Part shown: piece by piece, positions 1 to 64,000 of the stretch
How the letters are laid out: every line of letters starts with the position of its first letter
Position numbering within the stretch: the first letter of the stretch is position 1
Assembly (NCBI RefSeq): GCF_010725485.1
Contig: NZ_AP022598.1
Span: forward strand, 5,518,001-5,582,000
Length of the DNA stretch: 64,000 bases
Reading direction: 5' to 3'
Source: Mycolicibacterium parafortuitum
Lineage (GTDB): Bacteria > Actinomycetota > Actinomycetes > Mycobacteriales > Mycobacteriaceae
Notes under the pieces: generated by a model
What the model was told of the DNA's origin: nothing
Seen by the model: only the letters and a program-made list of their open reading frames with translations
Database searches by the model: none
Position numbers and translations under genes: made by a program

Positions 1-321
1 GCCGGCGGGGCGACCGAGGATTCCCCAGCGGCAGTCGAGGACTCGACCGAAGCGGAGTCCGACGCGGAGTCCGACGCCGCCGGCAGCGACACCGAGGTCG
101 ACAGCATCGGGAAAGACAGTGCAGGCAAAGACGGTGCCGGAGACGACGGCGCCGGACACGGCAGCGCCGCGAACGACGCGGCCGGGGCGGACGGATCGGG
201 GAAGTCGGATTCCGGCAAGGCCGACTCCGGCGGCGATTCCCGGGCGCCGCACAAGCCGAGAACAGCGCGACACGACGAATCCGACTCGCACCACGAGTCG
301 AAGGCGGGCACCGACGACTAG
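1..321 (+). CDS. C-terminal part of an unidentified protein with an acidic, low-complexity tail
   Basis: Frame 1 is open from the left edge to a TAG at 319-321, giving 106 residues with no start visible, so the gene begins outside the window. The visible part is rich in Asp, Ser, Gly, Ala and Glu (repeated EAESDAESDAAGSD-like and KDSAGKDGAGDDGAG-like stretches) and ends in a His/Lys/Arg-containing segment. No catalytic motif or membrane segment is visible, and the composition is that of a disordered tail. A good terminator follows 15 bp after the stop. That the frame is coding is supported by its uninterrupted reading and the terminator. Function cannot be assigned. Confidence 0.6.
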   Translation, partial: AGGATEDSPAAVEDSTEAESDAESDAAGSDTEVDSIGKDSAGKDGAGDDGAGHGSAANDAAGADGSGKSDSGKADSGGDSRAPHKPRTARHDESDSHHESKAGTDD

Positions 322-336
322 TCAAGCGTCGGCGGC

Positions 337-372
337 GGGGCTCCTTCCTTTGCTGGGAGGGGCCCCGTTTTC
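337..372 (+). terminator. Rho-independent-type terminator of the leftmost gene
   Basis: The arms GGGGCTCCTTCC (337-348) and GGGAGGGGCCCC (355-366) pair over 12 bp, two of them G-U in RNA, around a six-base TTTGCT loop. They are followed by GTTTTC. The hairpin sits 15 bp after the upstream stop codon and just beyond the 3' end of the oppositely oriented small gene at 384. The U tract is short, as is common in mycobacteria. The minus-strand side has no T run, so it mainly serves the plus-strand gene. Confidence 0.7.
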
Positions 373-383
373 GTCGGCGAGCG

Positions 384-656
384 TCAGATGCACCCGTTGA
401 AGCAATAGTCCGCGGGCTTGCGTTCGTCGGGACGCACCGCGGCAGCGTCGGTGGGCGCGTGCTGAGTCAGGTCGATGTCGCCTTCCCACTCCGGCGCGAT
501 CGGCATGAAGTGGCACAGGAACGTGACGCCCAACTGACACGGGTCGTGCACCGGTTGGGCGGGCGCGACGGGAACCGGGCTCACCGCGCCGCACAGGATC
601 ACCCCCAGCACGGCCGCCGCACGGCAGATCCGGCGTCGCCGCAGTGATGGCGTCAC
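384..656 (-). CDS. Small secreted protein, function unknown
   Basis: This is a 90-residue protein starting at GTG (656-654), with a strong purine-rich ribosome site (GGGAGGGGG) just upstream. The N terminus is a typical Sec signal: RRRR at residues 6-9, a hydrophobic core (AAAVLGVILCGAV), then a PVAPAQP cleavage region near residue 34. The mature part is about 55 residues with four cysteines (CQLG, FLCHF, DYCFNGC), which could form two disulfides outside the cytoplasm. It resembles the many small exported mycobacterial proteins of unknown function. No enzymatic motif is seen. It converges on the gene at the left edge with a terminator between them. Confidence 0.7.
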   Translation of the reverse strand: MTPSLRRRRICRAAAVLGVILCGAVSPVPVAPAQPVHDPCQLGVTFLCHFMPIAPEWEGDIDLTQHAPTDAAAVRPDERKPADYCFNGCI

Positions 657-708
657 GTGGCCCCCTCCCGACCGTCGGCGGTATCGCCGTCAAACTGACA
701 AAAAACCT

Positions 709-725
709 ATAAACGCACGGTTTAT
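709..725. promoter_or_regulatory. Perfect palindrome ATAAAC-N5-GTTTAT
   Basis: The arms ATAAAC and GTTTAT flank GCACG in an AT-rich stretch unusual for this GC-rich window. It lies 53 bp upstream of the GTG start of the small secreted-protein gene on the minus strand, a plausible position for an operator or promoter element. It has the same 17-bp geometry as the operators at 1111 and elsewhere but a different half-site, so it is not counted with them. Confidence 0.35.
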
Positions 726-1110
726 CTCGCCGCAGAAAGTACTCTGCTTCGCCGACGGTGCCAACCCCGGTCGCGAGGGGCACAGCAACCACCGGAGAGA
801 GAACCCGGCCATACCGCACGACCCCCGCCGGGTGGGACGGCCGAGGAGGCGATCTCGCAGGAGGCGCAGGCGGCGACCCGCCACCGCATCACGATGATCG
901 GTGCAGTCCAGCAGATCTGCCCGATATCGCCCGTGTCAGCCGATGTGCACGACTTGCCTCGAACCTCCGGCCCCTCCGCGCGGCACCCCGAACACGTTCG
1001 GCCCGGATCCGATAGCCACAGCGACGGACACCGATCCGCTCGATCACCACGGGTCAGCCACACGTGCCATGGCACACGGATGCGGGTGTCGCGGTGATTG
1101 ACCCATCTAT

Positions 1111-1127
1111 ATCTATAGGGGTAAGGT
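1111..1127. promoter_or_regulatory. Shared operator, copy 1 (upstream of the mce operon)
   Basis: The sequence ATCTATAGGGGTAAGGT fits the imperfect 17-bp palindrome RYCTWW-N5-NWAGRT found also at 13418, 13527, 13788 and 23622. A second partial ATCTAT half lies directly upstream (1105-1110). It is the only such copy upstream of the yrbE/mce genes. The pattern is typical of a TetR-family dimer site. That it controls mce transcription is inferred from position. Confidence 0.6.
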
Positions 1128-1343
1128 TTGCGCACCCCGGTGGCCTGGATCACAGTAGCTCGGTATCCATACCCGGGACACGACAGCTCCGCTGCTCCCC
1201 GCGGCCCACCGACGGCCGAGGGTACGACCGCATGCTCGACAGATGGAGGCGCATCCCATGCTCGGAGTGGGACGATGCGACGCGTCACCGCAGCCTGGTG
1301 CCCACCCGCACGGTCCGCGCCGACACCGCCCGAGGAGACGGAT

Positions 1344-2165
1344 GTGGTGATGCCCGACAGCGCGGCACCCCCCAGCAGGCTCGACGACGGGCTCAGCCGG
1401 TTTTCGGCCACCCCCGCCGCGAAGCCGTTGCGCGCCTTCGGCGGATTCTTCGCCATGGCACTCGATGTGCTGATGCTGATCCCCCGTCGGCCGTTCGCTT
1501 GGCGCGAATTCCTGTTGCAGGCCTGGTTCGTCGCTCGCGTGTCGATGATGCCGACATTGATGCTGGCCATCCCGTTCACGGTGCTGATGGTCTTCACCTT
1601 CAACATCCTGTTGGTCGAATTCGGCGCCGCCGACTACTCCGGCACCGGGGCGGCCTACGGAACGGTCACCCAGATCGGTCCGGTGGTCACGGTGCTGGTG
1701 GTCTCCGGCGCCGGCGCCACCGCGATGTGCGCCGACCTCGGCGCGCGCACCATCCGGGAAGAGCTCGACGCGCTGAAAGTCATGGGCGTCAACCCGATTC
1801 AAGCCCTGGTGGTTCCGCGGGTGTTGGCCGCGACGGTGGTGGCCACCCTGTTGTCGTCGGTCGTGATCCTGGTCGGGCTGATCGGGAGTTTCATCTTCGC
1901 GGTCTTCATCCAACACGTCACGCCCGGATCATTCGTCGGTGGGCTCACCGTCATCACCAAGGCACCCGATGTGGTGATCTCCTTGGTCAAGTCGAGCTTG
2001 TTCGGGCTCGCCGCGGGGCTGATCGCCTGCTACGAGGGCGTTTCCGTACGTGGCGGGCCGGCCGGGGTCGGCAACGCCGTGAACGAGACCGTCGTGTACA
2101 CCTTCATGGCCCTGTTCGCGATCAACATCATCGCCACGGCGGTGGGCGTGAAGGCGACCCTGTGA
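1344..2165 (+). CDS. yrbEA: YrbEA permease subunit of the Mce importer
   Basis: This integral membrane protein of the MlaE/YrbE family forms, with YrbEB, the permease of an Mce lipid-import complex. About 273 residues carry five or so hydrophobic segments, and the conserved stretch GAGATAMCADLGARTIREELDALKVMG is the MlaE signature (GAR/EEIDAL-VMG type). The frame is open further upstream, but the start is placed at GTG 1344 because GAGGAG (1332-1337) sits six bases before it; ATG 1350 is the alternative. It is the first gene of an eight-gene mce operon, and its stop overlaps the next start. The ATPase MceG is not encoded nearby, as is usual. The mce subfamily number cannot be fixed here. Confidence 0.93.
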   Translation: MVMPDSAAPPSRLDDGLSRFSATPAAKPLRAFGGFFAMALDVLMLIPRRPFAWREFLLQAWFVARVSMMPTLMLAIPFTVLMVFTFNILLVEFGAADYSGTGAAYGTVTQIGPVVTVLVVSGAGATAMCADLGARTIREELDALKVMGVNPIQALVVPRVLAATVVATLLSSVVILVGLIGSFIFAVFIQHVTPGSFVGGLTVITKAPDVVISLVKSSLFGLAAGLIACYEGVSVRGGPAGVGNAVNETVVYTFMALFAINIIATAVGVKATL

Positions 2166-3016
2166 GCGCGGGCGTCCCGGCCGGGCTGCACCCGCGGTGG
2201 CGCCGCGCCTACGGCAAACGCATCGAGGGCCTGACCCGGATCGGCACCCAGTCCCAGTTCTACTTCACCACCATCGCCGGTATCCGCGATGCCCTGGTCC
2301 ACTACAAGGGCGAGACAGTGCGCCTGATCGCTCAGATGAGCCTGGGCACAGGGGCATTGGCGATCGTCGGCGGGACGGTCGTGATCGTCGGATTCCTGAC
2401 GCTGTCGACCGGGGCACTGGTCGCGGTGCAGGGCTACAACCAGTTCGCCAACGTGGGTGTGGAGGCGCTGACCGGCTTCGCATCGGCGTTTTTCAACGTC
2501 CGGCTCATCGCCCCTGTCATCGCGGGAATCGCGCTGGCCGCGACCATCGGTGCGGGCGCAACCGCGCAGCTCGGGGCGATGCGGATCAACGAAGAAATCG
2601 ACGCCCTCGAGGTGATGGGCGTGCGTTCGGTGGCCTACCTGGCATCGAACCGGGTGATCGCCGGTGTGATCGTCGTGATGCCGCTGTACTGCGTCGCGAT
2701 GATCACCGCGTTCCTGGCGGCCCGGTTCGGCACGACGGTGATCTACGGGCAGTCCAGCGGCGTGTACGACCACTACTTCCACACATTCCTGAACCCGGCC
2801 GACATCATCTGGTCCTTCTTTCAGGCGGTGCTGATGGCCGTCGTCATCATGCTCGTGCACACGTACTACGGCTTCAACGCCTCCGGTGGGCCCGCCGGCG
2901 TCGGCGAGGCCGTCGGCCGCGCCGTCCGCACCTCGATGATCGCGGCCGTCTTCGTCGTGCTGTTCGTCTCGCTGGCGATCTACGGCCAGTCCGGCAATTT
3001 CAACCTGTCGGGCTAG
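2162..3016 (+). CDS. yrbEB: YrbEB permease subunit of the Mce importer
   Basis: This is the second MlaE-family permease, 284 residues, pairing with YrbEA in the inner membrane. The GTG start at 2162 overlaps the yrbEA stop in a GTGA arrangement, implying translational coupling; the frame is open much further upstream through yrbEA but that is a shadow. The family signature is clear: GAGATAQLGAMRINEEIDALEVMGV around residues 133-157. The C-terminal loop contains FNASGGPAGVGEAVGRAV, close to the matching segment of YrbEA (VRGGPAGVGNAVNETV). Several hydrophobic helices follow the N-terminal amphipathic region. mceA starts four bases after the stop. Confidence 0.93.
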   Translation: MSAGVPAGLHPRWRRAYGKRIEGLTRIGTQSQFYFTTIAGIRDALVHYKGETVRLIAQMSLGTGALAIVGGTVVIVGFLTLSTGALVAVQGYNQFANVGVEALTGFASAFFNVRLIAPVIAGIALAATIGAGATAQLGAMRINEEIDALEVMGVRSVAYLASNRVIAGVIVVMPLYCVAMITAFLAARFGTTVIYGQSSGVYDHYFHTFLNPADIIWSFFQAVLMAVVIMLVHTYYGFNASGGPAGVGEAVGRAVRTSMIAAVFVVLFVSLAIYGQSGNFNLSG

Positions 3017-3019
3017 CCC

Positions 3020-4378
3020 ATGGGGATGAGGCCGCGGATCGACCGGATCCACCCGCTGTGGTGGGCTGCGGGACTGTTCACCGCGATCGCCGTGTTCGTG
3101 GCGGTGTGCTCGGCGTCGTTCGCCGGAGCGTTCCAGAACAATCTTCCGGTCACCATGACCTCCGACCGCACCGGCCTGGTGATGGAGTCCGGCGCGAAGG
3201 TGAAGATGCGCGGGGTCGAGGTGGGTCGGGTCGCGGGCATCACCGGGGGTGGGCAGAACGTCAGCCTGCGGCTCGAGCTCTACCCCGATCAGGTCGGCAT
3301 GATCCCGGAGAACGTGGAGCCGGAAATCAAGGCCACCACCGCGTTCGGCGCCAAATACGTCGACTTCGTCGTGCCCGACGAGCCCAGCCCTGCCAGCCTG
3401 ACCGCGGGTGCGGTGCTGGTGTCACGCAACGTCGGCACCGAGGTCAACACCGTGTTCGACAGCCTGGTCAGCATTCTCGACCAGATCGAGGTGCCCAAGC
3501 TCAAGGCGGTCCTCTCGGCGGTCGCCGAAGGTGTGCGCGGCAAGGGTCACCGAATGGGTGAGGCCATCACCGCAGCCGATCATGTTCTGCGCGAGGTGAA
3601 TCCGCGGATGGACATCGTCGCCGCGGACTGGCGTTCGCTGCGCGGCTTCAGCGATGCATACAGCCCCGCGGCCGCCGACATCCTCGCGGCCCTCGACGCG
3701 GCGAGCACCACCGCCACCACGATCAATGCACAGGCGAACGACCTCGACACACTGCTGCTCAACGTCACCGGGTTCGCCGACAGCGGCACCAATCTGCTGG
3801 CCGGAAACCACGACACCTTCGTCGAAGCCGTCAACGTCCTCGAGCCGACCACGGCACTGCTTCTCAAGTACAACCCCGTATACACCTGCACCATCGAGGG
3901 CGCGAAGATCTTCCTGGACAAGGCCGGCAACGAATGGTTCGGCGGCAACGGCCGCACCGTCTATCTGGATGCGGGCATCGCATTCGGCGACGACCTGTAC
4001 GAGTACCCGAAAAACCTGCCGAAGGTCGCCGCCAAGGGTGGGCCCGGCGGCAAGCCCGGCTGCGGATCGCTGCCCGACGTCGCCGAGAACTTTCCTGTCC
4101 GCCAACTGATCACCGACACCGGGTGGGGGTCTGGGCTGGACTGGCGCCCGAATCCCGGGATCGGGCAGATATGCGCTGCCGACTACTTCCCCGTCACCCG
4201 CGCGGTCCCCGAACCCCCGCACGTCGGACGCTGCATGCCCGGACCCGCTCCCGGCCCCCCTCCCCCGTACCCCGGTGGGCCTCCGTACGGCGCGCCCTGG
4301 TACGCCGCCGACGGCACGCCGCTCTACCCCGGCCTGCCCGAACCACCGCCGCCGGTACCGACGGCCCCGGCCCCGTGA
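3020..4378 (+). CDS. mceA: MceA, lipid-binding subunit of the Mce complex
   Basis: This 452-residue Mce protein has an N-terminal membrane anchor (about residues 13-35), then an MlaD domain (about 42-120) with the usual GLVMESGAKVKMRGVEVG and FGAKYVDF segments, a long helical region, and a Pro/Gly/Tyr-rich tail (from about residue 405). Mce proteins hexamerise through MlaD rings and form a periplasm-spanning lipid tunnel with their helical needle domains. MceA is the first Mce subunit here, three bases after yrbEB. The proline-rich tail (PPYPGGPPYG, EPPPPVP) may contact the cell envelope; that is inference. It belongs to the operon starting at 1344. Confidence 0.93.
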   Translation: MGMRPRIDRIHPLWWAAGLFTAIAVFVAVCSASFAGAFQNNLPVTMTSDRTGLVMESGAKVKMRGVEVGRVAGITGGGQNVSLRLELYPDQVGMIPENVEPEIKATTAFGAKYVDFVVPDEPSPASLTAGAVLVSRNVGTEVNTVFDSLVSILDQIEVPKLKAVLSAVAEGVRGKGHRMGEAITAADHVLREVNPRMDIVAADWRSLRGFSDAYSPAAADILAALDAASTTATTINAQANDLDTLLLNVTGFADSGTNLLAGNHDTFVEAVNVLEPTTALLLKYNPVYTCTIEGAKIFLDKAGNEWFGGNGRTVYLDAGIAFGDDLYEYPKNLPKVAAKGGPGGKPGCGSLPDVAENFPVRQLITDTGWGSGLDWRPNPGIGQICAADYFPVTRAVPEPPHVGRCMPGPAPGPPPPYPGGPPYGAPWYAADGTPLYPGLPEPPPPVPTAPAP

Positions 4379-4400
4379 GCACGAAGGAGGAGGTCTGCGC

Positions 4401-5432
4401 ATGAATGACAATCTCCGCCGCGCCACGATCAGCTTCGCGGTCTTCGTCATCGTCTGCCTGGTGGGTACGTTCGCACTGCTGGCGATCTTCTCGCAGTACC
4501 GGTTCGCCGGAACCCAGACATTCCGGGCCGAGTTCACCGACGTCAGCGGCCTGGGCGACGGCGACTTCGTCCGCATCGCCGGCGTGGAAGTCGGCAAGGT
4601 CAGCGGTATCTCGGTCACCGACGACTCGATCGCGCTGGTCGAGTTCACCGTGGATCCGACCGTGGTGCTGACGTCGGCCACCCGCGCGGCGGTGCGCTGG
4701 GAGAACCCCATCGGCGACCGCTACCTGGCGCTCACCGACGGACCGGGCGCAAGTCGGCACCCCCTCGACCCGGGCGGCACCATCGCGGTCTCCCACACCG
4801 AACCCGCACTGGACCTCGACACCCTGCTCGGCGGATTCCGCCCGCTGTTCCGGGCGCTGGATCCGCAGCAGGTCAACACGCTGTCGAGCCAGCTGATCGG
4901 GGCCTTCCAGGGTGAAGGGGCGACGATCAACTCGTTCCTGAGCCAGGCCGCGTCGGTTACGGGCACCCTCGCCGACCGCGACGAGTTGATCGGCGAGGTG
5001 ATCGACAACCTCACCGCGGTGATGAGCACCTTCGGTGAGGAACACACCCAGTTCGCCAAGGCGGTCGACTCGATGTCGCAACTGATCGACGGGCTGGCCG
5101 CGCGGCGCAGCGACATCGCCGACACCGTCGCGCACACCAACGCCGCGGCCGCATCGATCGCCGACATGCTCGGCCAGGCCCGGAAACCGCTGAAACACAC
5201 CGTCACCCAGACCGATCGGGTCACCTCGATCGTGGCCGCCGACCACGAATGGGTCGACGACTACCTGCGGACGATCCCGCAGTCCTACAAGACGCTCAGC
5301 CGCCTCGGGATCATGGGTGACTTCTTCACCTTCTACCTGTGTGATCTGGTCCTGAAGGTCAACGGCAAAGGCGGACAACCGGTCTACGTGAAACTCGCGG
5401 GCCAGGACTCGGGACGGTGTGAGCCGAAGTGA
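4401..5432 (+). CDS. mceB: MceB, lipid-binding subunit of the Mce complex
   Basis: This is a 343-residue Mce-family protein. ATG 4401 is preceded by AAGGAGGAGG (4383-4392), which decides the start against the longer open frame. The N-terminal anchor occupies about residues 9-33, and the MlaD domain follows (FRAEFTDVSGLGDGDFVRIAGVEVGKV). The rest is the helical needle region with many short polar heptad-like stretches. The protein lacks the long proline tail of MceA and MceC. The 3' end overlaps mceC by four bases (GTGA), so the two are probably translationally coupled. Confidence 0.93.
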   Translation: MNDNLRRATISFAVFVIVCLVGTFALLAIFSQYRFAGTQTFRAEFTDVSGLGDGDFVRIAGVEVGKVSGISVTDDSIALVEFTVDPTVVLTSATRAAVRWENPIGDRYLALTDGPGASRHPLDPGGTIAVSHTEPALDLDTLLGGFRPLFRALDPQQVNTLSSQLIGAFQGEGATINSFLSQAASVTGTLADRDELIGEVIDNLTAVMSTFGEEHTQFAKAVDSMSQLIDGLAARRSDIADTVAHTNAAAASIADMLGQARKPLKHTVTQTDRVTSIVAADHEWVDDYLRTIPQSYKTLSRLGIMGDFFTFYLCDLVLKVNGKGGQPVYVKLAGQDSGRCEPK

Positions 5433-6709
5433 AATCGTTCTCCGAGCGCAACCCGGTGGTCATCGGCGGGATCGGCGTACTCACCCTCGCCGGCACCGTG
5501 CTGGCCGCACTGCAATACGACAACCTGCCGTTCTTCGGCGGGTCACGGGGTTACGCAGCCTATTTCAGCGAGGCCGGTGGCCTTCAGGCGGGAGCCGCCG
5601 TGCAGGTGGCCGGCTACCAGGTCGGCGAGGTGTCCTCCGTGGACCTCGACGGAGACCGCGTACTGATCACCTTCGACGTCGAGGACGACGTCCGGCTCGG
5701 TGAGCAAACCGAAGCCAACATCCGCACCAAGAGCCTGCTGGGCGCCAAGGTCCTGGAGGTCACGCCGCGTGGCGACGGACATCTGAGTGCGGCGATCCCG
5801 GTCGACCGCACCAAGGCCCCGTACCAGCTGCCCGATGCCCTCGGAGACCTGACGGCCACGATCGAGGAACTCGACACCGACACCGTGTCCGGCTCACTGG
5901 CCACCCTGGCCGAGACCTTCAAGGACACCCCGCCGCAGCTGCGCGCCGCCGTCGACAGCGTGGGCCGGTTCTCCGAGACGTTGAGCACCCGCGACGCCGC
6001 GTTGCGAAACCTGTTGGCCGACGCCAGCACCGCCAGCACGGTGCTGTCCGAGCGTGCCGCCGACATCGCCGCACTGGTGTCCAACAGCAACGCGCTGCTC
6101 GCCGAACTACGCACCCGGAACGACGCGCTGGCACAGATCTCGACCAACCTGTCGGCGCTGGCGCACCAGATCCGCGGATTCATCGACGACAACCGCGCCC
6201 AGCTCAAACCCACCCTGGACAAGCTCAACGTGGTGCTGTCCATCGTCGACAAACACAAGGCCGGGCTTCAGCAGGCCATCAAATACCTGAACCAGTACGC
6301 CATGTCGCTGGGTGAGTCGGTCGCTTCCGGCCCGTTCTTCAAGGCCTACATCGCCAACCTGCTTCCCGGGCAGTTCATCCAGCCGTTCATCGACTCCGCG
6401 TTCTCCGACCTCGGGCTCGACCCGAACGTGCTGTTGCCGTCCGAACGGACCGATCCGCAGACCGGCCAGCAGGCGACCCCGCCGATGCCGGTGCCGTTCC
6501 CGCGGACCGGCCAGGGCGGTCCCCCTCGGATGACGGTCGCGGACGCCATCACCGGAAATCCCGGAGATCAACCGTGCGGTCCTGCCGGTGCCCCGGCGCC
6601 CGGTCCGGGCTGCTACCCGTACCGCGAGCCGTTGCCCGCGCCGCCTCCCGGTGGTCCTCCGCCCGGACCGCCGGCACACGCGCAACCCACCGACGGAGGG
6701 CATCGATGA
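5429..6709 (+). CDS. mceC: MceC, lipid-binding subunit of the Mce complex
   Basis: This Mce-family protein has 426 residues and a GTG start inside the mceB stop. The N terminus has one hydrophobic anchor (IGGIGVLTLAGTVLAAL, about residues 11-27), then the MlaD domain with AGGLQAGAAVQVAGYQVG and the TKSLLGAKVLEV strand. The central region is coiled-coil-like (about 150-290). The last 70 residues are rich in Pro and Gly (PPPGGPPPGPPAHAQP), a tail typical of MceC proteins. It acts in the envelope as part of the heterohexameric lipid conduit. The stop overlaps the mceD start (ATGA). Confidence 0.93.
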   Translation: MKSFSERNPVVIGGIGVLTLAGTVLAALQYDNLPFFGGSRGYAAYFSEAGGLQAGAAVQVAGYQVGEVSSVDLDGDRVLITFDVEDDVRLGEQTEANIRTKSLLGAKVLEVTPRGDGHLSAAIPVDRTKAPYQLPDALGDLTATIEELDTDTVSGSLATLAETFKDTPPQLRAAVDSVGRFSETLSTRDAALRNLLADASTASTVLSERAADIAALVSNSNALLAELRTRNDALAQISTNLSALAHQIRGFIDDNRAQLKPTLDKLNVVLSIVDKHKAGLQQAIKYLNQYAMSLGESVASGPFFKAYIANLLPGQFIQPFIDSAFSDLGLDPNVLLPSERTDPQTGQQATPPMPVPFPRTGQGGPPRMTVADAITGNPGDQPCGPAGAPAPGPGCYPYREPLPAPPPGGPPPGPPAHAQPTDGGHR

Positions 6710-7950
6710 GGTCACGAATGTGGCGGCCCGCGTTGGCCTTCTGCTTCGCACTGCTGCTGGGCGCCGGGATCGCCGTGCAGGCAGGTCTGATCGGCGCGCT
6801 GCACCGCACCTATCTGGTGGCGTACTTCGACAACAGCAACGGGCTGTTCACCGATGACGAGATCCGCATCCTCGGTGTGCGCGTGGGCCGCATCACCGAG
6901 ATCGAACCGGAGCCCGAGCGGGTCAAGATCACGTTCTGGGTGGACGACAGATACCGGGTGCCCGCCGAGGCCCGTGCCGCGATCATCGCACCGCAATTGG
7001 TCACGGCCCGGGCCATTCAGCTCACCCCCGCCTACACCGGCGGACCCGCGCTGGCCGACGGCGACGTCATCCCACTGAATCGCACGGCGGTTCCGATGGA
7101 ATGGGACGATCTGCGCGAACAACTCGCCGAACTGACCGCGGCGTTGCAGCCGATCGAGCCCGGCGGGGTGAGCACGCTGGGCGCGTTCATCGACACCGCG
7201 GCGGACAACATGCGCGGTCAGGGACCGGACATGCGGAACACGATCCTGACCATGTCGCAGGCGTTCTCGGCGCTCGGGGACCACAGCGACGACATGTTCT
7301 CGACCATCAAGAACCTGTCGGTGGTGGTCAACGCGCTCCAGGACAGCTCCGCGCTGCTCCGCGCGCTCAACGGCAACTTCGCCGCCGCGACCGCGGCCGT
7401 CAGTTCCACCCCCGGCGCCGTGGGCGACGCACTCTCCGACGTCAACGACATCGTCGGCGAGACCACGGCCTTCATCGCCGAGAACAAAGAGTCGATCGGC
7501 ACCGCCACCGCGCAGCTCGCATCGGTCACCACCGCGGTGAACGAGAGCATCGACGACGTCGAGCAGGCGTTGCACCTGTTCCCGAACACGTTGCAGAACT
7601 TCGTCAACATCTACCAGCCTACGCAACAGGGCATCACCGGTGCGCTCACGATGCAGAACTTCGCGAATCCGATCTCGTTCCTGTGCGGTGGAATCCAGGC
7701 GGCGTCGCGACTGAACAGCGAGCAGGCGGCGAAGCTGTGCGTGCAGTACCTGGCCCCGATCGTGAAGAACCGGCAGTGGAACTTCCCTCCGCTCGGCGCC
7801 AACTACGTCGTCGGCGAAAGCGCACGGCCCAACGAACTCACCTACTCCGAGGACCGGTTGCGGCCGGATTTCCGGCCGACGCCGCCCGCAGAGCAGACCG
7901 ACCCGGCGGCGGGGCTGCCGGGCATGATGATCCCGGGCGCAGGATCGTGA
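6706..7950 (+). CDS. mceD: MceD, lipid-binding subunit of the Mce complex
   Basis: This is a 414-residue Mce-family protein. ATG 6706 overlaps the mceC stop in an ATGA arrangement, so the longer open frame is rejected. Residues about 5-24 are the membrane anchor. The MlaD domain follows (FDNSNGLFTDDEIRILGVRVGRI) with the TARAIQLTP strand. The long helical domain ends in a short Pro-containing tail (PTPPAEQTDPAAG). Its last codons overlap the mceE start. The role is structural and lipid-binding within the hexameric Mce assembly, as known for the family. Confidence 0.92.
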   Translation: MRSRMWRPALAFCFALLLGAGIAVQAGLIGALHRTYLVAYFDNSNGLFTDDEIRILGVRVGRITEIEPEPERVKITFWVDDRYRVPAEARAAIIAPQLVTARAIQLTPAYTGGPALADGDVIPLNRTAVPMEWDDLREQLAELTAALQPIEPGGVSTLGAFIDTAADNMRGQGPDMRNTILTMSQAFSALGDHSDDMFSTIKNLSVVVNALQDSSALLRALNGNFAAATAAVSSTPGAVGDALSDVNDIVGETTAFIAENKESIGTATAQLASVTTAVNESIDDVEQALHLFPNTLQNFVNIYQPTQQGITGALTMQNFANPISFLCGGIQAASRLNSEQAAKLCVQYLAPIVKNRQWNFPPLGANYVVGESARPNELTYSEDRLRPDFRPTPPAEQTDPAAGLPGMMIPGAGS

Positions 7951-9101
7951 CCCGGGTACCGCGCCGGCACCGGGTCACCGTGGCCCCTGCTGTCGCCGTC
8001 GTCCTCGCCGTCGTCGCCGCGGGCACGTCGGGATGCGAATGGCGCGGGCTGAACTCGCTGCCGATGCCGGGCACGGCGGGCGGCGGTCCCGGCTCGTTCG
8101 TCGTGCAGGCGCAACTCCCCGATGTCGGTTACATCCAGCAGAACTCCCGCGTTCGGGTCGGTGACGCGAACGTCGGGACGATCACCAGGATCGATCGTCA
8201 GGACTGGCATGCGCTGGTCACCATGACGCTCGACGCCGACGTCGACCTGCCTGCCAACTCGACCGCCAAGGTCGGCCAGACCAGCCTTCTGGGTTCCCTG
8301 CACCTGGAGCTCGCACCGCCCACCGACGAACCGCCGCGCGGCAGGCTTGCCGACGGTTCCCTCATCCCGCTGGACCGGGCGGGCTCCTATCCGGGCACCG
8401 ACCAGACGCTGTCGGCGACGTCGCTGGTGCTCAACGGTGGCGGGATCGGTGAGATGCAGGACATCACCGTGGCTTTCGCCAACGCGCTGGCCAACCGCGA
8501 GGCCGACCTGCGGAGTCTGATCGGCGGGCTCGACGAGTTCGCCGGGCGCCTCGATGCGCAGACCGGCGACATCCTCTCCGCCACCGAGAGCTTCAACAGT
8601 CTGGTCGGACAGGTCGCCGACCAGAAACCGGTACTGGACAAGGCGATCCGCACCATCCCCGACGCACTGCGGGTACTCGCGGAACAGCGCGACCACCTCG
8701 TCGAGGTGGCCGACGCACTGAGAAAGTTCAGCGCACTGACCACCGACACCGTCACCAGGAGCAAGGAGAACCTCGTCAAGGAGCTCGAACACCTCGGTCC
8801 GGTCCTGCAGTCGCTGGCCGACACAGGTCCTGCCCTGGCCCGCTCCCTGGACTTCATCGGGACGTTCCCCTGGCCGAAGGGCCCGCTGGACAACTGGATC
8901 CGCGGTGACTACGCGAACATCACCGCGATCCTCGACCTGACGCTGAGCCGCATCGACAACACCCTGTTCACCGGGACGCGGTGGGAGGGCGACCTGACCG
9001 AACTGGAGATGCAGTGGGGCCGCACCATCGGTCAGCTGCCCAGCCCGTACACCGCGGGCAATCCCCTTGTGGCGCCGTACCGGCTGGATCAGGGGCGCTG
9101 A
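7947..9101 (+). CDS. mceE: MceE lipoprotein subunit of the Mce complex (Lpr/Lps type)
   Basis: This 384-residue protein starts at GTG 7947, overlapping the mceD stop (GTGA). The N terminus is a lipoprotein signal: basic RRHR, a hydrophobic core of Val/Ala residues, and a lipobox-like TSGC with Cys30 as the probable lipid-modified residue. The -3 position is Thr rather than Leu, slightly off consensus. The MlaD domain follows (VQAQLPDVGYIQQNSRVRVGDANVG; KVGQTSLLGSLHLEL). MceE is the lipoprotein member in practically every mce operon, so position and lipobox agree. The next gene starts two bases after the stop. Confidence 0.92.
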   Translation: MTRVPRRHRVTVAPAVAVVLAVVAAGTSGCEWRGLNSLPMPGTAGGGPGSFVVQAQLPDVGYIQQNSRVRVGDANVGTITRIDRQDWHALVTMTLDADVDLPANSTAKVGQTSLLGSLHLELAPPTDEPPRGRLADGSLIPLDRAGSYPGTDQTLSATSLVLNGGGIGEMQDITVAFANALANREADLRSLIGGLDEFAGRLDAQTGDILSATESFNSLVGQVADQKPVLDKAIRTIPDALRVLAEQRDHLVEVADALRKFSALTTDTVTRSKENLVKELEHLGPVLQSLADTGPALARSLDFIGTFPWPKGPLDNWIRGDYANITAILDLTLSRIDNTLFTGTRWEGDLTELEMQWGRTIGQLPSPYTAGNPLVAPYRLDQGR

Positions 9102-9102
9102 C

Positions 9103-10545
9103 ATGAGGCTGACCAGAGGGATCAAGATCCAGTTGTCCATCTTCGCGACGGTGGCGGTGGTGGCGGGCTTCGTGATGTTGTTCGGCTACATCAAGGTCCC
9201 CGCGATGCTCGGTATCGGGCACTACACCGTGACGATGCAGCTGCCCCGGGCAGGCGGACTGTACGACACCGCGAACGTCACCTACCGCGGTACGGAGGTC
9301 GGCAGGGTCACCGCCGTGCGGCTCACCCCGAACGGGGTCGAGGCGCAGCTGACGTTGCGCTCCGGTGTCACGATCCCGTCGGACCTTGAGGCGCAAGTGC
9401 ACTCCACATCGGCGATCGGCGAACAGTACGTCGCGCTGATCCCGCGCAGCGCCGACGCCCCGCCGCTGCGCGACGGCGATGTCATCGCCTCAGCGGACAC
9501 CTCGGTTCCGCCGGACATCGGCGAACTGCTCGACGCGACGGACCGCGGCCTGCAGGCGATCCCGCGCGAGAGTCTCAAAACGGTGATCGACGAAAGCTAC
9601 ACGGCCGTCGGGGGTCTGGGCCCCGAACTGTCCCGGCTGGTGGACGGCTCCACCGAACTCGCGATCGACGCGGGCGCGAACATCGGCCCGATCATCGATC
9701 TGATCGAGAAGTCCGGCCCCCTGATGGACTCCCAAGGCGACACCGCCGCCGACATCCAGTCGTGGGCGGCCGACGTCGCCGACCTGACCCGTCAGGTGAG
9801 GGACAACGACAGCGCGGTCGCAGGCATCCTGCGCGACGGTCCGCGGGCCGCCGACGAGGCCAGGCAGCTCATCGACCTGGTGCGGCCCACGCTGCCCGTC
9901 CTGATGTCCAACCTTGCGGGCATCGGTCACCTGGCGCTCACCTACCACCCCGGCATCGAACAGCTTCTGGTGCTGATCCCGATGGGTGTGCAGGTGATGG
10001 CCGGTGGCACGGTGGCCAACCGGGACAGCAAGCACCCCGGTCTGGTGCTGTCGTTCAACCTGAACCTGAACCTGCCTCCGCCGTGCACCACCGGTTACCT
10101 TCCCGCACAGCAACAACGCATCCCGTCGATGGTGGACTCCCCCGATCGGCCGGTCGACGATCTGTACTGCCGCATCCCCCAGGACTCGTGGATGGCCGTG
10201 CGCGGCGCCCGAAACCTGCCCTGCATGATGAAGCCGGGAAAGCGCGCGCCCACCGCCAAGATGTGCCGCAGCGACGACGAGTACGTCCCGCTCAACGACG
10301 GGTTCAACTGGAAAGGCGATCCGAACGCGACGCTGTCCGGCCAGGACGTGCCGCAGCGCCCGCCGGCAACCCCGGCGGCGGCACCCACGGATGCGGCACC
10401 CGCGGCGATCGGCACCGCGTTCTACGACCCCGCGACCGGCAAGTACCTCGCACCGGACGGGCAGGTCCACCAGCAGGCCGACCTCGCCACCACGGCCGGA
10501 GACAGATCGTGGCAGGGCATGCTGACCGCCCCCTACGGCCCGTGA
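9103..10545 (+). CDS. mceF: MceF, lipid-binding subunit of the Mce complex
   Basis: This is a 480-residue Mce-family protein. ATG 9103 directly follows mceE; earlier starts in the frame would overlap mceE. It has one N-terminal anchor (about residues 9-32), the MlaD domain (MQLPRAGGLYDTANVTYRGTEVG; STSAIGEQYVAL) and a helical body with a conserved Mce C-terminal region (PPPCTTGYLPAQQQ, then DDLYCRIPQDS). The final 75 residues are Pro/Ala-rich. It is the last of the six Mce subunits, and a gene for a secreted CAP protein follows 25 bp later in the same direction. Confidence 0.92.
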   Translation: MRLTRGIKIQLSIFATVAVVAGFVMLFGYIKVPAMLGIGHYTVTMQLPRAGGLYDTANVTYRGTEVGRVTAVRLTPNGVEAQLTLRSGVTIPSDLEAQVHSTSAIGEQYVALIPRSADAPPLRDGDVIASADTSVPPDIGELLDATDRGLQAIPRESLKTVIDESYTAVGGLGPELSRLVDGSTELAIDAGANIGPIIDLIEKSGPLMDSQGDTAADIQSWAADVADLTRQVRDNDSAVAGILRDGPRAADEARQLIDLVRPTLPVLMSNLAGIGHLALTYHPGIEQLLVLIPMGVQVMAGGTVANRDSKHPGLVLSFNLNLNLPPPCTTGYLPAQQQRIPSMVDSPDRPVDDLYCRIPQDSWMAVRGARNLPCMMKPGKRAPTAKMCRSDDEYVPLNDGFNWKGDPNATLSGQDVPQRPPATPAAAPTDAAPAAIGTAFYDPATGKYLAPDGQVHQQADLATTAGDRSWQGMLTAPYGP

Positions 10546-10570
10546 ACACGCGACAGGTGGTGAATACCCG

Positions 10571-11059
10571 ATGCCCCAACGGTTTTCCGTACTCACGGTA
10601 GGTACGGCGGTCACGCTGACGATACTGGCGGTCTCAGCGCCGGCCGCCGCCGACAACAAACGCCTCAACGACAGCGTGGTGACCAACGTCTACACACTGC
10701 AGCACCAGGCAGGCTGCACCAACGACGTCAAGAAGAACCCCCGGCTCCAACTCGCGGCCGAATGGCATGCCCGGGATGTCCTGGCCAACCGCAACCTGCA
10801 CGGCGACCTGGGCTCCGACGGATCCACCGCCCAGGACCGGGCCAGTGCCGCGGGCTATACCGGGGTCGTCGCACAGACCGTCGCGATCAACCCCGCGCTG
10901 GCCATCAACGGCCTGGAGATCCTGCGCCAGTGGTATTTCGACCCGGTCAGCTACGCCGTGATGGCCGACTGCGCCCACACCGAGATCGGGGTCTGGTCGG
11001 AGAACAGTCCGGACCGCAGCGTGGTGGTCGCGGTATACGGGCGCCCGACCCCGGCCTGA
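10571..11059 (+). CDS. Secreted CAP (SCP/PR-1-like) domain protein
   Basis: This 162-residue exported protein has a signal peptide at residues 1-27 (VGTAVTLTILAVSAPAAADN). The mature part resembles a compact CAP domain: an N-terminal helix with LNDSVVTNVYTLQHQAGC, an AAEWHARDVLANRNLHGDLGSDGST segment, and the CAHTEIGVW strand near the end. CAP proteins bind lipids or sterols in several systems. Placement 25 bp after mceF suggests an accessory role in substrate capture or presentation to the Mce complex; that is inference. The two cysteines (C48, C137) could pair. It is likely co-transcribed with the mce genes. Confidence 0.8.
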   Translation: MPQRFSVLTVGTAVTLTILAVSAPAAADNKRLNDSVVTNVYTLQHQAGCTNDVKKNPRLQLAAEWHARDVLANRNLHGDLGSDGSTAQDRASAAGYTGVVAQTVAINPALAINGLEILRQWYFDPVSYAVMADCAHTEIGVWSENSPDRSVVVAVYGRPTPA

Positions 11060-11079
11060 TCCAAGTAGGTCGGTCAGGC
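11054..11079. repeat. Inverted repeat spanning two convergent stop codons
   Basis: GCCTGA (11054-11059) and TCAGGC (11074-11079) form a 6-bp stem that includes the stop codons of the CAP-protein gene and the opposing tetR gene. There is no T run, so it would be at best a weak bidirectional terminator. It may also be chance, given that stop codons supply part of each arm. Confidence 0.3.
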
Positions 11080-11727
11080 AGAGGAGGTTTCGATCGCGGG
11101 CATCCCGCCGTCGCTGAGGATCACGCCGTAGAGGAAGTTCCGGATCCGCGCGGCGAACAGTTCCTTGACCGAGAACTCGTTCTGCTCCAGGGCCTCGGTC
11201 AGATAGGGATATTGGTCGGCGTCGACGGGCGGGAACAGCGCGTAGCGGCCACGCGGCCTGCGGGCGGCCTCGGCGAGCACCGCGCCTATGCACAGCGTCT
11301 CCATACCGTCGAGGATCTGCACGTGCAGATGCGTCGGCACCCCCGAATCGCGCAGGAAGCGGGCGGCGTCCTCGAAGCTGCCGACCAGCGTCTCCCTCGG
11401 CAGGTGCTCGATGAGCACTGTCGCGGCGTTGCGGTGCCGCAGCACCGACTGGCGGAAGTTCAGCGCCAGGCTGACGAAGTACTCGGGCCAGTCCGGTCCC
11501 GGGGTCCGCCGCGGCTTGATCACCGATTTGCCCGCGATGTGCCGGGCGATCGCCGTCATGATCTCGTTCTTGTCGGCGAAGTGGTGATACAGCGACGGAG
11601 CGCGCACTCCCATGTGCGCGGCCAGTTTCGGAAGGCTGAACGCGTTGATCCCTTCGGCGTCGATGATCTCGATCGACGCCTCGACAGCCGCGGTCTTGCT
11701 GATCAGCGGCTTCGACGGACGAGCCAT
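11074..11727 (-). CDS. TetR-family transcriptional regulator
   Basis: This 217-residue regulator has an N-terminal helix-turn-helix at about residues 10-55 (GINAFSLPKLAAHMGVRAPSLYHHFADKNEIM), a clear TetR_N domain. The remainder is a helical ligand-binding/dimer domain (LRHRNAATVLIEHLPRE). ATG 11727 is chosen because the domain begins at once after it; upstream in-frame sequence has no domain content. It lies between the mce operon (convergent) and the catabolic ALDH gene (same strand, upstream), so it is the obvious candidate regulator of this locus. The sequence in front of it (11784-11801) is a different palindrome from the five shared operators, so direct control of those sites is unproven. 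Confidence 0.9.
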   Translation of the reverse strand: MARPSKPLISKTAAVEASIEIIDAEGINAFSLPKLAAHMGVRAPSLYHHFADKNEIMTAIARHIAGKSVIKPRRTPGPDWPEYFVSLALNFRQSVLRHRNAATVLIEHLPRETLVGSFEDAARFLRDSGVPTHLHVQILDGMETLCIGAVLAEAARRPRGRYALFPPVDADQYPYLTEALEQNEFSVKELFAARIRNFLYGVILSDGGMPAIETSSA

Positions 11728-11783
11728 GTCAGAAAGCCCCCCGTCTGCCGACGCGGTTCCGGCCACAGCACATTCGGCCAGTA

Positions 11784-11801
11784 TAGGGTCGGCAAGCCCT
11801 A
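11784..11801. promoter_or_regulatory. Palindrome TAGGG-N8-CCCTA upstream of tetR
   Basis: The perfect arms TAGGG (11784-11788) and CCCTA (11797-11801) lie 57 bp upstream of the tetR start and within the 86-bp gap after the ALDH gene. The size and position suit an autoregulatory site for the TetR protein. The half-site differs from the five 17-bp operators nearby. Confidence 0.45.
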
Positions 11802-11813
11802 CCGGGGTGTACC

Positions 11814-13768
<1,955 letters not shown>

Positions 13769-13787
13769 TCCGCCGTTGACCTCTTAT

Positions 13788-13804
13788 ACCTATTGTCGTA
13801 AGGT
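13788..13804. promoter_or_regulatory. Shared operator, copy 4 (SDR-P450-Rieske operon)
   Basis: ACCTATTGTCGTAAGGT is the best-formed copy of RYCTWW-N5-NWAGRT (ACCT/AGGT outer halves). It starts 19 bp after the ferredoxin stop and 118 bp before the SDR start, so the SDR-P450-Rieske group has its own controlled promoter. Confidence 0.65.
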
Positions 13805-13905
13805 TTAGCGCCAGGGTGGCACGCGTCACACACACCGCCACGCCAACAGCCCGGGCACCGACGATCGGCCGCCCTGTACCTCGAACCATCCTTCAAAGGA
13901 GAAGC

Positions 13906-14772
13906 ATGAAGCTCAAGGACAAAGTCGCGTTGATCACCGGTGCCGGTTCCGGCCTGGGCCGCCACTGCTCGCAGCTGTTCTCCGCCGAAGGCGCCAAGGT
14001 CGCCATCGTCGACATCGACACCGACCGCGCCGAGCAGACCCTCAAGCTCGTGCAGGAACAGGGCGGGGAAGCCATCGCACTGACCGCCGATGTGGCGCAG
14101 CGCGATCAGATCACCGCCGCCGTCGATGCGACGGTCAAAGAGTTCGGCAAGCTCGACATCGCTTGGGCCAACGCGGGAATCGTCTCGCGCGGCGGCGTTC
14201 CGACGGTGGCGGGCGGTGAGTTCGTCGCGTTCGAGGATTTGACCGACGCCGACTGGCAGCACGTGCTGGGTGTCAACCTGTCCGGCGTCGTCTACACGGC
14301 GCAGGCCGCTGTCCCCCACCTCAAGGCCAACGGCGGCGGCACGATTCTGGCCACCTCGTCGGCGGCTTCCTTTGTGGCCTACCACAACATCGCGATGTAC
14401 TCGGCCACCAAGGCCGGCGTCAACGGCCTGGTCCGGGGCCTGAGCCTGGACCTGGGCCGCTTCGGCATCCGCGTCAACGCCATCGCCCCCACCCACGGCA
14501 TGTCCCCGAACTTCCTGATGCCGCCGGGCACCCCCGTCGTCGGACAGTCGTACGAAGAGGTGGCAGGCCCGTGGAACCCCACGGTGTCTCCCATTCCGCT
14601 GAAACTGCAGCGCCCGCCGTCTCTGTCGGACAACGCGAAGGTCGCCCTGTTCCTCGTCTCCGACGACTCGGCGTACATCTCCGGCGCCACGATCGGATCC
14701 GCCGACGGCGGCACCCTGGCGCGCGTCGGTATGTGGTTCGAAGAGGACCTCAATCCCGAAGCCGTCAACTGA
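13906..14772 (+). CDS. Short-chain dehydrogenase/reductase
   Basis: This is a 288-residue SDR. The cofactor loop TGAGSGLGRH is at about residues 12-21, the NAG motif is at about 88-90 (WANAGIV), and the catalytic Ser and Tyr-x3-Lys are visible (TSSAAS, then YSATKAG). ATG 13906 follows AAAGGAGAAGC, a good ribosome site. The enzyme is expected to oxidise an alcohol, for example one made by the P450 encoded next, to an aldehyde or ketone with NAD(P). It heads an operon of closely spaced plus-strand genes (19 bp to the P450). The conserved SDR part is complete; a substrate loop insertion (HGMSPNFLMPPGTP) follows. Confidence 0.9.
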   Translation: MKLKDKVALITGAGSGLGRHCSQLFSAEGAKVAIVDIDTDRAEQTLKLVQEQGGEAIALTADVAQRDQITAAVDATVKEFGKLDIAWANAGIVSRGGVPTVAGGEFVAFEDLTDADWQHVLGVNLSGVVYTAQAAVPHLKANGGGTILATSSAASFVAYHNIAMYSATKAGVNGLVRGLSLDLGRFGIRVNAIAPTHGMSPNFLMPPGTPVVGQSYEEVAGPWNPTVSPIPLKLQRPPSLSDNAKVALFLVSDDSAYISGATIGSADGGTLARVGMWFEEDLNPEAVN

Positions 14773-14791
14773 GGACCGCGAGGAGCACACC

Positions 14792-16039
14792 ATGCCCACC
14801 ATCGAACCGACCACCACTGGACCCGCACCCGCCGCGCTGACCGTCGACTTCGACGTCTACGACGAAGCGCTCGCCAGCCCCGTCGACGTCATGCCGGAAC
14901 GAGTCGCCGAACTGGCCGCCAAGGGCCCGATCGTCTATTCGACCGCTCACGGCGGGCACTGGATCGTCACCCACTACGACGAGATCCACCAGATCCTCAC
15001 CGACGCCGAGACGTTCTCCAGCTACCCGAACAACCTGGTGACACCCGCCGACTTCGGCCGCTTCATCCCGTTGGAACTGGATCCGCCGGAGCACACCGCC
15101 TACCGGCACGCGCTGCAGCCACTGTTCAGCCCGCAGCGGATGAAGAAGCTCGGCGACGACATCCGTGATCAGGTCAACGATCTCATCGACCAGTTCGCAT
15201 CGAAAGGCGAGGCCGAATTCATCTCGGCCTTCGCCCACGAGCTGCCGGCCCGCGTGTTCCTGTCACTGATGGACTGGCCGGTGGCCGACGCCCCGATGTT
15301 CACCGAGGCCACCGACGCGGTCCTGTTCGGAAAGCCCGGCGGCACCAAGGAAGAGTCCGACCAGGTGATGATGATGGCCGCGATGACGGTCGCGGGCTAC
15401 TTCAACAACGTCATCGCCGAGCGCCGCGCCAACCCCGGTGAGGACGCCACCTCCAAACTGATCAACACCGAGGTCGAATTCGACGACGGCAAGCGGCTGC
15501 TCAATGACGAAGAACTGTTCCGGATGTTCTTCCTGCTGTTGATGGGTGGTCTGCACACGGTGCAGGGTTCGCTGGCGTGGACCGTGTGGCACCTGTCGCG
15601 CAATCCCGACCAGCGCGCCGCGCTGATCGCCGACCCGACGCTGATCCCGAAGGCCGTCGAGGAGATCCTGCGCATCGAGGCCGCCGTGATTCCCGGCCGC
15701 CGCGCCACCCGCGACGTCGAGATCGGCGGCGTGCAGATCGCCAAGGACGACCAGTTGATCCTGATGCTGTGCGGCGCGAACCGGGATCTCACGCAGTTCG
15801 CCGATCCGCACACCCTGGACATCAACCGCCACCCGAACCGGCACCTGTCGTTCGGTGCGGGTGTTCATCGTTGTCTCGGTTCGCATCTCGGCCGGATCGA
15901 ACTGACGATCGCGCTCGAGGAATTGCACCGCCGCATCCCCGACTACCGCCTGGTCGAGGGCGATCCGCCGGTGTGGCACTCCACCCAGGTGCGCGGCTGC
16001 CATCGGATGCCCATCCAGTTCACCCCGGAAGGGAAGTGA
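14792..16039 (+). CDS. Cytochrome P450 monooxygenase
   Basis: This is a 415-residue soluble bacterial P450. The haem-thiolate loop FGAGVHRCLGSHLGR places the haem ligand at Cys361. The ExxR motif is EEILR at about 290-294. The I-helix oxygen-activation segment reads GGLHT at 252-256: the usual acidic residue before the Thr is replaced by His255, which is unusual. The enzyme probably hydroxylates a lipid-like substrate, fed electrons by the ferredoxin encoded at 13574. It is 19 bp after the SDR gene and four bases before the Rieske gene, in the operon with operator copy 4. The CYP family cannot be named from sequence alone. Confidence 0.95.
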   Translation: MPTIEPTTTGPAPAALTVDFDVYDEALASPVDVMPERVAELAAKGPIVYSTAHGGHWIVTHYDEIHQILTDAETFSSYPNNLVTPADFGRFIPLELDPPEHTAYRHALQPLFSPQRMKKLGDDIRDQVNDLIDQFASKGEAEFISAFAHELPARVFLSLMDWPVADAPMFTEATDAVLFGKPGGTKEESDQVMMMAAMTVAGYFNNVIAERRANPGEDATSKLINTEVEFDDGKRLLNDEELFRMFFLLLMGGLHTVQGSLAWTVWHLSRNPDQRAALIADPTLIPKAVEEILRIEAAVIPGRRATRDVEIGGVQIAKDDQLILMLCGANRDLTQFADPHTLDINRHPNRHLSFGAGVHRCLGSHLGRIELTIALEELHRRIPDYRLVEGDPPVWHSTQVRGCHRMPIQFTPEGK

Positions 16040-16043
16040 TGAC

Positions 16044-17225
16044 ATGACGACGTCGTTGCCGCGGCAGGACCGGATCCGCCGCGCCATCGAGTTGTTGCGC
16101 AACGACACCACCGACAGGTTCGACGAGGTCGTCGACTTCGAGGCGCGCGAGTTCACCGATCCGGTGCTCGCACAGCAGGAGCGCGACTTCATCTTCGGCC
16201 GGGTGCCGTCGATCATCGCGCACAGCAGCGAGATCGCCAAGCCGTACGACTTCATCACCGTCACGATGCCGCGCAACAACATCATCGCGGTGCGCCAGAA
16301 GGACGGCTCGGTCAAGACGTTCGTCAACCTGTGCCGGCATCGCGGCGCGCTGCTGGAGCCGCAGGAGAAGGGCCGGTGCCGGTTCTTCTCCTGCGCCTAC
16401 CACCGGTGGTCCTACGATCCCGACGGCAAGCTGCGAATGATCACGCGCGACAACACGTTCGGCGAGATCGACCGCGAGAAGTTCGGCCTCGTCGAGATTC
16501 CGTGCGAGGAGCGCCACGGCTTCATCTGGGTGGTGGACAACGCCGATGCCGAGATCGACGTCGCGTCGTGGCTCGGGCCCGAGATGGACGGGATCCTGGC
16601 CGGCTACCAGATCGACAAGCTGGTGTGCTTCCGGGCGGCGAGCTTCGAGGAACCCACCAACTGGAAGATCATGCAGGACGCGTTCCTGGACGGCTACCAC
16701 ATCCAGTACGCGCACCCGAACACCGCGGGCAAGGTGATCCACACCAACGTGATGGCGTTCGAGGACTTCGGCAGGCACTTCCGGTTCATCGCGCCGCGCA
16801 AGTCGATCGACCGCTGGCTTGAAGAGGATCCCGGTGACACCCCGCTGGATCCCTATGTCACCGAGACGCACTTCCTGCTGCCGAACAGCACGTTTCTGAG
16901 GCAGCCGGATCACTTCCAGCTGCTGACCTTCCGCCCGCATCCCACGAATCCGGAGCGATCGTTCATGGAGCAGCGCCTGATGGTGCCGCCGCTGGAGAAG
17001 TCCGTCATGACCGAGGAGCACTGGAACAAGCGCTGGGAGAAGAACTGGGAGATCCTGCTCGCGGTGCTGCACAACGAGGACTTCCCGCTGCTGCGCAACT
17101 CGCAGACAGGGATGGGCAGCGCCGACGCGGGCAAGATGCTGTTGGGCCGCAATGAAACCGGCAACCAGGTCTTCCGCCGCGAGACCAAGAAGCTGCTCGC
17201 CGAGGGGCGAGCGGCCGCGGAGTGA
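16044..17225 (+). CDS. Rieske non-haem iron oxygenase, alpha subunit
   Basis: This is a 393-residue aromatic-ring-hydroxylating-dioxygenase-type protein. The Rieske [2Fe-2S] ligands are visible as Cys97-x-His99 (NLCRHRGALL) and Cys117-x2-His120 (CAYHRWSYDPDG). The catalytic iron site follows in QDAFLDGYHIQYAH with the expected Asp and two His. No beta subunit and no reductase is adjacent, so it may be a homotrimer using external electron carriers, as in KshA-like or demethylase-type oxygenases. It could add oxygen to a ring or remove a methyl group from the imported compound. ATG 16044 lies four bases after the P450 stop. Confidence 0.93.
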   Translation: MTTSLPRQDRIRRAIELLRNDTTDRFDEVVDFEAREFTDPVLAQQERDFIFGRVPSIIAHSSEIAKPYDFITVTMPRNNIIAVRQKDGSVKTFVNLCRHRGALLEPQEKGRCRFFSCAYHRWSYDPDGKLRMITRDNTFGEIDREKFGLVEIPCEERHGFIWVVDNADAEIDVASWLGPEMDGILAGYQIDKLVCFRAASFEEPTNWKIMQDAFLDGYHIQYAHPNTAGKVIHTNVMAFEDFGRHFRFIAPRKSIDRWLEEDPGDTPLDPYVTETHFLLPNSTFLRQPDHFQLLTFRPHPTNPERSFMEQRLMVPPLEKSVMTEEHWNKRWEKNWEILLAVLHNEDFPLLRNSQTGMGSADAGKMLLGRNETGNQVFRRETKKLLAEGRAAAE

Positions 17226-17232
17226 CCGCGCG

Positions 17233-18126
17233 GTGATCAAGTACGAGTGGCGTACCGAGCTCGACCCGCAGGAGGCCGCCGAGCTGGCAGACATGCTGGC
17301 ACGCGCGGCGACCTACGACGCCGAACCCGAATACAGCACAATCGACTTCGACAACGTGCAGGCGGCACTGGACAGCCGTGACCGGCAGGTCAAGCACCTG
17401 CTGATCTGGATGTTGCCGTACGCCACCGCGATGGCCGCCCCCGACGAGCCCGAGCGGATCGCCGCGCTGCTGCGCCTGGAGATCGGCGAAGACGGTGCCG
17501 CGAAGGCACATCTGGTGGTGGATCCCCGCTTCCGTTCGATCGGCATCACCACCCTGTTCGTCGAACAGGTCGGACTGGACACCGGTGCCCCCGACGGGTG
17601 GCTGGGTACCGGCGCACGGAGCATCACGGCGTGGGCCCGGGGCAACCATCCCGCCACGGGACGGCTGAGCAACCGGTTCCTGATCCCGCGTACCCGGCGG
17701 ATCTGGAAACTGATCCGCGCATGCACGCCTCACCTCGTCGCGGGTTCGCCGGTCCTCGAGCCCGTCGACCCGGCGTCGGTGAACCATCTGGAGTGGACTC
17801 GTTCGCTGATCGCGACCGACGGGATCTACGCGCTCCGCCTCGGCGGGTGTGTCAGCGGACTGGTCGCACTGGACTTCGCTCCACGCACCTCGGAGGAATT
17901 CGGCGCATGCGCTACGGCCACCGAGCTGCTCAGCGCCCCCGGTGCAGATCCCGCGGACCTGCGCCGCCTGCTCGACGGCGCCGCCGCGATCGCTCATGAG
18001 CGCGGCCTGACCGGCCTGATCGTGCACGTCGACTCCGGTGACAGCCGGCTGGTCAACGCCTGCCGACTGGTCGGCTTCCAACATGACCGCACCGACGTGT
18101 GCTACCAGATAGGTGATCATTCATGA
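17233..18126 (+). CDS. GNAT-like acyltransferase domain protein
   Basis: This is a 297-residue protein starting at GTG 17233, seven bases after the Rieske stop; ATGs inside the Rieske frame are rejected. It seems to contain two GNAT-like halves, as in mycothiol synthase MshD: the first with AAKAHLVVDPRFRSIGITTLFVEQV, the second with AAAIAHERGLTGLIVHVDSGDSRLVNACRLVGF, which resembles the acetyl-CoA pocket and C-terminal GF/H region. The acyl-CoA loop (Q/RxxGxG/A) is not well conserved, so catalytic activity is uncertain. Its ATGA overlap with the next gene ties it to the catabolic operon. It could acylate a pathway intermediate or act as a binding protein; that is not decided by sequence. Confidence 0.65.
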   Translation: MIKYEWRTELDPQEAAELADMLARAATYDAEPEYSTIDFDNVQAALDSRDRQVKHLLIWMLPYATAMAAPDEPERIAALLRLEIGEDGAAKAHLVVDPRFRSIGITTLFVEQVGLDTGAPDGWLGTGARSITAWARGNHPATGRLSNRFLIPRTRRIWKLIRACTPHLVAGSPVLEPVDPASVNHLEWTRSLIATDGIYALRLGGCVSGLVALDFAPRTSEEFGACATATELLSAPGADPADLRRLLDGAAAIAHERGLTGLIVHVDSGDSRLVNACRLVGFQHDRTDVCYQIGDHS

Positions 18127-18881
18127 CGACAAGCACCGACACATCGGTGCCCTCAGATTTGGCCAGTGTCGTTGAGGCCCATGGCAAAGCGGTTGCCGCT
18201 GGGGATCATCCCGCGGTACTGGCCGACTTCTTACCCGACCGGGTGGGTCAGTTGATCGGCTCGGCCGATGTGCCCGCATCGCTGAAAAGCGCTGACGTGC
18301 AGTCGATCACCGACGTCGGAGACGGGTTCTTCGACGCGGTGATCCGCTACACCAAGCCCGACGACGAGTGGTTCGAGTTGCGCAGCCGGTGGATCCGCGA
18401 CGGCGAGGGCACGTGGCGCACGTTCAGCGTGCGCAACATCCCCGCCACTCCCCCGTGGATGGATCTCACCGGCCCGTCGCCGGACGGCCTGGACGCGCCG
18501 CACTGGGACGGGCTGCGCGACGGAAAGCTGCTGCTGCAGCGCTGTTCTTCCTGCCGCACCTGGGTGTGGTCGCCGCGGCCGATCTGCCCGATTTGCCACT
18601 GTTTCGAGATGAGCTGGGAGCCGGTCGATCCCGTCGGCACCGTGTACTCCTGGACACGCACGTGGCAGCCGTTCACCAAGGAAGCCACCGGGCACCTGCC
18701 CTACGTGGTCGTGCTGGTCGAACTGCCGGGAGCCGGCGGCCGACGGGTGCTGGGAGTGCTCGCCGACGCCGACGGCGTCACGCCGCGGATCGGGAGCAGC
18801 GTGTGTGGTGAGATCCAACAACCACCCGACGACGAGCATTGGCCACTGATGCGGTGGCATCTGGAAGGACAGGCGTCGTGA
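18123..18881 (+). CDS. NTF2/SnoaL-like domain fused to DUF35 zinc-ribbon/OB-fold
   Basis: The 252-residue product shows two parts. Residues 1 to about 110 look like a small NTF2/SnoaL-type alpha+beta domain (VEAHGKAVAAGDHPAVLADFLPD; FFDAVIRYTKPDDEWFELRSRWI). Residues about 120-252 form a DUF35 unit, with a zinc ribbon (QRCSSCRTWVW and ICPICHC, two Cys-x2-Cys pairs) and an OB-fold (VDPVGTVYSWTRTWQPF). DUF35 proteins partner thiolase-like Ltp proteins in side-chain retro-aldolases, as ChsH2-DUF35 does with Ltp2. The stop overlaps the Ltp start (GTGA), so a complex of the two is likely. The fused N-terminal domain is unusual and could be the hydratase-like partner. Confidence 0.8.
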   Translation: MTTSTDTSVPSDLASVVEAHGKAVAAGDHPAVLADFLPDRVGQLIGSADVPASLKSADVQSITDVGDGFFDAVIRYTKPDDEWFELRSRWIRDGEGTWRTFSVRNIPATPPWMDLTGPSPDGLDAPHWDGLRDGKLLLQRCSSCRTWVWSPRPICPICHCFEMSWEPVDPVGTVYSWTRTWQPFTKEATGHLPYVVVLVELPGAGGRRVLGVLADADGVTPRIGSSVCGEIQQPPDDEHWPLMRWHLEGQAS

Positions 18882-20044
18882 TCGGATTCCGCGGCGCCAC
18901 AGCTGTCGTCGGTATCGGCACCACCGAGTACTACAAGCGCGGCACCAGTCCGTTGAGCTCGGCACAGCTGGTGCTGCAGGCGATCCTGCGCGCCTGCGAG
19001 GACGCCGGCGCTGACCCACGCTCGGTCGACGGTTTCGTGTCCTACGGCGACGACGCCAACGCGGGCCTCGGGGTCGCCGCGGCGCTCGGCGTACACGAGG
19101 TGCGTTGGTCCACGCAGGTCTGGGGAGGTGGCGGTGGCGGTATCGCCGCCGCGGTCAACGCCGCGGCCGCCGCGGTCTACAGCGGACAGGCCGAGTGTGT
19201 GGCCGTCTATCGAGCGCTCAACGAGGCCGACGACGGACGTCGGGCCTTCTCCAAGGGGCACCTGGGATCGCTGTACACCGCACACGGCATCCTGACCCCG
19301 CCGCAGATCTGCGCGCTGCGCACGCAGCGTCTCCTCGAGGTCGACGGCGTCCCGGCGTCCACGATGGAGGCGATCGCGCTCGCGGGATACCACCACGCTC
19401 AGAACAATCCGGACGCCGTCGCCTACGGCAAGCCGATCGACCATGACGCCTACCAGAGTTGCCGGCCCATCTCCGATCCGCTGCGTCTCTACGACTGCTC
19501 ACGGGAGAACGACGGCGCGGCGGCCATCCTGGTGGTCAGCTCCGATCGCGTCGGCGATTACAAGACCACGCCCGCGGTGATCCTCGCCGGAGCCCAAGGC
19601 GCCGCGGCAGGGTGGACCGAATCGGTCGAGAACGAGCAGAACTACACCTCGGCCGGATTCCACCCTGAGCTGGTCCAGCGCCTGTGGAACGGCGCGGGTG
19701 TCGGTCCGGACGACGTCGACGTGACCCAGGTCTACGAGAATTTCACCGGGCCCGCGGTGGCTGCAATGATCGACCATGGCCTCTGCCCGCCCGGACCCGC
19801 CGCCGGTGAGATCCTCACCGTCGAGAACCTCACGCTGCCCGGCGGCAGTCTGCCCATCAACACCTCGGGCGGCAACATCGCCGAGGGCTTCGTCCACGGC
19901 ATGGGGTTGGTGCTGGAGGCGGTGCGCCAGATCCGGGGCGACTCGGCCAATCCGGTTCCCGGCGCCGATATCTCGCTGCTCATCGGTGGCCCGATGGCGC
20001 CGATCGTCAGCTCGACGATATTCGGTTCGCCGGCGACGGTCTGA
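18878..20044 (+). CDS. Thiolase-fold lipid-transfer-type protein (Ltp), probable retro-aldolase
   Basis: This is a 388-residue SCP2-thiolase-like protein starting at GTG 18878 inside the stop of the DUF35 gene. The C-terminal thiolase signature is NTSGGNIAEGFVHGMGLV. The loop that carries the nucleophilic Cys in true thiolases reads TQVWGGGGGG here, with no Cys, and a Tyr is present in DVTQVYENFTG. Ltp2-type aldolases of steroid side-chain degradation likewise rely on Tyr rather than Cys and need a DUF35 partner. The protein is therefore more likely to cleave a beta-hydroxyacyl-CoA by retro-aldol reaction than to act as a thiolase. Confidence 0.85.
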   Translation: MIGFRGATAVVGIGTTEYYKRGTSPLSSAQLVLQAILRACEDAGADPRSVDGFVSYGDDANAGLGVAAALGVHEVRWSTQVWGGGGGGIAAAVNAAAAAVYSGQAECVAVYRALNEADDGRRAFSKGHLGSLYTAHGILTPPQICALRTQRLLEVDGVPASTMEAIALAGYHHAQNNPDAVAYGKPIDHDAYQSCRPISDPLRLYDCSRENDGAAAILVVSSDRVGDYKTTPAVILAGAQGAAAGWTESVENEQNYTSAGFHPELVQRLWNGAGVGPDDVDVTQVYENFTGPAVAAMIDHGLCPPGPAAGEILTVENLTLPGGSLPINTSGGNIAEGFVHGMGLVLEAVRQIRGDSANPVPGADISLLIGGPMAPIVSSTIFGSPATV

Positions 20045-20077
20045 TTCTCACCGCATCTCTGTCTTCGAAGGAGGAAC

Positions 20078-21598
20078 ATGGCCGCCACCGTGGGGTCCGC
20101 GCTGACCTGGTGGGCACGCACCAAGGGTGACGAGCCGGCGGTGCGGGTCGTCGACGATGTGACGACCTATCGCGAGCTCGCCGCTTGGTCGAGCCGGCTG
20201 GCGCGCCGATTGGCCGATTGCGGCGTCGGGCCCGGAGACCGGGTCGGCGTGCTGTCGCCGAACGCGATCCAGTGGCCCGCGGCAGCGCTGGCGGTCATCA
20301 AGGCGGGGGCGGTACTGGTGCCGTTGAATTCCCGGCTCAAGCCCGCCGAGATCCGCAAGGTCGCCGACGATGCAGGCATCACCGTCGTGCTCGCCCACCC
20401 CGACTTCCGGGAGTCGGCCGAACGCGCGGCCGGGCTCGGGGCGCCTTTCGCGGTTCTGGGCTTCGCCGTCGTCGACAGTCTGCGTGCCGGCGACCCGGAC
20501 GACTTCCACATCGACCGCGCGGCCGACGAACCGATCGCGGTGATCTTCACCAGCGGTTCCACCGGCCTGTCCAAGGGCGTGATCCTGACGACGCAGACGT
20601 TGTTGAACATCGTGCTGGAGAACACGCTGATCGAAGACGGGTTCCGGCCCGGGGCCGTCTCGTTGCTGGTGTTGCCTTTGGCTTTCACGCCGGGGCTGGT
20701 GTACGGCGTCCTGATGACGACGATCCTGGGTGGTTCGCTGATCGTCGAGCCCGAGCTGAACCCGTCCCGCGCGGTCACCTTGATCGAGAAGTACGGCGTC
20801 CAGACGGTGTTCGGCGTGCCGCTGATCTTCGAAGCCATGTCTCGCGCACCGGAGTTCGACACCGCAGACCTCAGCTCGCTGCAGACGGCGATCGTCGGCG
20901 GCGCCGCGGTGCCGGTCGACCTGCTGCACCGCTGGGCGGCCAAAGGTGTTCTGCTGCGCCAGATCTATGGGATGACAGAGGCCGGCGGGGTCGCGACCGC
21001 GACGCTGAAATCCGAAGCCCTGGAACATCCGGACTCCTGTGGCAGCGGTTCGATCTTCACCGAGGTCCGGGTGATGAACGACGACGGGACACTGGCCGGC
21101 CCCGGCGAGCTGGGCGAGATCGTCGTGCGCGGCCCGCTGGTGACCCCCGGCTACTGGAATGATCCCGCCGCGACCGCCCAGGCCATCCACGACGGCTGGT
21201 TGCACAGCGGCGATCTCGGGGTCACCGACGACGAGGGCCGCGTGAAGTTCGTCGACCGCAAGAAGGACCTGATCATCTCTGGCGGGATCAACATCTCCCC
21301 GGTCGAGCTCGAGGGCGTCATCAACACCTTGGCGGGTGTCGCGGAGGTCGCGGTGATCGCGGTCCCCGACGAGCGGTTCGGCGAGACGCCGGCGGCGATC
21401 ATCACCCCGTCGGACGGCGCGTTGGACGAGGCGACGGTGGTCGCCCACTGCGAGAATCAACTCTCCGACTACAAAGTGCCGCGCTACGTGGTGCTGCGCG
21501 AATCCCCGCTGCCGCGGCTGCCCAGCGGCAAGCTCGACAAGCCGACGATCCGCGCGGAATACCGCGATCTGGCGGCGCGGTTCGACAAGGTGCGTTAG
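20078..21598 (+). CDS. Acyl-CoA synthetase (FadD type)
   Basis: This 506-residue member of the ANL superfamily activates a carboxylic acid to its CoA ester with ATP. The P-loop-like motif AVIFTSGSTGLSKGVIL is at about residues 150-166, YGMTEAGG near 298, the SGDLG ATP-contact region near 380, and the hinge/C-domain motif KKDLIISGGINISPVE near 396. The C-terminal Lys is in PSGKLDKPTIR. ATG 20078 follows GAAGGAGG. It is the last plus-strand gene of the catabolic block; its stop overlaps the end of the opposing MaoC gene. It would load the acid from the ALDH step onto CoA. Confidence 0.92.
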   Translation: MAATVGSALTWWARTKGDEPAVRVVDDVTTYRELAAWSSRLARRLADCGVGPGDRVGVLSPNAIQWPAAALAVIKAGAVLVPLNSRLKPAEIRKVADDAGITVVLAHPDFRESAERAAGLGAPFAVLGFAVVDSLRAGDPDDFHIDRAADEPIAVIFTSGSTGLSKGVILTTQTLLNIVLENTLIEDGFRPGAVSLLVLPLAFTPGLVYGVLMTTILGGSLIVEPELNPSRAVTLIEKYGVQTVFGVPLIFEAMSRAPEFDTADLSSLQTAIVGGAAVPVDLLHRWAAKGVLLRQIYGMTEAGGVATATLKSEALEHPDSCGSGSIFTEVRVMNDDGTLAGPGELGEIVVRGPLVTPGYWNDPAATAQAIHDGWLHSGDLGVTDDEGRVKFVDRKKDLIISGGINISPVELEGVINTLAGVAEVAVIAVPDERFGETPAAIITPSDGALDEATVVAHCENQLSDYKVPRYVVLRESPLPRLPSGKLDKPTIRAEYRDLAARFDKVR

Positions 21599-22080
21599 CC
21601 GTTTCGCCGTGAGACCACGATGACGCCGTCGAAACTCAGGACGACGGCGTCGTTCTGGTCGACCAGGGTGGACCGCTGCAGCAGATCCGCACGGCGCTCG
21701 CGCATCGTGATACCGGTGACCTCGACCCGTCCCGTCAGCGTCGAGCCCGGATAGACCGGCGCGGGCAGCCGCATCCGGTCCACACCCTTGCCCGCCACCA
21801 GCGCCAACCGCGGGATGAACGCGCGCGAGGCGAGGCTGGAGAACAGCGCCATCGTGTGCATGCCACTGGCGATCACCTGACCGAACGGTGAATCCGTGGC
21901 GTCGAGGTGAAGTGGCAGCGGGTCATACTTGGCGGCGAACTCGGTGATCTCGTCGAGTTCGACGCGCACGCTGCCGACATCCATCCAGTCACCGACCGCG
22001 AGATCCTCGGCGTACCAGGGGCTCTGGTCGGCGATCTCGTCCAGATTACGGCCCGCGCGGGTCGCTTCGTCCACGTTCAC
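21595..22080 (-). CDS. MaoC-like hot-dog hydratase/dehydratase
   Basis: This is a 161-residue MaoC-family protein starting at GTG 22080. The MaoC N-terminal part is visible (WYAEDLAVGDWMDVGSVRV), followed by ITEFAAKYDPLPLHLD and the catalytic hydratase-2-like segment (FGQVIASGMHTMALF) with the conserved Asp and His. Such enzymes hydrate enoyl-CoA to 3-hydroxyacyl-CoA. That would supply a hydroxyacyl-CoA to the Ltp/DUF35 aldolase. It is three bases downstream of the second ALDH gene on the same strand, and converges on fadD with a four-base overlap. Confidence 0.88.
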   Translation of the reverse strand: MNVDEATRAGRNLDEIADQSPWYAEDLAVGDWMDVGSVRVELDEITEFAAKYDPLPLHLDATDSPFGQVIASGMHTMALFSSLASRAFIPRLALVAGKGVDRMRLPAPVYPGSTLTGRVEVTGITMRERRADLLQRSTLVDQNDAVVLSFDGVIVVSRRNG

Positions 22081-22083
22081 CGA

Positions 22084-23532
22084 CTACTCCGGAACCGGGT
22101 CGGCCCGGTAGACGGACTTGGTGATCAGGTACGCGTCGAGGCCCTCGGGGCCGAGTTCACGACCGAGACCGCTGGATTTCACGCCGCCGAACGGCGATTG
22201 GATGTCGAGCTGATAGTGGTTCACGCCCACGGATCCGGTGTGCATCGCGCGGGCGATCTCGGTGGCCCGCGCCGGATCCTGGGACCAGACGGTGCCGGCC
22301 AGCCCGAACTCCGTGTCGTTGGCCAACCGCACCGCGTCGGCCTCGTCCTCGTAGGGGGTGATGGTGATGACCGGGCCGAAGATCTCTTCCTGTGCCAACC
22401 GGTCGTTGTTGTCGACGTCGGCGAACACCGTCGGCGCGACGAACCACCCGCGGGTCAGGTTCGCGGGCACCGATCCACCGGCGACGAGGCGGGCACCGGA
22501 GTCCCTGCCGATCTGGATGTAGTCGAGCACCCGCTCGCGCTGACGCTCGCTGACCAGCGGGCCGATCTCGGTCTTGTCGTCGAGCGGGTCCCCGACCGTC
22601 AGATTGTCGGCCAATTCGCCGATTGCCGAGACGAATTCGGCGTACCGGGACGTCGGCACCAGGATCCGGGAGCTGAGGTGACAGGTCTGCCCGTTGTTGA
22701 CGAAGGACGCCGTGCGCAGACCCTCGATGGTCGCGCCGAGGTCGGCATCGTCGAGGATCACCGCAGCGCTCTTACCGCCGAGCTCCAGGGTGACCGGACG
22801 GATGAGCCGGCCACACTCGGCGCCGATCACCCGGCCGGCGTTGGTCGACCCGGTGAACGCGACCTTGTCGACGCCCGGGTGCGTGACCAGGTGTGCGCCC
22901 GCGGCGGCGTCACCGGGAACCACGTTGAGCACACCAGCGGGCAGACCGGCCTCGGCGGCCGCGTCGGCGAAAACCAGCGCGTCCAGCGCGGTTTCCGGGG
23001 ATGCCTTGAGCACCACCGAACATCCCGCAGCCAGGGCCGGCGCGATCTTCATCACGGCCAGGGCCTGCGGATAGTTCCACGGAGTGATCGCGGCGACGAC
23101 ACCGATCGGTTCGCGTCGCACGATGGTGTGACCGATCAGGGCGGGACGCACCTCTTCGGCGTGGAACCCCTTGATCAGTTTGGCGTAGTAGTTGACGAGC
23201 ACCGCCGGAAACGCACCGTTCACGGCGCGCGACAGGCTGATCGGCATGCCGTTCTCGCGGCTCACCAGCGTCGCGGTGTCCTGTCCGCGGGCCCGCAGCG
23301 CGGCGGCGAACCGCTTCAGCCCGTCGGCCCGTTCGTCCACCGAGGCGGTGCGCCACTGCGCCGCACCCTCGCCCCGGGCGGACGCCACGGCGTCGTCGAT
23401 GTCGGCGATCGTCGCACTGGGTCCGTCGGCGAGCACCTCGCCCGTCGCGGCCTCGATCACCGGGACCGTCTGCCCGGCGTCGCGGAACGTCCCACCGATG
23501 AACAGCCGGCCGGTGTCGATGATCTGCGTCAT
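22084..23532 (-). CDS. Aldehyde dehydrogenase family protein
   Basis: This is a 482-residue ALDH and the second in this block. The motifs include ITPWNYPQALAVMKIAPALAAGC, FTGSTNAGRVIG, the general-base Glu in LELGGKSA, the catalytic Cys in NNGQTCHLSSR, and EEIFGPVITI. The C-terminal GGVKSSGLGRELGPEG motif is complete. It differs markedly in length and sequence from the ALDH at 11814, so the two probably act on different aldehydes or at different steps. ATG 23532 lies 90 bp from operator copy 5 (23622). It forms a two-gene operon with the MaoC gene. Confidence 0.92.
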   Translation of the reverse strand: MTQIIDTGRLFIGGTFRDAGQTVPVIEAATGEVLADGPSATIADIDDAVASARGEGAAQWRTASVDERADGLKRFAAALRARGQDTATLVSRENGMPISLSRAVNGAFPAVLVNYYAKLIKGFHAEEVRPALIGHTIVRREPIGVVAAITPWNYPQALAVMKIAPALAAGCSVVLKASPETALDALVFADAAAEAGLPAGVLNVVPGDAAAGAHLVTHPGVDKVAFTGSTNAGRVIGAECGRLIRPVTLELGGKSAAVILDDADLGATIEGLRTASFVNNGQTCHLSSRILVPTSRYAEFVSAIGELADNLTVGDPLDDKTEIGPLVSERQRERVLDYIQIGRDSGARLVAGGSVPANLTRGWFVAPTVFADVDNNDRLAQEEIFGPVITITPYEDEADAVRLANDTEFGLAGTVWSQDPARATEIARAMHTGSVGVNHYQLDIQSPFGGVKSSGLGRELGPEGLDAYLITKSVYRADPVPE

Positions 23533-23621
23533 AGCTTGTCACCCTTCGCGATCGGTGCCGAGGTGCGCACGGCTACCAGTAGACCAGACGCCGTCACCAG
23601 CCGACGGCCCCGCCCACGATT

Positions 23622-23638
23622 ACCTTATCTCGTTAGGT
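23622..23638. promoter_or_regulatory. Shared operator, copy 5 (second ALDH / small gene)
   Basis: ACCTTATCTCGTTAGGT matches RYCTWW-N5-NWAGRT with perfect ACCT/AGGT outer halves. It is in the 214-bp divergent gap between the ALDH-MaoC operon and the small gene at 23747, and would bring one or both under the control seen at copies 1-4. It is the rightmost copy noticed. Confidence 0.6.
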
Positions 23639-23702
23639 TTAAGCCACTCCGGTGGGCGCCGGACGTTGATCCTGCAGTCGAACGTGTGTTCTACTTCGTG
23701 AG

Positions 23703-23723
23703 CTGTCCGCAATCGGCGGACAG
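23703..23723 (+). repeat. Perfect hairpin in the leader of the gene at 23747
   Basis: CTGTCCGC (23703-23710) and GCGGACAG (23716-23723) form an 8-bp stem with an AATCG loop. It ends a few bases before the GAGAGGAGG ribosome site of the gene at 23747. It could be an mRNA structure affecting translation or a dimeric protein-binding site. Lacking a T run, it is not a standard terminator. Confidence 0.45.
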
Positions 23724-23746
23724 GATGGAGAGGAGGCCCGACAGAC

Positions 23747-24142
23747 ATGACAGTAGACGCCCTGACGGTCGTACCGGCCGATGTGCCGGTTGAGGACACG
23801 GTGCCCGTTGACGATGCGGCGCTGGTTGACGATATGGCGAAGAAGGCTCCGGCCAAACGCTCGGCGGGCAAGAGGACCAGGACCCTCGAGCTGACGCTCA
23901 CGGTCAGCGGTACCGCCGACGGCGAATGGCGCGCCGACCTCAAGCAGGGCAGCACCCACCTGGTCCGCAACCTCGCCGTCACGGCGGCCGCGGTGTCGCG
24001 GGCCGCCGCCGAACTGCACGAGGACCTCGCCACCCCGATCGACGCCGTCATCGAGGACGCCCGCGCTCAGCAGGCGGCCAAGGTCGCCGCATTGGAGACC
24101 GAACTCGAAGCCGCCCGCCGGGCGCTGGCAAACCTGGACTGA
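23747..24142 (+). CDS. Small Lys/Ala-rich protein with C-terminal coiled coil, unknown function
   Basis: This 131-residue protein has an acidic N-terminal region (about 1-29), a basic linker (KKAPAKRSAGKRTR, about 32-45), a beta-rich middle (TLELTLTVSGTADGEWRADLKQGS) and a predicted coiled coil (about 95-131, QQAAKVAALETELEAARRALANL). ATG 23747 has a GAGAGGAGG ribosome site. The gene lies divergently from the second ALDH across operator copy 5, so it may belong to the regulon. No enzyme motif is visible. The composition suggests a nucleic-acid- or protein-binding factor; that is inference only. Confidence 0.7.
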   Translation: MTVDALTVVPADVPVEDTVPVDDAALVDDMAKKAPAKRSAGKRTRTLELTLTVSGTADGEWRADLKQGSTHLVRNLAVTAAAVSRAAAELHEDLATPIDAVIEDARAQQAAKVAALETELEAARRALANLD

Positions 24143-24147
24143 GGGCA

Positions 24148-24873
24148 TCAGCTGACCCCATCCGGGTTCGGCCGGGTGATCCGCGGCAGTGGCACACGCT
24201 CACCGACCTCACCGGAGTCGTCGCGCAGTGCCGCGGTCGCCAAACCCTCCCGCAGCAGCCATCGCGCGAGTTCGAGCGCATCCGCGATCTCCGCGTCCGA
24301 GGCGCGCAGTCCCTCGGGTTGGTGCCGCAGCGCGATCACCCCGTTCCACGCACCCCACAGGTAGCGGGTCAGCCGCATCGCGTCCACCGGGCGGGCCTCC
24401 CCCGCCTCGATGGCAGCCTGCACGTGGGAGGCGAAGCGGGACAGCAGTTCTCCGACGCGCTCCTGAATGCGGGACTCGATCTCCGCGCTCTTGGTGGAGC
24501 CGGCGTCATTGCGCATTGCCAGGAAATCGAATGCGCCGGGGTGGTCGAGGTGGAACTGGAGGTACGCGTCGCCGCCGGCGAGGACGCGCTGAAGCGGGCC
24601 GAGTGCGGGATCCTCACTGCGGGCCATGTATTCAGCGAACAGCTGCAGGGACCGCTCCACCAGGTGCAGGTACACGTCGCGCTTGCCGCCGAAGTGGATA
24701 TAGATCGAGCCGACCGAGACGTCGGCCGTCTCGGCGATCGATTCGATGCGCGCCCCGTCGTAGCCGTCGCGGGTGAAGACCACCTCGGCGGCGTCGAGGA
24801 TCGCGGCGCGGGTCCGGGCGCGGCGCCGGTCGGCGCGCGGATGCCGCTGCACAGATTCGTCGCCGGTGGACAT
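24148..24873 (-). CDS. TetR-family transcriptional regulator
   Basis: This is a 241-residue TetR-type regulator with an N-terminal HTH (RARTRAAILDAAEVVFTRDGYDGARIESIAETADVSVGSIYIHFGGKRDVYLHLV). The C-terminal domain is helical, with a TetR_C-like body. ATG 24873 is chosen; the frame is open to a GTG at 24894, but that codon sits inside the putative operator. It is divergent from the FAD-dependent oxidoreductase at 24963 with an inverted-repeat region between them, so it is probably that gene's local repressor. Confidence 0.88.
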   Translation of the reverse strand: MSTGDESVQRHPRADRRRARTRAAILDAAEVVFTRDGYDGARIESIAETADVSVGSIYIHFGGKRDVYLHLVERSLQLFAEYMARSEDPALGPLQRVLAGGDAYLQFHLDHPGAFDFLAMRNDAGSTKSAEIESRIQERVGELLSRFASHVQAAIEAGEARPVDAMRLTRYLWGAWNGVIALRHQPEGLRASDAEIADALELARWLLREGLATAALRDDSGEVGERVPLPRITRPNPDGVS

Positions 24874-24891
24874 CGCCCAAGGATAGGACGC

Positions 24892-24940
24892 CACGATTTT
24901 CGATGTCCGTTCATTTTCTGAATCGACTTCTAAAATCGTG
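24892..24940. promoter_or_regulatory. Divergent operator region with nested inverted repeats
   Basis: CACGATTTT (24892-24900) and AAAATCGTG (24932-24940) are a 9-bp perfect inverted repeat separated by 31 bp. In the middle is TTCA-TTTTC-TGAA (24910-24922). The AT-rich composition, and the position between a tetR gene and its divergent target, suit one or two dimer sites of the TetR protein. Confidence 0.45.
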
Positions 24941-24962
24941 CGCAGGTGTCAGACTTCGCCCC

Positions 24963-26357
24963 ATGTCCCAACACGTCGATGTCGTGATCGTCGGCAGTAG
25001 ATGCGCCGGCTCGGCCGCAGCGATCGCCCTGGCGCGCCACGGCCGCACAGTCGTCGCGCTCGACAGCGCGGCATTTCCGTCCGACACCCTGTCCACCCAC
25101 CTGTTCTTCCCTCCACACTGGGCCGAACTCGAACGCCTCGGCGCCCGGCACCGCGTCCTCGCGCTCGATCCGCCGCTGCACACCCGCGGCGGGCTGGGCT
25201 CGCCCGGCGTGGAGGTAGTCGGTGACTACAGCCCTTACGAAGGCATCGCCGCCGGGAGCTGCGTGCGCCGCCCGGGCCTGGATCTGGCACTTGTGGAAAC
25301 CGCACGCGAGGCGGGCGCCGAGGTCCGGGAGCGGGTCAGGGTCACCGACCTGCTCACCGCGCCGTCGGGCCGCGTCACCGGCGTGCGTTTCACGGGCCGC
25401 GATGGCGGGACCGGAGAAATCCAGGCGAAGCTGGTGATCGGTGCCGACGGGCGGCGATCCACCATCGCCCGCCTCGTCGGCACCACCGAGCACCACAGCT
25501 GGCAGAACCAGCGGATGATGGCTTACGCGTATTACGAGGACACCCACCACGACCAGCGGCACGTCGCAATGCAGTGGCGCGCGGATGACGACCTGGTCAC
25601 CGTATTCCCTTGCGATGGTGGGCAGTTGATCGCCCTGTTGATGCCTCCGGCGCGCAGGGCCGCCGAGTTCCGCGCAGGCGCCGAGGCCGCCTTCGACGCG
25701 ACGATCGACCGCATCCCCGCGTTCGGCGCGCGGCTGCGGGGATGCACCCGGATGAGCAAGATCCGGACGTCGGTATCGCACCCGTCGTACTTTCGGCATT
25801 CGCACGGGCCGGGGTGGGCGCTGACCGGGGACGCCGGCCACTTCAAGGATCCCGTCACCGCGCAGGGAATCCGGGACGCGCTGCGATTCGGCCGACTGCT
25901 CGGAGAAGCCGCCGCGCCATATCTCGATGACCAGCCCGCGCTCGACTCGGCCTTGGCGGCATGGGAGGACGACCGCGACCGGCAGTGTCTCCCGATGTAC
26001 CAGTGGGCCAACGGCCTCGGCCGCGACGACACCGTGTCACCGATCGAGGACGCCGCGTACCGATGGTTCGCAGCGCGCCCCGGGGGTCCGACGGAGATCC
26101 TGGATGTGTTCTCGCGTAAACGGCCTGCCACAGAGGTGTTCACGCCCGCGCGACTGGCGCGCTGGGTGGGAACGGCCGTCCGCGACCCGCGCGTGGACCG
26201 GCGCGCGCTGATGCGCACACTGCGCCGGGACGTCGGTCGCGAGGTCCAGCGCATCGCCGAGCGCCGGAGGTTCGAGCGCCGGCGGGCGCAGTCACGCCGT
26301 CAGTGTTTCGGCGGAGACCGTCCCGGCCATGGCGCGCACACCGCGCCGGTGAAGTAG
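24963..26357 (+). CDS. FAD-dependent oxidoreductase/monooxygenase (GR2-type)
   Basis: This is a 464-residue FAD-binding protein. The N-terminal Rossmann dinucleotide motif reads VDVVIVGSRCAGSAAAIALARHG, a GxxxxG variant with Cys. It has the FAD/ribityl contact DGRRSTIARLVG and the second GD motif ALTGDAGHFKDPVTAQGIRDAL. This is the geranylgeranyl-reductase/p-hydroxybenzoate-hydroxylase-like fold. ATG 24963 starts at the fold. It is divergent from a tetR gene, suggesting substrate-induced expression. The last 66 bp overlap the opposite DUF2243 gene, so the extreme C terminus (from about residue 443) is a basic tail of doubtful importance. The substrate is unknown. Confidence 0.82.
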   Translation: MSQHVDVVIVGSRCAGSAAAIALARHGRTVVALDSAAFPSDTLSTHLFFPPHWAELERLGARHRVLALDPPLHTRGGLGSPGVEVVGDYSPYEGIAAGSCVRRPGLDLALVETAREAGAEVRERVRVTDLLTAPSGRVTGVRFTGRDGGTGEIQAKLVIGADGRRSTIARLVGTTEHHSWQNQRMMAYAYYEDTHHDQRHVAMQWRADDDLVTVFPCDGGQLIALLMPPARRAAEFRAGAEAAFDATIDRIPAFGARLRGCTRMSKIRTSVSHPSYFRHSHGPGWALTGDAGHFKDPVTAQGIRDALRFGRLLGEAAAPYLDDQPALDSALAAWEDDRDRQCLPMYQWANGLGRDDTVSPIEDAAYRWFAARPGGPTEILDVFSRKRPATEVFTPARLARWVGTAVRDPRVDRRALMRTLRRDVGREVQRIAERRRFERRRAQSRRQCFGGDRPGHGAHTAPVK

Positions 26358-26822
26358 CCAGCCGGCGGCCACCAGGAACGCGCCGAACACCAGGAATCCG
26401 ATGTCCCATACCAGCGGGCCACCGAGGTCGTCGCGAACATGGTGGATCTGCAGGACGTGGTGGTCGATCACGCCCTCCACAACGTTGAAGATCCCCCAGC
26501 CCGTGAGCAGTAGGCCGATGTGGAACGACCAACTCGGCGCGAGGCGGCCACGTCGCCAGGACACCAGGGTGGTGATGGTGCCGGCCCAGACGAGAAGCCA
26601 CGTCGCGGCGTGGAAGAAGCCGTCGGCGAGGACGTTGACCTCCAGGCCGGCGACGGTGTCGGTCGGATAGTCGTCGACGTGGCTGACCATGTGATGCCAC
26701 TGCAGGATCTCGTGCATCACGATGCCGTCGATGAATCCACCCAGCCCGAGGCCGAGTAGCAGTCCCGGCGCAACGCTTGGCATCTTCGCGGTGACGGTGT
26801 CCTTCTCGGTCGCAGTGGTCAT
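26292..26822 (-). CDS. DUF2243 family membrane protein
   Basis: This is a 176-residue integral membrane protein. The family signature near the start is GLGLGGFIDGIVMHEILQWHHM, with paired His residues, and a second HH pair (VEGVIDHHVLQIHHV). There are about four transmembrane segments. ATG 26822 is chosen: a longer frame starts inside the operator at 26889-26903. Function is unknown; the conserved His residues could bind a metal. The gene is divergent from the TetR gene at 26945, making it the likely target. Its 3' end overlaps the convergent oxidoreductase gene by 66 bp. Confidence 0.85.
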   Translation of the reverse strand: MTTATEKDTVTAKMPSVAPGLLLGLGLGGFIDGIVMHEILQWHHMVSHVDDYPTDTVAGLEVNVLADGFFHAATWLLVWAGTITTLVSWRRGRLAPSWSFHIGLLLTGWGIFNVVEGVIDHHVLQIHHVRDDLGGPLVWDIGFLVFGAFLVAAGWLLHRRGVRAMAGTVSAETLTA

Positions 26823-26888
26823 CGCGCTCAGGTACCCGGCGAGATCGGCGGGAAACGCGGGCCGCTGACCAGGGCCGCTTGACCGCGA

Positions 26889-26927
26889 TGTCACTTAGTG
26901 ACACTGTGGTTCTGTCACTAAGTGACA
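26889..26927. promoter_or_regulatory. Twin perfect operators TGTCACT-N-AGTGACA
   Basis: Two 15-bp perfect palindromes lie 24 bp apart centre to centre: TGTCACTTAGTGACA (26889-26903) and TGTCACTAAGTGACA (26913-26927). They fill the divergent space between the DUF2243 gene and the TetR-family gene at 26945. Two dimer sites on nearly the same helix face are typical of TetR operators. The first overlaps a longer possible start of the DUF2243 frame. The exactness of the arms makes chance very unlikely. Confidence 0.85.
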
Positions 26928-26944
26928 GGAGGTACGGAGGCGTC

Positions 26945-27580
26945 ATGACGGCGATGACAGACACGGCGGACGACAAGCAGGCACAGGCGCGCCTGCGGGT
27001 GTCCCGCCATGCCTGTGAACTGTTCTGGGACAGGGGCGTCGCGGCGACCACCGGCGATGACATCGCCGCGGCGGCGGGGTTGTCGACCAGGACGATTTGG
27101 CGGTACTTCCGCTGCAAGGAAAGTTGCGTCGAACCGGTGCTGGCGCGTTCGGCGAGCCGTTTCATCGCGCTCGCCGATCGCTGGCCCGACGAGCTCTCCC
27201 TGGCCGAGCACATGGCCGCCGACATGGAGCGAAATCCGCTGACAGAACAGGAGCTCGCCGACGAGATCGCCGCCCTGCGGATCGCGACCCTGTCGACGAC
27301 CGAACCGGCACTGCGGTCGGCGTACCTGATGGTGCACGACGAGATGGAGCGAGCCTTCGTGCCCGTCGTCGCCAAGCGCCTGCGACTGGCCGACGACGAC
27401 CTCACCGCGCGCCTGTGTGCCGCGGCGGTCACCGCGGCGTTCCGGGTGGTCGACGAAGACGTCGGGCGCCGCGCGATCGTCGAGAAAGAGAAGATCACCC
27501 AGCAGGAGGCCCTCGCATTGGTCGACCGCGCCATACGCGAAGCCACCAACGGCCGGCTGGGTGGACCAGTCACACCGTGA
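26945..27580 (+). CDS. TetR-family transcriptional regulator
   Basis: This is a 211-residue TetR-family protein. The HTH lies at about residues 25-60 (WDRGVAATTGDDIAAAAGLSTRTIWRYFRCKESCVEPVL), and the rest is a helical ligand domain. ATG 26945 follows an AGGAGG/GGAGG ribosome site just after the second palindrome. It very likely binds the twin 15-bp palindromes upstream of itself, repressing its own gene and the divergent DUF2243 gene. It is followed by the S9 peptidase gene after an 84-bp gap, which may be separately transcribed. Confidence 0.88.
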   Translation: MTAMTDTADDKQAQARLRVSRHACELFWDRGVAATTGDDIAAAAGLSTRTIWRYFRCKESCVEPVLARSASRFIALADRWPDELSLAEHMAADMERNPLTEQELADEIAALRIATLSTTEPALRSAYLMVHDEMERAFVPVVAKRLRLADDDLTARLCAAAVTAAFRVVDEDVGRRAIVEKEKITQQEALALVDRAIREATNGRLGGPVTP

Positions 27581-27664
27581 GATAGCCAGCCCGACAACCG
27601 ATCCCACTGTAAGTCACCTGACTTGCGGTGCGCTCAACCCTGCCCGCACCACGAAAGGACCGAC

Positions 27665-29557
27665 ATGGCATCCGATACGACACTGCCCCCGTTGATCCCG
27701 GTCGAGGATCTGTTCCGCCCGCCGACACGCGCGGCCGCGAAGATCTCTCCGGACGGCACCCGGATCGCGTTCCTGAGCCCGTCGGACGGGCGTCTCAACG
27801 TCTGGGTGGAAGACCTCGATCCCGGGTCGCCGGGCGCCCGGCGCGTCACCGACGACAGCAACCGCAGCATCCTGCACTTCGAGTGGACCGACGATCCACG
27901 ATGGCTGATCTACCTGCAGGACACCAATGGTGACGAGAACTGGCACATCCACCGTGTCGATCTCGACGATCCCGACGCGCCTGCCGTCGACCTCACCCCG
28001 TTCCCGGGCGCGATGGCCTTCCCCGTACGCGAGGTCAAGCAAGGCAAGGCGCCGGTGATGCTCAACACCCGCGACATCACACTGCTGGACATCTACGAAC
28101 TCGACATCGCCACCGGGGATCTCACGCTGATCGCGAAGAATCCGGGACACGTCAACAACTGGCTGTCCTCTGACGACGGACAGGTGTTCGCGACCGCGCT
28201 GGCGCCCGACGGCGCCCTCGAGCTGTCGCGGTGGGACGCCGCCGCCGAGATGCTGCACCCGATCGCGCGATTCGACGGCAGCGACTATCCCGTCGGCATC
28301 CATCCGATGGTGATCACGCCCGACGGCACCGGCGTGTGGCTCGGATCCAATCGGGGTTCCGACCGGACGCGGTTGGTACATGTCGACCTGACCACCGGCG
28401 AGGAGACCGAGGTCGACAGTCACCCGAGCTTCGACGTCGATCCGCGCGCAGGCGTCAACCCCATCGCCCCGTCGCCGTTGATCCAGGATCGCCGCACCGG
28501 TGAGTTGTTGGCCGTGCGCTATTACGGTGAGCGGCAGGAGATCCGCGCACTCGATCCCCGATTCGGTGACATCCTGGCCGAACTGCAGAAGCTGTCCGAC
28601 GGAGACATCGGCATGCTCTCGTCGGACGAGGCAGGCGAACGCTGGATCGTCGGGTTCAACCACGACCGCGACCCCGGTGTGACGTACCTGTACGACCACC
28701 GCAGCGGGGAGAGCCGGTTACTGTATCGGCCACTGCCGCACCTCGATCCGGAGCACCTGGCGCCGATGCACCCGGTGACGATCACCGCGCGCGACGGTCT
28801 GGCGCTGCAGTCGTATCTGACATTGCCCCTCGGGGTGGAACCGAAGGGGCTTCCGCTCGTTCTCGTCGTGCACGGCGGTCCGTGGTTCCGCGACAGCTGG
28901 GGCTTCGACGGCCACGTCCAGTTGTTGGCCAACCGGGGTTATGCGGTGCTGCAGGTCAACTTCCGCGGCTCGACGGGGTTCGGAAAGGCGTTCCTGAAAG
29001 CGGCGATCGGCGAATTCGCCGGCAAGATGCACGACGACCTGATCGACGGGGTGCAGTGGGCTGTCGAGCAGGGGTACGCCGACCCCGACCGGGTGGCGAT
29101 CCTGGGTGGGTCGTACGGCGGGTACGCCGCGCTGGTCGGGGTGACGTTCACACCCGATGTCTTCGCCGCCGCAGTGGATTACGTCGGCATCTCGAATCTG
29201 GCGAACTTCATGCGGACGCTGCCGCCGATCGCGCGGCCACAGCTGGCGAACAACTGGCACGCCTATGTCGGAGACCCCGAGGACCCCGAACAGCTCGCCG
29301 ACATGATGGCCCGGTCCCCGATCACCCTGGTGGACCGAATCCGCACACCGCTGATGGTGATCCAGGGTGCCAACGATGTTCGCGTGGTCCAGGCGGAATC
29401 CGACAACCTGGTGAACGCGCTGCGGGAGCGGGGTGTCGAGGTGGACTACCTGATTCAGGCCGACGAGGGCCACGGAGCGGTGAACACGGAGAACGTCGTC
29501 GAGATGTGGGAGGCGGTATCGGGCTTCTTCGCCAAGCATCTGGGCGGACGGGCGTGA
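27665..29557 (+). CDS. S9-family (prolyl-oligopeptidase-type) serine peptidase
   Basis: This is a 630-residue cytoplasmic peptidase. Residues 1 to about 380 form a WD/beta-propeller-like domain with blade motifs such as KISPDGTRIAFLSPSDGRLNVWV. The C-terminal alpha/beta hydrolase shows the nucleophile Ser in GGSYGGYAAL, the Asp in GANDVRVVQ and the His in ADEGHGAVN. It cleaves short peptides after Pro or Ala, by family. There is no signal peptide. ATG 27665 follows GAAAGGACCGAC. It is a stand-alone gene; no partner is evident. The S9C-type acylaminoacyl-peptidase group is the best match. Confidence 0.92.
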   Translation: MASDTTLPPLIPVEDLFRPPTRAAAKISPDGTRIAFLSPSDGRLNVWVEDLDPGSPGARRVTDDSNRSILHFEWTDDPRWLIYLQDTNGDENWHIHRVDLDDPDAPAVDLTPFPGAMAFPVREVKQGKAPVMLNTRDITLLDIYELDIATGDLTLIAKNPGHVNNWLSSDDGQVFATALAPDGALELSRWDAAAEMLHPIARFDGSDYPVGIHPMVITPDGTGVWLGSNRGSDRTRLVHVDLTTGEETEVDSHPSFDVDPRAGVNPIAPSPLIQDRRTGELLAVRYYGERQEIRALDPRFGDILAELQKLSDGDIGMLSSDEAGERWIVGFNHDRDPGVTYLYDHRSGESRLLYRPLPHLDPEHLAPMHPVTITARDGLALQSYLTLPLGVEPKGLPLVLVVHGGPWFRDSWGFDGHVQLLANRGYAVLQVNFRGSTGFGKAFLKAAIGEFAGKMHDDLIDGVQWAVEQGYADPDRVAILGGSYGGYAALVGVTFTPDVFAAAVDYVGISNLANFMRTLPPIARPQLANNWHAYVGDPEDPEQLADMMARSPITLVDRIRTPLMVIQGANDVRVVQAESDNLVNALRERGVEVDYLIQADEGHGAVNTENVVEMWEAVSGFFAKHLGGRA

Positions 29558-29832
29558 CGCCTGCGGCGTGACGGGCGTCGAGTCTGAACTTGTTCGCGAG
29601 TTTCGGGCCGGATGTGCCCATCTACTTCAGACTCGGCGGAGCACTGAGATTGTCGGTGGTCGGCACAAAACGTTGAGACCGCCCCGCGCGGTGCGCCATC
29701 GGGCCACTGCGAGATCGCCAGCCGGACGTGAGGATCGGTGCTTTCATTGACAACTACCCACGCAGGCCCGGCCCAGAAGTGTCACCGATGTCCCGATGCA
29801 TCACTCGGCGGACGGCCCGGATTTGTCGGTGG
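29558..29832. other. Intergenic region before the HNH gene
   Basis: These 275 bp hold a weak ACGCC-TGC-GGCGT hairpin just after the peptidase stop (29557-29569) and otherwise only GC-rich short open frames without good codon use. The right end leads into the LexA-like box. No RNA gene is seen. Confidence 0.4.
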
Positions 29833-29848
29833 TCGAATGTATGTTCGA
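29833..29848. promoter_or_regulatory. LexA/SOS-like box
   Basis: The sequence TCGAATGTATGTTCGA matches the mycobacterial LexA box TCGAAC-N4-GTTCGA except for one base (T at position 6). It lies directly before the HNH gene. 13E12-family genes are known LexA targets in M. tuberculosis, so damage-inducible expression is likely. Confidence 0.7.
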
Positions 29849-29851
29849 ACC

Positions 29852-31303
29852 ATGTCGAGGACGGATGTGCAGGACGCGGTCAGCGCGCTGCGCGCCGCGT
29901 TCGACACCGTGGCAGGCTGCGATCTGGAGCTACTGACCCGCGACGAACTCCTCGCCACGATGGACGAGTTGGAGAGTCTGGGTTGCCGGCTGCCCGGGCT
30001 GGGGCACCGGCTGCTGGCGCGGTTGCAGACCGAGACCACCGCCCGGGAGATGGGCGCCAAATCCTGGAAAGACGTGCTGCGGATCCGGTGGCGCATCTCG
30101 GTCACCGAAGCGAATCGGCGCCTGACCGAGGCTTGCCTGTTGGCGCCGCGCCCGTCGGTGACCGGGCCGGCGCTGCCGCCGCTGCTGCCGGCCACGGCGA
30201 TCGCCCAGTCGCGCGGGTTGATCAACCCCGAGCATGTCGAGGTGATCCGCAAATCGGCGGCCAAACTCCCGTCCTGGGTGGATAGCACGACCCGGGAGCA
30301 GTTCGAGGTCGACCTGGTGCGCACCGCCGTCGGGGTCGGCCCCAAAGAACTGAAGGACGCCGCCGAGCTGATCCTGTTTCTGTTGGATCAGGACGGCCCC
30401 GAACCTGACGACACCGAACGCGCCCGCCAGCGCGGGGTGACCAAGCACAAGCAGCGTGCCGATGGGATGGTCGACGTGACCGCGACGTTGACACCGGAAG
30501 CGTGGGCGGTGCTGGAGGTGATCTTCGCCAAATACGCCGCACCCGGCATGTGCAACCCCGCCGACCCCGAACCCTGCACCTCGGGCACCCCGTCACAAGC
30601 CCAGATCGACTCTGACGATCGCAGCCTGGCCCAGCGCCAGCACGACGCGCTGATCGCCGTCGGACGCATCGCTTTGATGAGCGGCGAACTCGGCACACTC
30701 AACGGGCTACCCGTGTCGATCATCATCCGCACCACCCTGCAAGACCTCGAATCCCGCGCCGGGATCGGGGTCACCGGTGGCGGCACCAAGATGCCCATCA
30801 AAGACGTGATCCGGATGGGCGGGCATGCCAATCACTACCTGGCGGTGTTCGACAACGCCACCGGGGCGGCGCTGGATCTGTTCCGCACCAAACGCACCGC
30901 CACACCTGAACAACGGATCATGTTGATCGCCCGCGACGGCGGCTGTACGAAGCCGTGCTGCACCGTCGGCGCCTACGGCAGCCAAGTCCATCACGTGGTC
31001 ACCGACTGGGCCCGCGGCGGGCTCACCAACATCGACGAACTCGGCCTGGCCTGCGGACCCGACAACCGCAGCGTCAATCCCGACGACCCGACTGCCTGGA
31101 CCACCCGGATGAACACCCGCGGCGAGGTCGAGTGGATTCCACCGGAGCTTCTCGACACCGGACAGGCTCGCGTGAACACCTACCACCGCCCCGAACGACT
31201 CCTGCGCCCACCCGAGGAGCCCGAAAACGACAGCGCCGCGGCTGAACCCGACACCCCCGGCGGACCCGGCGGACCCGCACCACCCGAAGACCACGCGGCC
31301 TGA
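29852..31303 (+). CDS. DUF222 / 13E12-family HNH endonuclease
   Basis: This 483-residue protein has an N-terminal DUF222 region (about 1-330; SVTEANRRLTEACLLAPR) and a C-terminal HNH-type nuclease motif: CTKPCCTVGAYGSQVHHVVTDWARGG, then TNIDELGLACGPDNRSV. The last His of a classic HNH is replaced by the CGPDNR form seen in 13E12 proteins. The tail is Pro/Glu-rich. The start is set at ATG 29852, just after the LexA box, though 29837 is possible and the first leaves little leader. The family is multicopy in mycobacteria and is not itself a transposase. Its precise DNA substrate is unknown. Confidence 0.85.
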   Translation: MSRTDVQDAVSALRAAFDTVAGCDLELLTRDELLATMDELESLGCRLPGLGHRLLARLQTETTAREMGAKSWKDVLRIRWRISVTEANRRLTEACLLAPRPSVTGPALPPLLPATAIAQSRGLINPEHVEVIRKSAAKLPSWVDSTTREQFEVDLVRTAVGVGPKELKDAAELILFLLDQDGPEPDDTERARQRGVTKHKQRADGMVDVTATLTPEAWAVLEVIFAKYAAPGMCNPADPEPCTSGTPSQAQIDSDDRSLAQRQHDALIAVGRIALMSGELGTLNGLPVSIIIRTTLQDLESRAGIGVTGGGTKMPIKDVIRMGGHANHYLAVFDNATGAALDLFRTKRTATPEQRIMLIARDGGCTKPCCTVGAYGSQVHHVVTDWARGGLTNIDELGLACGPDNRSVNPDDPTAWTTRMNTRGEVEWIPPELLDTGQARVNTYHRPERLLRPPEEPENDSAAAEPDTPGGPGGPAPPEDHAA

Positions 31304-31317
31304 CGGCCGGCCGGCGG

Positions 31318-32748
31318 CTACCCGTACGCGGGGTAACGGTCCTCCCAGAGGGCGATTTGCTCGACGCGGTGACCGCGGACGGTTGCGCTCTCTGTGCCGA
31401 GCAGCATCGTCGTACCACCGACACCGTCGTAGCGGTCCCAGGGCTCTCCCCCACGGATGAACTCCAGCCAGCGCGCCTGCACGGCATTCGACATCCGGCG
31501 AGCCGCCTCGTCGGCACCGGCCAACGCGGGCGCGGCATCCAGGTTCCCGAACACCAGGGCCAGACACGAATCGTGGCAGGCCCCGAATCCCGGCCGCGGA
31601 GAACACCATTGCAGCTCGTAACGAAACACCGGATTACCACGCGAGGCGTGCGCGCGGACGAACTGCTCGGTGGGCGCCGCGAAGTGGTAGTCGGTGACCA
31701 TCGCACTGGCGACATCGCGCAGCGTCTGCTGACCCGCGCGGTACGCAGTCACCACCGCGTCGGTGTCGCACGCGTCCCCGGCCAGTGCCCGCGCCCTGTC
31801 CCGCACGTACTGCTCGGTGAACACGCTCGCGTCCAGTGCCGCGTCAAAGATCCGCCACTCGTCACGTGTCGTCCCGGCGAGAACCGGGATTGCCGGCATC
31901 GCGTGCATCCGCGCAGCCACCAGCGGATGCTCGACGATGACGTTACCGTCGATACACGGGTGAAACGGTCCCTGCGGCGGCACATAGCCGGTGTCGATAC
32001 GCCGTTGCGCGGCAAGGATTTCGTCAACCTCGGGTTCACCGCCACACCGCAGCGCCCCGAGTTGCGCGGCCACCGCGGACGCCGCCTCTCGCGACCGCAC
32101 CCGCTCCAGGCCGCCGCTCTGCAGGATCGCCCGGTCAAAGAGGTCGCACCCGCCGGCGAGCAACGCCGCGATCGCGATCGCCCCCGACGACTGCCCCGCC
32201 ACCGTGACCGCAGCGGGGTCACCACCGAACGCGGCGATCTCGTCACGCACCCACTGCAGGGCGTACTTCTGGTCGCGCAGTGCCAGATTCGTGGAGTCCG
32301 GTCCGTGCCAGTCGGGCGCATAGAGCGAACCCAGCACACCGAGCCGGAAGTTGACCGTCACCACCACGATGTCGTCGCGGCAGGCCAGCCGCGCACCGTC
32401 GAGCAGCGGCGCCGACCCGTGACCCTGCGCCTGCCCACCGCCGTGCAGGAACACCAGCACCGGCCGACGCGCATCGTCGGCCGCGGGCGTCCAGATGTTC
32501 AGCGTGAGGCAGTCCTCGCCCATCGTGAGACCCCGCTTGGCGAGCCGCTCGGCAGAGATGTCCTGCGGAGCGATCGGCCCGAACGCGATCGCCTCCCGCA
32601 CACCGCTCCAGCTCGACACGGGTTGTGCTGGGCGCCAACGTCGGTCACCGGTCGGCGGCGCCGCGTACGGCACCCCCCGGAAGACGACGACGCCTTCACC
32701 GGCGTCGCCGCGCAGGACTCCGTACGACGTGTGCGCGAGCGCGGTCAT
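31318..32748 (-). CDS. Type-B carboxylesterase/lipase
   Basis: This is a 476-residue alpha/beta hydrolase. Motifs are FRGVPYAAPPTGDRRW (N-terminal signature), EDCLTLNIWTP, the oxyanion HGGG, the nucleophile in VAGQSSGAIA, TRDEWRIF for the acid, and GACHDSCLALVF for the His. It hydrolyses esters; no signal peptide is seen. The start overlaps the VOC gene stop by four bases (ATGA), making it the last gene of a five-gene operon with sulfotransferase, DUF1214 and LLM genes. That company suggests ester hydrolysis within a secondary-substrate degradation pathway; the substrate is unknown. Confidence 0.9.
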   Translation of the reverse strand: MTALAHTSYGVLRGDAGEGVVVFRGVPYAAPPTGDRRWRPAQPVSSWSGVREAIAFGPIAPQDISAERLAKRGLTMGEDCLTLNIWTPAADDARRPVLVFLHGGGQAQGHGSAPLLDGARLACRDDIVVVTVNFRLGVLGSLYAPDWHGPDSTNLALRDQKYALQWVRDEIAAFGGDPAAVTVAGQSSGAIAIAALLAGGCDLFDRAILQSGGLERVRSREAASAVAAQLGALRCGGEPEVDEILAAQRRIDTGYVPPQGPFHPCIDGNVIVEHPLVAARMHAMPAIPVLAGTTRDEWRIFDAALDASVFTEQYVRDRARALAGDACDTDAVVTAYRAGQQTLRDVASAMVTDYHFAAPTEQFVRAHASRGNPVFRYELQWCSPRPGFGACHDSCLALVFGNLDAAPALAGADEAARRMSNAVQARWLEFIRGGEPWDRYDGVGGTTMLLGTESATVRGHRVEQIALWEDRYPAYG

Positions 32749-33242
32749 GGCCGCTCGGTCAACGGGTACTGCCGCCCCATCTCACCGCTGAGCACCTGCG
32801 CCAGGAAATCGCGGCCCTTGAAGCTCACCACCTCGACGCGGAGCCCGCTGCGGGGATCGCGCAGGAAGGCGACGCCGGCGCCCGTGCGCTCCAGCTCCCA
32901 GCCCTCGCTCTGCAGTCGCGCGGTGTCGTCGCGCCAGCGCTGCGCGTAGTAGCCGACATGATGCATGCCCGGTTCGTCGAAGATCGAGTCGGGCGCGGCG
33001 ACGACCTCGATCAGTTCCAGGTACGGCGGGCCGGACATCGAGAATGCGATACGGACCGGCTGATCGTCGACCGAGCCGTCCGGGCTGGTGAATCCGCTGC
33101 GCATCTCGAACGGAGACGCCCAGGTGATCTGCATGGAGCCCGCCAGAGCCGCCATGGCGGACAGCAAGTCCGGGACGATGTGGCCGACGTGGTAGGCGTT
33201 GTCGAACGCTGACGCGGAGAGCGTCTCGAGTTTCGGGTCCAT
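32745..33242 (-). CDS. VOC/glyoxalase-fold protein
   Basis: This is a 165-residue member of the vicinal-oxygen-chelate superfamily. The first beta-alpha-beta unit reads HVGHIVPDLLSAMAALAGSMQITW, and the second has EPGMHHVGYYAQRWRDDTARLQSEGW with the metal-ligand His in HHVGY. The glutamate ligand candidate is in PYLELIEVV. It could be an isomerase, epimerase or dioxygenase half. It sits one base after the DUF1214 gene and overlaps the esterase gene, all on the minus strand. The metal-binding residues seem present, so it is probably active. Confidence 0.85.
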   Translation of the reverse strand: MDPKLETLSASAFDNAYHVGHIVPDLLSAMAALAGSMQITWASPFEMRSGFTSPDGSVDDQPVRIAFSMSGPPYLELIEVVAAPDSIFDEPGMHHVGYYAQRWRDDTARLQSEGWELERTGAGVAFLRDPRSGLRVEVVSFKGRDFLAQVLSGEMGRQYPLTERP

Positions 33243-33243
33243 A

Positions 33244-34488
33244 TCAGATCCTGTATCTGCGGCGGATGGCGTCGAAGCGTTCGTGCAGTTGAGCGGCGCG
33301 CTCGTCGGACGTGACGCGCCGGGTTCCGGCCGGCAGCGCGGAGTCCAACTCGCTCGACCGAACGACCCGAGTGTTGACCTCGGGCACCTGTCGGCTCCCG
33401 ATCACGCGCAACGTCAGGTAGCCCTCGCTGAATTGCTGCGTGTCGATCCAGTTGTGCACGCCCGGATCGTGATGCGCCAACACCATCCGCACCCGGCCGT
33501 CGGACTCGACCGCCGACCTGCTCGGCGTGTAGCTCACCGGGCGGTACAGGTAGTCCATGCTGTTCCAGAACGCGCCCATGTTGGTCAGCATCCAGAACTG
33601 CCCGCCGTCGGGGAAGTCGAAGATCAGCGCCTCGTCCGGTCCGAGTCGCCACGGCATCGTGACGATCAGCCTGCCGCGGCGGGCGTCACGCTGTTCGGCT
33701 GTACCGGCGAACCGCGCACCGGGGAACACATTCGGCTCGGGTTCGCCGAACAGTGAACCGATCTTCAGTTCGCGGTCCGGCCAGTCGGTCATCGCCCCGG
33801 TCAGGAAGTCACCGGCCCACCGCATCGACGTGACCAGATCCTGTGGTGTCGGCACCGGACGCGGATCGTCCATGTCGAGGCGTTCGATGCTGAACTGCGC
33901 CGACCGTTCCGTCCACGAATCGAAGCCCTGGCGCATGAACAACTTTCGTGAATCCGCCGTGGTTGGCAACCAGTTGGGGCCGCGCTCAGGACCCCCGATG
34001 TAGAGCACGAAGCTGCCGTCCGGTTCGGTGACCAGTTCGTCACTGGTGAGGTTCGCCTCCGGGGTGTCGCCGAACGGCTCGTGCAGGTTCGGATGATCGG
34101 CGCCGTAGTACACGTCCTCGGCGGGACGCGCGCCCTGGACGGTGAAGTTGATGAAACGCGCGGTGCCACGGTCACCGGTGATCCGGTAGGTGGACGCGCC
34201 GTCGATCCACGCCTGCAGATACACGAAATCGGCGTTGTCGCCGCCGAGTTTGCGGGCGGGGCCGCAGAACGGGTGAATCATCGGATAGCGGGTGTTCTTG
34301 GTCTCCAGCGCGAGATCGTAGGCCTGTCCGAGGTTCTGGGTGAGATAGCGGAACGCGTCGGCGCGCTGCAACGCGTTCGCCGGAGACGTGTCCTTGAACG
34401 CAAGGTCCCCGGCGGCCTTGAGCCGGTCGCAGAACTCGTGCCACGCTTCGCGCAGCGTCTGGTCGTCCGCGCAATCGCCGAAGGCCAT
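33244..34488 (-). CDS. DUF1214-domain protein
   Basis: This is a 414-residue cytoplasmic protein with no signal peptide. The C-terminal part carries the DUF1214 pattern: DGRVRMVLAHHDPGVHNWIDTQQFSEGYLTLRVIG. The N-terminal half is helical (AWHEFCDRLKAAGDLAFK). The same pattern appears in the secreted protein at 46571. The family is of unknown function. The start overlaps the sulfotransferase stop by one base (TGATG), so coupling is strong, and the ORF extending further upstream is a shadow. Position between a sulfotransferase-like and a VOC gene suggests a pathway role. Confidence 0.83.
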   Translation of the reverse strand: MAFGDCADDQTLREAWHEFCDRLKAAGDLAFKDTSPANALQRADAFRYLTQNLGQAYDLALETKNTRYPMIHPFCGPARKLGGDNADFVYLQAWIDGASTYRITGDRGTARFINFTVQGARPAEDVYYGADHPNLHEPFGDTPEANLTSDELVTEPDGSFVLYIGGPERGPNWLPTTADSRKLFMRQGFDSWTERSAQFSIERLDMDDPRPVPTPQDLVTSMRWAGDFLTGAMTDWPDRELKIGSLFGEPEPNVFPGARFAGTAEQRDARRGRLIVTMPWRLGPDEALIFDFPDGGQFWMLTNMGAFWNSMDYLYRPVSYTPSRSAVESDGRVRMVLAHHDPGVHNWIDTQQFSEGYLTLRVIGSRQVPEVNTRVVRSSELDSALPAGTRRVTSDERAAQLHERFDAIRRRYRI

Positions 34489-35639
34489 CAGCGCCTCGTC
34501 TCGATGTCGACGCCGAACCGCTCTCGATAAGCAGAGAATTCGTCGTGGAGATCCTCCACGGGCACCGGTAGCACATCGGCGGTGTAGCTGAACTTGCCGT
34601 AGCGATCGCCCCGGTTCGTGGCGAGATAGTCCCGCATCGCGTTCTCCGCGGCGGCGGTGAAGGCAACGCCCGCGAAGTCGTAGAAACCACCGATCGTCGC
34701 GACCGGGTCGGCGACGAAGTCCCGGTAGCGGACGTGGTGGATGCGCGGGTCGTCGACGAGCAGGTCGGTCAGGTAGGCATGGAAATTGGCCCGCGACCCC
34801 TCGATGGTGTTCTTGGCGTATTGCGTCCAGTCCAGCGTCCCGGCGAGGCTTTCGTTGATCTGCCCGAATGCGACGATCTGCGATGCGAGCACCTGCACCG
34901 GGTCGCGATGCACCCACACGACGTGGGCGTCGGGGTAGGTGTCGAACAACGCCTGCAAACGCCGGCCGTGAAATCCTTTGAGCACCCACCGCTTCGGTGG
35001 ACGGGCGTACTGGATGTGCTGCAGCATCATGCGGTGCAGGGCGTACTGCGCGGGAGGATCCTGCGGAAAGTTCTGGATAGTCATGGAAACTCGCCACCAC
35101 GCGCTCGGGTTCATCGCGCGGAAGTCGAACGCCCAGGTGCGTTCACACTCGGGCAATCCGGCGCCGAGCAGATCGTTGTACGGGTGGCTGACGATCCACG
35201 GCGGGATGCGGTCGAGGATCTCGCGCCAGTCCGCGTCGGCCTGCGCCCGGCGCGGGTCGTCGGCGGCGGCCGGACCGGGTGGCGGTGACGGGTACATCAC
35301 CTCCCAGAACCGCAGCGCACGGGAGTCGTGGTCCTCGGCGAGCAGCGCGTGCAACAGCGTCGTTCCCGACCGCGGCTCACCGGTGGCGAAAAGCGGTGCT
35401 GTGATCCGTTCTTCGGCGAGCGGGAGACTGGTGCGGTCGGCGAAGAAGTGCAGCCGGCTGGTCAACAGCGCGCGCACCGTGTCCGCGGCGGCCCGGACTC
35501 CGATGTCGTCGAGCCCGGCGCCGTTGATCCGGTCGACGACCAGCCGGACCCGGTCCGCGAGGGTGTCGTCGCCGAAATCGTTGAGCCCGGCCGATTCCCG
35601 CGCATCGGCGATCAGCACGTCGGCATCGAGAATTGTCAT
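34488..35639 (-). CDS. Sulfotransferase-family protein
   Basis: This is a 383-residue Sulfotransferase_3-type protein. The PAPS 5'-phosphosulfate loop FATGEPRSGTTLLHALLAED is visible at about residues 85-104. A second PAPS-contact segment is likely in VVWVHRDPVQVLASQ (3'-phosphate region, RDP). The catalytic His candidate lies in WVLKGFHG. It may transfer sulfate to a lipid or hydroxylated substrate, though many actinobacterial members have no known reaction. It overlaps the LLM gene by four bases and DUF1214 by one. Mycobacteria use such proteins for sulfolipids and trehalose sulfates. Confidence 0.87.
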   Translation of the reverse strand: MTILDADVLIADARESAGLNDFGDDTLADRVRLVVDRINGAGLDDIGVRAAADTVRALLTSRLHFFADRTSLPLAEERITAPLFATGEPRSGTTLLHALLAEDHDSRALRFWEVMYPSPPPGPAAADDPRRAQADADWREILDRIPPWIVSHPYNDLLGAGLPECERTWAFDFRAMNPSAWWRVSMTIQNFPQDPPAQYALHRMMLQHIQYARPPKRWVLKGFHGRRLQALFDTYPDAHVVWVHRDPVQVLASQIVAFGQINESLAGTLDWTQYAKNTIEGSRANFHAYLTDLLVDDPRIHHVRYRDFVADPVATIGGFYDFAGVAFTAAAENAMRDYLATNRGDRYGKFSYTADVLPVPVEDLHDEFSAYRERFGVDIETRR

Positions 35640-36751
35640 GCGGCACTTCCTGTCAGGTGCGACTCGACTTCGCGGACCTTGCGTGCCGAGTCAGCGGCGT
35701 AGGCCTGTCCCGCCATCCCGCTGTAGTCGAGCACCGAGACGACGCGGGCCCCGGCCTCGCCGAAGGCGTCGATCTGCGAGGCCACCTGCGCGGGCGTTCC
35801 GTGCGGGACGACGGACAGGATCGCGGCCGGGTCGACCTGGTCGAAGAGCCGCAGCAATCGGTCGCGGGTCAGCACGCGCGGGTCGATGTCCTGGATGCCG
35901 CGCCAGTGTTCACCCATCGGATGGCCGTGACCGGTGGCGGCCAAAGCGTCGGCGGTCAATTGCAGCACCAGCGATTTCACCAGCGGGCGTTGCAGGATCT
36001 CGCGCAGTTCGTCGGGTTCGCCGATCAGGCAGACCACCATCTTGGCCGGGGTGATCGCGTCCGGGTCGCGGCCGGCCCGCTCGGCCGACTCCCGGATGCA
36101 GCCCAGTTGATTCGCGTAGCTCTCCGGTCCTGCGCTACCCGTCGGCCACCACCCGTCGCCGAACTCGCCGACCAACCGCAGCATGCGGGGTCCGTTTGCG
36201 CCGATCCAGATCGGCGGCGCGCCGCTGCGGTGCAGATCGGTGTCCAACCGGGCGCGCTCCAGGGTGAAGAACTGTCCGGCGAAGTCGATCGGCCCGTCGG
36301 CGCTCCAGAGCAGCCGGATGAGCCGCAGCGCCTCGGCGAAGCGGCTCACCGTCCGCTGATCGTCGAAGCCGTACGGGGCCAGGTTCTCGCGTTCGCCGGC
36401 GCCCAGACCCAGGATGAAGCGACCGTCGGAGAGATGGCTCAGCGTCAGCGCCGACTGGGCCAGCATCACCGGGTGGCGGCGAACCGTGTCGAGGACGCTG
36501 GTGGCGAGCCGGACGCGAGTGGTGCGGGCCGCGACGGCACCGGCGAGCGCGACGGTGTCCAGGTAGCGATGCGGCGACGGTGAGGCCGCGGCGAGGTCGG
36601 TGAACTCGGGTGTCCAGATCGAGTCCGGCCAGAAGCTCACCAGATGGTCGGGCAGCCAAAGGGAGTGGTAGCGACCATCATCGACCGCAGCGAGCCCGGT
36701 GAGATCGAGGGGCAGGGTCGTCCGGAAGAACGAGGCCAGCGCCAAAGGCAT
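35636..36751 (-). CDS. Luciferase-like (LLM) F420-dependent oxidoreductase
   Basis: This 371-residue protein of the bacterial-luciferase superfamily starts at ATG 36751. It shows the TIM-barrel pattern LWLPDHLVSFWPD, RLATSVLDTVRRHPVMLAQSALTLSHLSDGRFILGLGAGERENLAPYG and PPIWIGANGPRMLRLVGEFGDGW. This is the F420H2-dependent LLM group, which reduces or oxidises small organic substrates. It leads a five-gene operon and overlaps the sulfotransferase gene in an ATGA arrangement. The reaction is unknown. Confidence 0.9.
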   Translation of the reverse strand: MPLALASFFRTTLPLDLTGLAAVDDGRYHSLWLPDHLVSFWPDSIWTPEFTDLAAASPSPHRYLDTVALAGAVAARTTRVRLATSVLDTVRRHPVMLAQSALTLSHLSDGRFILGLGAGERENLAPYGFDDQRTVSRFAEALRLIRLLWSADGPIDFAGQFFTLERARLDTDLHRSGAPPIWIGANGPRMLRLVGEFGDGWWPTGSAGPESYANQLGCIRESAERAGRDPDAITPAKMVVCLIGEPDELREILQRPLVKSLVLQLTADALAATGHGHPMGEHWRGIQDIDPRVLTRDRLLRLFDQVDPAAILSVVPHGTPAQVASQIDAFGEAGARVVSVLDYSGMAGQAYAADSARKVREVESHLTGSAA

Positions 36752-36793
36752 GCAGCGGAAGCTACACCGGGGAGGCGGCTCCCGTCCTCAGAT

Positions 36794-36813
36794 TGCTGAG
36801 CATCCGCTCAGCA
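36794..36813. repeat. 7-bp inverted repeat between the DUF3297 and LLM genes
   Basis: TGCTGAG (36794-36800) and CTCAGCA (36807-36813) flank a six-base loop. It lies between the end of the DUF3297 gene and the LLM start, both on the minus strand. No T run follows on the minus strand. It may be an operator or a weak terminator. Confidence 0.35.
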
Positions 36814-36822
36814 CTCCCGCGG

Positions 36823-37080
36823 CTACTCAGCCGAGCGGAAATACGGTTCCACCGTGCCGCTGAGCTTCATGACCATCGGGTTGCCGCGACGATCCTTCGC
36901 CGTGGGCACCTCGACCCGCACCCAGCCCTCGGCCACGTCGTACTCGACGACATTGGTCTTCTCAGAGCCGTTGAAGCGGATACCGACGTCGCGGACCAAC
37001 ACCTCTTCGTCATAGAACGGGCTGCGCGGATCGATGGAGAGGTGATTCGGGGGAACGTCGGCGACCTGGTCTTCAGACAT
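36823..37080 (-). CDS. DUF3297 family protein
   Basis: This is an 85-residue small cytoplasmic protein that matches DUF3297 (LSIDPRSPFYDEEVLVRDVGIRFNGSEKTNVVEYDVAEGWVRVEV, then GNPMVMKLSGTVEPYF). ATG 37080 is the first Met after the tRNA gene. There is no transmembrane segment. The beta-strand-rich family is widespread in bacteria with no assigned function. It is monocistronic, downstream of tRNA-Ala and upstream of the LLM operon on the minus strand. Confidence 0.88.
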   Translation of the reverse strand: MSEDQVADVPPNHLSIDPRSPFYDEEVLVRDVGIRFNGSEKTNVVEYDVAEGWVRVEVPTAKDRRGNPMVMKLSGTVEPYFRSAE

Positions 37081-37170
37081 GATGGCTTTCGCTAAATCCT
37101 TCGTCGTTCTCGGCGTGAATCGCTGTGAACCTACCCGGCGCGGCCCCGAGTTCCTGAACTGCTCGTTTCG

Positions 37171-37246
37171 TGGTGGAGCTAAGGGGATTCGAACCCCTGA
37201 CCCCCACACTGCCAGTGTGGTGCGCTACCAACTGCGCCATAGCCCC
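37171..37246 (-). tRNA. tRNA-Ala (anticodon GGC)
   Basis: The minus strand gives a complete 76-nt tRNA including an encoded CCA. The acceptor arms GGGGCTA and TAGCTCC pair with one G-U; the anticodon loop reads ACTGGCAGT with GGC at 37213-37211; the T loop is GGTTCGAATCC. The anticodon decodes GCC, a major Ala codon here. Reading matches for the D stem (GGCGCAGTTGGTAGCGCACC) also support it. No second copy of the 3' end was seen nearby, so no integrated element is evident. Confidence 0.97.
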
Positions 37247-37299
37247 TTGTCGTGCTCATCGAAATTACACCACGAGGGGTGGCCGCTCAAAATCGCTGG

Positions 37300-38568
37300 T
37301 CACGGGACTTCCCCGCCCGCCTCGGGGCCGAGAGGACGGGCCGGGGTGTGCTCGGCCGACGGCGTCGGGCGCGTCTCGGGCGCGAAGACCCACCACAGCG
37401 CCGCGATACCCAGGATCACGCCGCTGGTCAGGAACGCCCACCCGAACGACGTGTACTGCGCGATCAGCCCGACCAGCAGCGATCCGCCGATCGAGCCGAA
37501 GTCGGCCATCATCTGGAACGTCGCTACCGCGGTCCCGCCCCGCGACTTGTTGCCCACCACGTCGGCGACCGCGGCCTGCTGCGGCGACACGAAGATGCCC
37601 GTCGCCGCACCCGCCACCACCGCCGCGACCAGGAACACCGGCAGCGACGTGGTGAAGCCCACCAGCGCGGTCGACACCGCCGCCAGCGTCAGCCCGACGA
37701 TCAGCAACAGCCGTCGGCCCAACCGGTCCGACAGGTACCCGCTCGGGATGACGACGGCGATGTTGCCCACCGCGAACGCCGTCAGCGCCAGCCCGGCCGC
37801 GCCCGGCCCCTGGCCCAGTACCTCCACGACGAACAGCGGGACCAGCGCGATCCGCAGCCCGAACGACGCCCAGCCCGTCGCGAAATTCGAGAACAGGGCC
37901 GCCTTGTAGGCGCGGTGCCGGAACACCGTGCGGAACGGCACCGGCGTCTGCACCTCGTCGTCGGGCTGGCCCACCACCGGCGAGTGCCGCAGGCTGACGA
38001 ACACCACCGTCGCGGCGACCAGCAGCGCCGCCCCGTAGATCAGGAACGGCGCCGACAGCCCGAACCCGGCCGTCAGGCTGCCCAGGATCGGACCGCCCAC
38101 CGAGCCGACCATGAACCCCGACGAGAACAACCCGGCCACCCGGCCGCGGGCGTCCGCCGGCGAGATCCGGATCATCAGACCAAGCGCCGACACCGTGAAC
38201 ATCGCCGACCCGACACCACCCAACGACCGGAAAAGCAGCAGCTGCCAATAGGTTTCGGCGAACGCGCACGCCCCCGTCGACACCGCGACGATGATCAGGC
38301 CGCTGGTGTAGACGCGCCGCTCCCCCATCCGCTGCACCAGAAATCCCGCGGGCGGCGCGCCGACCAGTCGCATCACCGCGAACGCGGTGATCACGAACGT
38401 CGCCGCCGCGATGCTCACCCCGAAGTGGCGGGCGTACTGCGGCAGCACCGGGGCCACCACGCCGTAGCCGAGCGCGACGACGAAGTTCGCGACCACCAGG
38501 ACCCAGACTTCGCGCGGCAGCCGACCCTTCTCGCGTGACGGACAGTCGCCCTCTTTCGTGGAACTCAA
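37300..38568 (-). CDS. MFS transporter
   Basis: This 422-residue protein has about 12 membrane helices, for example [22 protein letters not shown], and the MFS loop motif [16 protein letters not shown] between helices 2 and 3. The start is TTG 38568, overlapping the pgm stop (TTGA). ATGs further up fall inside pgm, and the short N-terminal tail before helix 1 fits. It is a drug/metabolite proton-antiporter type by similarity to actinobacterial members. Substrate unknown. The gene is translationally coupled to pgm, an unusual pairing. Confidence 0.85.
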
Positions 38569-40199
38569 GAAATGACCGCCGCCACCACTTCGCGGGCCGC
38601 GTCCTGGACCTCGGCGAGATGCTCGGGGCCACGGAAGGATTCGGCGTAGATCTTGTAGACGTCTTCGGTGCCCGACGGCCGCGCGGCGAACCACGCGTTC
38701 TCGGTCGTCACCTTCAGACCGCCCAATGGGGCCCCGTTGCCGGGCGCGGCTGTCAGCTTCGCGGTGATCGGCTCACCGGCCAGCTCGGTCGCGGTCACCT
38801 GTTCGGGCGAGAGCTTCGACAGCCGCGCCTTCTGCTCCCGGTTCGCCGGCGCATCGATGCGCGCATACGTCGGCGCGCCGTACTTCTCGGCCAGCTCCGC
38901 GTAGCGCTGCGACGGCGTCGACCCCGTCACCGCCAGGATCTCCGACGCGAGCAGCGCCAGGATGATGCCGTCCTTGTCGGTCGTCCACACCGAGCCGTCA
39001 CGACGCAGGAACGACGCACCGGCGCTCTCCTCGCCACCGAACCCGATCGTGCCGCCGATCAGCCCGTCGACGAACCACTTGAAGCCCACCGGCACTTCGA
39101 CCAGCTTGCGGTCCAGCCCGGCCACCACGCGGTCGATGATCGACGAACTCACCGCGGTCTTGCCGACCGCGGTCGAGCCCGCCCAGTCGGGCCGATGCGC
39201 GAACAGGTAGTCGATCGCGACCGCGAGGTAGTGGTTCGGGTTCATCAGGCCGCCGTCGGGGGTGACGATGCCGTGCCGGTCGGAGTCGGCGTCGTTGCCG
39301 GTGGCGATCTGATACTCGTCTCGGTTGCCGATGAGCGCAGCCATCGCGTTCGGCGAGCTGCAGTCCATCCGGATCTTGCCGTCGGTGTCGAGCGTCATGA
39401 ACCGCCATGTGGCGTCCACCAGTGGGTTCACCACGGTCAGCTGCAGGTTGTGCCGCTCGGCGATCGCACCCCAGTAGTCGACGCTGGCGCCACCGAGCGG
39501 GTCGGCGCCGATCCGGATGCCCTCGGCGCTGATCGCGTGCAGGTCGACGACGTTGGGCAGATCGGCGACGTACGCGTCGAGATAGTCGTGGCGCTGCGCG
39601 ATGCCCAGTGCCCGGGCCAGCGGCACCCGCCGGACGTCCTTGAGCCCGCCGCGCAGGATCTCGTTGGCCCGCTTGGCGATGACTCCGGTCGCGTCGGTGT
39701 CGGCCGGGCCGCCGTTGGGCGGGTTGTACTTGAACCCGCCGTCGCGGGGCGGATTGTGCGACGGGGTCACGACGATCCCGTCGGCCAGGTCGCTGTCGCG
39801 ACCCTGGTTGAACGTCAGGATCGCATGGCTGACGGCCGGGGTCGGGGTGTAGCGGTCGGCCGAATCGATCATCGCGACAACGTCGTTGCCCGCCAGCACC
39901 TCCAGCGCCGACACCCACGCCGGCTCCGACAGCGCGTGCGTGTCGCGGCCGATGAACAGCGGACCCGTGTAGCCCTGAGCGGCCCGGTACTCGACGATGG
40001 CCTGCGTGGTGGCCAGGATGTGCGCCTCGTTGAACGCGGCGTCCAGGCTCGACCCGCGGTGCCCCGACGTGCCGAACGCCACCTGCTGATCGACGTTCTC
40101 GGGATCGGGTTGCACGGCGTAGTACGCCGTCACCACCGACGCGATGTCGATGAGGTCTTCGGGCTGTGCCGGCTGACCGGCTCGGGGATTCGCCGCCAT
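38565..40199 (-). CDS. pgm: Phosphoglucomutase, alpha-D-glucose-specific
   Basis: This is a 544-residue enzyme that interconverts glucose 1-phosphate and glucose 6-phosphate, feeding glycogen, trehalose and cell-envelope sugar pathways. The phosphoserine loop is VVTPSHNPP (active Ser147), the Mg2+ loop [10 protein letters not shown], the sugar-binding [15 protein letters not shown], and the phosphate-binding [15 protein letters not shown]. An N-terminal GTSGHRGSS motif is present. Length suits the bacterial Pgm (about 546). ATG 40199 opens the gene; the divergent crcB operon starts 63 bp away. Confidence 0.97.
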
Positions 40200-40262
40200 G
40201 GCCTCGATTGTGCTCGCCCACATCCCCCACGGCACGCCCTGGGGTCGGCATACTTTCACAGC

Positions 40263-40661
40263 ATGGCGCTCGACCGGCGGGAACTGGCCGCAGTCTTTGC
40301 CGGCGGCGCGATCGGCACCCTGGCGCGGGCCGGCTTCGAGGAAATCTCGGCCGCCGACCCGGGCCGCTGGCCGTGGCCGACGTTCACCGTCAACATCGTC
40401 GGCGCGTTCCTGCTCGGCGTGTTCGTCACCCGGCTGCTGGAGCGACTGCCGGTGTCGAGTTACCGGCGGCCGTTCCTGGGCACCGGCGTGTGCGGCGGGC
40501 TGACGACGTTCTCGACCATGCAGGTCGAGACCCTCAAGATGGTGGAGCACGGGCACTACGGTCTGGCCGCCGGCTACGTGGTGACCAGCATCCTGGTCGG
40601 GTTCAGCGCGGTCTATCTGGGCACGGTGCTGGTCCGGCGGGTCCGGGTGGGCCGGTCATGA
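40263..40661 (+). CDS. crcB: CrcB/Fluc fluoride-channel subunit 1
   Basis: This is a 132-residue CrcB protein with four predicted helices and the family motif [13 protein letters not shown]. Fluc channels export fluoride as dual-topology dimers; mycobacteria usually have two fused-locus paralogues that form heterodimers. ATG 40263 is chosen at the first helix; the frame is open far upstream through pgm shadow sequence. It overlaps crcB2 by four bases (ATGA). No fluoride riboswitch sequence could be recognised in the 63-bp leader. Confidence 0.93.
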
Positions 40662-41026
40662 CCGACGTCCTGGTCTGGGCCGGGGTGTTCCTGGTCGGCG
40701 GGTTGGGTGCGGTGACCCGGTTGACGGTCGACAAGGCGGTGTCGCGGCGGAGCACAGGGGCGTTCCCGGTCGGGACGCTTGCGGTCAACATCAGCGGCGC
40801 GCTGCTGCTCGGCTTCCTGGCTGGGCTGGCGTTGCCCACGCATGTCGCGCTGCTCGCGGGAACCGCGTTCGTCGGGTCGTATACGACGTTTTCGACGTGG
40901 ATGCTGGAGACCCACCGGCTCGCCGAGGAGCGCCAGTTCTGGCTAGCGGCGGCCAACATCGTCGTCAGCGTGGTGCTCGGTCTCGGCGCCGCGCTGCTCG
41001 GCCAGACGCTGGGGGCCCTGCTGTGA
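40658..41026 (+). CDS. crcB: CrcB/Fluc fluoride-channel subunit 2
   Basis: This is a 122-residue second CrcB protein with the motif [14 protein letters not shown]. Four transmembrane helices are visible ([64 protein letters not shown]). It probably forms a heterodimeric fluoride channel with the product of the preceding gene. The stop overlaps the DUF190 gene start (GTGA). Confidence 0.93.
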
Positions 41027-42057
41027 GCACGGTCCTGACGCTGACGACGTACTTCGCCGAGCGGCAGCGCAGCGGCGACCGGTTCCTGGCCGACGCGGTC
41101 CTCGACCTGATCGAACGGCGCCGGGTCGGCTCCAGCGTGATGCTGCGCGGCATCGCGAGTTTCGGGCCCACCCAGGTGATCCGCAGCGACCGGTCGCTGA
41201 GCCTGTCCGAGGATCCCCCGGTCACGATCACCGCCGTGGACACCGCCGACCGGATCACGGCGCTGGCCGACGAGGTCGCCACGTTGATCGGCCGCGGCGT
41301 CATCACGCTGCAGCGCGGATTCGCAGCACCGGCGGGTCTCGGCGGGGACGGCGCGGTCCGGGTGTCGCTGCAGCTGGCCCGGCGGCACCGCATCGCGGGC
41401 GTGCCCGGATACGTCGTGGTCTGCGAGATGATGCACCGGCACGGGTTCGCCGGAGCCGATGCCAATCTCGGGGTCGACGGCACGGTGGGCGACGAGCGCC
41501 GCCGCGCCCGCTTCTTCAGCCGCAACGCCGAGGTGCCGTTGTCGATCGTCGGGATCGGCACCGGCACGCAGGCCGCCGCCGTGATCGACGAGCTGGCGGC
41601 ACTGCTGCCCGACGCGTCGTGGACGGCCGAACCTGTGGTCGTGTGCAAGGCCGGCGGTCGTACCGTCACCGACCCCGTCCTCGACGGCCCGTTCCACGCC
41701 CTGACCGTGCACACCTCGGAGTCGTCGCGCCACGACGGGCGCCCGATCCACCGCGCACTGATCCAGCGGCTCAAGGAGTCCGATCACGCCAGCGGGGCCA
41801 CCGCGCTGCGCGGGATCTGGGGGTTCCGCGGCCCCGAGCGTCCGCACGGCGACCGGCTGGGACAGCTGGTGCGGCACGTCCCGGTCACCACGGTGATCGT
41901 CGGCACCGCGGCCAGCATCGCCGCGACCTATCCGATCGTCGACGAGCTGACCGCCGAGGAAGGATTGGTCACAGTCGGTGCGCTGGCGGGCATGCTCGAA
42001 CGGCACTCCGGACAGGCGCACGGCAGCCTTGACCTCGGCGATGACCCATACCCCTGA
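41023..42057 (+). CDS. Triple-repeat DUF190 protein
   Basis: This is a 344-residue protein with what look like three consecutive DUF190 units, at about residues 1-100, 108-210 and 225-330. The first has LTTYFAERQRSGDRFLADAVLDLIERRRVGSSVMLRGIASFGP, and the third has LTVHTSESSRHDGRPIHRALIQRLKESDHASGATALRGIWGFRGP. Single-domain DUF190 proteins are normally about 100 residues, so this is a fusion. DUF190 often accompanies CrcB and may have a nucleotide-sensing PII-like fold. GTG 41023 overlaps crcB2 (GTGA). Its stop lies in the 23-bp tandem repeat at 42051. Confidence 0.87.
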   Translation: MSTVLTLTTYFAERQRSGDRFLADAVLDLIERRRVGSSVMLRGIASFGPTQVIRSDRSLSLSEDPPVTITAVDTADRITALADEVATLIGRGVITLQRGFAAPAGLGGDGAVRVSLQLARRHRIAGVPGYVVVCEMMHRHGFAGADANLGVDGTVGDERRRARFFSRNAEVPLSIVGIGTGTQAAAVIDELAALLPDASWTAEPVVVCKAGGRTVTDPVLDGPFHALTVHTSESSRHDGRPIHRALIQRLKESDHASGATALRGIWGFRGPERPHGDRLGQLVRHVPVTTVIVGTAASIAATYPIVDELTAEEGLVTVGALAGMLERHSGQAHGSLDLGDDPYP

Positions 42058-42128
42058 CAGGTGGGTGAGACTACCCCTGACAGGTGGGTGAGACTACCCC
42101 TGACAGGTGGGTGAGACAGGTGGGTGAG
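42051..42128. repeat. 23-bp direct tandem repeat upstream of mbtL
   Basis: Three near-identical copies begin at 42051, 42074 and 42097, each starting CCCCTGACAGGTGGG and continuing TGAGACTA, with the third cut short and followed by a further CAGGTGGGTGAG partial copy. The first copy includes the stop of the DUF190 gene. The last copy runs into the IdeR box at 42125-42143. The spacing of about two helical turns could matter for regulation, or it may be a replication-slippage product. Confidence 0.85.
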
Positions 42129-42143
42129 GGTAGCCTACCTTTA
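42125..42143. promoter_or_regulatory. IdeR-like iron box upstream of mbtL
   Basis: Read on the minus strand, TAAAGGTAGGCTACCCTCA matches the IdeR consensus TTAGGTTAGGCTAACCTAA at 14 of 19 positions, including the core. It lies 25 bp before the mbtL start. Iron-dependent repression of mbt genes by IdeR is established in mycobacteria. Confidence 0.8.
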
Positions 42144-42167
42144 GCTGATCGAGTAACCTCTGCCGCC

Positions 42168-42446
42168 ATGACCACATCCCCGGCACCGTCGGCGCCGACC
42201 CCCGACAGCATCAGCGCGGCGCTGGCCGACATCCTGCGCGAGGACCTCAACGTCGACATCAGCCGGGTGACCCGGGATTCGCGCCTGATCGACGACGTCG
42301 GCCTCGATTCGGTGGCGTTCGCGGTCGGCATGGTCGCGATCGAGGACAAGCTCGGAGTGGCCCTGTCCGAGGAGGATCTGCTCACCTGCGACACCGTCGG
42401 CGACCTGGAGGCGGCGATCCTGGCGAAGGTGCCCGCAGGACAGTGA
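42168..42446 (+). CDS. mbtL: Mycobactin acyl carrier protein MbtL
   Basis: This is a 92-residue acyl carrier protein. The phosphopantetheine Ser is in the [15 protein letters not shown] motif, with the surrounding helical ACP fold. In the mbt-2 locus, MbtL carries the fatty acyl chain activated by MbtM and desaturated by MbtN before MbtK transfers it to the mycobactin lysine. ATG 42168 is chosen at the ACP fold; the longer frame overlaps the IdeR box. It overlaps mbtM by four bases. Confidence 0.93.
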
Positions 42447-44023
42447 GCGTGCTCGCGACCGCGTTGTCGGAGGCGATGACCGCGTCGACGTCCGACCTGG
42501 TGCTGCTCGACCGCTCCAGCGGAGAGTGGATCCGGCATCCGTGGCAGGAACTGCACACCCGCGCCGAGAACATCGCCGACCGGGTACTGAACACCGGCGA
42601 CGGCGCCGTCGGCCTGGTCGGGGAACCGACCGCGGAGTTCGTCGCCGCGATCCACGGCACGTGGCTGGCCGGGCGCTCGCTGTCGATCCTGCCGAGCCCG
42701 GTCCGCGGTGCCGACGAGCGCCAGTGGGCGCATGCGACGGCCGAGCGGTTCGCGAACATCGGTGTGACGCAGGTCTTCTCCCACGGCGGCCCGCTGGAGC
42801 TGCTGCGCGACAACATGTTCGACGTCGCCGTCCACGACGTGGCGGCGGTTGGCCACGCGCACCGTTCCACCACGCTGCCGTTGGTTCCGACACCCGCGGG
42901 CACCCCGGCGGTACTGCAGGGTACGGCCGGATCGACCGGGACACCGCGCACCGCGCTGTTGTCCCCGGAGGCGGTGCGCAACAACGTCACCGCGCTGCTG
43001 CAGCACACCGGCACCGACCCCGCCGCCGACCGCGGCCTGACCTGGCTGCCGCTCTACCACGACATGGGTCTGACCTTCCTGCTGACCGGGTTCATCACCG
43101 GCGGTGAGATGTGGCTGGCGCCGACGGCGGCGTTCGCCGCATCGCCGTTCCGGTGGCTGACATGGTTGTCCCAGAGCCGCGCAAGTCTCACGGCCGCACC
43201 CAATTTCGCGTACTCGGTGATCGGGAAATATGCCCGCCGGGTACCCGAGGTCGATCTGAGCCACCTGCGGTTCGCGCTCAACGGTGGGGAGCCGATCGAC
43301 TGCGACGGATTCGAGACGTTCCTGCGCGAGCTCGCCCGCTTCGGCCTGGATCCCGGTGTTGCCGCCCCGTCGTACGGACTGGCCGAATCGACCTGCGCGG
43401 TGACCTCGCCACGTCCCGGCACCGGCCTGCTCATCGACGAGATGGCCGATCCCACCACCGCTACCGTCCGACGCCACGCCGTGCTCGGCGATCCCATCCC
43501 GGGGATGGAGCTGCGCATCGTGGCCTCCGAGCACGCCGAGCAGTCCGGTGACCGCGAGATCGGCGAGATCCAGATCCGCGGGACCTCGATGATGTCGGGC
43601 TACCTCGGTGAGGCTCCGCTGGAGCCCGGACAGTGGTTCCCGACCGGCGATCTCGGATACCAGAGCGAGCGCGGCCTGGTGGTGTGCGGACGGATCAAGG
43701 AGTTGATCACCATCGCCGGACGCAACATCTTCCCCACCGAGGTCGAACGCGTCGCCGCACAGGTCCGCGGTGTCCGGGAGGGCGCCGTCGTCGCGGTCAG
43801 CAGCGAAAACGGTTCGGCGCGGCAAGGTCTCGTCATCGCCGCCGAGTTCCGCGGCCCCGACGAGGCGGGCGCGCGCAGCGAGGTCGTGCAACGGGTCGCG
43901 TCGCAGTGCGGTGTCGTTCCGGCCGACGTGGTGTTCCTGTCCCCCGGATCACTGCCGCGCACCAGTTCGGGCAAACTGCGGCGCCTGGACGTCAAACGAG
44001 ATCTGGAGGCCACGCGGGTATGA
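42443..44023 (+). CDS. mbtM: Fatty acyl-AMP ligase MbtM (FadD33 type)
   Basis: This is a 526-residue ANL-superfamily adenylating enzyme that activates a long-chain fatty acid and loads it on MbtL. The phosphate loop is [19 protein letters not shown]. Further motifs are [10 protein letters not shown], the [37 protein letters not shown] stretch, and [16 protein letters not shown] with the catalytic Lys. The GTG start at 42443 sits inside the mbtL stop. Order mbtL-mbtM-mbtN with mbtK converging is the conserved mycobacterial mbt-2 arrangement, which supports the name. Confidence 0.93.
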
Positions 44024-45201
44024 CCGCACCCACCGACGCACATACCGAGGACATCGCCGGCTACCGAGCTCTCCTGGACGACGTGTTCGACCAGACCGTG
44101 GTCGATTGGACCGCCGAAGCCGAAGCGTCCGAACGGTTTCCGCGCAAGCTGATCGAACACCTCGGGTCCCGCGGCGTCTTCCGCAGCAAGTGGGGACCCG
44201 CTGGCGGTCAGCATCCCGACGTCGCCAAACTCAACGAACTCGCGTTCCGTCTCGGCCACCTCGGATCGGCGGGCATCGGCGTCGGTGTCAGCCTGCACGA
44301 CTCGGCGATCGCGGTCCTGCGCCGGTTCGGCAAATCCGAGCATCTCAAGACGATCTGCGAACAGGCGGTCGACGGTCAGGCGGTGCTGTGCATCGCCGCG
44401 TCCGAGGAGTCCGGCGGATCCGACCTGCAGATCGTCGAGACCGAAGTCCGTTCGGCGCGGGACGGTTTCGAGGTCCGCGGAGTGAAGAAGTTCGTATCGC
44501 TGTCCCCGATCGCCGACCACATCATGGTGGTGGCCCGCAGCGTCGACCACGACCCGTCCAGCAGGCACGGCAACGTGCTGGTGATCGCGGTGCCTACGTC
44601 ACAGGTGCAGGTGCAGACCCCGTGGCGCAAGGTCGGCGCCGCGCCGCTGGACACCGCCGCCGTCCACATCGACACCTGGGTGCCCGCCGACCACCTGGTC
44701 GCGCGGGCGGGCACCGGGCTGGCCGCGATCTCGTGGGGACTCGCGCACGAACGCATGTCGGTGGCCGGTCAGGTCGCGTCGTCGTGCCAGCGCGCGCTCG
44801 GCATCACGCACGCGAGGATGGTGCAGCGCAAGCAGTTCGGCGCCACGTTGTTCGAGCATCAGGCGCTGCGGCTGCGGATGGCCGATCTGCAGGCCCGGGT
44901 GGATCTGCTCCGCCACGGCCTCAACGGCATCGCCGCACAGGGACGTCTGGATCTGCGTGCGGCGGCCGCGGTGAAGGTCACGGCCGCCCGGCTCGGCGAG
45001 GAGGTGCTGTCGGAGTGCATGCACATCTTCGGCGGCTCGGGGTATCTGGTCGACGAGACGCCGCTGGGCCGCTGGTGGCGTGACATGAAGCTGGCACGCG
45101 TCGGCGGCGGCACCGACGAGGTGCTGTGGGAGCTCGTCGCCGCGGCCATGAAGCCGGACTTCGACGGCTACGCAGAGATGGTCGGCGGCGCGGGGTCCTG
45201 A
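44020..45201 (+). CDS. mbtN: Acyl-ACP dehydrogenase MbtN (FadE14 type)
   Basis: This is a 393-residue acyl-CoA-dehydrogenase-fold flavoprotein. Motifs are [19 protein letters not shown], a Ser-rich FAD loop, [26 protein letters not shown] and the C-terminal [37 protein letters not shown]. MbtN introduces the cis double bond in the mycobactin acyl chain while it is bound to MbtL. The ATG overlaps the mbtM stop (ATGA). mbtK ends seven bases away on the other strand. Confidence 0.93.
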
Positions 45202-45208
45202 CCCACAG

Positions 45209-45808
45209 TCACGCGGGTCGGTGCAGCGCGTACAGCGCCATCCGGCGGTTCGACATCTGGTGTTCGCCGAGGAACTCGCACCTGGCGTATTCACACAGGC
45301 GTCGGGCACCGGTGTTGCGGTGGTCCGGGTCGAACATGATGCGCAGGCACCGCGGTTCGATCTCGAACAGGCTGGCTGCCAACCGGGGCAACAGCAGCGG
45401 CCCGAACCCACGGTTGACGATGTCGAGATCGGCGATCGCGGCGTGTAACCCGAGATCCCACGGGTCGGCGTCGTAGCGCGGCGCGATCGAATCCTTCGCC
45501 GCGCGGTAGACCTCGACATAGCCGTGCGGCTCGCCCTTGAAAGTGCCGATCAACGGCCGGGAGTAGTTGCCCGCCAACTGCGCCCGCAGATAGCCGTGCC
45601 ACCATTCGACCGGCCGGTCGTACTCCCACGCCTCGGCCAGGTGCGGGCGGTTCATCCATTCCGAGATCATCGCGGCGTCGACGTCGGGATCGACGAGCCG
45701 GATCGAGTACGGGTCGGCCAGCCGCGGGATCGGCGGCGCAGGCACCGCACGCACCTCGTCGCTGATCTCGGTGAGTTCCCTGGGCAGGATCGGCAGCACA
45801 TCAGTCAT
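45209..45808 (-). CDS. mbtK: Lysine N-acyltransferase MbtK
   Basis: This is a 199-residue GNAT-fold acyltransferase of the IucB/RhbD/MbtK type. It transfers the acyl chain from MbtL to the epsilon-amino group of a mycobactin lysine. Motifs are [56 protein letters not shown] and [19 protein letters not shown], with the C-terminal [21 protein letters not shown]. The His in RPHLAEAW and an Asp near DPWDLG are typical active-site residues. ATG 45808 begins at MTDVLPIL; an IdeR-like box lies 25 bp upstream, which argues against the longer frame. Confidence 0.93.
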
Positions 45809-45832
45809 CGTGAGCGCAGAGCCTACCGGAGT

Positions 45833-45851
45833 GTAGGTGAGCCTAACCTGC
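45833..45851. promoter_or_regulatory. IdeR-like iron box upstream of mbtK
   Basis: GTAGGTGAGCCTAACCTGC matches the IdeR consensus at 14 of 19 positions. It lies 25 bp from the mbtK ATG and overlaps the last codons of the membrane-protein gene at 45843. The paired box at 42125 makes both arms of the locus iron-responsive. Confidence 0.8.
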
Positions 45852-46289
45852 CAGCAGCAGCACGCCGGCCGTGACCAATGCGACCACCTTGACCAGCTCA
45901 AGCGCGACGTAGACGTAGTGCGCGCGCGACCTGGGCCCGTCCGCACCCGCGAGCACCTGATCTGAGCGGCGGGTCAACGCGGGACGGACGAACACGACCT
46001 GGCCGATCAGCATCGCCGCGGCCACGACAGCCGCGACCCACGTGCCCGGCGACGCGCCGCCGACGGCCAGCCCCGCGGCCACGACCACGGCCAGCACGGC
46101 CTCGCACGTGTTCAACGCGCGGAACACCAGCCGGCCGATCCCCAAACCGAGCTGCAACGTCACCCCGGGTGCGCGGAACTTCAGCGGCGCCTCCAGGAAC
46201 GAGATCGCCAGCACCATCCCCAACCAGACCCACGTCGCCGCGACGGCGACCGCCAGAGCTGCCTGCATCAGCCGGAGCTTAGGTGACAT
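45843..46289 (-). CDS. Small integral membrane protein, unknown
   Basis: This 148-residue protein has about four hydrophobic segments ([80 protein letters not shown]). A start at the Met at residue 8 is also possible. The [33 protein letters not shown] segment resembles TMEM205/DUF4149-like proteins, but this is not certain. It lies nine bases from the divergent small gene at 46299 and upstream of mbtK, whose IdeR box covers its last codons. Confidence 0.75.
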
Positions 46290-46298
46290 CGTGGGTCC

Positions 46299-46493
46299 AT
46301 GGACATGGACCGGGTGGCCGAACTGCGGCGCTGGGAGGACTCCGGTGCGGTGTGGCGGGTGGTCGGGCGCACCGCGACGACGCTGACCGTGGCGCTGGTG
46401 ACCTGCGACGGCGGCGAGGAGGTCGGCCGGTTCACCAGCAACGACCCGACACTGCTCGCGTTCGTCGGGGAACGTGCCTCCAACCTGGACTGA
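46299..46493 (+). CDS. Small conserved-looking hypothetical protein
   Basis: This is a 64-residue protein: helical beginning (MDRVAELRRWEDSG), then beta-rich (AVWRVVGRTATTLTVALVTCDGGEEVGRF) and a C-terminal helix. ATG 46299 lies nine bases from the divergent membrane-protein start. Codon use and compact fold-like sequence are convincing. Such small proteins are widespread in mycobacteria. No function can be given. Confidence 0.7.
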   Translation: MDMDRVAELRRWEDSGAVWRVVGRTATTLTVALVTCDGGEEVGRFTSNDPTLLAFVGERASNLD

Positions 46494-46570
46494 CTCCGCC
46501 GAAACGGCGTGCGCGCGACGGCGGCGGGGCTACCGTACGGGTCGGGAGGGACGCACGGAAGGACAGGCCC

Positions 46571-48448
46571 TTGGCAACCAGGCCCGCACCACCGGCCGGC
46601 CCGGTGTCCACACACGCCCGCTTCATCGGACGCGTCGGCGCACTCGCCGTCGGACTGGGCATCGGGGCGGCGATCGCGCAGAACTGCGCCGTCGCCGCGG
46701 CGGAGGACAGCCCCGGTGCCGCTGCGTCGACCTCCTCGGCGCCGTCTTCCTCGTCGTCCTCGTCGGCCTCCTCGGCGGAGATCGGTCCGCGCAAACCGCA
46801 GCGCGCGGCCGTCGACGCGGCGCGGACAGCGCGCTCCGGGCGAGCCGGCGACACCGCCGAGTCCGCGGCCCGTCCGGCCACCCGCGGGTCCGGTTCGACC
46901 CGGGGTCGGGTCGACAGGGAGATCGACGCCGAGGCGCCCGACGGTGACGAGGCGATCCCCGAGAAGGACCTGCCCGCCGAGCAACCCGAGGTTCCCGTGA
47001 CCGCGGCGGCCGAGTCCACGACCCCGGCCACACCGGCGAAACCGCCGCCGACCCAGGACACACCGGCCCCGTCGACCAGCCCGCTGGCCACCCCTGAACA
47101 GCTCGAGGCCGAGCGGATCGCGGCCGCGACGGTCCAGACCTGGCCGGTGCGGCTGATGAAACTGGTGCTGCGCGCCGGCTGGCTGGCCACCGCGCAGCGC
47201 GAGTACAGCGAGATCGGCGGGGTGGACGCCGAGAACCGGGCGCAGCTGAAGCGCGCGGTCGACGAGTACGCCCTCGGTGCCGCGTTCCAGCAGCAGCTGC
47301 TCAACCCGATGCAGCCGACGGTCGTCACACAGGTCGCCCCGCCGCACACCTGGGGCGGACAGCACGTCGCGGGGTCACGGATCCTCTACGACAACCCCGA
47401 CACCGTCTACCGGTTCATGGGCGTGAACATGACCTCCACCTACGTGATCCGCGGCCGGTTCACCGCCGAGATGCCCGCCGACACCAACTTCAGCGTGCTG
47501 ACCGGGCTGTCCGGGATCACCGCCGACAACCTCAGCGGTCGCGACCTCGTCGTCGACGAGGACGGCTCGTTCACCATCACCGTCAGCGGCCAGCCGCCCG
47601 CCCCGGGGCAGCGCAACCATCTGCAGCTGACCGCGGACACCACGCTGATCGCGGTGCGCAACACGCTGTCGGACTGGACCACCCAGCCCCCGATGACGTT
47701 GTCCATCGAACGGCTGTCGGGCCCGCGCAACAGCTTGTTCAGCCAGCTCGGCGGCTTCGCGATCCCCGGCCTGGGGCCCGCGGTCACCAAGAGCCCGCTA
47801 TTGACGGCGCTGGTGTCGGCGCTGCCACCGATGACGCGCACCCCGATCCTGCTGCGCGGCGCGTTCACCGCCGTGGTGATGGCGCTCGGTCTCGGCATGG
47901 AATCCAAGTACATCAAGGTCGCGACCACCGACCCGGACACCGGCGAGCGGACCGCGCCGAACACGTTGCGCCCGCCGACCCGGAACGCCGAGTTCCTCGC
48001 AACCCAACTGCAGAGCGCCGGGTATTTCGACCTCGCCGACGACGAAGCGCTCGTCGTCACCGTCACACCGGGCAACGCGCGGTACTTCGTCGTGCCGGTG
48101 ACGAACCTGTGGACCATCACCGACAACTACTGGGACGCCCAGACCAGCCTCAACAATGCCCAGGCCGTGGCCAATCCGGACGGCAGCTTCACGTTCGTGC
48201 TGTCGCCGACCGATCCGGGCGTGCGCAACTGGGTGTCGACGGGCGGCCTGAACCGGGGCACCGTGTCGATCCGGTTCCAGGATCTGGATCTGAGCTCGCC
48301 GGTGACACCGACCGTGACGGCGCAACGGGTGACGCTCGACGAGCTGGCCGCGGTGCTGCCGCCGACGACGCCGTACGTCACCGAGGAGCAGCGTCAGGAA
48401 CTCCTCGCGATCCGGAAAGCGGGCTTCGGGCAGCGCTTCCCGGTTTGA
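46571..48448 (+). CDS. Secreted DUF1214-containing protein with disordered N-terminal region
   Basis: This is a 625-residue exported protein. A signal-like hydrophobic stretch (ALAVGLGIGAAIAQNCAVAAAE) comes near residue 28. It is followed by about 130 residues of Ser/Ala/Pro/Thr-rich low complexity (ASTSSAPSSSSSSSASSAE; TPAKPPPTQDTPAPSTSP), probably a disordered linker in the envelope. The C-terminal globular region ends with the DUF1214 pattern (NPDGSFTFVLSPTDPGVRNW). TTG 46571 follows GGAAGGAC; GTG 46604 is an alternative start. Compared with the intracellular DUF1214 protein at 33244, this one is exported. Function unknown. Confidence 0.78.
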   Translation: MATRPAPPAGPVSTHARFIGRVGALAVGLGIGAAIAQNCAVAAAEDSPGAAASTSSAPSSSSSSSASSAEIGPRKPQRAAVDAARTARSGRAGDTAESAARPATRGSGSTRGRVDREIDAEAPDGDEAIPEKDLPAEQPEVPVTAAAESTTPATPAKPPPTQDTPAPSTSPLATPEQLEAERIAAATVQTWPVRLMKLVLRAGWLATAQREYSEIGGVDAENRAQLKRAVDEYALGAAFQQQLLNPMQPTVVTQVAPPHTWGGQHVAGSRILYDNPDTVYRFMGVNMTSTYVIRGRFTAEMPADTNFSVLTGLSGITADNLSGRDLVVDEDGSFTITVSGQPPAPGQRNHLQLTADTTLIAVRNTLSDWTTQPPMTLSIERLSGPRNSLFSQLGGFAIPGLGPAVTKSPLLTALVSALPPMTRTPILLRGAFTAVVMALGLGMESKYIKVATTDPDTGERTAPNTLRPPTRNAEFLATQLQSAGYFDLADDEALVVTVTPGNARYFVVPVTNLWTITDNYWDAQTSLNNAQAVANPDGSFTFVLSPTDPGVRNWVSTGGLNRGTVSIRFQDLDLSSPVTPTVTAQRVTLDELAAVLPPTTPYVTEEQRQELLAIRKAGFGQRFPV

Positions 48449-49381
48449 TCAGTGCTTCTTGCCGAACGGCAGGATGTGCACGATGCCGGCCACGATCGAG
48501 CCGACCACCAAGCCGATCACCGCTGAGGCGGCGGTGTTGACCAGCCAGGCCAGGATCGCCCCGGCCCCGGCCACGTGGTGGACCAGCTCCTCGGCGTGGT
48601 GCACCAGCGAATACGGTCCGTGCCAGCCCAGTTCGTCGGTGCCGACCAGCAGGATGTGCCCGCCGACCCACAGCATCGCGACGGTGCCGATCACCGACAG
48701 CGCGGAGAGCAGCTTCGGCATACCGGCCACCAGGCCGCGGCCGATCTTGGCGACGAAAGCCGACGACCGCTGGGCCAGCCTCAGCCCGATGTCGTCCATC
48801 TTGACGATCGCCGCGACGACGCCGTAGACCGCGGCGGTGATCACGAGCGCGACGATCAACAGGATGATCAGCCGCGGTATGAACGGCTGGTTGGCCACCT
48901 CGTTGAGGGCGATGACCATGATCTCGGCGGACAGGATGAAGTCGGTGCGGATCGCGCCGGTCACCATGAACTTCTCGGCGTCCTGACCCGCGGCGGCCGG
49001 TGCCGCGTGGGCGTCGTGGCCGCCCTTGGAGAACATCCCGAACACCTTCTCGGCGCCCTCGAAGCACAGATAGGTCGCGCCCAGCATCAGGATCGGGGTC
49101 AGCAACACCGGCAGGAACTGGCTCAGCAGCAGCGCCGCGGGCAGGATGAAGATGATCTTGTTGCGCAGCGAGCCGATCGCGATCCGCTTGATGATCGGCA
49201 GTTCCCGCTCGGCCGCCAGCCCGTGCACGTACTGCGGGGTCACCGCAGTGTCGTCGATGACCACCCCGGCTGCCTTCGCGGTGGCCCTGCCGGTCGCCGC
49301 GCCGATATCGTCGATCGACGCGGCAGCCAGGCGCGCCAGCATGGCGACGTCGTCGAGAAGCGCGAAGAGGCCCCCACTCAT
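48449..49381 (-). CDS. DUF808 (YedI-like) membrane protein
   Basis: This is a 310-residue integral membrane protein. It begins SGGLFALLDDVAMLARLAAASIDDI, the DUF808 signature, and has VIDDTAVTPQYVHGL and GAIRTDFILSAEIMVIAL. About five to six transmembrane helices are present. ATG 49381 starts the family fold; the longer frame is not supported. The gene is exactly adjacent to the convergent DUF1214 gene. YedI-like proteins are of unknown function in the membrane. Confidence 0.88.
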   Translation of the reverse strand: MSGGLFALLDDVAMLARLAAASIDDIGAATGRATAKAAGVVIDDTAVTPQYVHGLAAERELPIIKRIAIGSLRNKIIFILPAALLLSQFLPVLLTPILMLGATYLCFEGAEKVFGMFSKGGHDAHAAPAAAGQDAEKFMVTGAIRTDFILSAEIMVIALNEVANQPFIPRLIILLIVALVITAAVYGVVAAIVKMDDIGLRLAQRSSAFVAKIGRGLVAGMPKLLSALSVIGTVAMLWVGGHILLVGTDELGWHGPYSLVHHAEELVHHVAGAGAILAWLVNTAASAVIGLVVGSIVAGIVHILPFGKKH

Positions 49382-49524
49382 CGGGGACTCGCGTCGGCGG
49401 TCATGCCCGAAGGGTACAACGACATACCGGGGCGATACCGCGTCCCAGCCGGGTTGCGGCCGCGACGTTTGGGCATCCGGGCCGCGGGTAAAAGCCGAGG
49501 GTTCCTCGACAGTCAGGTTGATCA

Positions 49525-49962
49525 ATGAACTCTCCTATGAGAAGAACCCTCATCGCCTCGAGCGGGGCGGCCCTGCTGGTGCTCGCGGTCGGCTGCGGCG
49601 GCAGTGGCGGCGACGAATCCACTACGACATCCACCACGACGACATCCACCACGACGTCGGAAACGAGCGAGACCACCACCAGCGTCGTCACCACGACGAT
49701 GACGCCGACGGGCGAACCCATGCCGACGGGCGAGCCCGCTCCCGGTGAGGCCCCCGGTGGCGGCGGGATGATCCCCGGCGGTCCCACCGGCAGCGGCGGA
49801 CCCGAAGGCGGCGGCGGCATGATCCCCGGCGGACCCACCGGCAGCGGCGGACCCGAAGGCGGCGGCGGCATGATCCCCGGCGGACCCACCGGCAGCGGCG
49901 GACCCGAAGGCGGCAGCGGCATGATCCCGGGTGGGCCGACCATCAACATTCCGGCGCCCTGA
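49525..49962 (+). CDS. Lipoprotein with 17-residue Gly/Pro repeats
   Basis: This 145-residue protein has a signal with RR at residues 6-7 and the lipobox LAVGC near residue 24, so it is probably a lipoprotein. Next comes a Thr/Ser-rich linker (TTTSTTTTSTTT), then three full copies and one partial copy of a 17-residue unit MIPGGPTGSGGPEGGGG. The end is TINIPAP. Start may be ATG 49525 or the internal ATG at 49537. It looks like an envelope-anchored, intrinsically disordered protein. The next gene begins five bases after the stop. No enzymatic motif. Confidence 0.78.
   Translation: MNSPMRRTLIASSGAALLVLAVGCGGSGGDESTTTSTTTTSTTTSETSETTTSVVTTTMTPTGEPMPTGEPAPGEAPGGGGMIPGGPTGSGGPEGGGGMIPGGPTGSGGPEGGGGMIPGGPTGSGGPEGGSGMIPGGPTINIPAP
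49768..49939 (+). repeat. 51-bp tandem repeat in the lipoprotein gene
   Basis: In-frame copies begin at 49768, 49819 and 49870, with a partial fourth copy at 49921. Each encodes MIPGGPTGSGGPE followed by glycines. The copies are nearly identical at the nucleotide level, so the array is probably recent and may vary in copy number among strains. Confidence 0.9.
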
Positions 49963-49967
49963 CCGGC

Positions 49968-50663
49968 GTGAGCGAAAACGTCGCTCCGGCCGTCCTTTTC
50001 GACATCGACGGCACCCTGGTCGACTCCAATTACCTGCACGTGTACGCGTGGCTGCGCGCATTCGACGAGGAGAAGCTGCCCGTCGAAAGCTGGCGGGTGC
50101 ACCGGTGCATCGGGATGGACGGCAGCACGCTGGTGCGCAGCCTCGCCGAAGACGCCGGTGAGGACGTGCTGGACCGCCTCAAGGATGCCCACAGCCGGTT
50201 CTACAAGGAGACGACGTCGCTGCTGGCCCCGTTGCCCGGCGCCCGCGACCTGCTGCGGCGGGTCGCGGGGGCGGGGCTTCAGGTGGTGCTGGCGACGTCG
50301 GCCCCCGAGGACGAATTGGCCATCCTGCGTGAGGTTCTCGACTGCGATGACGTCGTGGCGGCGATGACGTCGTCGTCCGACGTGGACACCGCGAAGCCCC
50401 GACCGGACATCGTCCACGTCGCGCTGGAACGTGCCGGGGTGAGCGCCGCGGACGCGGTGTTCGTCGGCGACGCGGTGTGGGATTGCGAGGCCTCGGCGCG
50501 GGCCTCGCTGCCGTCGATCGGGCTGCTCAGCGGCGGTGTGTCGCGGGGCGAACTGCGGGAGGCCGGTGCGTCGGACGTCTTCGAGAACGCCGCTGACCTG
50601 TTGGCGAACCTGGATTCGACGCTGATCGGCGATCTGGCCGCGCGGCTCACGAACCGGACGTAG
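49968..50663 (+). CDS. HAD-superfamily phosphatase (phosphoglycolate-phosphatase-like)
   Basis: This is a 231-residue HAD hydrolase. Motif I is [11 protein letters not shown] with nucleophile Asp12 and Asp14. Motif II is seen in VVLATSAPE, the Lys motif III in [11 protein letters not shown] and motif IV in [13 protein letters not shown]. The alpha-helical cap between about residues 20 and 90 ([29 protein letters not shown]) suits a subclass I HAD. It probably dephosphorylates a small metabolite. GTG 49968 is five bases after the lipoprotein stop; its 3' end overlaps the convergent mmpL gene by 17 bp. Confidence 0.88.
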
Positions 50664-53490
50664 CCACCGGCCGGATGCGGGCCAACCTGCGCTGCGACGC
50701 CGCGCTGCGCACCCGCTGCGGCCACCAGAACCAGCGGCCGAGCAGCGCCGCCACCGCCGGGGTCATGAACGAGCGCACGATCAGCGTGTCGAACAGCAGA
50801 CCCATCGCCAGCGTCGTGCCGACCTGCGCCATCACCTTCAGGTCACTGAACGCGAAAGACGCCATGGTGAACGCGAATACGAGTCCGGCCGACGTCACCA
50901 CCGAGCCGGTGCCCGCCATCGCGCGGATGATGCCGGTCTTCAGCCCGCCGTCCAGTTCCTCCTTGAACCGCGACACGAGCAGCAGGTTGTAGTCCGAGCC
51001 GACAGCCAGCAGCAGGATCACCGCCATCGGCAGCACCATCCAGTGCAGCGGCAGACCGATGATGTGCTGCCACACCAACACCGACAATCCGAACGACGCG
51101 CCCAGCGACAGCACGACGGTGCCGACGATCACCGCGGCCGCCACCACACTGCGGGTGATGATCAGCATGATGATGAAAATCAGTGTGGCCGCGGCGATCG
51201 CGGCGATCAGCAGGTCGTAGAACGCGCCGTCGCTCATGTCCTTGTAGGTCGCGGCGGTGCCGGCCAGATACACGCGCGACCCCTCCAGCGGAGTGCCCTT
51301 GATGGCCTCCTTGGCGGCGGTCTTGATCGGCTTGACCCGCGAAATCCCCTCCACGGTCGCCGGATCGCCCTCGTGGGCGATGATGAAGCGCACCGACTTG
51401 CCGTCCGGGGAGATGAAGTTCTCGATGCCGCGCTTGAAGTCCTCGTTGTCGAAGGCCTCCGGCGGAAGGTAGAACGAGTCGTCGTTCATCGAGTCGTCGA
51501 ACGCCTCGCCCATCGCGTCGGAGTCCTCGGACTGCGACGCCATCTGGTCCTGCATCCCCCGCTGGCTCTGGTACATCGTCAGCATCATCGACTGCATGTT
51601 GCGCATGGTCTCGATCTGACTGGGCAGCAGTTCGATCAGCTGCGGCATCAACGCGTCGAGACGTTCCAGATCCGGGATGAGTTCGGTGATGTCCTCGGTC
51701 AGCGGGTTGATGCCGTCGAGCGTGTCGAAGACCGACCGGACCGTCGCACACACCGGAATGTTGTAACAGTGCGGCTCCCAATAGAAGTAGTTGCGCACCG
51801 GGCGGATGAAGTCGTCCAGGTTGGCGAGGTAGTCGCGCACCTCGGTGATGTCGACGGCGGTCTTCTTGGTCTTGAGGACCATGTCGTGGGTGGTGGCCGA
51901 CATCTGGGTCATCACGCTCTGCATCTTCGTCATCGTCTCGACGTTGGTCTGCATCGCGTCGGCCTGGATCAGCATGTCGGCCATCCGGTCCTGCATGTAC
52001 TTCTCGTTGAGCCGTTGCGTGGTCCCCCGCATGCTCATCTGGAACGGGATCGTCGTGTGCTTGATCGGTTTACCGTCGGGCCGGGTGATCGTCTGCACCC
52101 GCGCGACCCCCGGCACCCGGAAGATCGCCTTCGCGATCTTGTCGATGACCAGGAAGTCGGCGGGGTTGCGCAGGTCGTGGTCGCTTTCGACCATCAGCAG
52201 CTCGGGATTCATCCGGGCACTGCCGAAATGCTCGTCGGCGACGGCGTAGCCGATGTTGGCCGGGGTGTCCGTGGGCAGGTAGTCGCGGGCGTCGTAGTTG
52301 GTCTTGTACCCCGGCAGCGTGACCAGGCCGACCAGTGCGAGCGCCAGCGTCGCGACCAGCACCGGGCCCGGCCAGCGCACCACCGACACGCCGATCCTGC
52401 GCCAGCCGCGCGAACTGATGCTGCGCTTGGGGTCGAAAAGCCCGAAGCGGCTGCCGATCACGATCACCGCGGGGGCCAGGGTCAGCGCCGCGAGCACCGC
52501 GACGAGCACGCCGACTGCGCACGGCACGCCCATCGTCTGGAAGTACGGCAACCGGGTGAAACTCAGGCACAGCATCGCACCGGCGATGGTCAGCCCGGAG
52601 CCGAGCACGACATGGGCGGTGCCCCGGAACATGGTGTAATACGCGGTCTCCCGGTCCTCGCCGGCTCCGCGCGCCTCCTGGTAGCGACCGATCGCGAAGA
52701 TCGCGTAGTCGGTGCCCGCGGCGATCACCACCAGCGTCAGCAGGCTGGTCGCGAACGTCGACAGCCCGATGATCTCGGCGTTGGCCAGGAACGCGACGAT
52801 GCCGCGCGAGGCGCCGAGCTCGGCGAACACCATGAACAGGATCAGCACCATGGTGACCACCGACCGGAACACGATCAGCAGCATCAGCGCGATCACCCCG
52901 ATCGTGATCAGCGTGACCCGCAGGACGCTCTTGTCGCCGGCGTTGTGCTGATCGGCGATCAGCGGCGCACCCCCGGTGACGAACGCCTTGATCCCGGGCG
53001 GCGCCGGGGTCGCGTCGACGATCTCGCGCACCGCGGCCACGGCGTCGTTGGCACGCGGCTCGCCCTGGTTGCCCTGCAGGTACACCTGGACGTAGGCGGC
53101 CTTGCCGTCGGTGCTCTGGGCGCCGGACGCGGTCAGCGGGTCACCCCAGAAATCCGCGACATGCTGCACGTGGGCGGTGTCGGCTTCGAGCTTGTCGATC
53201 AGCTCGTCGTAGTAGCGGTGCGCGGCGTCACCGAGCGGCTGGTCGCCTTCGAGCACCACCATCGCGCTGCTGTCGGAGTCGAACTCCTCGAAATTCGCCC
53301 CTACGCGCGCCATCGACATCATCGACGGGGCGTCCTTGGGACTCATCCCGACGGTGCGGTCTTCGCCGACCTTCTCCAGCGACGGCACCGCGACATTGGT
53401 GACGACGGTCAGCAACACCCAGGCCAGCACGATGGGCACCGCCAGGATGCGGATCATCCTGGCGATACCGGACCGCCCCGCTGCTGTCAT
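50647..53490 (-). CDS. MmpL-family RND transporter
   Basis: This is a 947-residue MmpL protein. It has one N-terminal helix ([21 protein letters not shown]), a large periplasmic loop, then helices 2-6 with [38 protein letters not shown] (Asp-Tyr pair of the proton relay). A second periplasmic domain is followed by a matching set with [18 protein letters not shown]. Such transporters move lipids or siderophore-like molecules across the inner membrane. ATG 53490 has a 25-bp palindrome about 50 bp upstream. No MmpS gene is adjacent. The fadD gene lies on the same strand upstream; the substrate could be an acylated product. Confidence 0.93.
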
Positions 53491-53537
53491 TCCCCGCCCC
53501 CGACATCGGCCCGTCAGAAGCCGCGGGCGTGACACTT

Positions 53538-53562
53538 CACGCGACACTTGTAGTGTCGCGTG
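53538..53562. promoter_or_regulatory. 25-bp perfect palindrome at the mmpL promoter
   Basis: The arms CACGCGACACT (53538-53548) and AGTGTCGCGTG (53552-53562) are perfectly complementary around TGT. Additional partial GACACTT/GTGTC motifs lie on both sides. It is centred about 60 bp upstream of the mmpL start, in the 126-bp gap after fadD. This strongly suggests a dimeric regulator site, probably TetR-type, but no regulator gene is next to it. Confidence 0.8.
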
Positions 53563-53616
53563 TCATACATCTAGTCCGTCAAACCTTTCGCTGTCAATGC
53601 GGGTCTGACAGCTTTT

Positions 53617-55137
53617 TCACAGGCTGTGGTGCGCGATGAGGTTGCGTTTGTCGAGCTTGCCGACGGCGGTGCGGGGTAGCTCGGCTGCGAACGCCAGCGA
53701 CCGCGGACATTTGTAGTGTGCAAGCCGGCCCCGCAGCCAATCCATCAGTTCGTCGGCGAACGCATCGGTGGCCTCGGCCGGGTCGAGCGCCTGCACCACG
53801 GCCTTCACGGCCTGCCCCATCGTGGCATCGGGGATGCCGAACACCGCGGCGTCGAGGACCCGAGGGTGGCTGATCAGGAGGTCCTCGGCTTCCTGCGGGT
53901 AGATGTTCACCCCGCCGCTGATGATCACGTGGTGGCGGCGGTCGGTCAGGTACAGATAGCCGTCGTCGTCGAGGTAGCCGACGTCGCCGACGCCGACCCA
54001 GCCGCGGTCGTTGTGCGCGGCGGCGGTCTTGACGGGGTCGTTGAGATAGGAGAACGATCCCGCGCCCTCGAAGTAGATGTCGCCGGGAGTCCCCGGCGGA
54101 AGTTCGCGGCCGTCGTCTCCGACGACGTGCGCGATGCCGGCCAGCGGACGGCCGACCGACCCGGGATGGGCCAGCCATTCGTCGGCGCGGATGAACGTGA
54201 CCCCGACCCCTTCGGACGAACCGTAGAACTCATCGACGATCGGACCCCACCAGTCGATCATCCGTCGCTTGATCTCCGGTGGGCACGGCGCGGCGGCGTG
54301 CACCACGCGCCGCAGGCTGGACACGTCGTAGCTTTCGCGCACCGCGGCGGGCATCTTGAGCATCCGCACGAACATGGTGGGGACGAACTGGCCGTGGGTG
54401 ACCCGGTGGTTCTGGATCGCCTCGAGTGCGACCACCGGATCGAACTTGTCCAGCATCACCACGGTCGCGCCGAGCGCCTGCGCCGACATCGACCAGAACG
54501 ATGGCGCCGTGTGGTACAGCGGCGCCGGGCTCAGATACACCGCGCGGTCATCGACTCCGATCGCACCGAGCAGCGGTGCCAGCATCACGGCGGCCTCGCG
54601 CGGGGAACAGGCCGGCAGCGGCCTGCGGATTCCCTTCGGTTTACCCGTTGTTCCCGACGAGTACTGCAGCAGGTCGCCTTCGCGCTCGTCGGGCAGCGGC
54701 GTGTCCGGGCGGCCCGCCACGCAGTCCGGGTAGCGCTGCCACCCGTCGGCGTCAGTGTCGGCGATCAGCCGCAGTGCCGGCAGGCCGCGACGCAGGTGCG
54801 GTTCGAGCGCGACGCAGACGTCGCGCAGCGTCCGCGACGCGACGATGGCCTTGGCGCCGCAGTCGTCGACGATGTGGGCCGCCTCGGCCGGGGTCAGGTG
54901 GGTGTTGATGGTCGCGTAGTAGAGCCCGGCCCGGCGCGCTGCCCACAGCACGGCGTGGGTGTGCTCGGAGTTGTCCATCAGCACCGCCACCACGTCGCCT
55001 TCGCGCAGTCCGGCGGCCCGGAAGTGGTGCGCCAGCCGGTTGGCCGCAGATTCCAGCTCCGCGAACGTGATCCGGGTCCCGGACGGGTACATGATCAGCG
55101 CCGGCCGCTCCGCGTCGGCCCACTGTCGGATCTCCAC
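53617..55137 (-). CDS. Acyl-CoA synthetase (FadD type)
   Basis: This is a 506-residue ANL-superfamily enzyme starting at GTG 55137, two bases after the AveC-like gene stop. The phosphate loop is LLQYSSGTTGKPKGIRRPL at about residues 155-173. EFYGSSEGVGVTF, GVGDVGYLDDDGYLYLTDRRHHVIISGGVNIYPQEAEDLL and LPRTAVGKLDKRNL (C-terminal Lys) complete it. It activates an organic acid to a CoA ester, cytoplasmically. It belongs to a minus-strand series fadD-aveC-LLM-SDR-fadD-ltp of closely spaced genes. The previous GTG/ATG in frame falls inside the neighbour. Confidence 0.92.
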   Translation of the reverse strand: MEIRQWADAERPALIMYPSGTRITFAELESAANRLAHHFRAAGLREGDVVAVLMDNSEHTHAVLWAARRAGLYYATINTHLTPAEAAHIVDDCGAKAIVASRTLRDVCVALEPHLRRGLPALRLIADTDADGWQRYPDCVAGRPDTPLPDEREGDLLQYSSGTTGKPKGIRRPLPACSPREAAVMLAPLLGAIGVDDRAVYLSPAPLYHTAPSFWSMSAQALGATVVMLDKFDPVVALEAIQNHRVTHGQFVPTMFVRMLKMPAAVRESYDVSSLRRVVHAAAPCPPEIKRRMIDWWGPIVDEFYGSSEGVGVTFIRADEWLAHPGSVGRPLAGIAHVVGDDGRELPPGTPGDIYFEGAGSFSYLNDPVKTAAAHNDRGWVGVGDVGYLDDDGYLYLTDRRHHVIISGGVNIYPQEAEDLLISHPRVLDAAVFGIPDATMGQAVKAVVQALDPAEATDAFADELMDWLRGRLAHYKCPRSLAFAAELPRTAVGKLDKRNLIAHHSL

Positions 55138-55139
55138 GG

Positions 55140-56165
55140 TTACGCCGGCGGCGGGCAGGGTGGATTCGGATCGATGCCGCACATGCCGTGGTGGACGTAG
55201 CTGGGCACCGTCTCGGCGGGCTGGACGTCGGCGTGCATGTTGACGAAGTTGAAGCCCAGCATGAACACCATCATGATCAGGTTGAACACCGCCGTCAGCG
55301 CCAGGATGCGGATCATCGGAAGCCATCTGGTCGGCCGCAGCGTCTCGATGCCCTTGTCGGTGATCATCAGACCGTCGTTGTCCCGGAAGCAATAGATGCC
55401 GATCGACAACACGGTCACCACACCGCCGAAGAAAATCCCTTCGTAGAGCGGGAACTGATGCAGGGTGCCGGGGAAGATCGACCAGTCTTCGTTGACCCGC
55501 AGGTAGTGCCACGCGCCGATCCGGTGGAAGAACTGTTCGAGCGTGATGCACAGGAATGTGAACAGCCCGATCATGAACACGATGACGCCGGCCCTGTTGA
55601 TCCGCGGAAATCGTTTGCGCACCGTCTCGATGAGCTTGTCGATGCCCATGATCGCCAGCGGGGTGAGCACGATGTAGCTGGCCAGGAAGTAGATGATCGG
55701 CTGCGGGTTCTCCGGACCCTTCTCCACCCAGCCGGGGATGAACTCACCCCACGTACCCATGTTGAAAAAGCCGCCGTTGTAACCGAACACCGGTCGTACC
55801 GCGTTGACCCCGACGTCTTGCCAGGCCGCAAGTAGCCACGCGAACACGAACACCCCGAGCGTCGGGAATTGCCGCTCGCGGCGCATCGTGCGGATGATGA
55901 ACCAGAACAGGCCCGCCCCCAGCACCAGGCAACCGATCTCCCAGAACCGGATCCAGGCCATGGTGGAGCCTGGGATCTCGTCGGGGCCGTTCGGCGGCGG
56001 CGCGAAGCTGTCGGAGAATATCCAGCGTAGGTACACGTAGGCCTGGAAGACCACGAACACCGCGCCGAGTCGGGCGAGCCAGACGATCGGCGGGGAATCC
56101 TTGGCGCCCGTCCAGAGCCGGTCGAAGTCCTCCGACTCGGCTCTGGTGCTCTGGTCTGCGGTCAC
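55140..56165 (-). CDS. AveC-like (spirocyclase-family) membrane protein
   Basis: This is a 341-residue polytopic membrane protein with about seven helices (for example WLARLGAVFVVFQAYVYLRWIF and WEIGCLVLGAGLFWFIIRTM). It resembles AveC, the spirocyclase-type membrane protein of avermectin biosynthesis; diagnostic stretches are FGYNGGFFNMGTWGEFIPGW and LTPLAIMGIDKLIE with SYVHHGMCGIDPNPPCPPP at the end. AveC-like genes occur with steroid- and terpene-type clusters in mycobacteria. In this operon it would act on or bind a hydrophobic substrate in the membrane. It overlaps the LLM gene by four bases. Confidence 0.82.
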   Translation of the reverse strand: MTADQSTRAESEDFDRLWTGAKDSPPIVWLARLGAVFVVFQAYVYLRWIFSDSFAPPPNGPDEIPGSTMAWIRFWEIGCLVLGAGLFWFIIRTMRRERQFPTLGVFVFAWLLAAWQDVGVNAVRPVFGYNGGFFNMGTWGEFIPGWVEKGPENPQPIIYFLASYIVLTPLAIMGIDKLIETVRKRFPRINRAGVIVFMIGLFTFLCITLEQFFHRIGAWHYLRVNEDWSIFPGTLHQFPLYEGIFFGGVVTVLSIGIYCFRDNDGLMITDKGIETLRPTRWLPMIRILALTAVFNLIMMVFMLGFNFVNMHADVQPAETVPSYVHHGMCGIDPNPPCPPPA

Positions 56166-57166
56166 AACAGGGCTCCCATCTGTCCGAAGAGTTCGGCGAT
56201 CTGCGTGCCGTAGTGGTGGCGGCGGCGCGGGCTCACCAGAAAACCTGGTGGAGACGCGAATCCGAGGCCGGGCAGGCGGCGGCGCGCAGCCAGCATGTCC
56301 CGCGCCTGATCGAGGTCACCGCAGACGGCCATCGCGTGCAGCATCTCGTCGGTGACGTGGTCGCCGAGGTTGCGTGGGTTGCCGCCGCGAAACTCAGCGC
56401 GGATCGCGGCGACCTCGTCGTGCCAGCCGTGAAGATCGACGAGCGCGTCGTAGGTTTTGACGGTCAGATAGAAACCGATCTGGCGCTTGGCCTCCTCGAC
56501 CGCGCGCCGCGGGTTCTCGTTGTCGATCGCGGTGATCACCCAGCCCCAGCGCAGCAGGCCGGCCGGGTCGCGCCCTGCCCGCTCGGCGCCGATCCGCAGC
56601 TGCGGGTCGACGACCTCGTCCCACCATCGGTCGGTGAACAGGCCGTGGCCCAGGATGCCGTCGGCCACGGCGCCGACGGTGCGGATCATGTGGACGTTGA
56701 ACGCGCCCAACAGGATCGGTACGTCGATGGGGCCCATCACCGGGGCACGGATGTCGGCGTCGATCGAGTAGAAGTCGCCGGAGAAGCTGATCTTCTGGTA
56801 GTCCTGTGCGTCGAGGAAGGCCCTGATGCAGATGACCAACTCAGCCATCCGTCGTGCCGGATGGGAAGAGTCCACGCCGAACCAGTCGCGGTTCATCCTC
56901 GCGGTGCCCGCGCCGAGGCCGAGGAAGATCCGCCCGGGCGCGATTTTGTTCAGGTGGCGCACCGCCGCGGCATGCACGAACGGGGACCGGGCGAACGCGT
57001 AGGCGATTCCCGGCCCGGACCGGGCTCTGGTGGTGGCGTGCGCCATCTCGGAGGCCGTCACGTACGCACCGGCGTCGGCGAACTCGCCGGCACAGAACGC
57101 CACGGCGCCGGCATCCTCGCAGCGATGCGCGAGTTCGGCTCCGGGCCAGGGCATTCCCCAACGCAT
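56162..57166 (-). CDS. LLM-class flavin/F420-dependent oxidoreductase
   Basis: This is a 334-residue luciferase-like protein. The visible pattern is WPGAELAHRCEDAGAVAFCAGEF, the RIFLGLGAGTARMNRDWFG motif, PVMGPIDVPILLGAFNVHMIRTVGAVADGILGHGLF and the C-terminal LPGLGFASPPGFLVSPRRRHHYGTQIAELF. It probably uses F420 or FMN to oxidise a small organic molecule. The gene overlaps the AveC-like gene by four bases and begins five bases after the SDR stop, so all are probably cotranscribed. Confidence 0.9.
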   Translation of the reverse strand: MRWGMPWPGAELAHRCEDAGAVAFCAGEFADAGAYVTASEMAHATTRARSGPGIAYAFARSPFVHAAAVRHLNKIAPGRIFLGLGAGTARMNRDWFGVDSSHPARRMAELVICIRAFLDAQDYQKISFSGDFYSIDADIRAPVMGPIDVPILLGAFNVHMIRTVGAVADGILGHGLFTDRWWDEVVDPQLRIGAERAGRDPAGLLRWGWVITAIDNENPRRAVEEAKRQIGFYLTVKTYDALVDLHGWHDEVAAIRAEFRGGNPRNLGDHVTDEMLHAMAVCGDLDQARDMLAARRRLPGLGFASPPGFLVSPRRRHHYGTQIAELFGQMGALL

Positions 57167-57171
57167 TGCGG

Positions 57172-58026
57172 TCAGAACTTCAGCGTGGCGCCGGCGTCGA
57201 CTTTGAGCTGGACCCCGGTGACATAGCGGGATTCGTCGGACGCCAGGTAGGTGACGGCGTGCGAGATGTCGTCGGGCTCGACGTACGGAATCGGCATCCC
57301 CTGCATCATCGGGAAGACCAGAAGCGCGTCGTCGAGTGCGGGATGCTCCAGGTCCGGGCGGAACATCTTGTACATCGCCTCGTTGTGCAGCATGTCGGTG
57401 TTGACGTTGGTGGGGTGGATGACGTTCGCGCGGATCGACTGTGGAGCCAGTTGCCCGGCCAGTGCCATCGTGTAGCGGTCGATGAAATGTTTGGCGAGGT
57501 TGTATCCGGCGCCGCCTGCGCCCTGCGGACCCATGGCGCCTCCCGGGCCGGCCTTCTCGGCCAGCAGACCGGCCACCGAACCCACGGTGATGATCGACGC
57601 GCCAGCCGAAAGGTATTGCAGTGCAGCGTGGACGGTGTTGATCACGCCGACGAAGTCCACGTCGAACGCGTTGACGAACGCACCGATCGGCAGATCGTTG
57701 CCGAGCGGGCAGATGCCGGCGTTGGCGACCACCACATCGAGCCCGCCCAACTCGTCGACCGCGGACGCAAGCGCTGCCTCGACGGCGGCACGGTCACGGA
57801 CGTCGACCGCGGCCGACGCCACGCGGTGCCCGGACTTCTCGACCTCGCGGCAGGCCTCGCCCAGATCGTGCCTGCGCGCCAGCGGATAACCGTTGTGTTC
57901 GATGTCGCCGCAGACGTCGAACAGGATGATGTCGGCGCCCTCCTCGGCGAGCCGCACCGCGTGCCTGCGGCCCTGGCCGCGGGCTCCCCCGGTGACCAGA
58001 ACCACTTTGCCCTCTACCCGGCCCAT
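57172..58026 (-). CDS. Mycofactocin-type SDR oxidoreductase
   Basis: This is a 284-residue SDR. The N-terminal TGGARGQGRRHAVRLAEEGADIILFDVCGDIEHNGYP pattern is that of mycofactocin-coupled dehydrogenases, which tightly hold NAD and pass electrons to mycofactocin. NAG is in VVANAGIC, and the catalytic Tyr-x3-Lys is YNLAKHF. The GGAMGPQGAGGAG insertion before the Tyr is typical of this group. The other SDR (13906) lacks this signature. It probably oxidises an alcohol in the second catabolic cluster. ATG 58026 begins at the fold; 26 bp separate it from fadD. Confidence 0.9.
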   Translation of the reverse strand: MGRVEGKVVLVTGGARGQGRRHAVRLAEEGADIILFDVCGDIEHNGYPLARRHDLGEACREVEKSGHRVASAAVDVRDRAAVEAALASAVDELGGLDVVVANAGICPLGNDLPIGAFVNAFDVDFVGVINTVHAALQYLSAGASIITVGSVAGLLAEKAGPGGAMGPQGAGGAGYNLAKHFIDRYTMALAGQLAPQSIRANVIHPTNVNTDMLHNEAMYKMFRPDLEHPALDDALLVFPMMQGMPIPYVEPDDISHAVTYLASDESRYVTGVQLKVDAGATLKF

Positions 58027-58052
58027 GCCTGTTCCTTTCGTCGCCTGCCTCG

Positions 58053-59597
58053 TCAGTGGTGTGCGCCGAGCCGTTCCCGCAGAACATGTTTCTGCACCTT
58101 GCCGCTGGCAGTGCGCGGCAGCTCGGGAACGATCACGATCCGTTCGGGGGTCTTCTGCCGGGCCAGCCCGGCAGACGCGAAATGCTCTGCGGCGTCGGCG
58201 AGCTCGAAGTGCTGACCGCCGTTGAGGACGACGAACGCGCAGACCCGTTCACCGTAGGTCTCGTCGGAGGCGCCGACCGCCGCCGCCTCCGCGATCGCCG
58301 GGTGGGTGCTGAGCACGTCCTCGACTTCTTTGGACGAGATGTTCTCGCCGCCACGCACGATGATGTCCTTCTTGCGGTCGGTGATGGTCAGGTAGCCGGC
58401 GGTGTCGAGGCACCCGACGTCCCCGGTCCGGAACCAGCCGTCGGCCAGCGCAGCACGGGTGTGCCCGGGGTCGGTGTAGCCGTCGAACAGCTCCGGCCCT
58501 CGGGTCCAGATCTCGCCCGGGACGCCGGGTTCGACGTCACGGCCGTCGTCGTCGACGATGCGGACCTCGGTTCCCGGGGTGATGCGGCCGTCGGTGTCGG
58601 CACGCTTGTCCAGCGGATCCTCGGGCCGACCCGAGCTGATCGTGGGATGTTCGGAGGACCCGTAGCAGCGGAAGGCCCCGATGCCGAACCTCTCGGCTCT
58701 GCGGATCAGCGCGCCGGCCACACCGGCTGCCCCGGTCGTGTACTCGGTCAGACACGACAGGTCCAGCCCGTCCCGTTCGGCGACGTCGAGAATCCCGCCG
58801 AGGTGGATCGGCGCACCCGCCGAGGCCCCGACCCCGTGGCTGGCGATGAGCCGGGCAGCCTGTTCGGGGTTCCACGCGTCCATCGTGACCGTGGTGCCGG
58901 CACGGCAGAACATCCGCAGGATTCCGAGGGTGCCCGCGATATGGCCGGACGGGAACACCGACAGCATCGGCATCTCGGACCGGTGCCCGCGCATCTCGTC
59001 CATCGACGCCATCTCGCCGAGCAGCCCGGCGTGGCTGTGCTGCACCCCTTTCGGCTGCGCGGTGGTGCCCGACGTGTACACCAGCAGGCAGCGGTCCCGC
59101 GCAGTTGTCGCGGCGGGTGCGAATCCGGGTGCGGTGGAGTCGGCGAGCTCGCCGTAGGACACCGTGCCCGGCAGTGAGACACCGGTCAGGACCACGGTGT
59201 CCAGGCCGGGCACGTCGGCCAGTGCGGCCAGGGTTGGGCCGACATCGCGGTTCCGGATACTGCGCGCCAGGATGATCGCCTTCGCCCCGGACTGGCCGGC
59301 GATGAACGTGACCTCGGCGGGCCCGTAGATCGGCACGATCGGCAATACCACCGCACCGCACAACCAGATCGCCGCGTGCGCGGTGAAACACTCCCTCCGG
59401 TTCGGCAGCTGCACCGCGACCACGTCGCCGGCGCCTACGCCCAGGGCCCGCAGACCCGCTGCGACACGACAGCTTTCGTCGAACAACTCACCGATCGTCG
59501 TCGACTCCGGCGCGGTGTCGCTGTTGATCACCACCCGGGTACCCGGGGCGGTGCGGACCGCCTCGGTGATCTCGTCGCAGACGGTGCCGGTCAGCAT
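58053..59597 (-). CDS. Acyl-CoA synthetase (FadD type)
   Basis: This is a 514-residue ANL-superfamily enzyme. The phosphate loop is CLLVYTSGTTAQPKGVQHSHAG. Others include FRCYGSSEHPTISSG, the GDVGCLDTAGYLTITDRKKDIIVRGGENISSKEVEDVL hinge region and LPRTASGKVQKHVLRE. The start ATG 59597 overlaps the Ltp stop by seven bases; the Met at 59612 is an alternative. It activates a branched or cyclic carboxylic acid to the CoA ester, probably feeding the Ltp aldolase step with the FadE and DUF35 products. Second FadD of this cluster. Confidence 0.92.
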   Translation of the reverse strand: MLTGTVCDEITEAVRTAPGTRVVINSDTAPESTTIGELFDESCRVAAGLRALGVGAGDVVAVQLPNRRECFTAHAAIWLCGAVVLPIVPIYGPAEVTFIAGQSGAKAIILARSIRNRDVGPTLAALADVPGLDTVVLTGVSLPGTVSYGELADSTAPGFAPAATTARDRCLLVYTSGTTAQPKGVQHSHAGLLGEMASMDEMRGHRSEMPMLSVFPSGHIAGTLGILRMFCRAGTTVTMDAWNPEQAARLIASHGVGASAGAPIHLGGILDVAERDGLDLSCLTEYTTGAAGVAGALIRRAERFGIGAFRCYGSSEHPTISSGRPEDPLDKRADTDGRITPGTEVRIVDDDGRDVEPGVPGEIWTRGPELFDGYTDPGHTRAALADGWFRTGDVGCLDTAGYLTITDRKKDIIVRGGENISSKEVEDVLSTHPAIAEAAAVGASDETYGERVCAFVVLNGGQHFELADAAEHFASAGLARQKTPERIVIVPELPRTASGKVQKHVLRERLGAHH

Positions 59598-60751
59598 GTC
59601 AGCAGCACACATCCGGCGATCGGACCGCCACCCGCCGACACCACCGCGACCTCGGGACGGGTGGGCAGCGCGGTCGGACCCGCGAGTCCGCGCAGCTGCC
59701 GGCATGCCTCGTGCAGCACCCAGTAGCCGTGCATGCGGCCCGCGGACAGCTGGCCTCCGTAGGTGTTCAGCGGCAGCTCGCCGTCGAGCGCGATGCGGTG
59801 TCCGCCCTCGACGAACGGACCGGACTCGCCCTCACCGCAGAAGCCCAGCGCCTCCAGCCAGGACAGCGTCAGGAAGCTGAAACCGTCGTACAGTTCGGCC
59901 ACATCGACATCGGCGGGGGTCAGTGTGGTCTTCGACCACATGTCGGCCGCCGCGTCGGCGGCGGCCATGGTCGGATAGTCGGGGCGCCGGGTCCAGCCGC
60001 CCGCACCGGAGGCACCGCCGTACGCCTCGACGGTGACGGCGCCGTGCGGGGCATCGGCACGGTGCCCCGCGGCCGACACCACGATCGCGATGGATCCGTC
60101 GACCGGGACGTCGCAGTCGAGCAGCCCGAACGGCGACGAGACCGGCCTGGCCCCGAGATAGTCGTCCATGGTGATCGGATCCCGGTACACCGCAAGAGGA
60201 TTGCGGCCGGCATTGCGGCGGGCGGTGAGCGCCAGCCACCCGAGCTGCTCCTTGGTGGTGCCGTAGCGGTCCATGTGCCTGCGGCAGTGCATCGCCAGCC
60301 AGTTCGCCGCGGAGTACGCGTGCGCGGCGAGCAGGTGCCCGATCTCGGGATCGGACATCACGCTCGGGCCGCCCTTCGATGCCGGCGACGGGCTGTCGGG
60401 CTTGGAGTCGATGGTTCCGCCGATCATCTGCACGGTGCGGTAGACCAGCACATGACGAGCGCGGCCATCGAGCACCGCCTCGCAGGCCAGGGCGACCGGT
60501 TCCAGAAGCCCACGAGGTCCGAAGGGTGCTGCGCGGTCGGTGACCGCGGCGATACCGAGGTGCGCGGCAGCGTCGGACGGCGGCACGTCGCCGAGCGAGA
60601 TCACATCATCGATGTCCGCCGGCGTGAGGCCGGCGTCGGCGATCGCGGCGGCCGCGGCCTGCTCGGTCAACTCGATGGCCGGAACACCGGTGCGCCGGCC
60701 GATCCGGGAGATACCGGTGCCCGAGATCACCGCCCTGGCGTCGCCTGCCAC
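59591..60751 (-). CDS. Thiolase-fold Ltp-type protein, probable aldolase
   Basis: This is a 386-residue thiolase-like protein starting at GTG 60751. The usual nucleophile-Cys segment reads APFGPRGLLEP with no Cys. A Tyr is present in VDVAELYDGFSF, and the His motif is NTYGGQLSAGRMHGYWVLHEAC. These features match Ltp2-type retro-aldolases rather than thiolases. Its DUF35 partner is encoded divergently at 60802. An operator-like palindrome lies between them. Reaction: probable release of a short ketone or aldehyde from a 3-hydroxyacyl-CoA. Confidence 0.85.
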   Translation of the reverse strand: MAGDARAVISGTGISRIGRRTGVPAIELTEQAAAAAIADAGLTPADIDDVISLGDVPPSDAAAHLGIAAVTDRAAPFGPRGLLEPVALACEAVLDGRARHVLVYRTVQMIGGTIDSKPDSPSPASKGGPSVMSDPEIGHLLAAHAYSAANWLAMHCRRHMDRYGTTKEQLGWLALTARRNAGRNPLAVYRDPITMDDYLGARPVSSPFGLLDCDVPVDGSIAIVVSAAGHRADAPHGAVTVEAYGGASGAGGWTRRPDYPTMAAADAAADMWSKTTLTPADVDVAELYDGFSFLTLSWLEALGFCGEGESGPFVEGGHRIALDGELPLNTYGGQLSAGRMHGYWVLHEACRQLRGLAGPTALPTRPEVAVVSAGGGPIAGCVLLTC

Positions 60752-60786
60752 TACGTTCGCCTTCCGCTCATCAAATCGCTTAATGA

Positions 60787-60800
60787 GTGTACTATTACAC
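60787..60800. promoter_or_regulatory. Palindrome GTGTA-CTAT-TACAC in the divergent ltp/DUF35 gap
   Basis: The 5-bp perfect arms are in the 50-bp gap between the GTG starts at 60751 (minus) and 60802 (plus). The AT-rich TTAATGAGTGTACT context suits a shared promoter/operator. The size and position fit a TetR-type site; no regulator is adjacent. Confidence 0.5.
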
Positions 60801-60801
60801 G

Positions 60802-61239
60802 GTGACGCAGACACCGATTTCCGGCATTCCGCCCAGGATCCTTCCCGAGATCGACGACACGGCACGGCAGTACTGGACGGCAGGCGCCGACGGCCAGTTG
60901 CGGATCGCGTTCTGCGCGGCCTGCGCTCGTCATGTTCATCCGCCCCGGCCCCGATGTCCGGACTGCGCAGGCATCCTCGAGTTCCGCGTGGTGTCCGGCG
61001 ACGCGACGTTGTTCACCTACACCGTCGCGTATCAGCAGTTCAATCCCTCTGTACCAACGCCTTTCGTGATCGCGCTGGTTGAGCTGGCCGAGCAGCCGGG
61101 GCTGCGGCTGGTCACCAACATCGTCGATTGCGACCCCGAGGCGCTGGTCTGCGGCATGGCGCTGCGGGTGCGCTTCGAGGAGCAGCGGCGCGGCGACACA
61201 ACGGTGTTCGTGCCGGTGTTCGCGCCGCCACTCACCTGA
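60802..61239 (+). CDS. DUF35 zinc-ribbon/OB-fold protein
   Basis: This is a 145-residue DUF35 protein. The zinc ribbon has two Cys-x2-Cys pairs (FCAACARHVHPPRPRCPDCAG), and the OB-fold follows (GDATLFTYTVAYQQFN; VIALVELAEQPGLRLVTNIVD). GTG 60802 is preferred; a GTG-like start at 60787 is also in frame but lies in the palindrome. It is a stand-alone partner for the Ltp aldolase at 59591, unlike the fused version at 18123. It ends in a short overlap with the convergent fadE gene. Confidence 0.88.
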   Translation: MTQTPISGIPPRILPEIDDTARQYWTAGADGQLRIAFCAACARHVHPPRPRCPDCAGILEFRVVSGDATLFTYTVAYQQFNPSVPTPFVIALVELAEQPGLRLVTNIVDCDPEALVCGMALRVRFEEQRRGDTTVFVPVFAPPLT

Positions 61240-63400
61240 GCAACGGGTCACGCGGCAGGCCGAGGATGCGTTCGGCGATCTGATTGCGGGTCACCTCCGA
61301 GGTACCGCCGGCGATCGTCATCCCGCGGGAACCGAGCACCAGCAGGCCCGCCACCTTCGCCGGCGGGGCGAGCAGCGCGACGTCGGCGCCGAGAAGTTCG
61401 GCCGACAGCGCGGCCCGATTCACCACGTGCTCGGCGATCAGGAGTTTCGTGACGTTGCCCTCCGGACCGGGTTCCCCGCCCGCCACGCTGCGCGCGGCGC
61501 GCCGCAGGTTCAGCAGCCGCAGCGCGTGCTCGTCGGCGAGGAACCTGCCCGCCCGCTCGGGCGCGCCGGCGATCCGGTCCCCGAAGCGCTGGGTCAGGTC
61601 GACGATCGCGCTCACGGCGCCCCGGCCGGCCGACACCCCGCCGCCGCCGATGCTGACGCGCTCGTTGCCGAGCGTGGCGCGGGCGACTTTCCAGCCGTTG
61701 TTCGGCGTGCCGACCACATCCTGATCGGGGACGAACACGTCGGTCAGGAACACCTCGTTGAACTCCGAGGCCCCGGTGATCTGCCGCAGCGGCCGGACCT
61801 CGACTCCCGGTGCGGACATGTCGATGATGACCGTGGTGATGCCCGCGTGCTTGGACGCGCCCGGATCGGTTCGTACGGTGGCCAGTCCGAGCTGGCAGTG
61901 CGCCGCGCCGCTGGTCCACACCTTCTGCCCGGTGATCGTCCAGCCGCCGTCGACGCGGATCGCCTTGGTCGCCACCGCCGCGGCGTCCGAGCCCGCGCCG
62001 GGTTCGGAGAACAGCTGGCACCACACCTGGTCGCCGCGCAGTGCGGGCTCGACGAACCGCTCGATCTGGTCCGCGGTGCCGTGCTGGATCAGGGTCAGCA
62101 CCACCCAGCTGGTGATCCCCAGGTCCACCCGCTTGACCCCGGCGGCGGCCATCTCCTGTTCGATCACCAGCTGTTCGACCGCATCGGCGGCCCTTCCCCA
62201 CGGCTTCAGCCAGTGCGGCATCAGATATCCGGTGCCGATCATCCTGTCTCGCAACGCCTTCGGATCGAGGTCCGCCCAAGTCGCGATCTCGGCGCGGATA
62301 TCCGCGCGAAGCGCCTCGGCCTCCGGGGGCAGGTCGATCGAGTTCCGTCGCACCACCCCGTCGGCGGTGAGCCCGAAGACGTCGGCCGGCGCCTGCCTGC
62401 CGCCGAACAGGCCGCGCAGCGTCAGTGCCCGGCGTAGATGCAGGTGTGCGTCGTGTTCCCAGGTGAACCCGATGCCGCCGTGCACCTGGATGTTCAGTTC
62501 CGCGTTGTGCACGTACGCGTCGAAGGCGAGGCTCGCCGCACACGACGCCATCAGCCGGAACTGGTCCTCGTCGTCGGCGGCCGCCCGTGCGGCGTCCCAC
62601 ACCGTCGCGGTGGCCGACTCCACAGCGACCAGCATGTTGGCCAAATGGTGTTTGATCGCCTGGAACGTGCCGATGGTGCGGCCGAACTGCTCCCGCACCT
62701 TCGCGTAGCCGACGGCGGCCTCCAGGCAGTCCTGCGCTCCGCCAACGGCTTCCGCGGCGGCGATCGCACGGGCGTAGGCCAGTGCCAGTGCCGCCGCGCC
62801 GGGTAGCAGGTCGTCGTCGGCGATCGCGACACCGTCGAGGGTGATCCGTCCCGACGGGCGGCTCGGGTCCAGGTTGGGCGGTACGTCGATGGTGACCCCG
62901 GGGGTCGACGGCGTGACGACGACGACGTCCTCACCGACGGTCAGCACCAGCAGGTCGGCCGATCCGGCGCCGAGCACCACCCCGGCCGCGCCGGTGAAGC
63001 GCTGCCCCTCAGCGGCGATGTCGCCCGCGGTCCCGACGGCGGCCGTCACGGATCCGTCGGCGAGCGACGGAAGCCAGCGCTGCCGCTGTGCATCGTTGCC
63101 CGTGGCGGTGATCACCGCCGAGGCGATGACCGTCGGCAGGAACGGACCGGGCGCGACCGTGCGCCCGAGTTCCTCGACCACCACCAGTAATTCGGGTAGC
63201 CCGCACCCCGATCCGCCGAACTCTTCGGGCACGTGCAGACCCAGCCAGCCCAGTTCGGCGGTCTCGGCCCAGAACGGCGGCCGTGCGTCACCGTCACCGT
63301 CGAGCAGGCCGCGGGTGGCCGCGCGCGCGGCACGGGCGGCGAGGAAGGAACGGACGACTCCGGCTAGTTCGCGGTGGTCGTCACTGATGGCGATTCCCAA
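61232..63400 (-). CDS. Fused two-domain acyl-CoA dehydrogenase (FadE)
   Basis: This is a 722-residue protein, about twice the usual ACAD length. Domain 1 (to about 335) contains EEFGGSGCGLPELLVVVEELGR and QVHGGIGFTWEHDAHLHLRRA. Domain 2 (about 345-722) contains QLFSEPGAGSDAAAVATKAI, KVWTSGAAHCQLGLATVRT and the C-terminal GGTSEVTRNQIAERILGLPRD. Fused ACADs occur in steroid degradation (FadE34 type). TTG 63400 follows GAAGGAGG with a nine-base spacer, and overlaps the preceding gene by 37 bp. Probably desaturates an acyl-CoA side chain in the second cluster. Confidence 0.9.
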   Translation of the reverse strand: MGIAISDDHRELAGVVRSFLAARAARAATRGLLDGDGDARPPFWAETAELGWLGLHVPEEFGGSGCGLPELLVVVEELGRTVAPGPFLPTVIASAVITATGNDAQRQRWLPSLADGSVTAAVGTAGDIAAEGQRFTGAAGVVLGAGSADLLVLTVGEDVVVVTPSTPGVTIDVPPNLDPSRPSGRITLDGVAIADDDLLPGAAALALAYARAIAAAEAVGGAQDCLEAAVGYAKVREQFGRTIGTFQAIKHHLANMLVAVESATATVWDAARAAADDEDQFRLMASCAASLAFDAYVHNAELNIQVHGGIGFTWEHDAHLHLRRALTLRGLFGGRQAPADVFGLTADGVVRRNSIDLPPEAEALRADIRAEIATWADLDPKALRDRMIGTGYLMPHWLKPWGRAADAVEQLVIEQEMAAAGVKRVDLGITSWVVLTLIQHGTADQIERFVEPALRGDQVWCQLFSEPGAGSDAAAVATKAIRVDGGWTITGQKVWTSGAAHCQLGLATVRTDPGASKHAGITTVIIDMSAPGVEVRPLRQITGASEFNEVFLTDVFVPDQDVVGTPNNGWKVARATLGNERVSIGGGGVSAGRGAVSAIVDLTQRFGDRIAGAPERAGRFLADEHALRLLNLRRAARSVAGGEPGPEGNVTKLLIAEHVVNRAALSAELLGADVALLAPPAKVAGLLVLGSRGMTIAGGTSEVTRNQIAERILGLPRDPLLR

Positions 63401-64000
63401 CGGTCTCGGCCTCCTTCTTCGGCGGGATGGGTCAGGGGTGGCCAGGTGCGCCGGGCCAGTGCACCCGATGCGGTCCGGGTCAGGTAGTCGTCGCGTTTGA
63501 TGCCGCGCCACACGACCGCGACGTAGTCCGCCTCGGAGATGGCGCCGCGACCGGCCGCCTCGGCGAGCGCGGCCCTGCCCTGAGGCACCGACGCCGGTGT
63601 CGCGCCGAGCAGCGCCGCGATCTCGGCGATCTCGTCCGCGTCGACGATCGCGCCGGCACGGTCCACCTCGGCGAGGTATTTCACCAGCCGCGCAGCACCT
63701 TTGACGTAGCGCTGGGCCAGCGCATCGGAGGTTCGGTCGACCGACGCCGACAGCGCCGCGGCCGTCGCGTCGTAGACATGGGAGTACTGCGAGGCGGTGT
63801 CGTCGACGGGCAGGTCGACGTGCACCTGCGGGATGCCCACGACGTGCGCGAGCGCCTCCACCAGCAACCGGCGGTGCAGCATGCCGTAGATCAGGCTGTT
63901 GCCCGCGTCCGGGGAGCGCGGCGGCACCGAAGCCCTGGTATCGATGCTGCCCGGGCTCATCGACGCGAGCCTGGTCTCGGCGAACAGCCGGTAGTACCAG
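63364..64000 (-). CDS. Partial CDS running off the right edge, unrecognised
   Basis: The minus-strand frame is open from the right edge to the TAG at 63364-63366, about 212 residues visible. The first visible residues are WYYRLFAETRLASMSPGS, so an ATG at 63960 is probably internal. The middle is helical (LVEALAHVVGIPQVHVDLP; VYDATAAALSASVDRTSDALAQRYVKG). The end is HPAEEGGRDRWESPS. No motif is recognised. The 3' end overlaps the FadE TTG start, so it belongs to the same minus-strand cluster. Confidence 0.6.
   Translation of the reverse strand, partial: WYYRLFAETRLASMSPGSIDTRASVPPRSPDAGNSLIYGMLHRRLLVEALAHVVGIPQVHVDLPVDDTASQYSHVYDATAAALSASVDRTSDALAQRYVKGAARLVKYLAEVDRAGAIVDADEIAEIAALLGATPASVPQGRAALAEAAGRGAISEADYVAVVWRGIKRDDYLTRTASGALARRTWPPLTHPAEEGGRDRWESPSVTTTAN

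Follow-up and report, generated by a model that had tools for sequence, protein, structure and literature searches.

The mce4 operon is a target of the repressor KstR, and for most mce importers we know of no established substrate. As outlined in PMC1995591, KstR (Rv3574/MSMEG_6042) is a TetR-type repressor that uses a short palindrome, lying partly over the -10 region, as one box for many lipid-catabolic genes. The locus described here resembles this arrangement, but its box, TAAAYCTAW-N5-WTAGRTTTA, differs from the KstR box TnnAACnnGTTnnA given there, and four of the five strict places in the genome are confined to one cluster. Its candidate repressor, TetR1, gave no match to the KstR model at E 0.001, and we do not assign the regulon to KstR. 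In the outline of PMC11667970, Mce3R likewise brings an mce operon and lipid genes under TetR-like control, but it is a double TetR protein acting on two asymmetric 25-bp sites, whereas TetR1 is a single TetR protein of 217 aa and the sites here are palindromic; the locus is thus not of the Mce3R type. The Shy/Sal/Sad systems for the aldolytic removal of bile-acid side chains, as summarized in PMC8399759 (see also PMC11321319), share MaoC, DUF35, a thiolase-fold aldolase and an aldehyde dehydrogenase with the enzyme block found here, which differs in being actinobacterial and in having DUF35 and MaoC as separate genes. For mycobacterial TetR proteins, 30 motifs are mentioned in PMC4482099, and our searches of open-licence literature (titles and the starts of abstracts) found no paper on the cluster or the operator.

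Operator Sites in the Window and the Genome

In this Mycolicibacterium genome, oxidizing enzymes and the importer of a lipid appear to be switched together through one shared operator, so that a single mce operon is coupled to a defined set of enzymes. The original prediction had placed five copies of a palindrome, each in front of genes, in the 64-kb stretch of DNA analysed here (the window). All five were found, and every one sits in a gap 5' of genes (Table 1). The pattern RYCTWW-N6-WAGRT gave nine strand-wise matches corresponding to these five places, against a mean of 0.05 and a maximum of 1 in shuffled sequences. Four sites match on both strands; the site at 13527 matches on one strand only, with G at one W position, and scores like the other four (27.8 bits) in a cross-genus matrix built from 72 sites of non-mycobacterial loci only. 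This matrix ranks exactly the five sites on top of the window (24.3-29.0 bits), followed by 9.5 and then 2.4 bits. In the mce operon, two YrbE permease genes are followed by six Mce genes, the layout of an MCE transporter operon.

Table 1. Features of the window (coordinates are those of the window).
Feature	Coordinates	Strand	Basis or remark
Small exported-protein gene, possible sixth target	384..656	-	signal-peptide-like start, read by eye
Weak sixth operator-like site	705..721	.	10.6 bits; 9.5 bits with cross-genus matrix
mce promoter, predicted	1098..1127	+	TTGACC (1098-1103), 18 nt, TAAGGT (1122-1127, inside operator); read from sequence
Predicted operator	1111..1127	.	5' of mce operon; pattern, matrix
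CRP/GlxR-like box GTG-N8-CAC	1139..1154	.	+27.5 from operator centre
Two YrbE/MlaE permeases	1344..3016	+	Pfam MlaE
Six MCE proteins	3020..10545	+	MlaD and Mce4_CUP1 in all six, above cut-off
Small CAP-domain protein	10571..11059	+	Pfam CAP
TetR1, candidate repressor, single, 217 aa	11074..11727	-	TetR_N 37.4 bits, TetR_C_1 28.8 bits
ALDH1 aldehyde dehydrogenase	11814..13382	-	Pfam Aldedh; 86 bp 5' of TetR1, on its strand
Predicted operator	13418..13434	.	5' of ALDH1, probably TetR1 too (minus strand); pattern, matrix
Promoter-like TGGACC-N17-TATAGT	13491..13519	+	5' of ferredoxin; generic sigma-70 scan, 0.3 expected by chance
Predicted operator	13527..13543	.	5' of ferredoxin; pattern, matrix
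Single-cluster ferredoxin	13574..13768	+	Pfam Fer4_15
SDR promoter, predicted	13776..13804	+	TTGACC (13776-13781), 17 nt, TAAGGT (13799-13804)
Predicted operator	13788..13804	.	5' of SDR-P450-Rieske operon; pattern, matrix, promoter alignment
CRP/GlxR-like box	13815..13830	.	+26.5 from operator centre
SDR dehydrogenase	13906..14772	+	Pfam adh_short; mycofactocin-coupled SDR model below cut-off
Cytochrome P450	14792..16039	+	Pfam p450; nearest solved include CYP125MRCA, P450 101D1, P450cin
Rieske oxygenase alpha subunit	16044..17225	+	domain search
MshD-like protein	17233..18126	+	weak TIGR03448 match below cut-off; no Pfam match
ChsH2-type DUF35/OB-fold protein	18123..18881	+	zf-ChsH2, OB_ChsH2_C; PDB 9myr_B, 6ok1_B
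Ltp2-like thiolase-fold protein, retro-aldolase type	18839..20044	+	best PDB 6ok1_A, E 1.3e-53
Acyl-CoA ligase (FadD)	20078..21598	+	Pfam AMP-binding
MaoC hydratase	21595..22080	-	domain search
ALDH2 aldehyde dehydrogenase	22084..23532	-	domain search
Predicted operator	23622..23638	.	between divergent ALDH2 and DUF6319 genes; pattern, matrix
DUF6319 protein	23747..24142	+	domain search

In the whole genome (6.04 Mb), five forward positions fit the strict form RYCTWW-N5-WWAGRT, against two in the reversed control. Four lie in the cluster; the fifth, at 1355498, is a single-strand match preceding a 311-aa ORF that was taken for a methyltransferase by eye. Loose forms of the motif were not enriched genome-wide (57 forward places vs 71 in the reversed control), nor was ACCTWW-N5-WWAGGT with up to two mismatches (167 vs 238). 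Only the full site is therefore informative. The extended 23-bp pattern gave 22 places with up to three mismatches (17 in the control), and with up to two, five of its eight places, 705 included, fall inside the cluster. No convincing distant regulon member emerged from these whole-genome pattern searches.

Conservation of the Operator across Genera

A motif-blind palindrome scan of 61 orthologous loci recovered the operator. Four of the top seven dyads, namely CTAA-N5-TTAG, TAAA-N15-TTTA, CCTA-N7-TAGG and ACCT-N9-AGGT (the last seen 55 times against 3.0 expected), belong to one palindrome. With matrices trained on a pattern resembling that of the original prediction, 218 sites of at least 12 bits were found in 74 loci, compared with 1 in a Markov control. 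The site is present in 64 of the 66 actinobacterial loci, representing 12 genera, and eight of the ten loci without it among the 74 are non-actinobacterial. Where genes had been called (61 loci), all but one of 199 sites are intergenic, although coding sequence makes up 79.5% of the DNA. The predicted operator, TAAAYCTAW-N5-WTAGRTTTA, is about 23 bp long; the palindrome originally described holds, its length of 17 bp being extended by the outer flanks. Both half-sites and the outer flanks are symmetric.

The recurrence of the operator beside the same enzymes in many actinobacteria points to a KstR-like degradation regulon. Among 30 mce loci of relatives, the site was present in eight, mostly those nearest to the mce operon of the window. 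In Gordonia, Nocardia and Rhodococcus, the cluster has mce genes of another class in its vicinity, few of which have a nearby site. This comparison of genera suggests a regulon that keeps its switch while the importer class changes.

Enzyme Block and Possible Substrate

The Ltp2-like and ChsH2-type genes are adjacent and match 6ok1_A and 6ok1_B, respectively, as expected of an Ltp2-ChsH2(DUF35) pair. From such a retro-aldolase-type enzyme set one may guess at a substrate whose side chain is isoprenoid or steroid-like. It is conceivable, though we think it rather unlikely, that the regulon belongs to steroid or sterol catabolism as a side branch, comparable to the KstR and cholate systems, with the P450, Rieske, DUF35/Ltp and mce proteins acting on a steroid side chain or ring. 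The Ltp and DUF35 proteins do resemble the steroid aldolase Ltp2-ChsH2(DUF35), the nearest solved P450 is CYP125MRCA, and all six Mce proteins match a model named for the Mce4 cholesterol porter. However, that model, Mce4_CUP1, is presumably general for Mce proteins, the terpene P450s 101D1 and P450cin are almost equally near to the P450 of the window, and the scanned block proteins included no KstD-like or meta-cleavage family, which may lie elsewhere in the genome.

Candidate Regulators

The likely binder of the operator is the local TetR1, a TetR family member with both domains above the cut-off. TetR1 was found in all 16 genomes with the P450 ortholog and in 17 of the 200 genomes sampled overall (Fisher p = 1e-22, the genomes not being independent). 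In Amycolatopsis and Pseudonocardia, the distance between a site and a TetR1 homolog (42-49% identity) is 53-59 bp. The recognition stretch is more conserved than the ligand domain in 61 homologs (0.85 vs 0.65), which is weak support because this is usual for the family. The solved structures closest to TetR1 are those of the class D tetracycline repressor (E 1e-15), whose recognition stretch reads PTLYWHV compared with PSLYHHF in TetR1. In tetO, the half-site CTAT lies at -6 to -3 from the operator centre; the half-site in the window has CTAT at the same place, but the operator here is longer, with outer TAAA/TTTA. TetR1 scores 84.5 bits with the TetR equivalog model NF010319 (cut-off 265) and is not assigned to it.

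TetR1 is probably in the ALDH1 operon, as it follows ALDH1 after 86 bp and is read the same way, and the site at 13418 may drive both genes. A different palindrome had been attributed to TetR1's own promoter; this found no support, an exact inverted-repeat search of 11700-11840 giving two 6-nt pairs only. Among 28 short TetR1 loci, no more than 5 contained a site of at least 12 bits inside about 1.5 kb, so adjacency or autoregulation of TetR1 is not general, and a TetR1 homolog lay inside the fetched stretch of 37 of the 66 actinobacterial loci, vs 64 with sites.

We regard it as improbable that the operators are real but bound by another regulator (an unlinked protein or TetR-B, a TetR linked to the cluster in other genera) while TetR1 serves another site. 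TetR-B, the one further conserved regulator recognized in the cluster, was considered seriously: it occurs in 17 of 17 genomes holding TetR1 at 59% or above and matches 44 of the 74 named loci at E 1e-15, some at only 33% identity, and the majority of TetR1 genes have no adjacent site. It was dropped because it is missing from this genome (no match at E 1e-35), which nonetheless has both the operators and TetR1. The same holds for nine closely related Mycolicibacterium loci (L116-L119, L121, L122, L125, L147 and L188), where operators and TetR1 occur but no TetR-B was found within the stretches fetched. The binder, called open in the original prediction, is consequently less open than claimed, although a third regulator encoded away from the cluster may be involved; some of the conserved cluster families were scanned for regulators, so another may have been overlooked. 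TetR2 (24148) was set aside, as it was matched only in L116 among the 74 loci. TetR3 (26945) had no match in these loci, which says little since its syntenic place is beyond the 10-kb flank in most of them.

Promoters and CRP/GlxR-like Boxes

The operator 5' of the SDR gene overlaps the -10 box, and an invariant TTGAC lies ahead of it. The layout of this promoter is identical in 14 of 14 aligned sequences, the invariant blocks of which include TTGAC and CGTAAGGTTT. Our reading of the mce and SDR promoters (TTGACC/TAAGGT) is based on conservation and not on the generic sigma-70 scan, which found none in 1000-1400 and only that at 13491 in 11000-14000. That the repeats are just promoter-like AT-rich sequence kept for -35/-10 boxes is hardly credible, for even though there is overlap with the -10 box, TTGACn-N16-18-TAnnnT occurs near 71 of the 218 sites and the blind scan ranks AT-rich dyads high, the symmetry extends over both half-sites and outer flanks, 40 column-permuted palindromic matrices gave a mean of 6.6 and at most 53 matches vs 225 for the real matrix, and the site-free loci are mostly non-actinobacterial.

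The two putative CRP/GlxR-like boxes of the window have two mismatches each to TGTGA-N6-TCACA, the consensus given in the outline of PMC4254451. The site definition applied was TGTGANNTANNTCACA bound by the cAMP receptor protein.

Proposed Mechanism

We consider it likely that TetR1 is the repressor of a five-operator regulon for the import and catabolism of a substrate and is released by a pathway molecule. A TetR1 dimer would occupy TAAAYCTAW-N5-WTAGRTTTA, which covers the -10 box or the start region, and block five units: mce; ALDH1-TetR1; ferredoxin; SDR-P450-Rieske-DUF35-Ltp-FadD; and ALDH2/DUF6319. The pathway molecule would then release TetR1 from the operators. Once imported, the substrate would be oxidized by P450/ferredoxin, Rieske, SDR and ALDH and activated by FadD; hydration and retro-aldol cleavage would shorten it, and ALDH would oxidize the resulting aldehyde. 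Through the CRP/GlxR-like box behind two promoters, a global carbon signal may be integrated as well. The idea that one TetR-like regulator controls both uptake and degradation, as KstR does with another box, is thus strongly supported, the evidence being comparative. As the operator ties mce to the enzyme set, release of TetR1 from it could serve as a screen for the compound taken up and broken down.

More tentatively, TetR1 and its 23-bp operator, found in 12 genera, might represent a second KstR-like design for a terpenoid-like substrate, in which regulator and operator are constant, deeply split mce classes are swapped and a phased CRP/GlxR box gates key promoters by substrate and carbon state. 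The CRP/GlxR-like boxes about 27 bp downstream, the genus-dependent mce classes and the weak site at 705 are new details. Besides its own copy (L002), the exported-protein gene that this site precedes was matched in just two of the loci compared, L190 and L191, and the counterparts of the site in these two loci score 10.6 and 13.6 bits, respectively.

Operator Sites in the Window and in Related Loci

All five 17-bp palindromes of the original prediction (1111, 13418, 13527, 13788 and 23622) were found at their positions, compared with an average of 0.05 matches in shuffled windows. The window (5,518,001–5,582,000) is part of a single-contig genome of 6.04 Mb, in which the strict pattern occurs at five forward places, four of them inside the window; the site at 13527 is one base off the strict form. 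Relaxed forms of the pattern showed no genome-wide enrichment over a reversed control. A weak sixth operator-like site, at 705, also precedes the gene of a small exported protein, and both are present in two near relatives.

A named search for relatives of the P450 yielded 74 loci (1,428 kb). At a threshold of 12 bits, they contained 218 sites versus one in a first-order Markov control, the 218 including near-duplicate loci (204 sites are non-identical with full flanks). At least one site was present in 64 of the 74 loci, or 64 of the 66 actinobacterial ones (12 genera), and the ten site-free loci were L130 (Rhodococcus aetherivorans), L148 (Nocardia bovistercoris) and eight non-actinobacterial loci whose P450 is 29–42% identical. 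For the 61 loci that have gene calls, 79.5% of the DNA is coding, yet 198 of 199 sites lie between genes. The recurring targets were SDR, Rieske, ALDH, FadD, DUF35-Ltp and ferredoxin genes.

A blind dyad scan (256 half-sites × 17 spacings), for which the predicted motif was no input, was performed on the intergenic DNA of 61 of the 74 loci, omitting L116, four duplicate or same-genome loci and the eight non-actinobacterial ones. Its seven strongest dyads, ranked against a simple model favouring AT-rich words, include CTAA-N5-TTAG, TAAA-N15-TTTA, CCTA-N7-TAGG and ACCT-N9-AGGT, which are pieces of one 23-bp palindrome; the rest (TAAT-N8-ATTA, TAAA-N9-TTTA and CTAA-N11-TTAG) fall outside the operator assignment. 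Trained outside the window, on 101 non-identical sites, one matrix ranked the five sites at the top (25.9–31.2 bits), followed by the weak site at 705 (10.6) and the next at 2.1. With 72 sites from non-mycobacterial loci only, the same five scored 24.3–29.0 bits, followed by 9.5 and 2.4. None of 40 column-permuted matrices found more than two sites in the window; across the 74 loci they averaged 6.6 hits (largest count 53), versus 225 for the real non-mycobacterial matrix. As the training pattern of the matrices resembles the predicted motif, the blind scan tests the motif more cleanly. On sequence grounds, we regard the sites and the cluster as a bona fide TetR regulon that belongs to a known type, with no match in the literature searched.

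Of the 200 other genomes sampled from the family, 16 carry a P450 ortholog (at least 65% identity), and the 14 of the same genus have none; thus, the distribution of the cluster is sporadic. Other cluster-bearing Mycolicibacterium were found in the named search, and the nearest named relatives are M. parafortuitum (95% P450 identity) and M. aurum (91%). In each of two genomes, G123 (L041, L053, L054) and G186 (L055), the P450, Rieske and TetR1 families are represented by several paralogs, which suggests pathway expansion. The cluster of G108 (L107) has TetR1, Rieske, Ltp, ALDH2 and matching palindromes, and no P450 match at E 1e-60.

Features of the cluster and of its relatives (window coordinates unless a locus is given; gene calls from codon-position GC content, with approximate starts)
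Feature	Position	Strand	Description
mce genes	1344-10545		two YrbE permeases, six Mce proteins; block
Further block genes			CAP-domain protein, TetR1, ALDH1, ferredoxin, SDR, P450, Rieske oxygenase
Remaining block genes			MshD-like, ChsH2-type DUF35, Ltp thiolase-fold, acyl-CoA ligase, MaoC, ALDH2, DUF6319
MshD-like protein	17233-18126
Small exported protein with the weak operator-like site before it	384-721		protein cysteine-containing
mce promoter	1098-1127		TTGACC, 18 nt, TAAGGT; read from sequence
SDR promoter	13776-13804		TTGACC, 17 nt, TAAGGT; read from sequence
CRP/GlxR-like boxes	1139-1154, 13815-13830		~27 bp downstream of operator centre
TetR-B	L123:11203-11820	-	example; also in relatives
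CoA-transferases, family III	L120:6332-8632, L185:19115-21175	-, -	two CoA_transf_3 stretches each
Reductase	L106:7459-8382	-	Fer2/NAD_binding_1
Reductase	L051:11979-13613	-	ferredoxin-fused Pyr_redox_2

The Candidate Repressor

TetR1, the local TetR, has orthologs of at least 59% identity in 17 of the 200 genomes, namely all 16 with the P450 and G108 (Fisher p = 1e-22 for co-occurrence with the P450, a value overstated since the genomes are related). A homolog lies within the fetched stretch of 37 of the 66 actinobacterial loci (eight genera). Among 61 protein-spanning homologs, the conservation of the recognition stretch was 0.85 versus 0.65 for the ligand domain, as is usual for the family. 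Among solved structures, tetracycline repressors come closest to it (E 1e-15), and the operator half-site CTAT is as far from the centre as its counterpart in tetO. In Amycolatopsis and Pseudonocardia, an operator site is 53–59 bp from the TetR1 homolog. Against TetR1, an operator was found within about 1.5 kb in just 5 of 28 short TetR1 loci.

The operators could instead be bound by TetR-B, a second TetR linked to the cluster as widely as TetR1: its family occurs in 38 groups versus 36 in the family clustering, and it was found in all 17 TetR1 genomes (an 18th match, in G136, is 39% identical). However, TetR-B has no match in the window genome at E 1e-35, and nine close Mycolicibacterium loci that retain TetR1 and the operators lack it in their fetched stretches; this natural loss favours TetR1 as the binder. 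On comparative evidence, the predicted KstR-like TetR regulon has strong support, with TetR1 as its most probable repressor.

TetR1 lies on the minus strand with its start at 11727, 86 bp past the ALDH1 stop (11814), so the site at 13418 probably controls both genes. The separate palindrome predicted at TetR1's own start was not recovered, the search yielding just two 6-nt inverted repeats. In three relatives (L118, L119 and L121), an operator site of 16.9–19.0 bits is present at the TetR1 start.

Promoter Geometry and CRP/GlxR-Like Boxes

In the SDR and mce promoters of the window, the −10 box lies inside the right operator half-site; the KstR box likewise overlaps the −10 region in part (PMC1995591). 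The pattern TTGACn-N16-18-TAnnnT was found near 71 of the 218 sites versus 35 of 4,360 positions picked at random from coding as well as non-coding DNA. Across the window and 13 relatives, the region before the SDR gene can barely be aligned outside TTGAC, the operator (which ends in CGTAAGGTTT) and GTG-N8-CAC.

The latter is the core of the CRP/GlxR consensus, TGTGANNTANNTCACA (PMC4254451). It was found within 62 bp of 51 of the 204 operator sites versus 152 of 2,440 intergenic control positions, and 34 of 56 boxes lie at +24.5 to +31.5 from the operator centre; since many of the promoters are orthologs of one another and a few of the boxes overlap, the independent events are fewer. The blind scan also ranked GTGA-N6-TCAC (32 seen, 5.3 expected). 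The remaining three window operators are without such a box. Several Gordonia loci carry a perfect TGTGA-N6-TCACA. GlxR is described in PMC4254451 as an activator for the most part; for a putative box placed downstream of the −10, repression would be the better fit.

Gene Content and Chemistry

The best structural match of Ltp is 6ok1_A, and those of the DUF35 protein are 9myr_B and 6ok1_B; 6ok1 is the Ltp2–ChsH2(DUF35) pair. The set of MaoC, DUF35, aldolase and ALDH resembles aldolytic bile-acid side-chain removal, in which Sad oxidizes the aldehyde (PMC8399759). The P450 is nearest CYP125MRCA, followed by 101D1-type and P450cin. We infer a terpenoid or steroid-like acid as the substrate, which is the weakest step.

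The MshD-like gene adjoins the Rieske gene in many relatives. Relatives' clusters also hold family III CoA-transferases (26 groups for the L185 family), none of which was seen in the window block. Reductases of the L106 and L051 types recur in 21 and 18 groups and are possible partners of the Rieske and P450 proteins; none was seen in the window block.

The mce Importer

The cluster-linked mce genes of the window, L097, L132, L133, L153 and L178 fall into deeply different mce classes between genera.

From a longer list of matches, 30 mce loci of 12 Mycolicibacterium genomes were covered; eight of these loci have an operator site of at least 12 bits. In six of these (L190–L193, L195, L196), YrbE_A is at least 87% identical to that of the window, L194 being the only one of seven such loci without a site; the other two are L197 (81%, 20.5 bits) and L208 (70%, 13.8 bits). 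No site of at least 12 bits was found in L202–L205 (81–82%), and none in L096, the closest mce paralog of the window genome (80–81% in YrbE).

The cluster-adjoining mce genes of Gordonia, Nocardia and Rhodococcus are 22–41% identical to those of the window. In the YrbE_A tree, they and Mycolicibacterium L178 lie across a deep, fully supported branch, the bootstrap not being settled, L177 forming a long branch, and L212, labelled another mce, possibly belonging to the L120 cluster. This looks like a replacement of the mce importer inside a single regulon. Within 1.2 kb upstream of other-class mce genes, no site was found in L153, L178, L051, L039, L109, L042 and L177. Sites were present there in L097 (11.4 bits), L132 (14.4) and L133 (19.6), and likewise in the duplicate loci L038 and L040; the support for operator control of these other-class importers is thin. 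In L122, L125, L147 and L188, mce genes without a site of their own lie behind TetR1 on the same strand.
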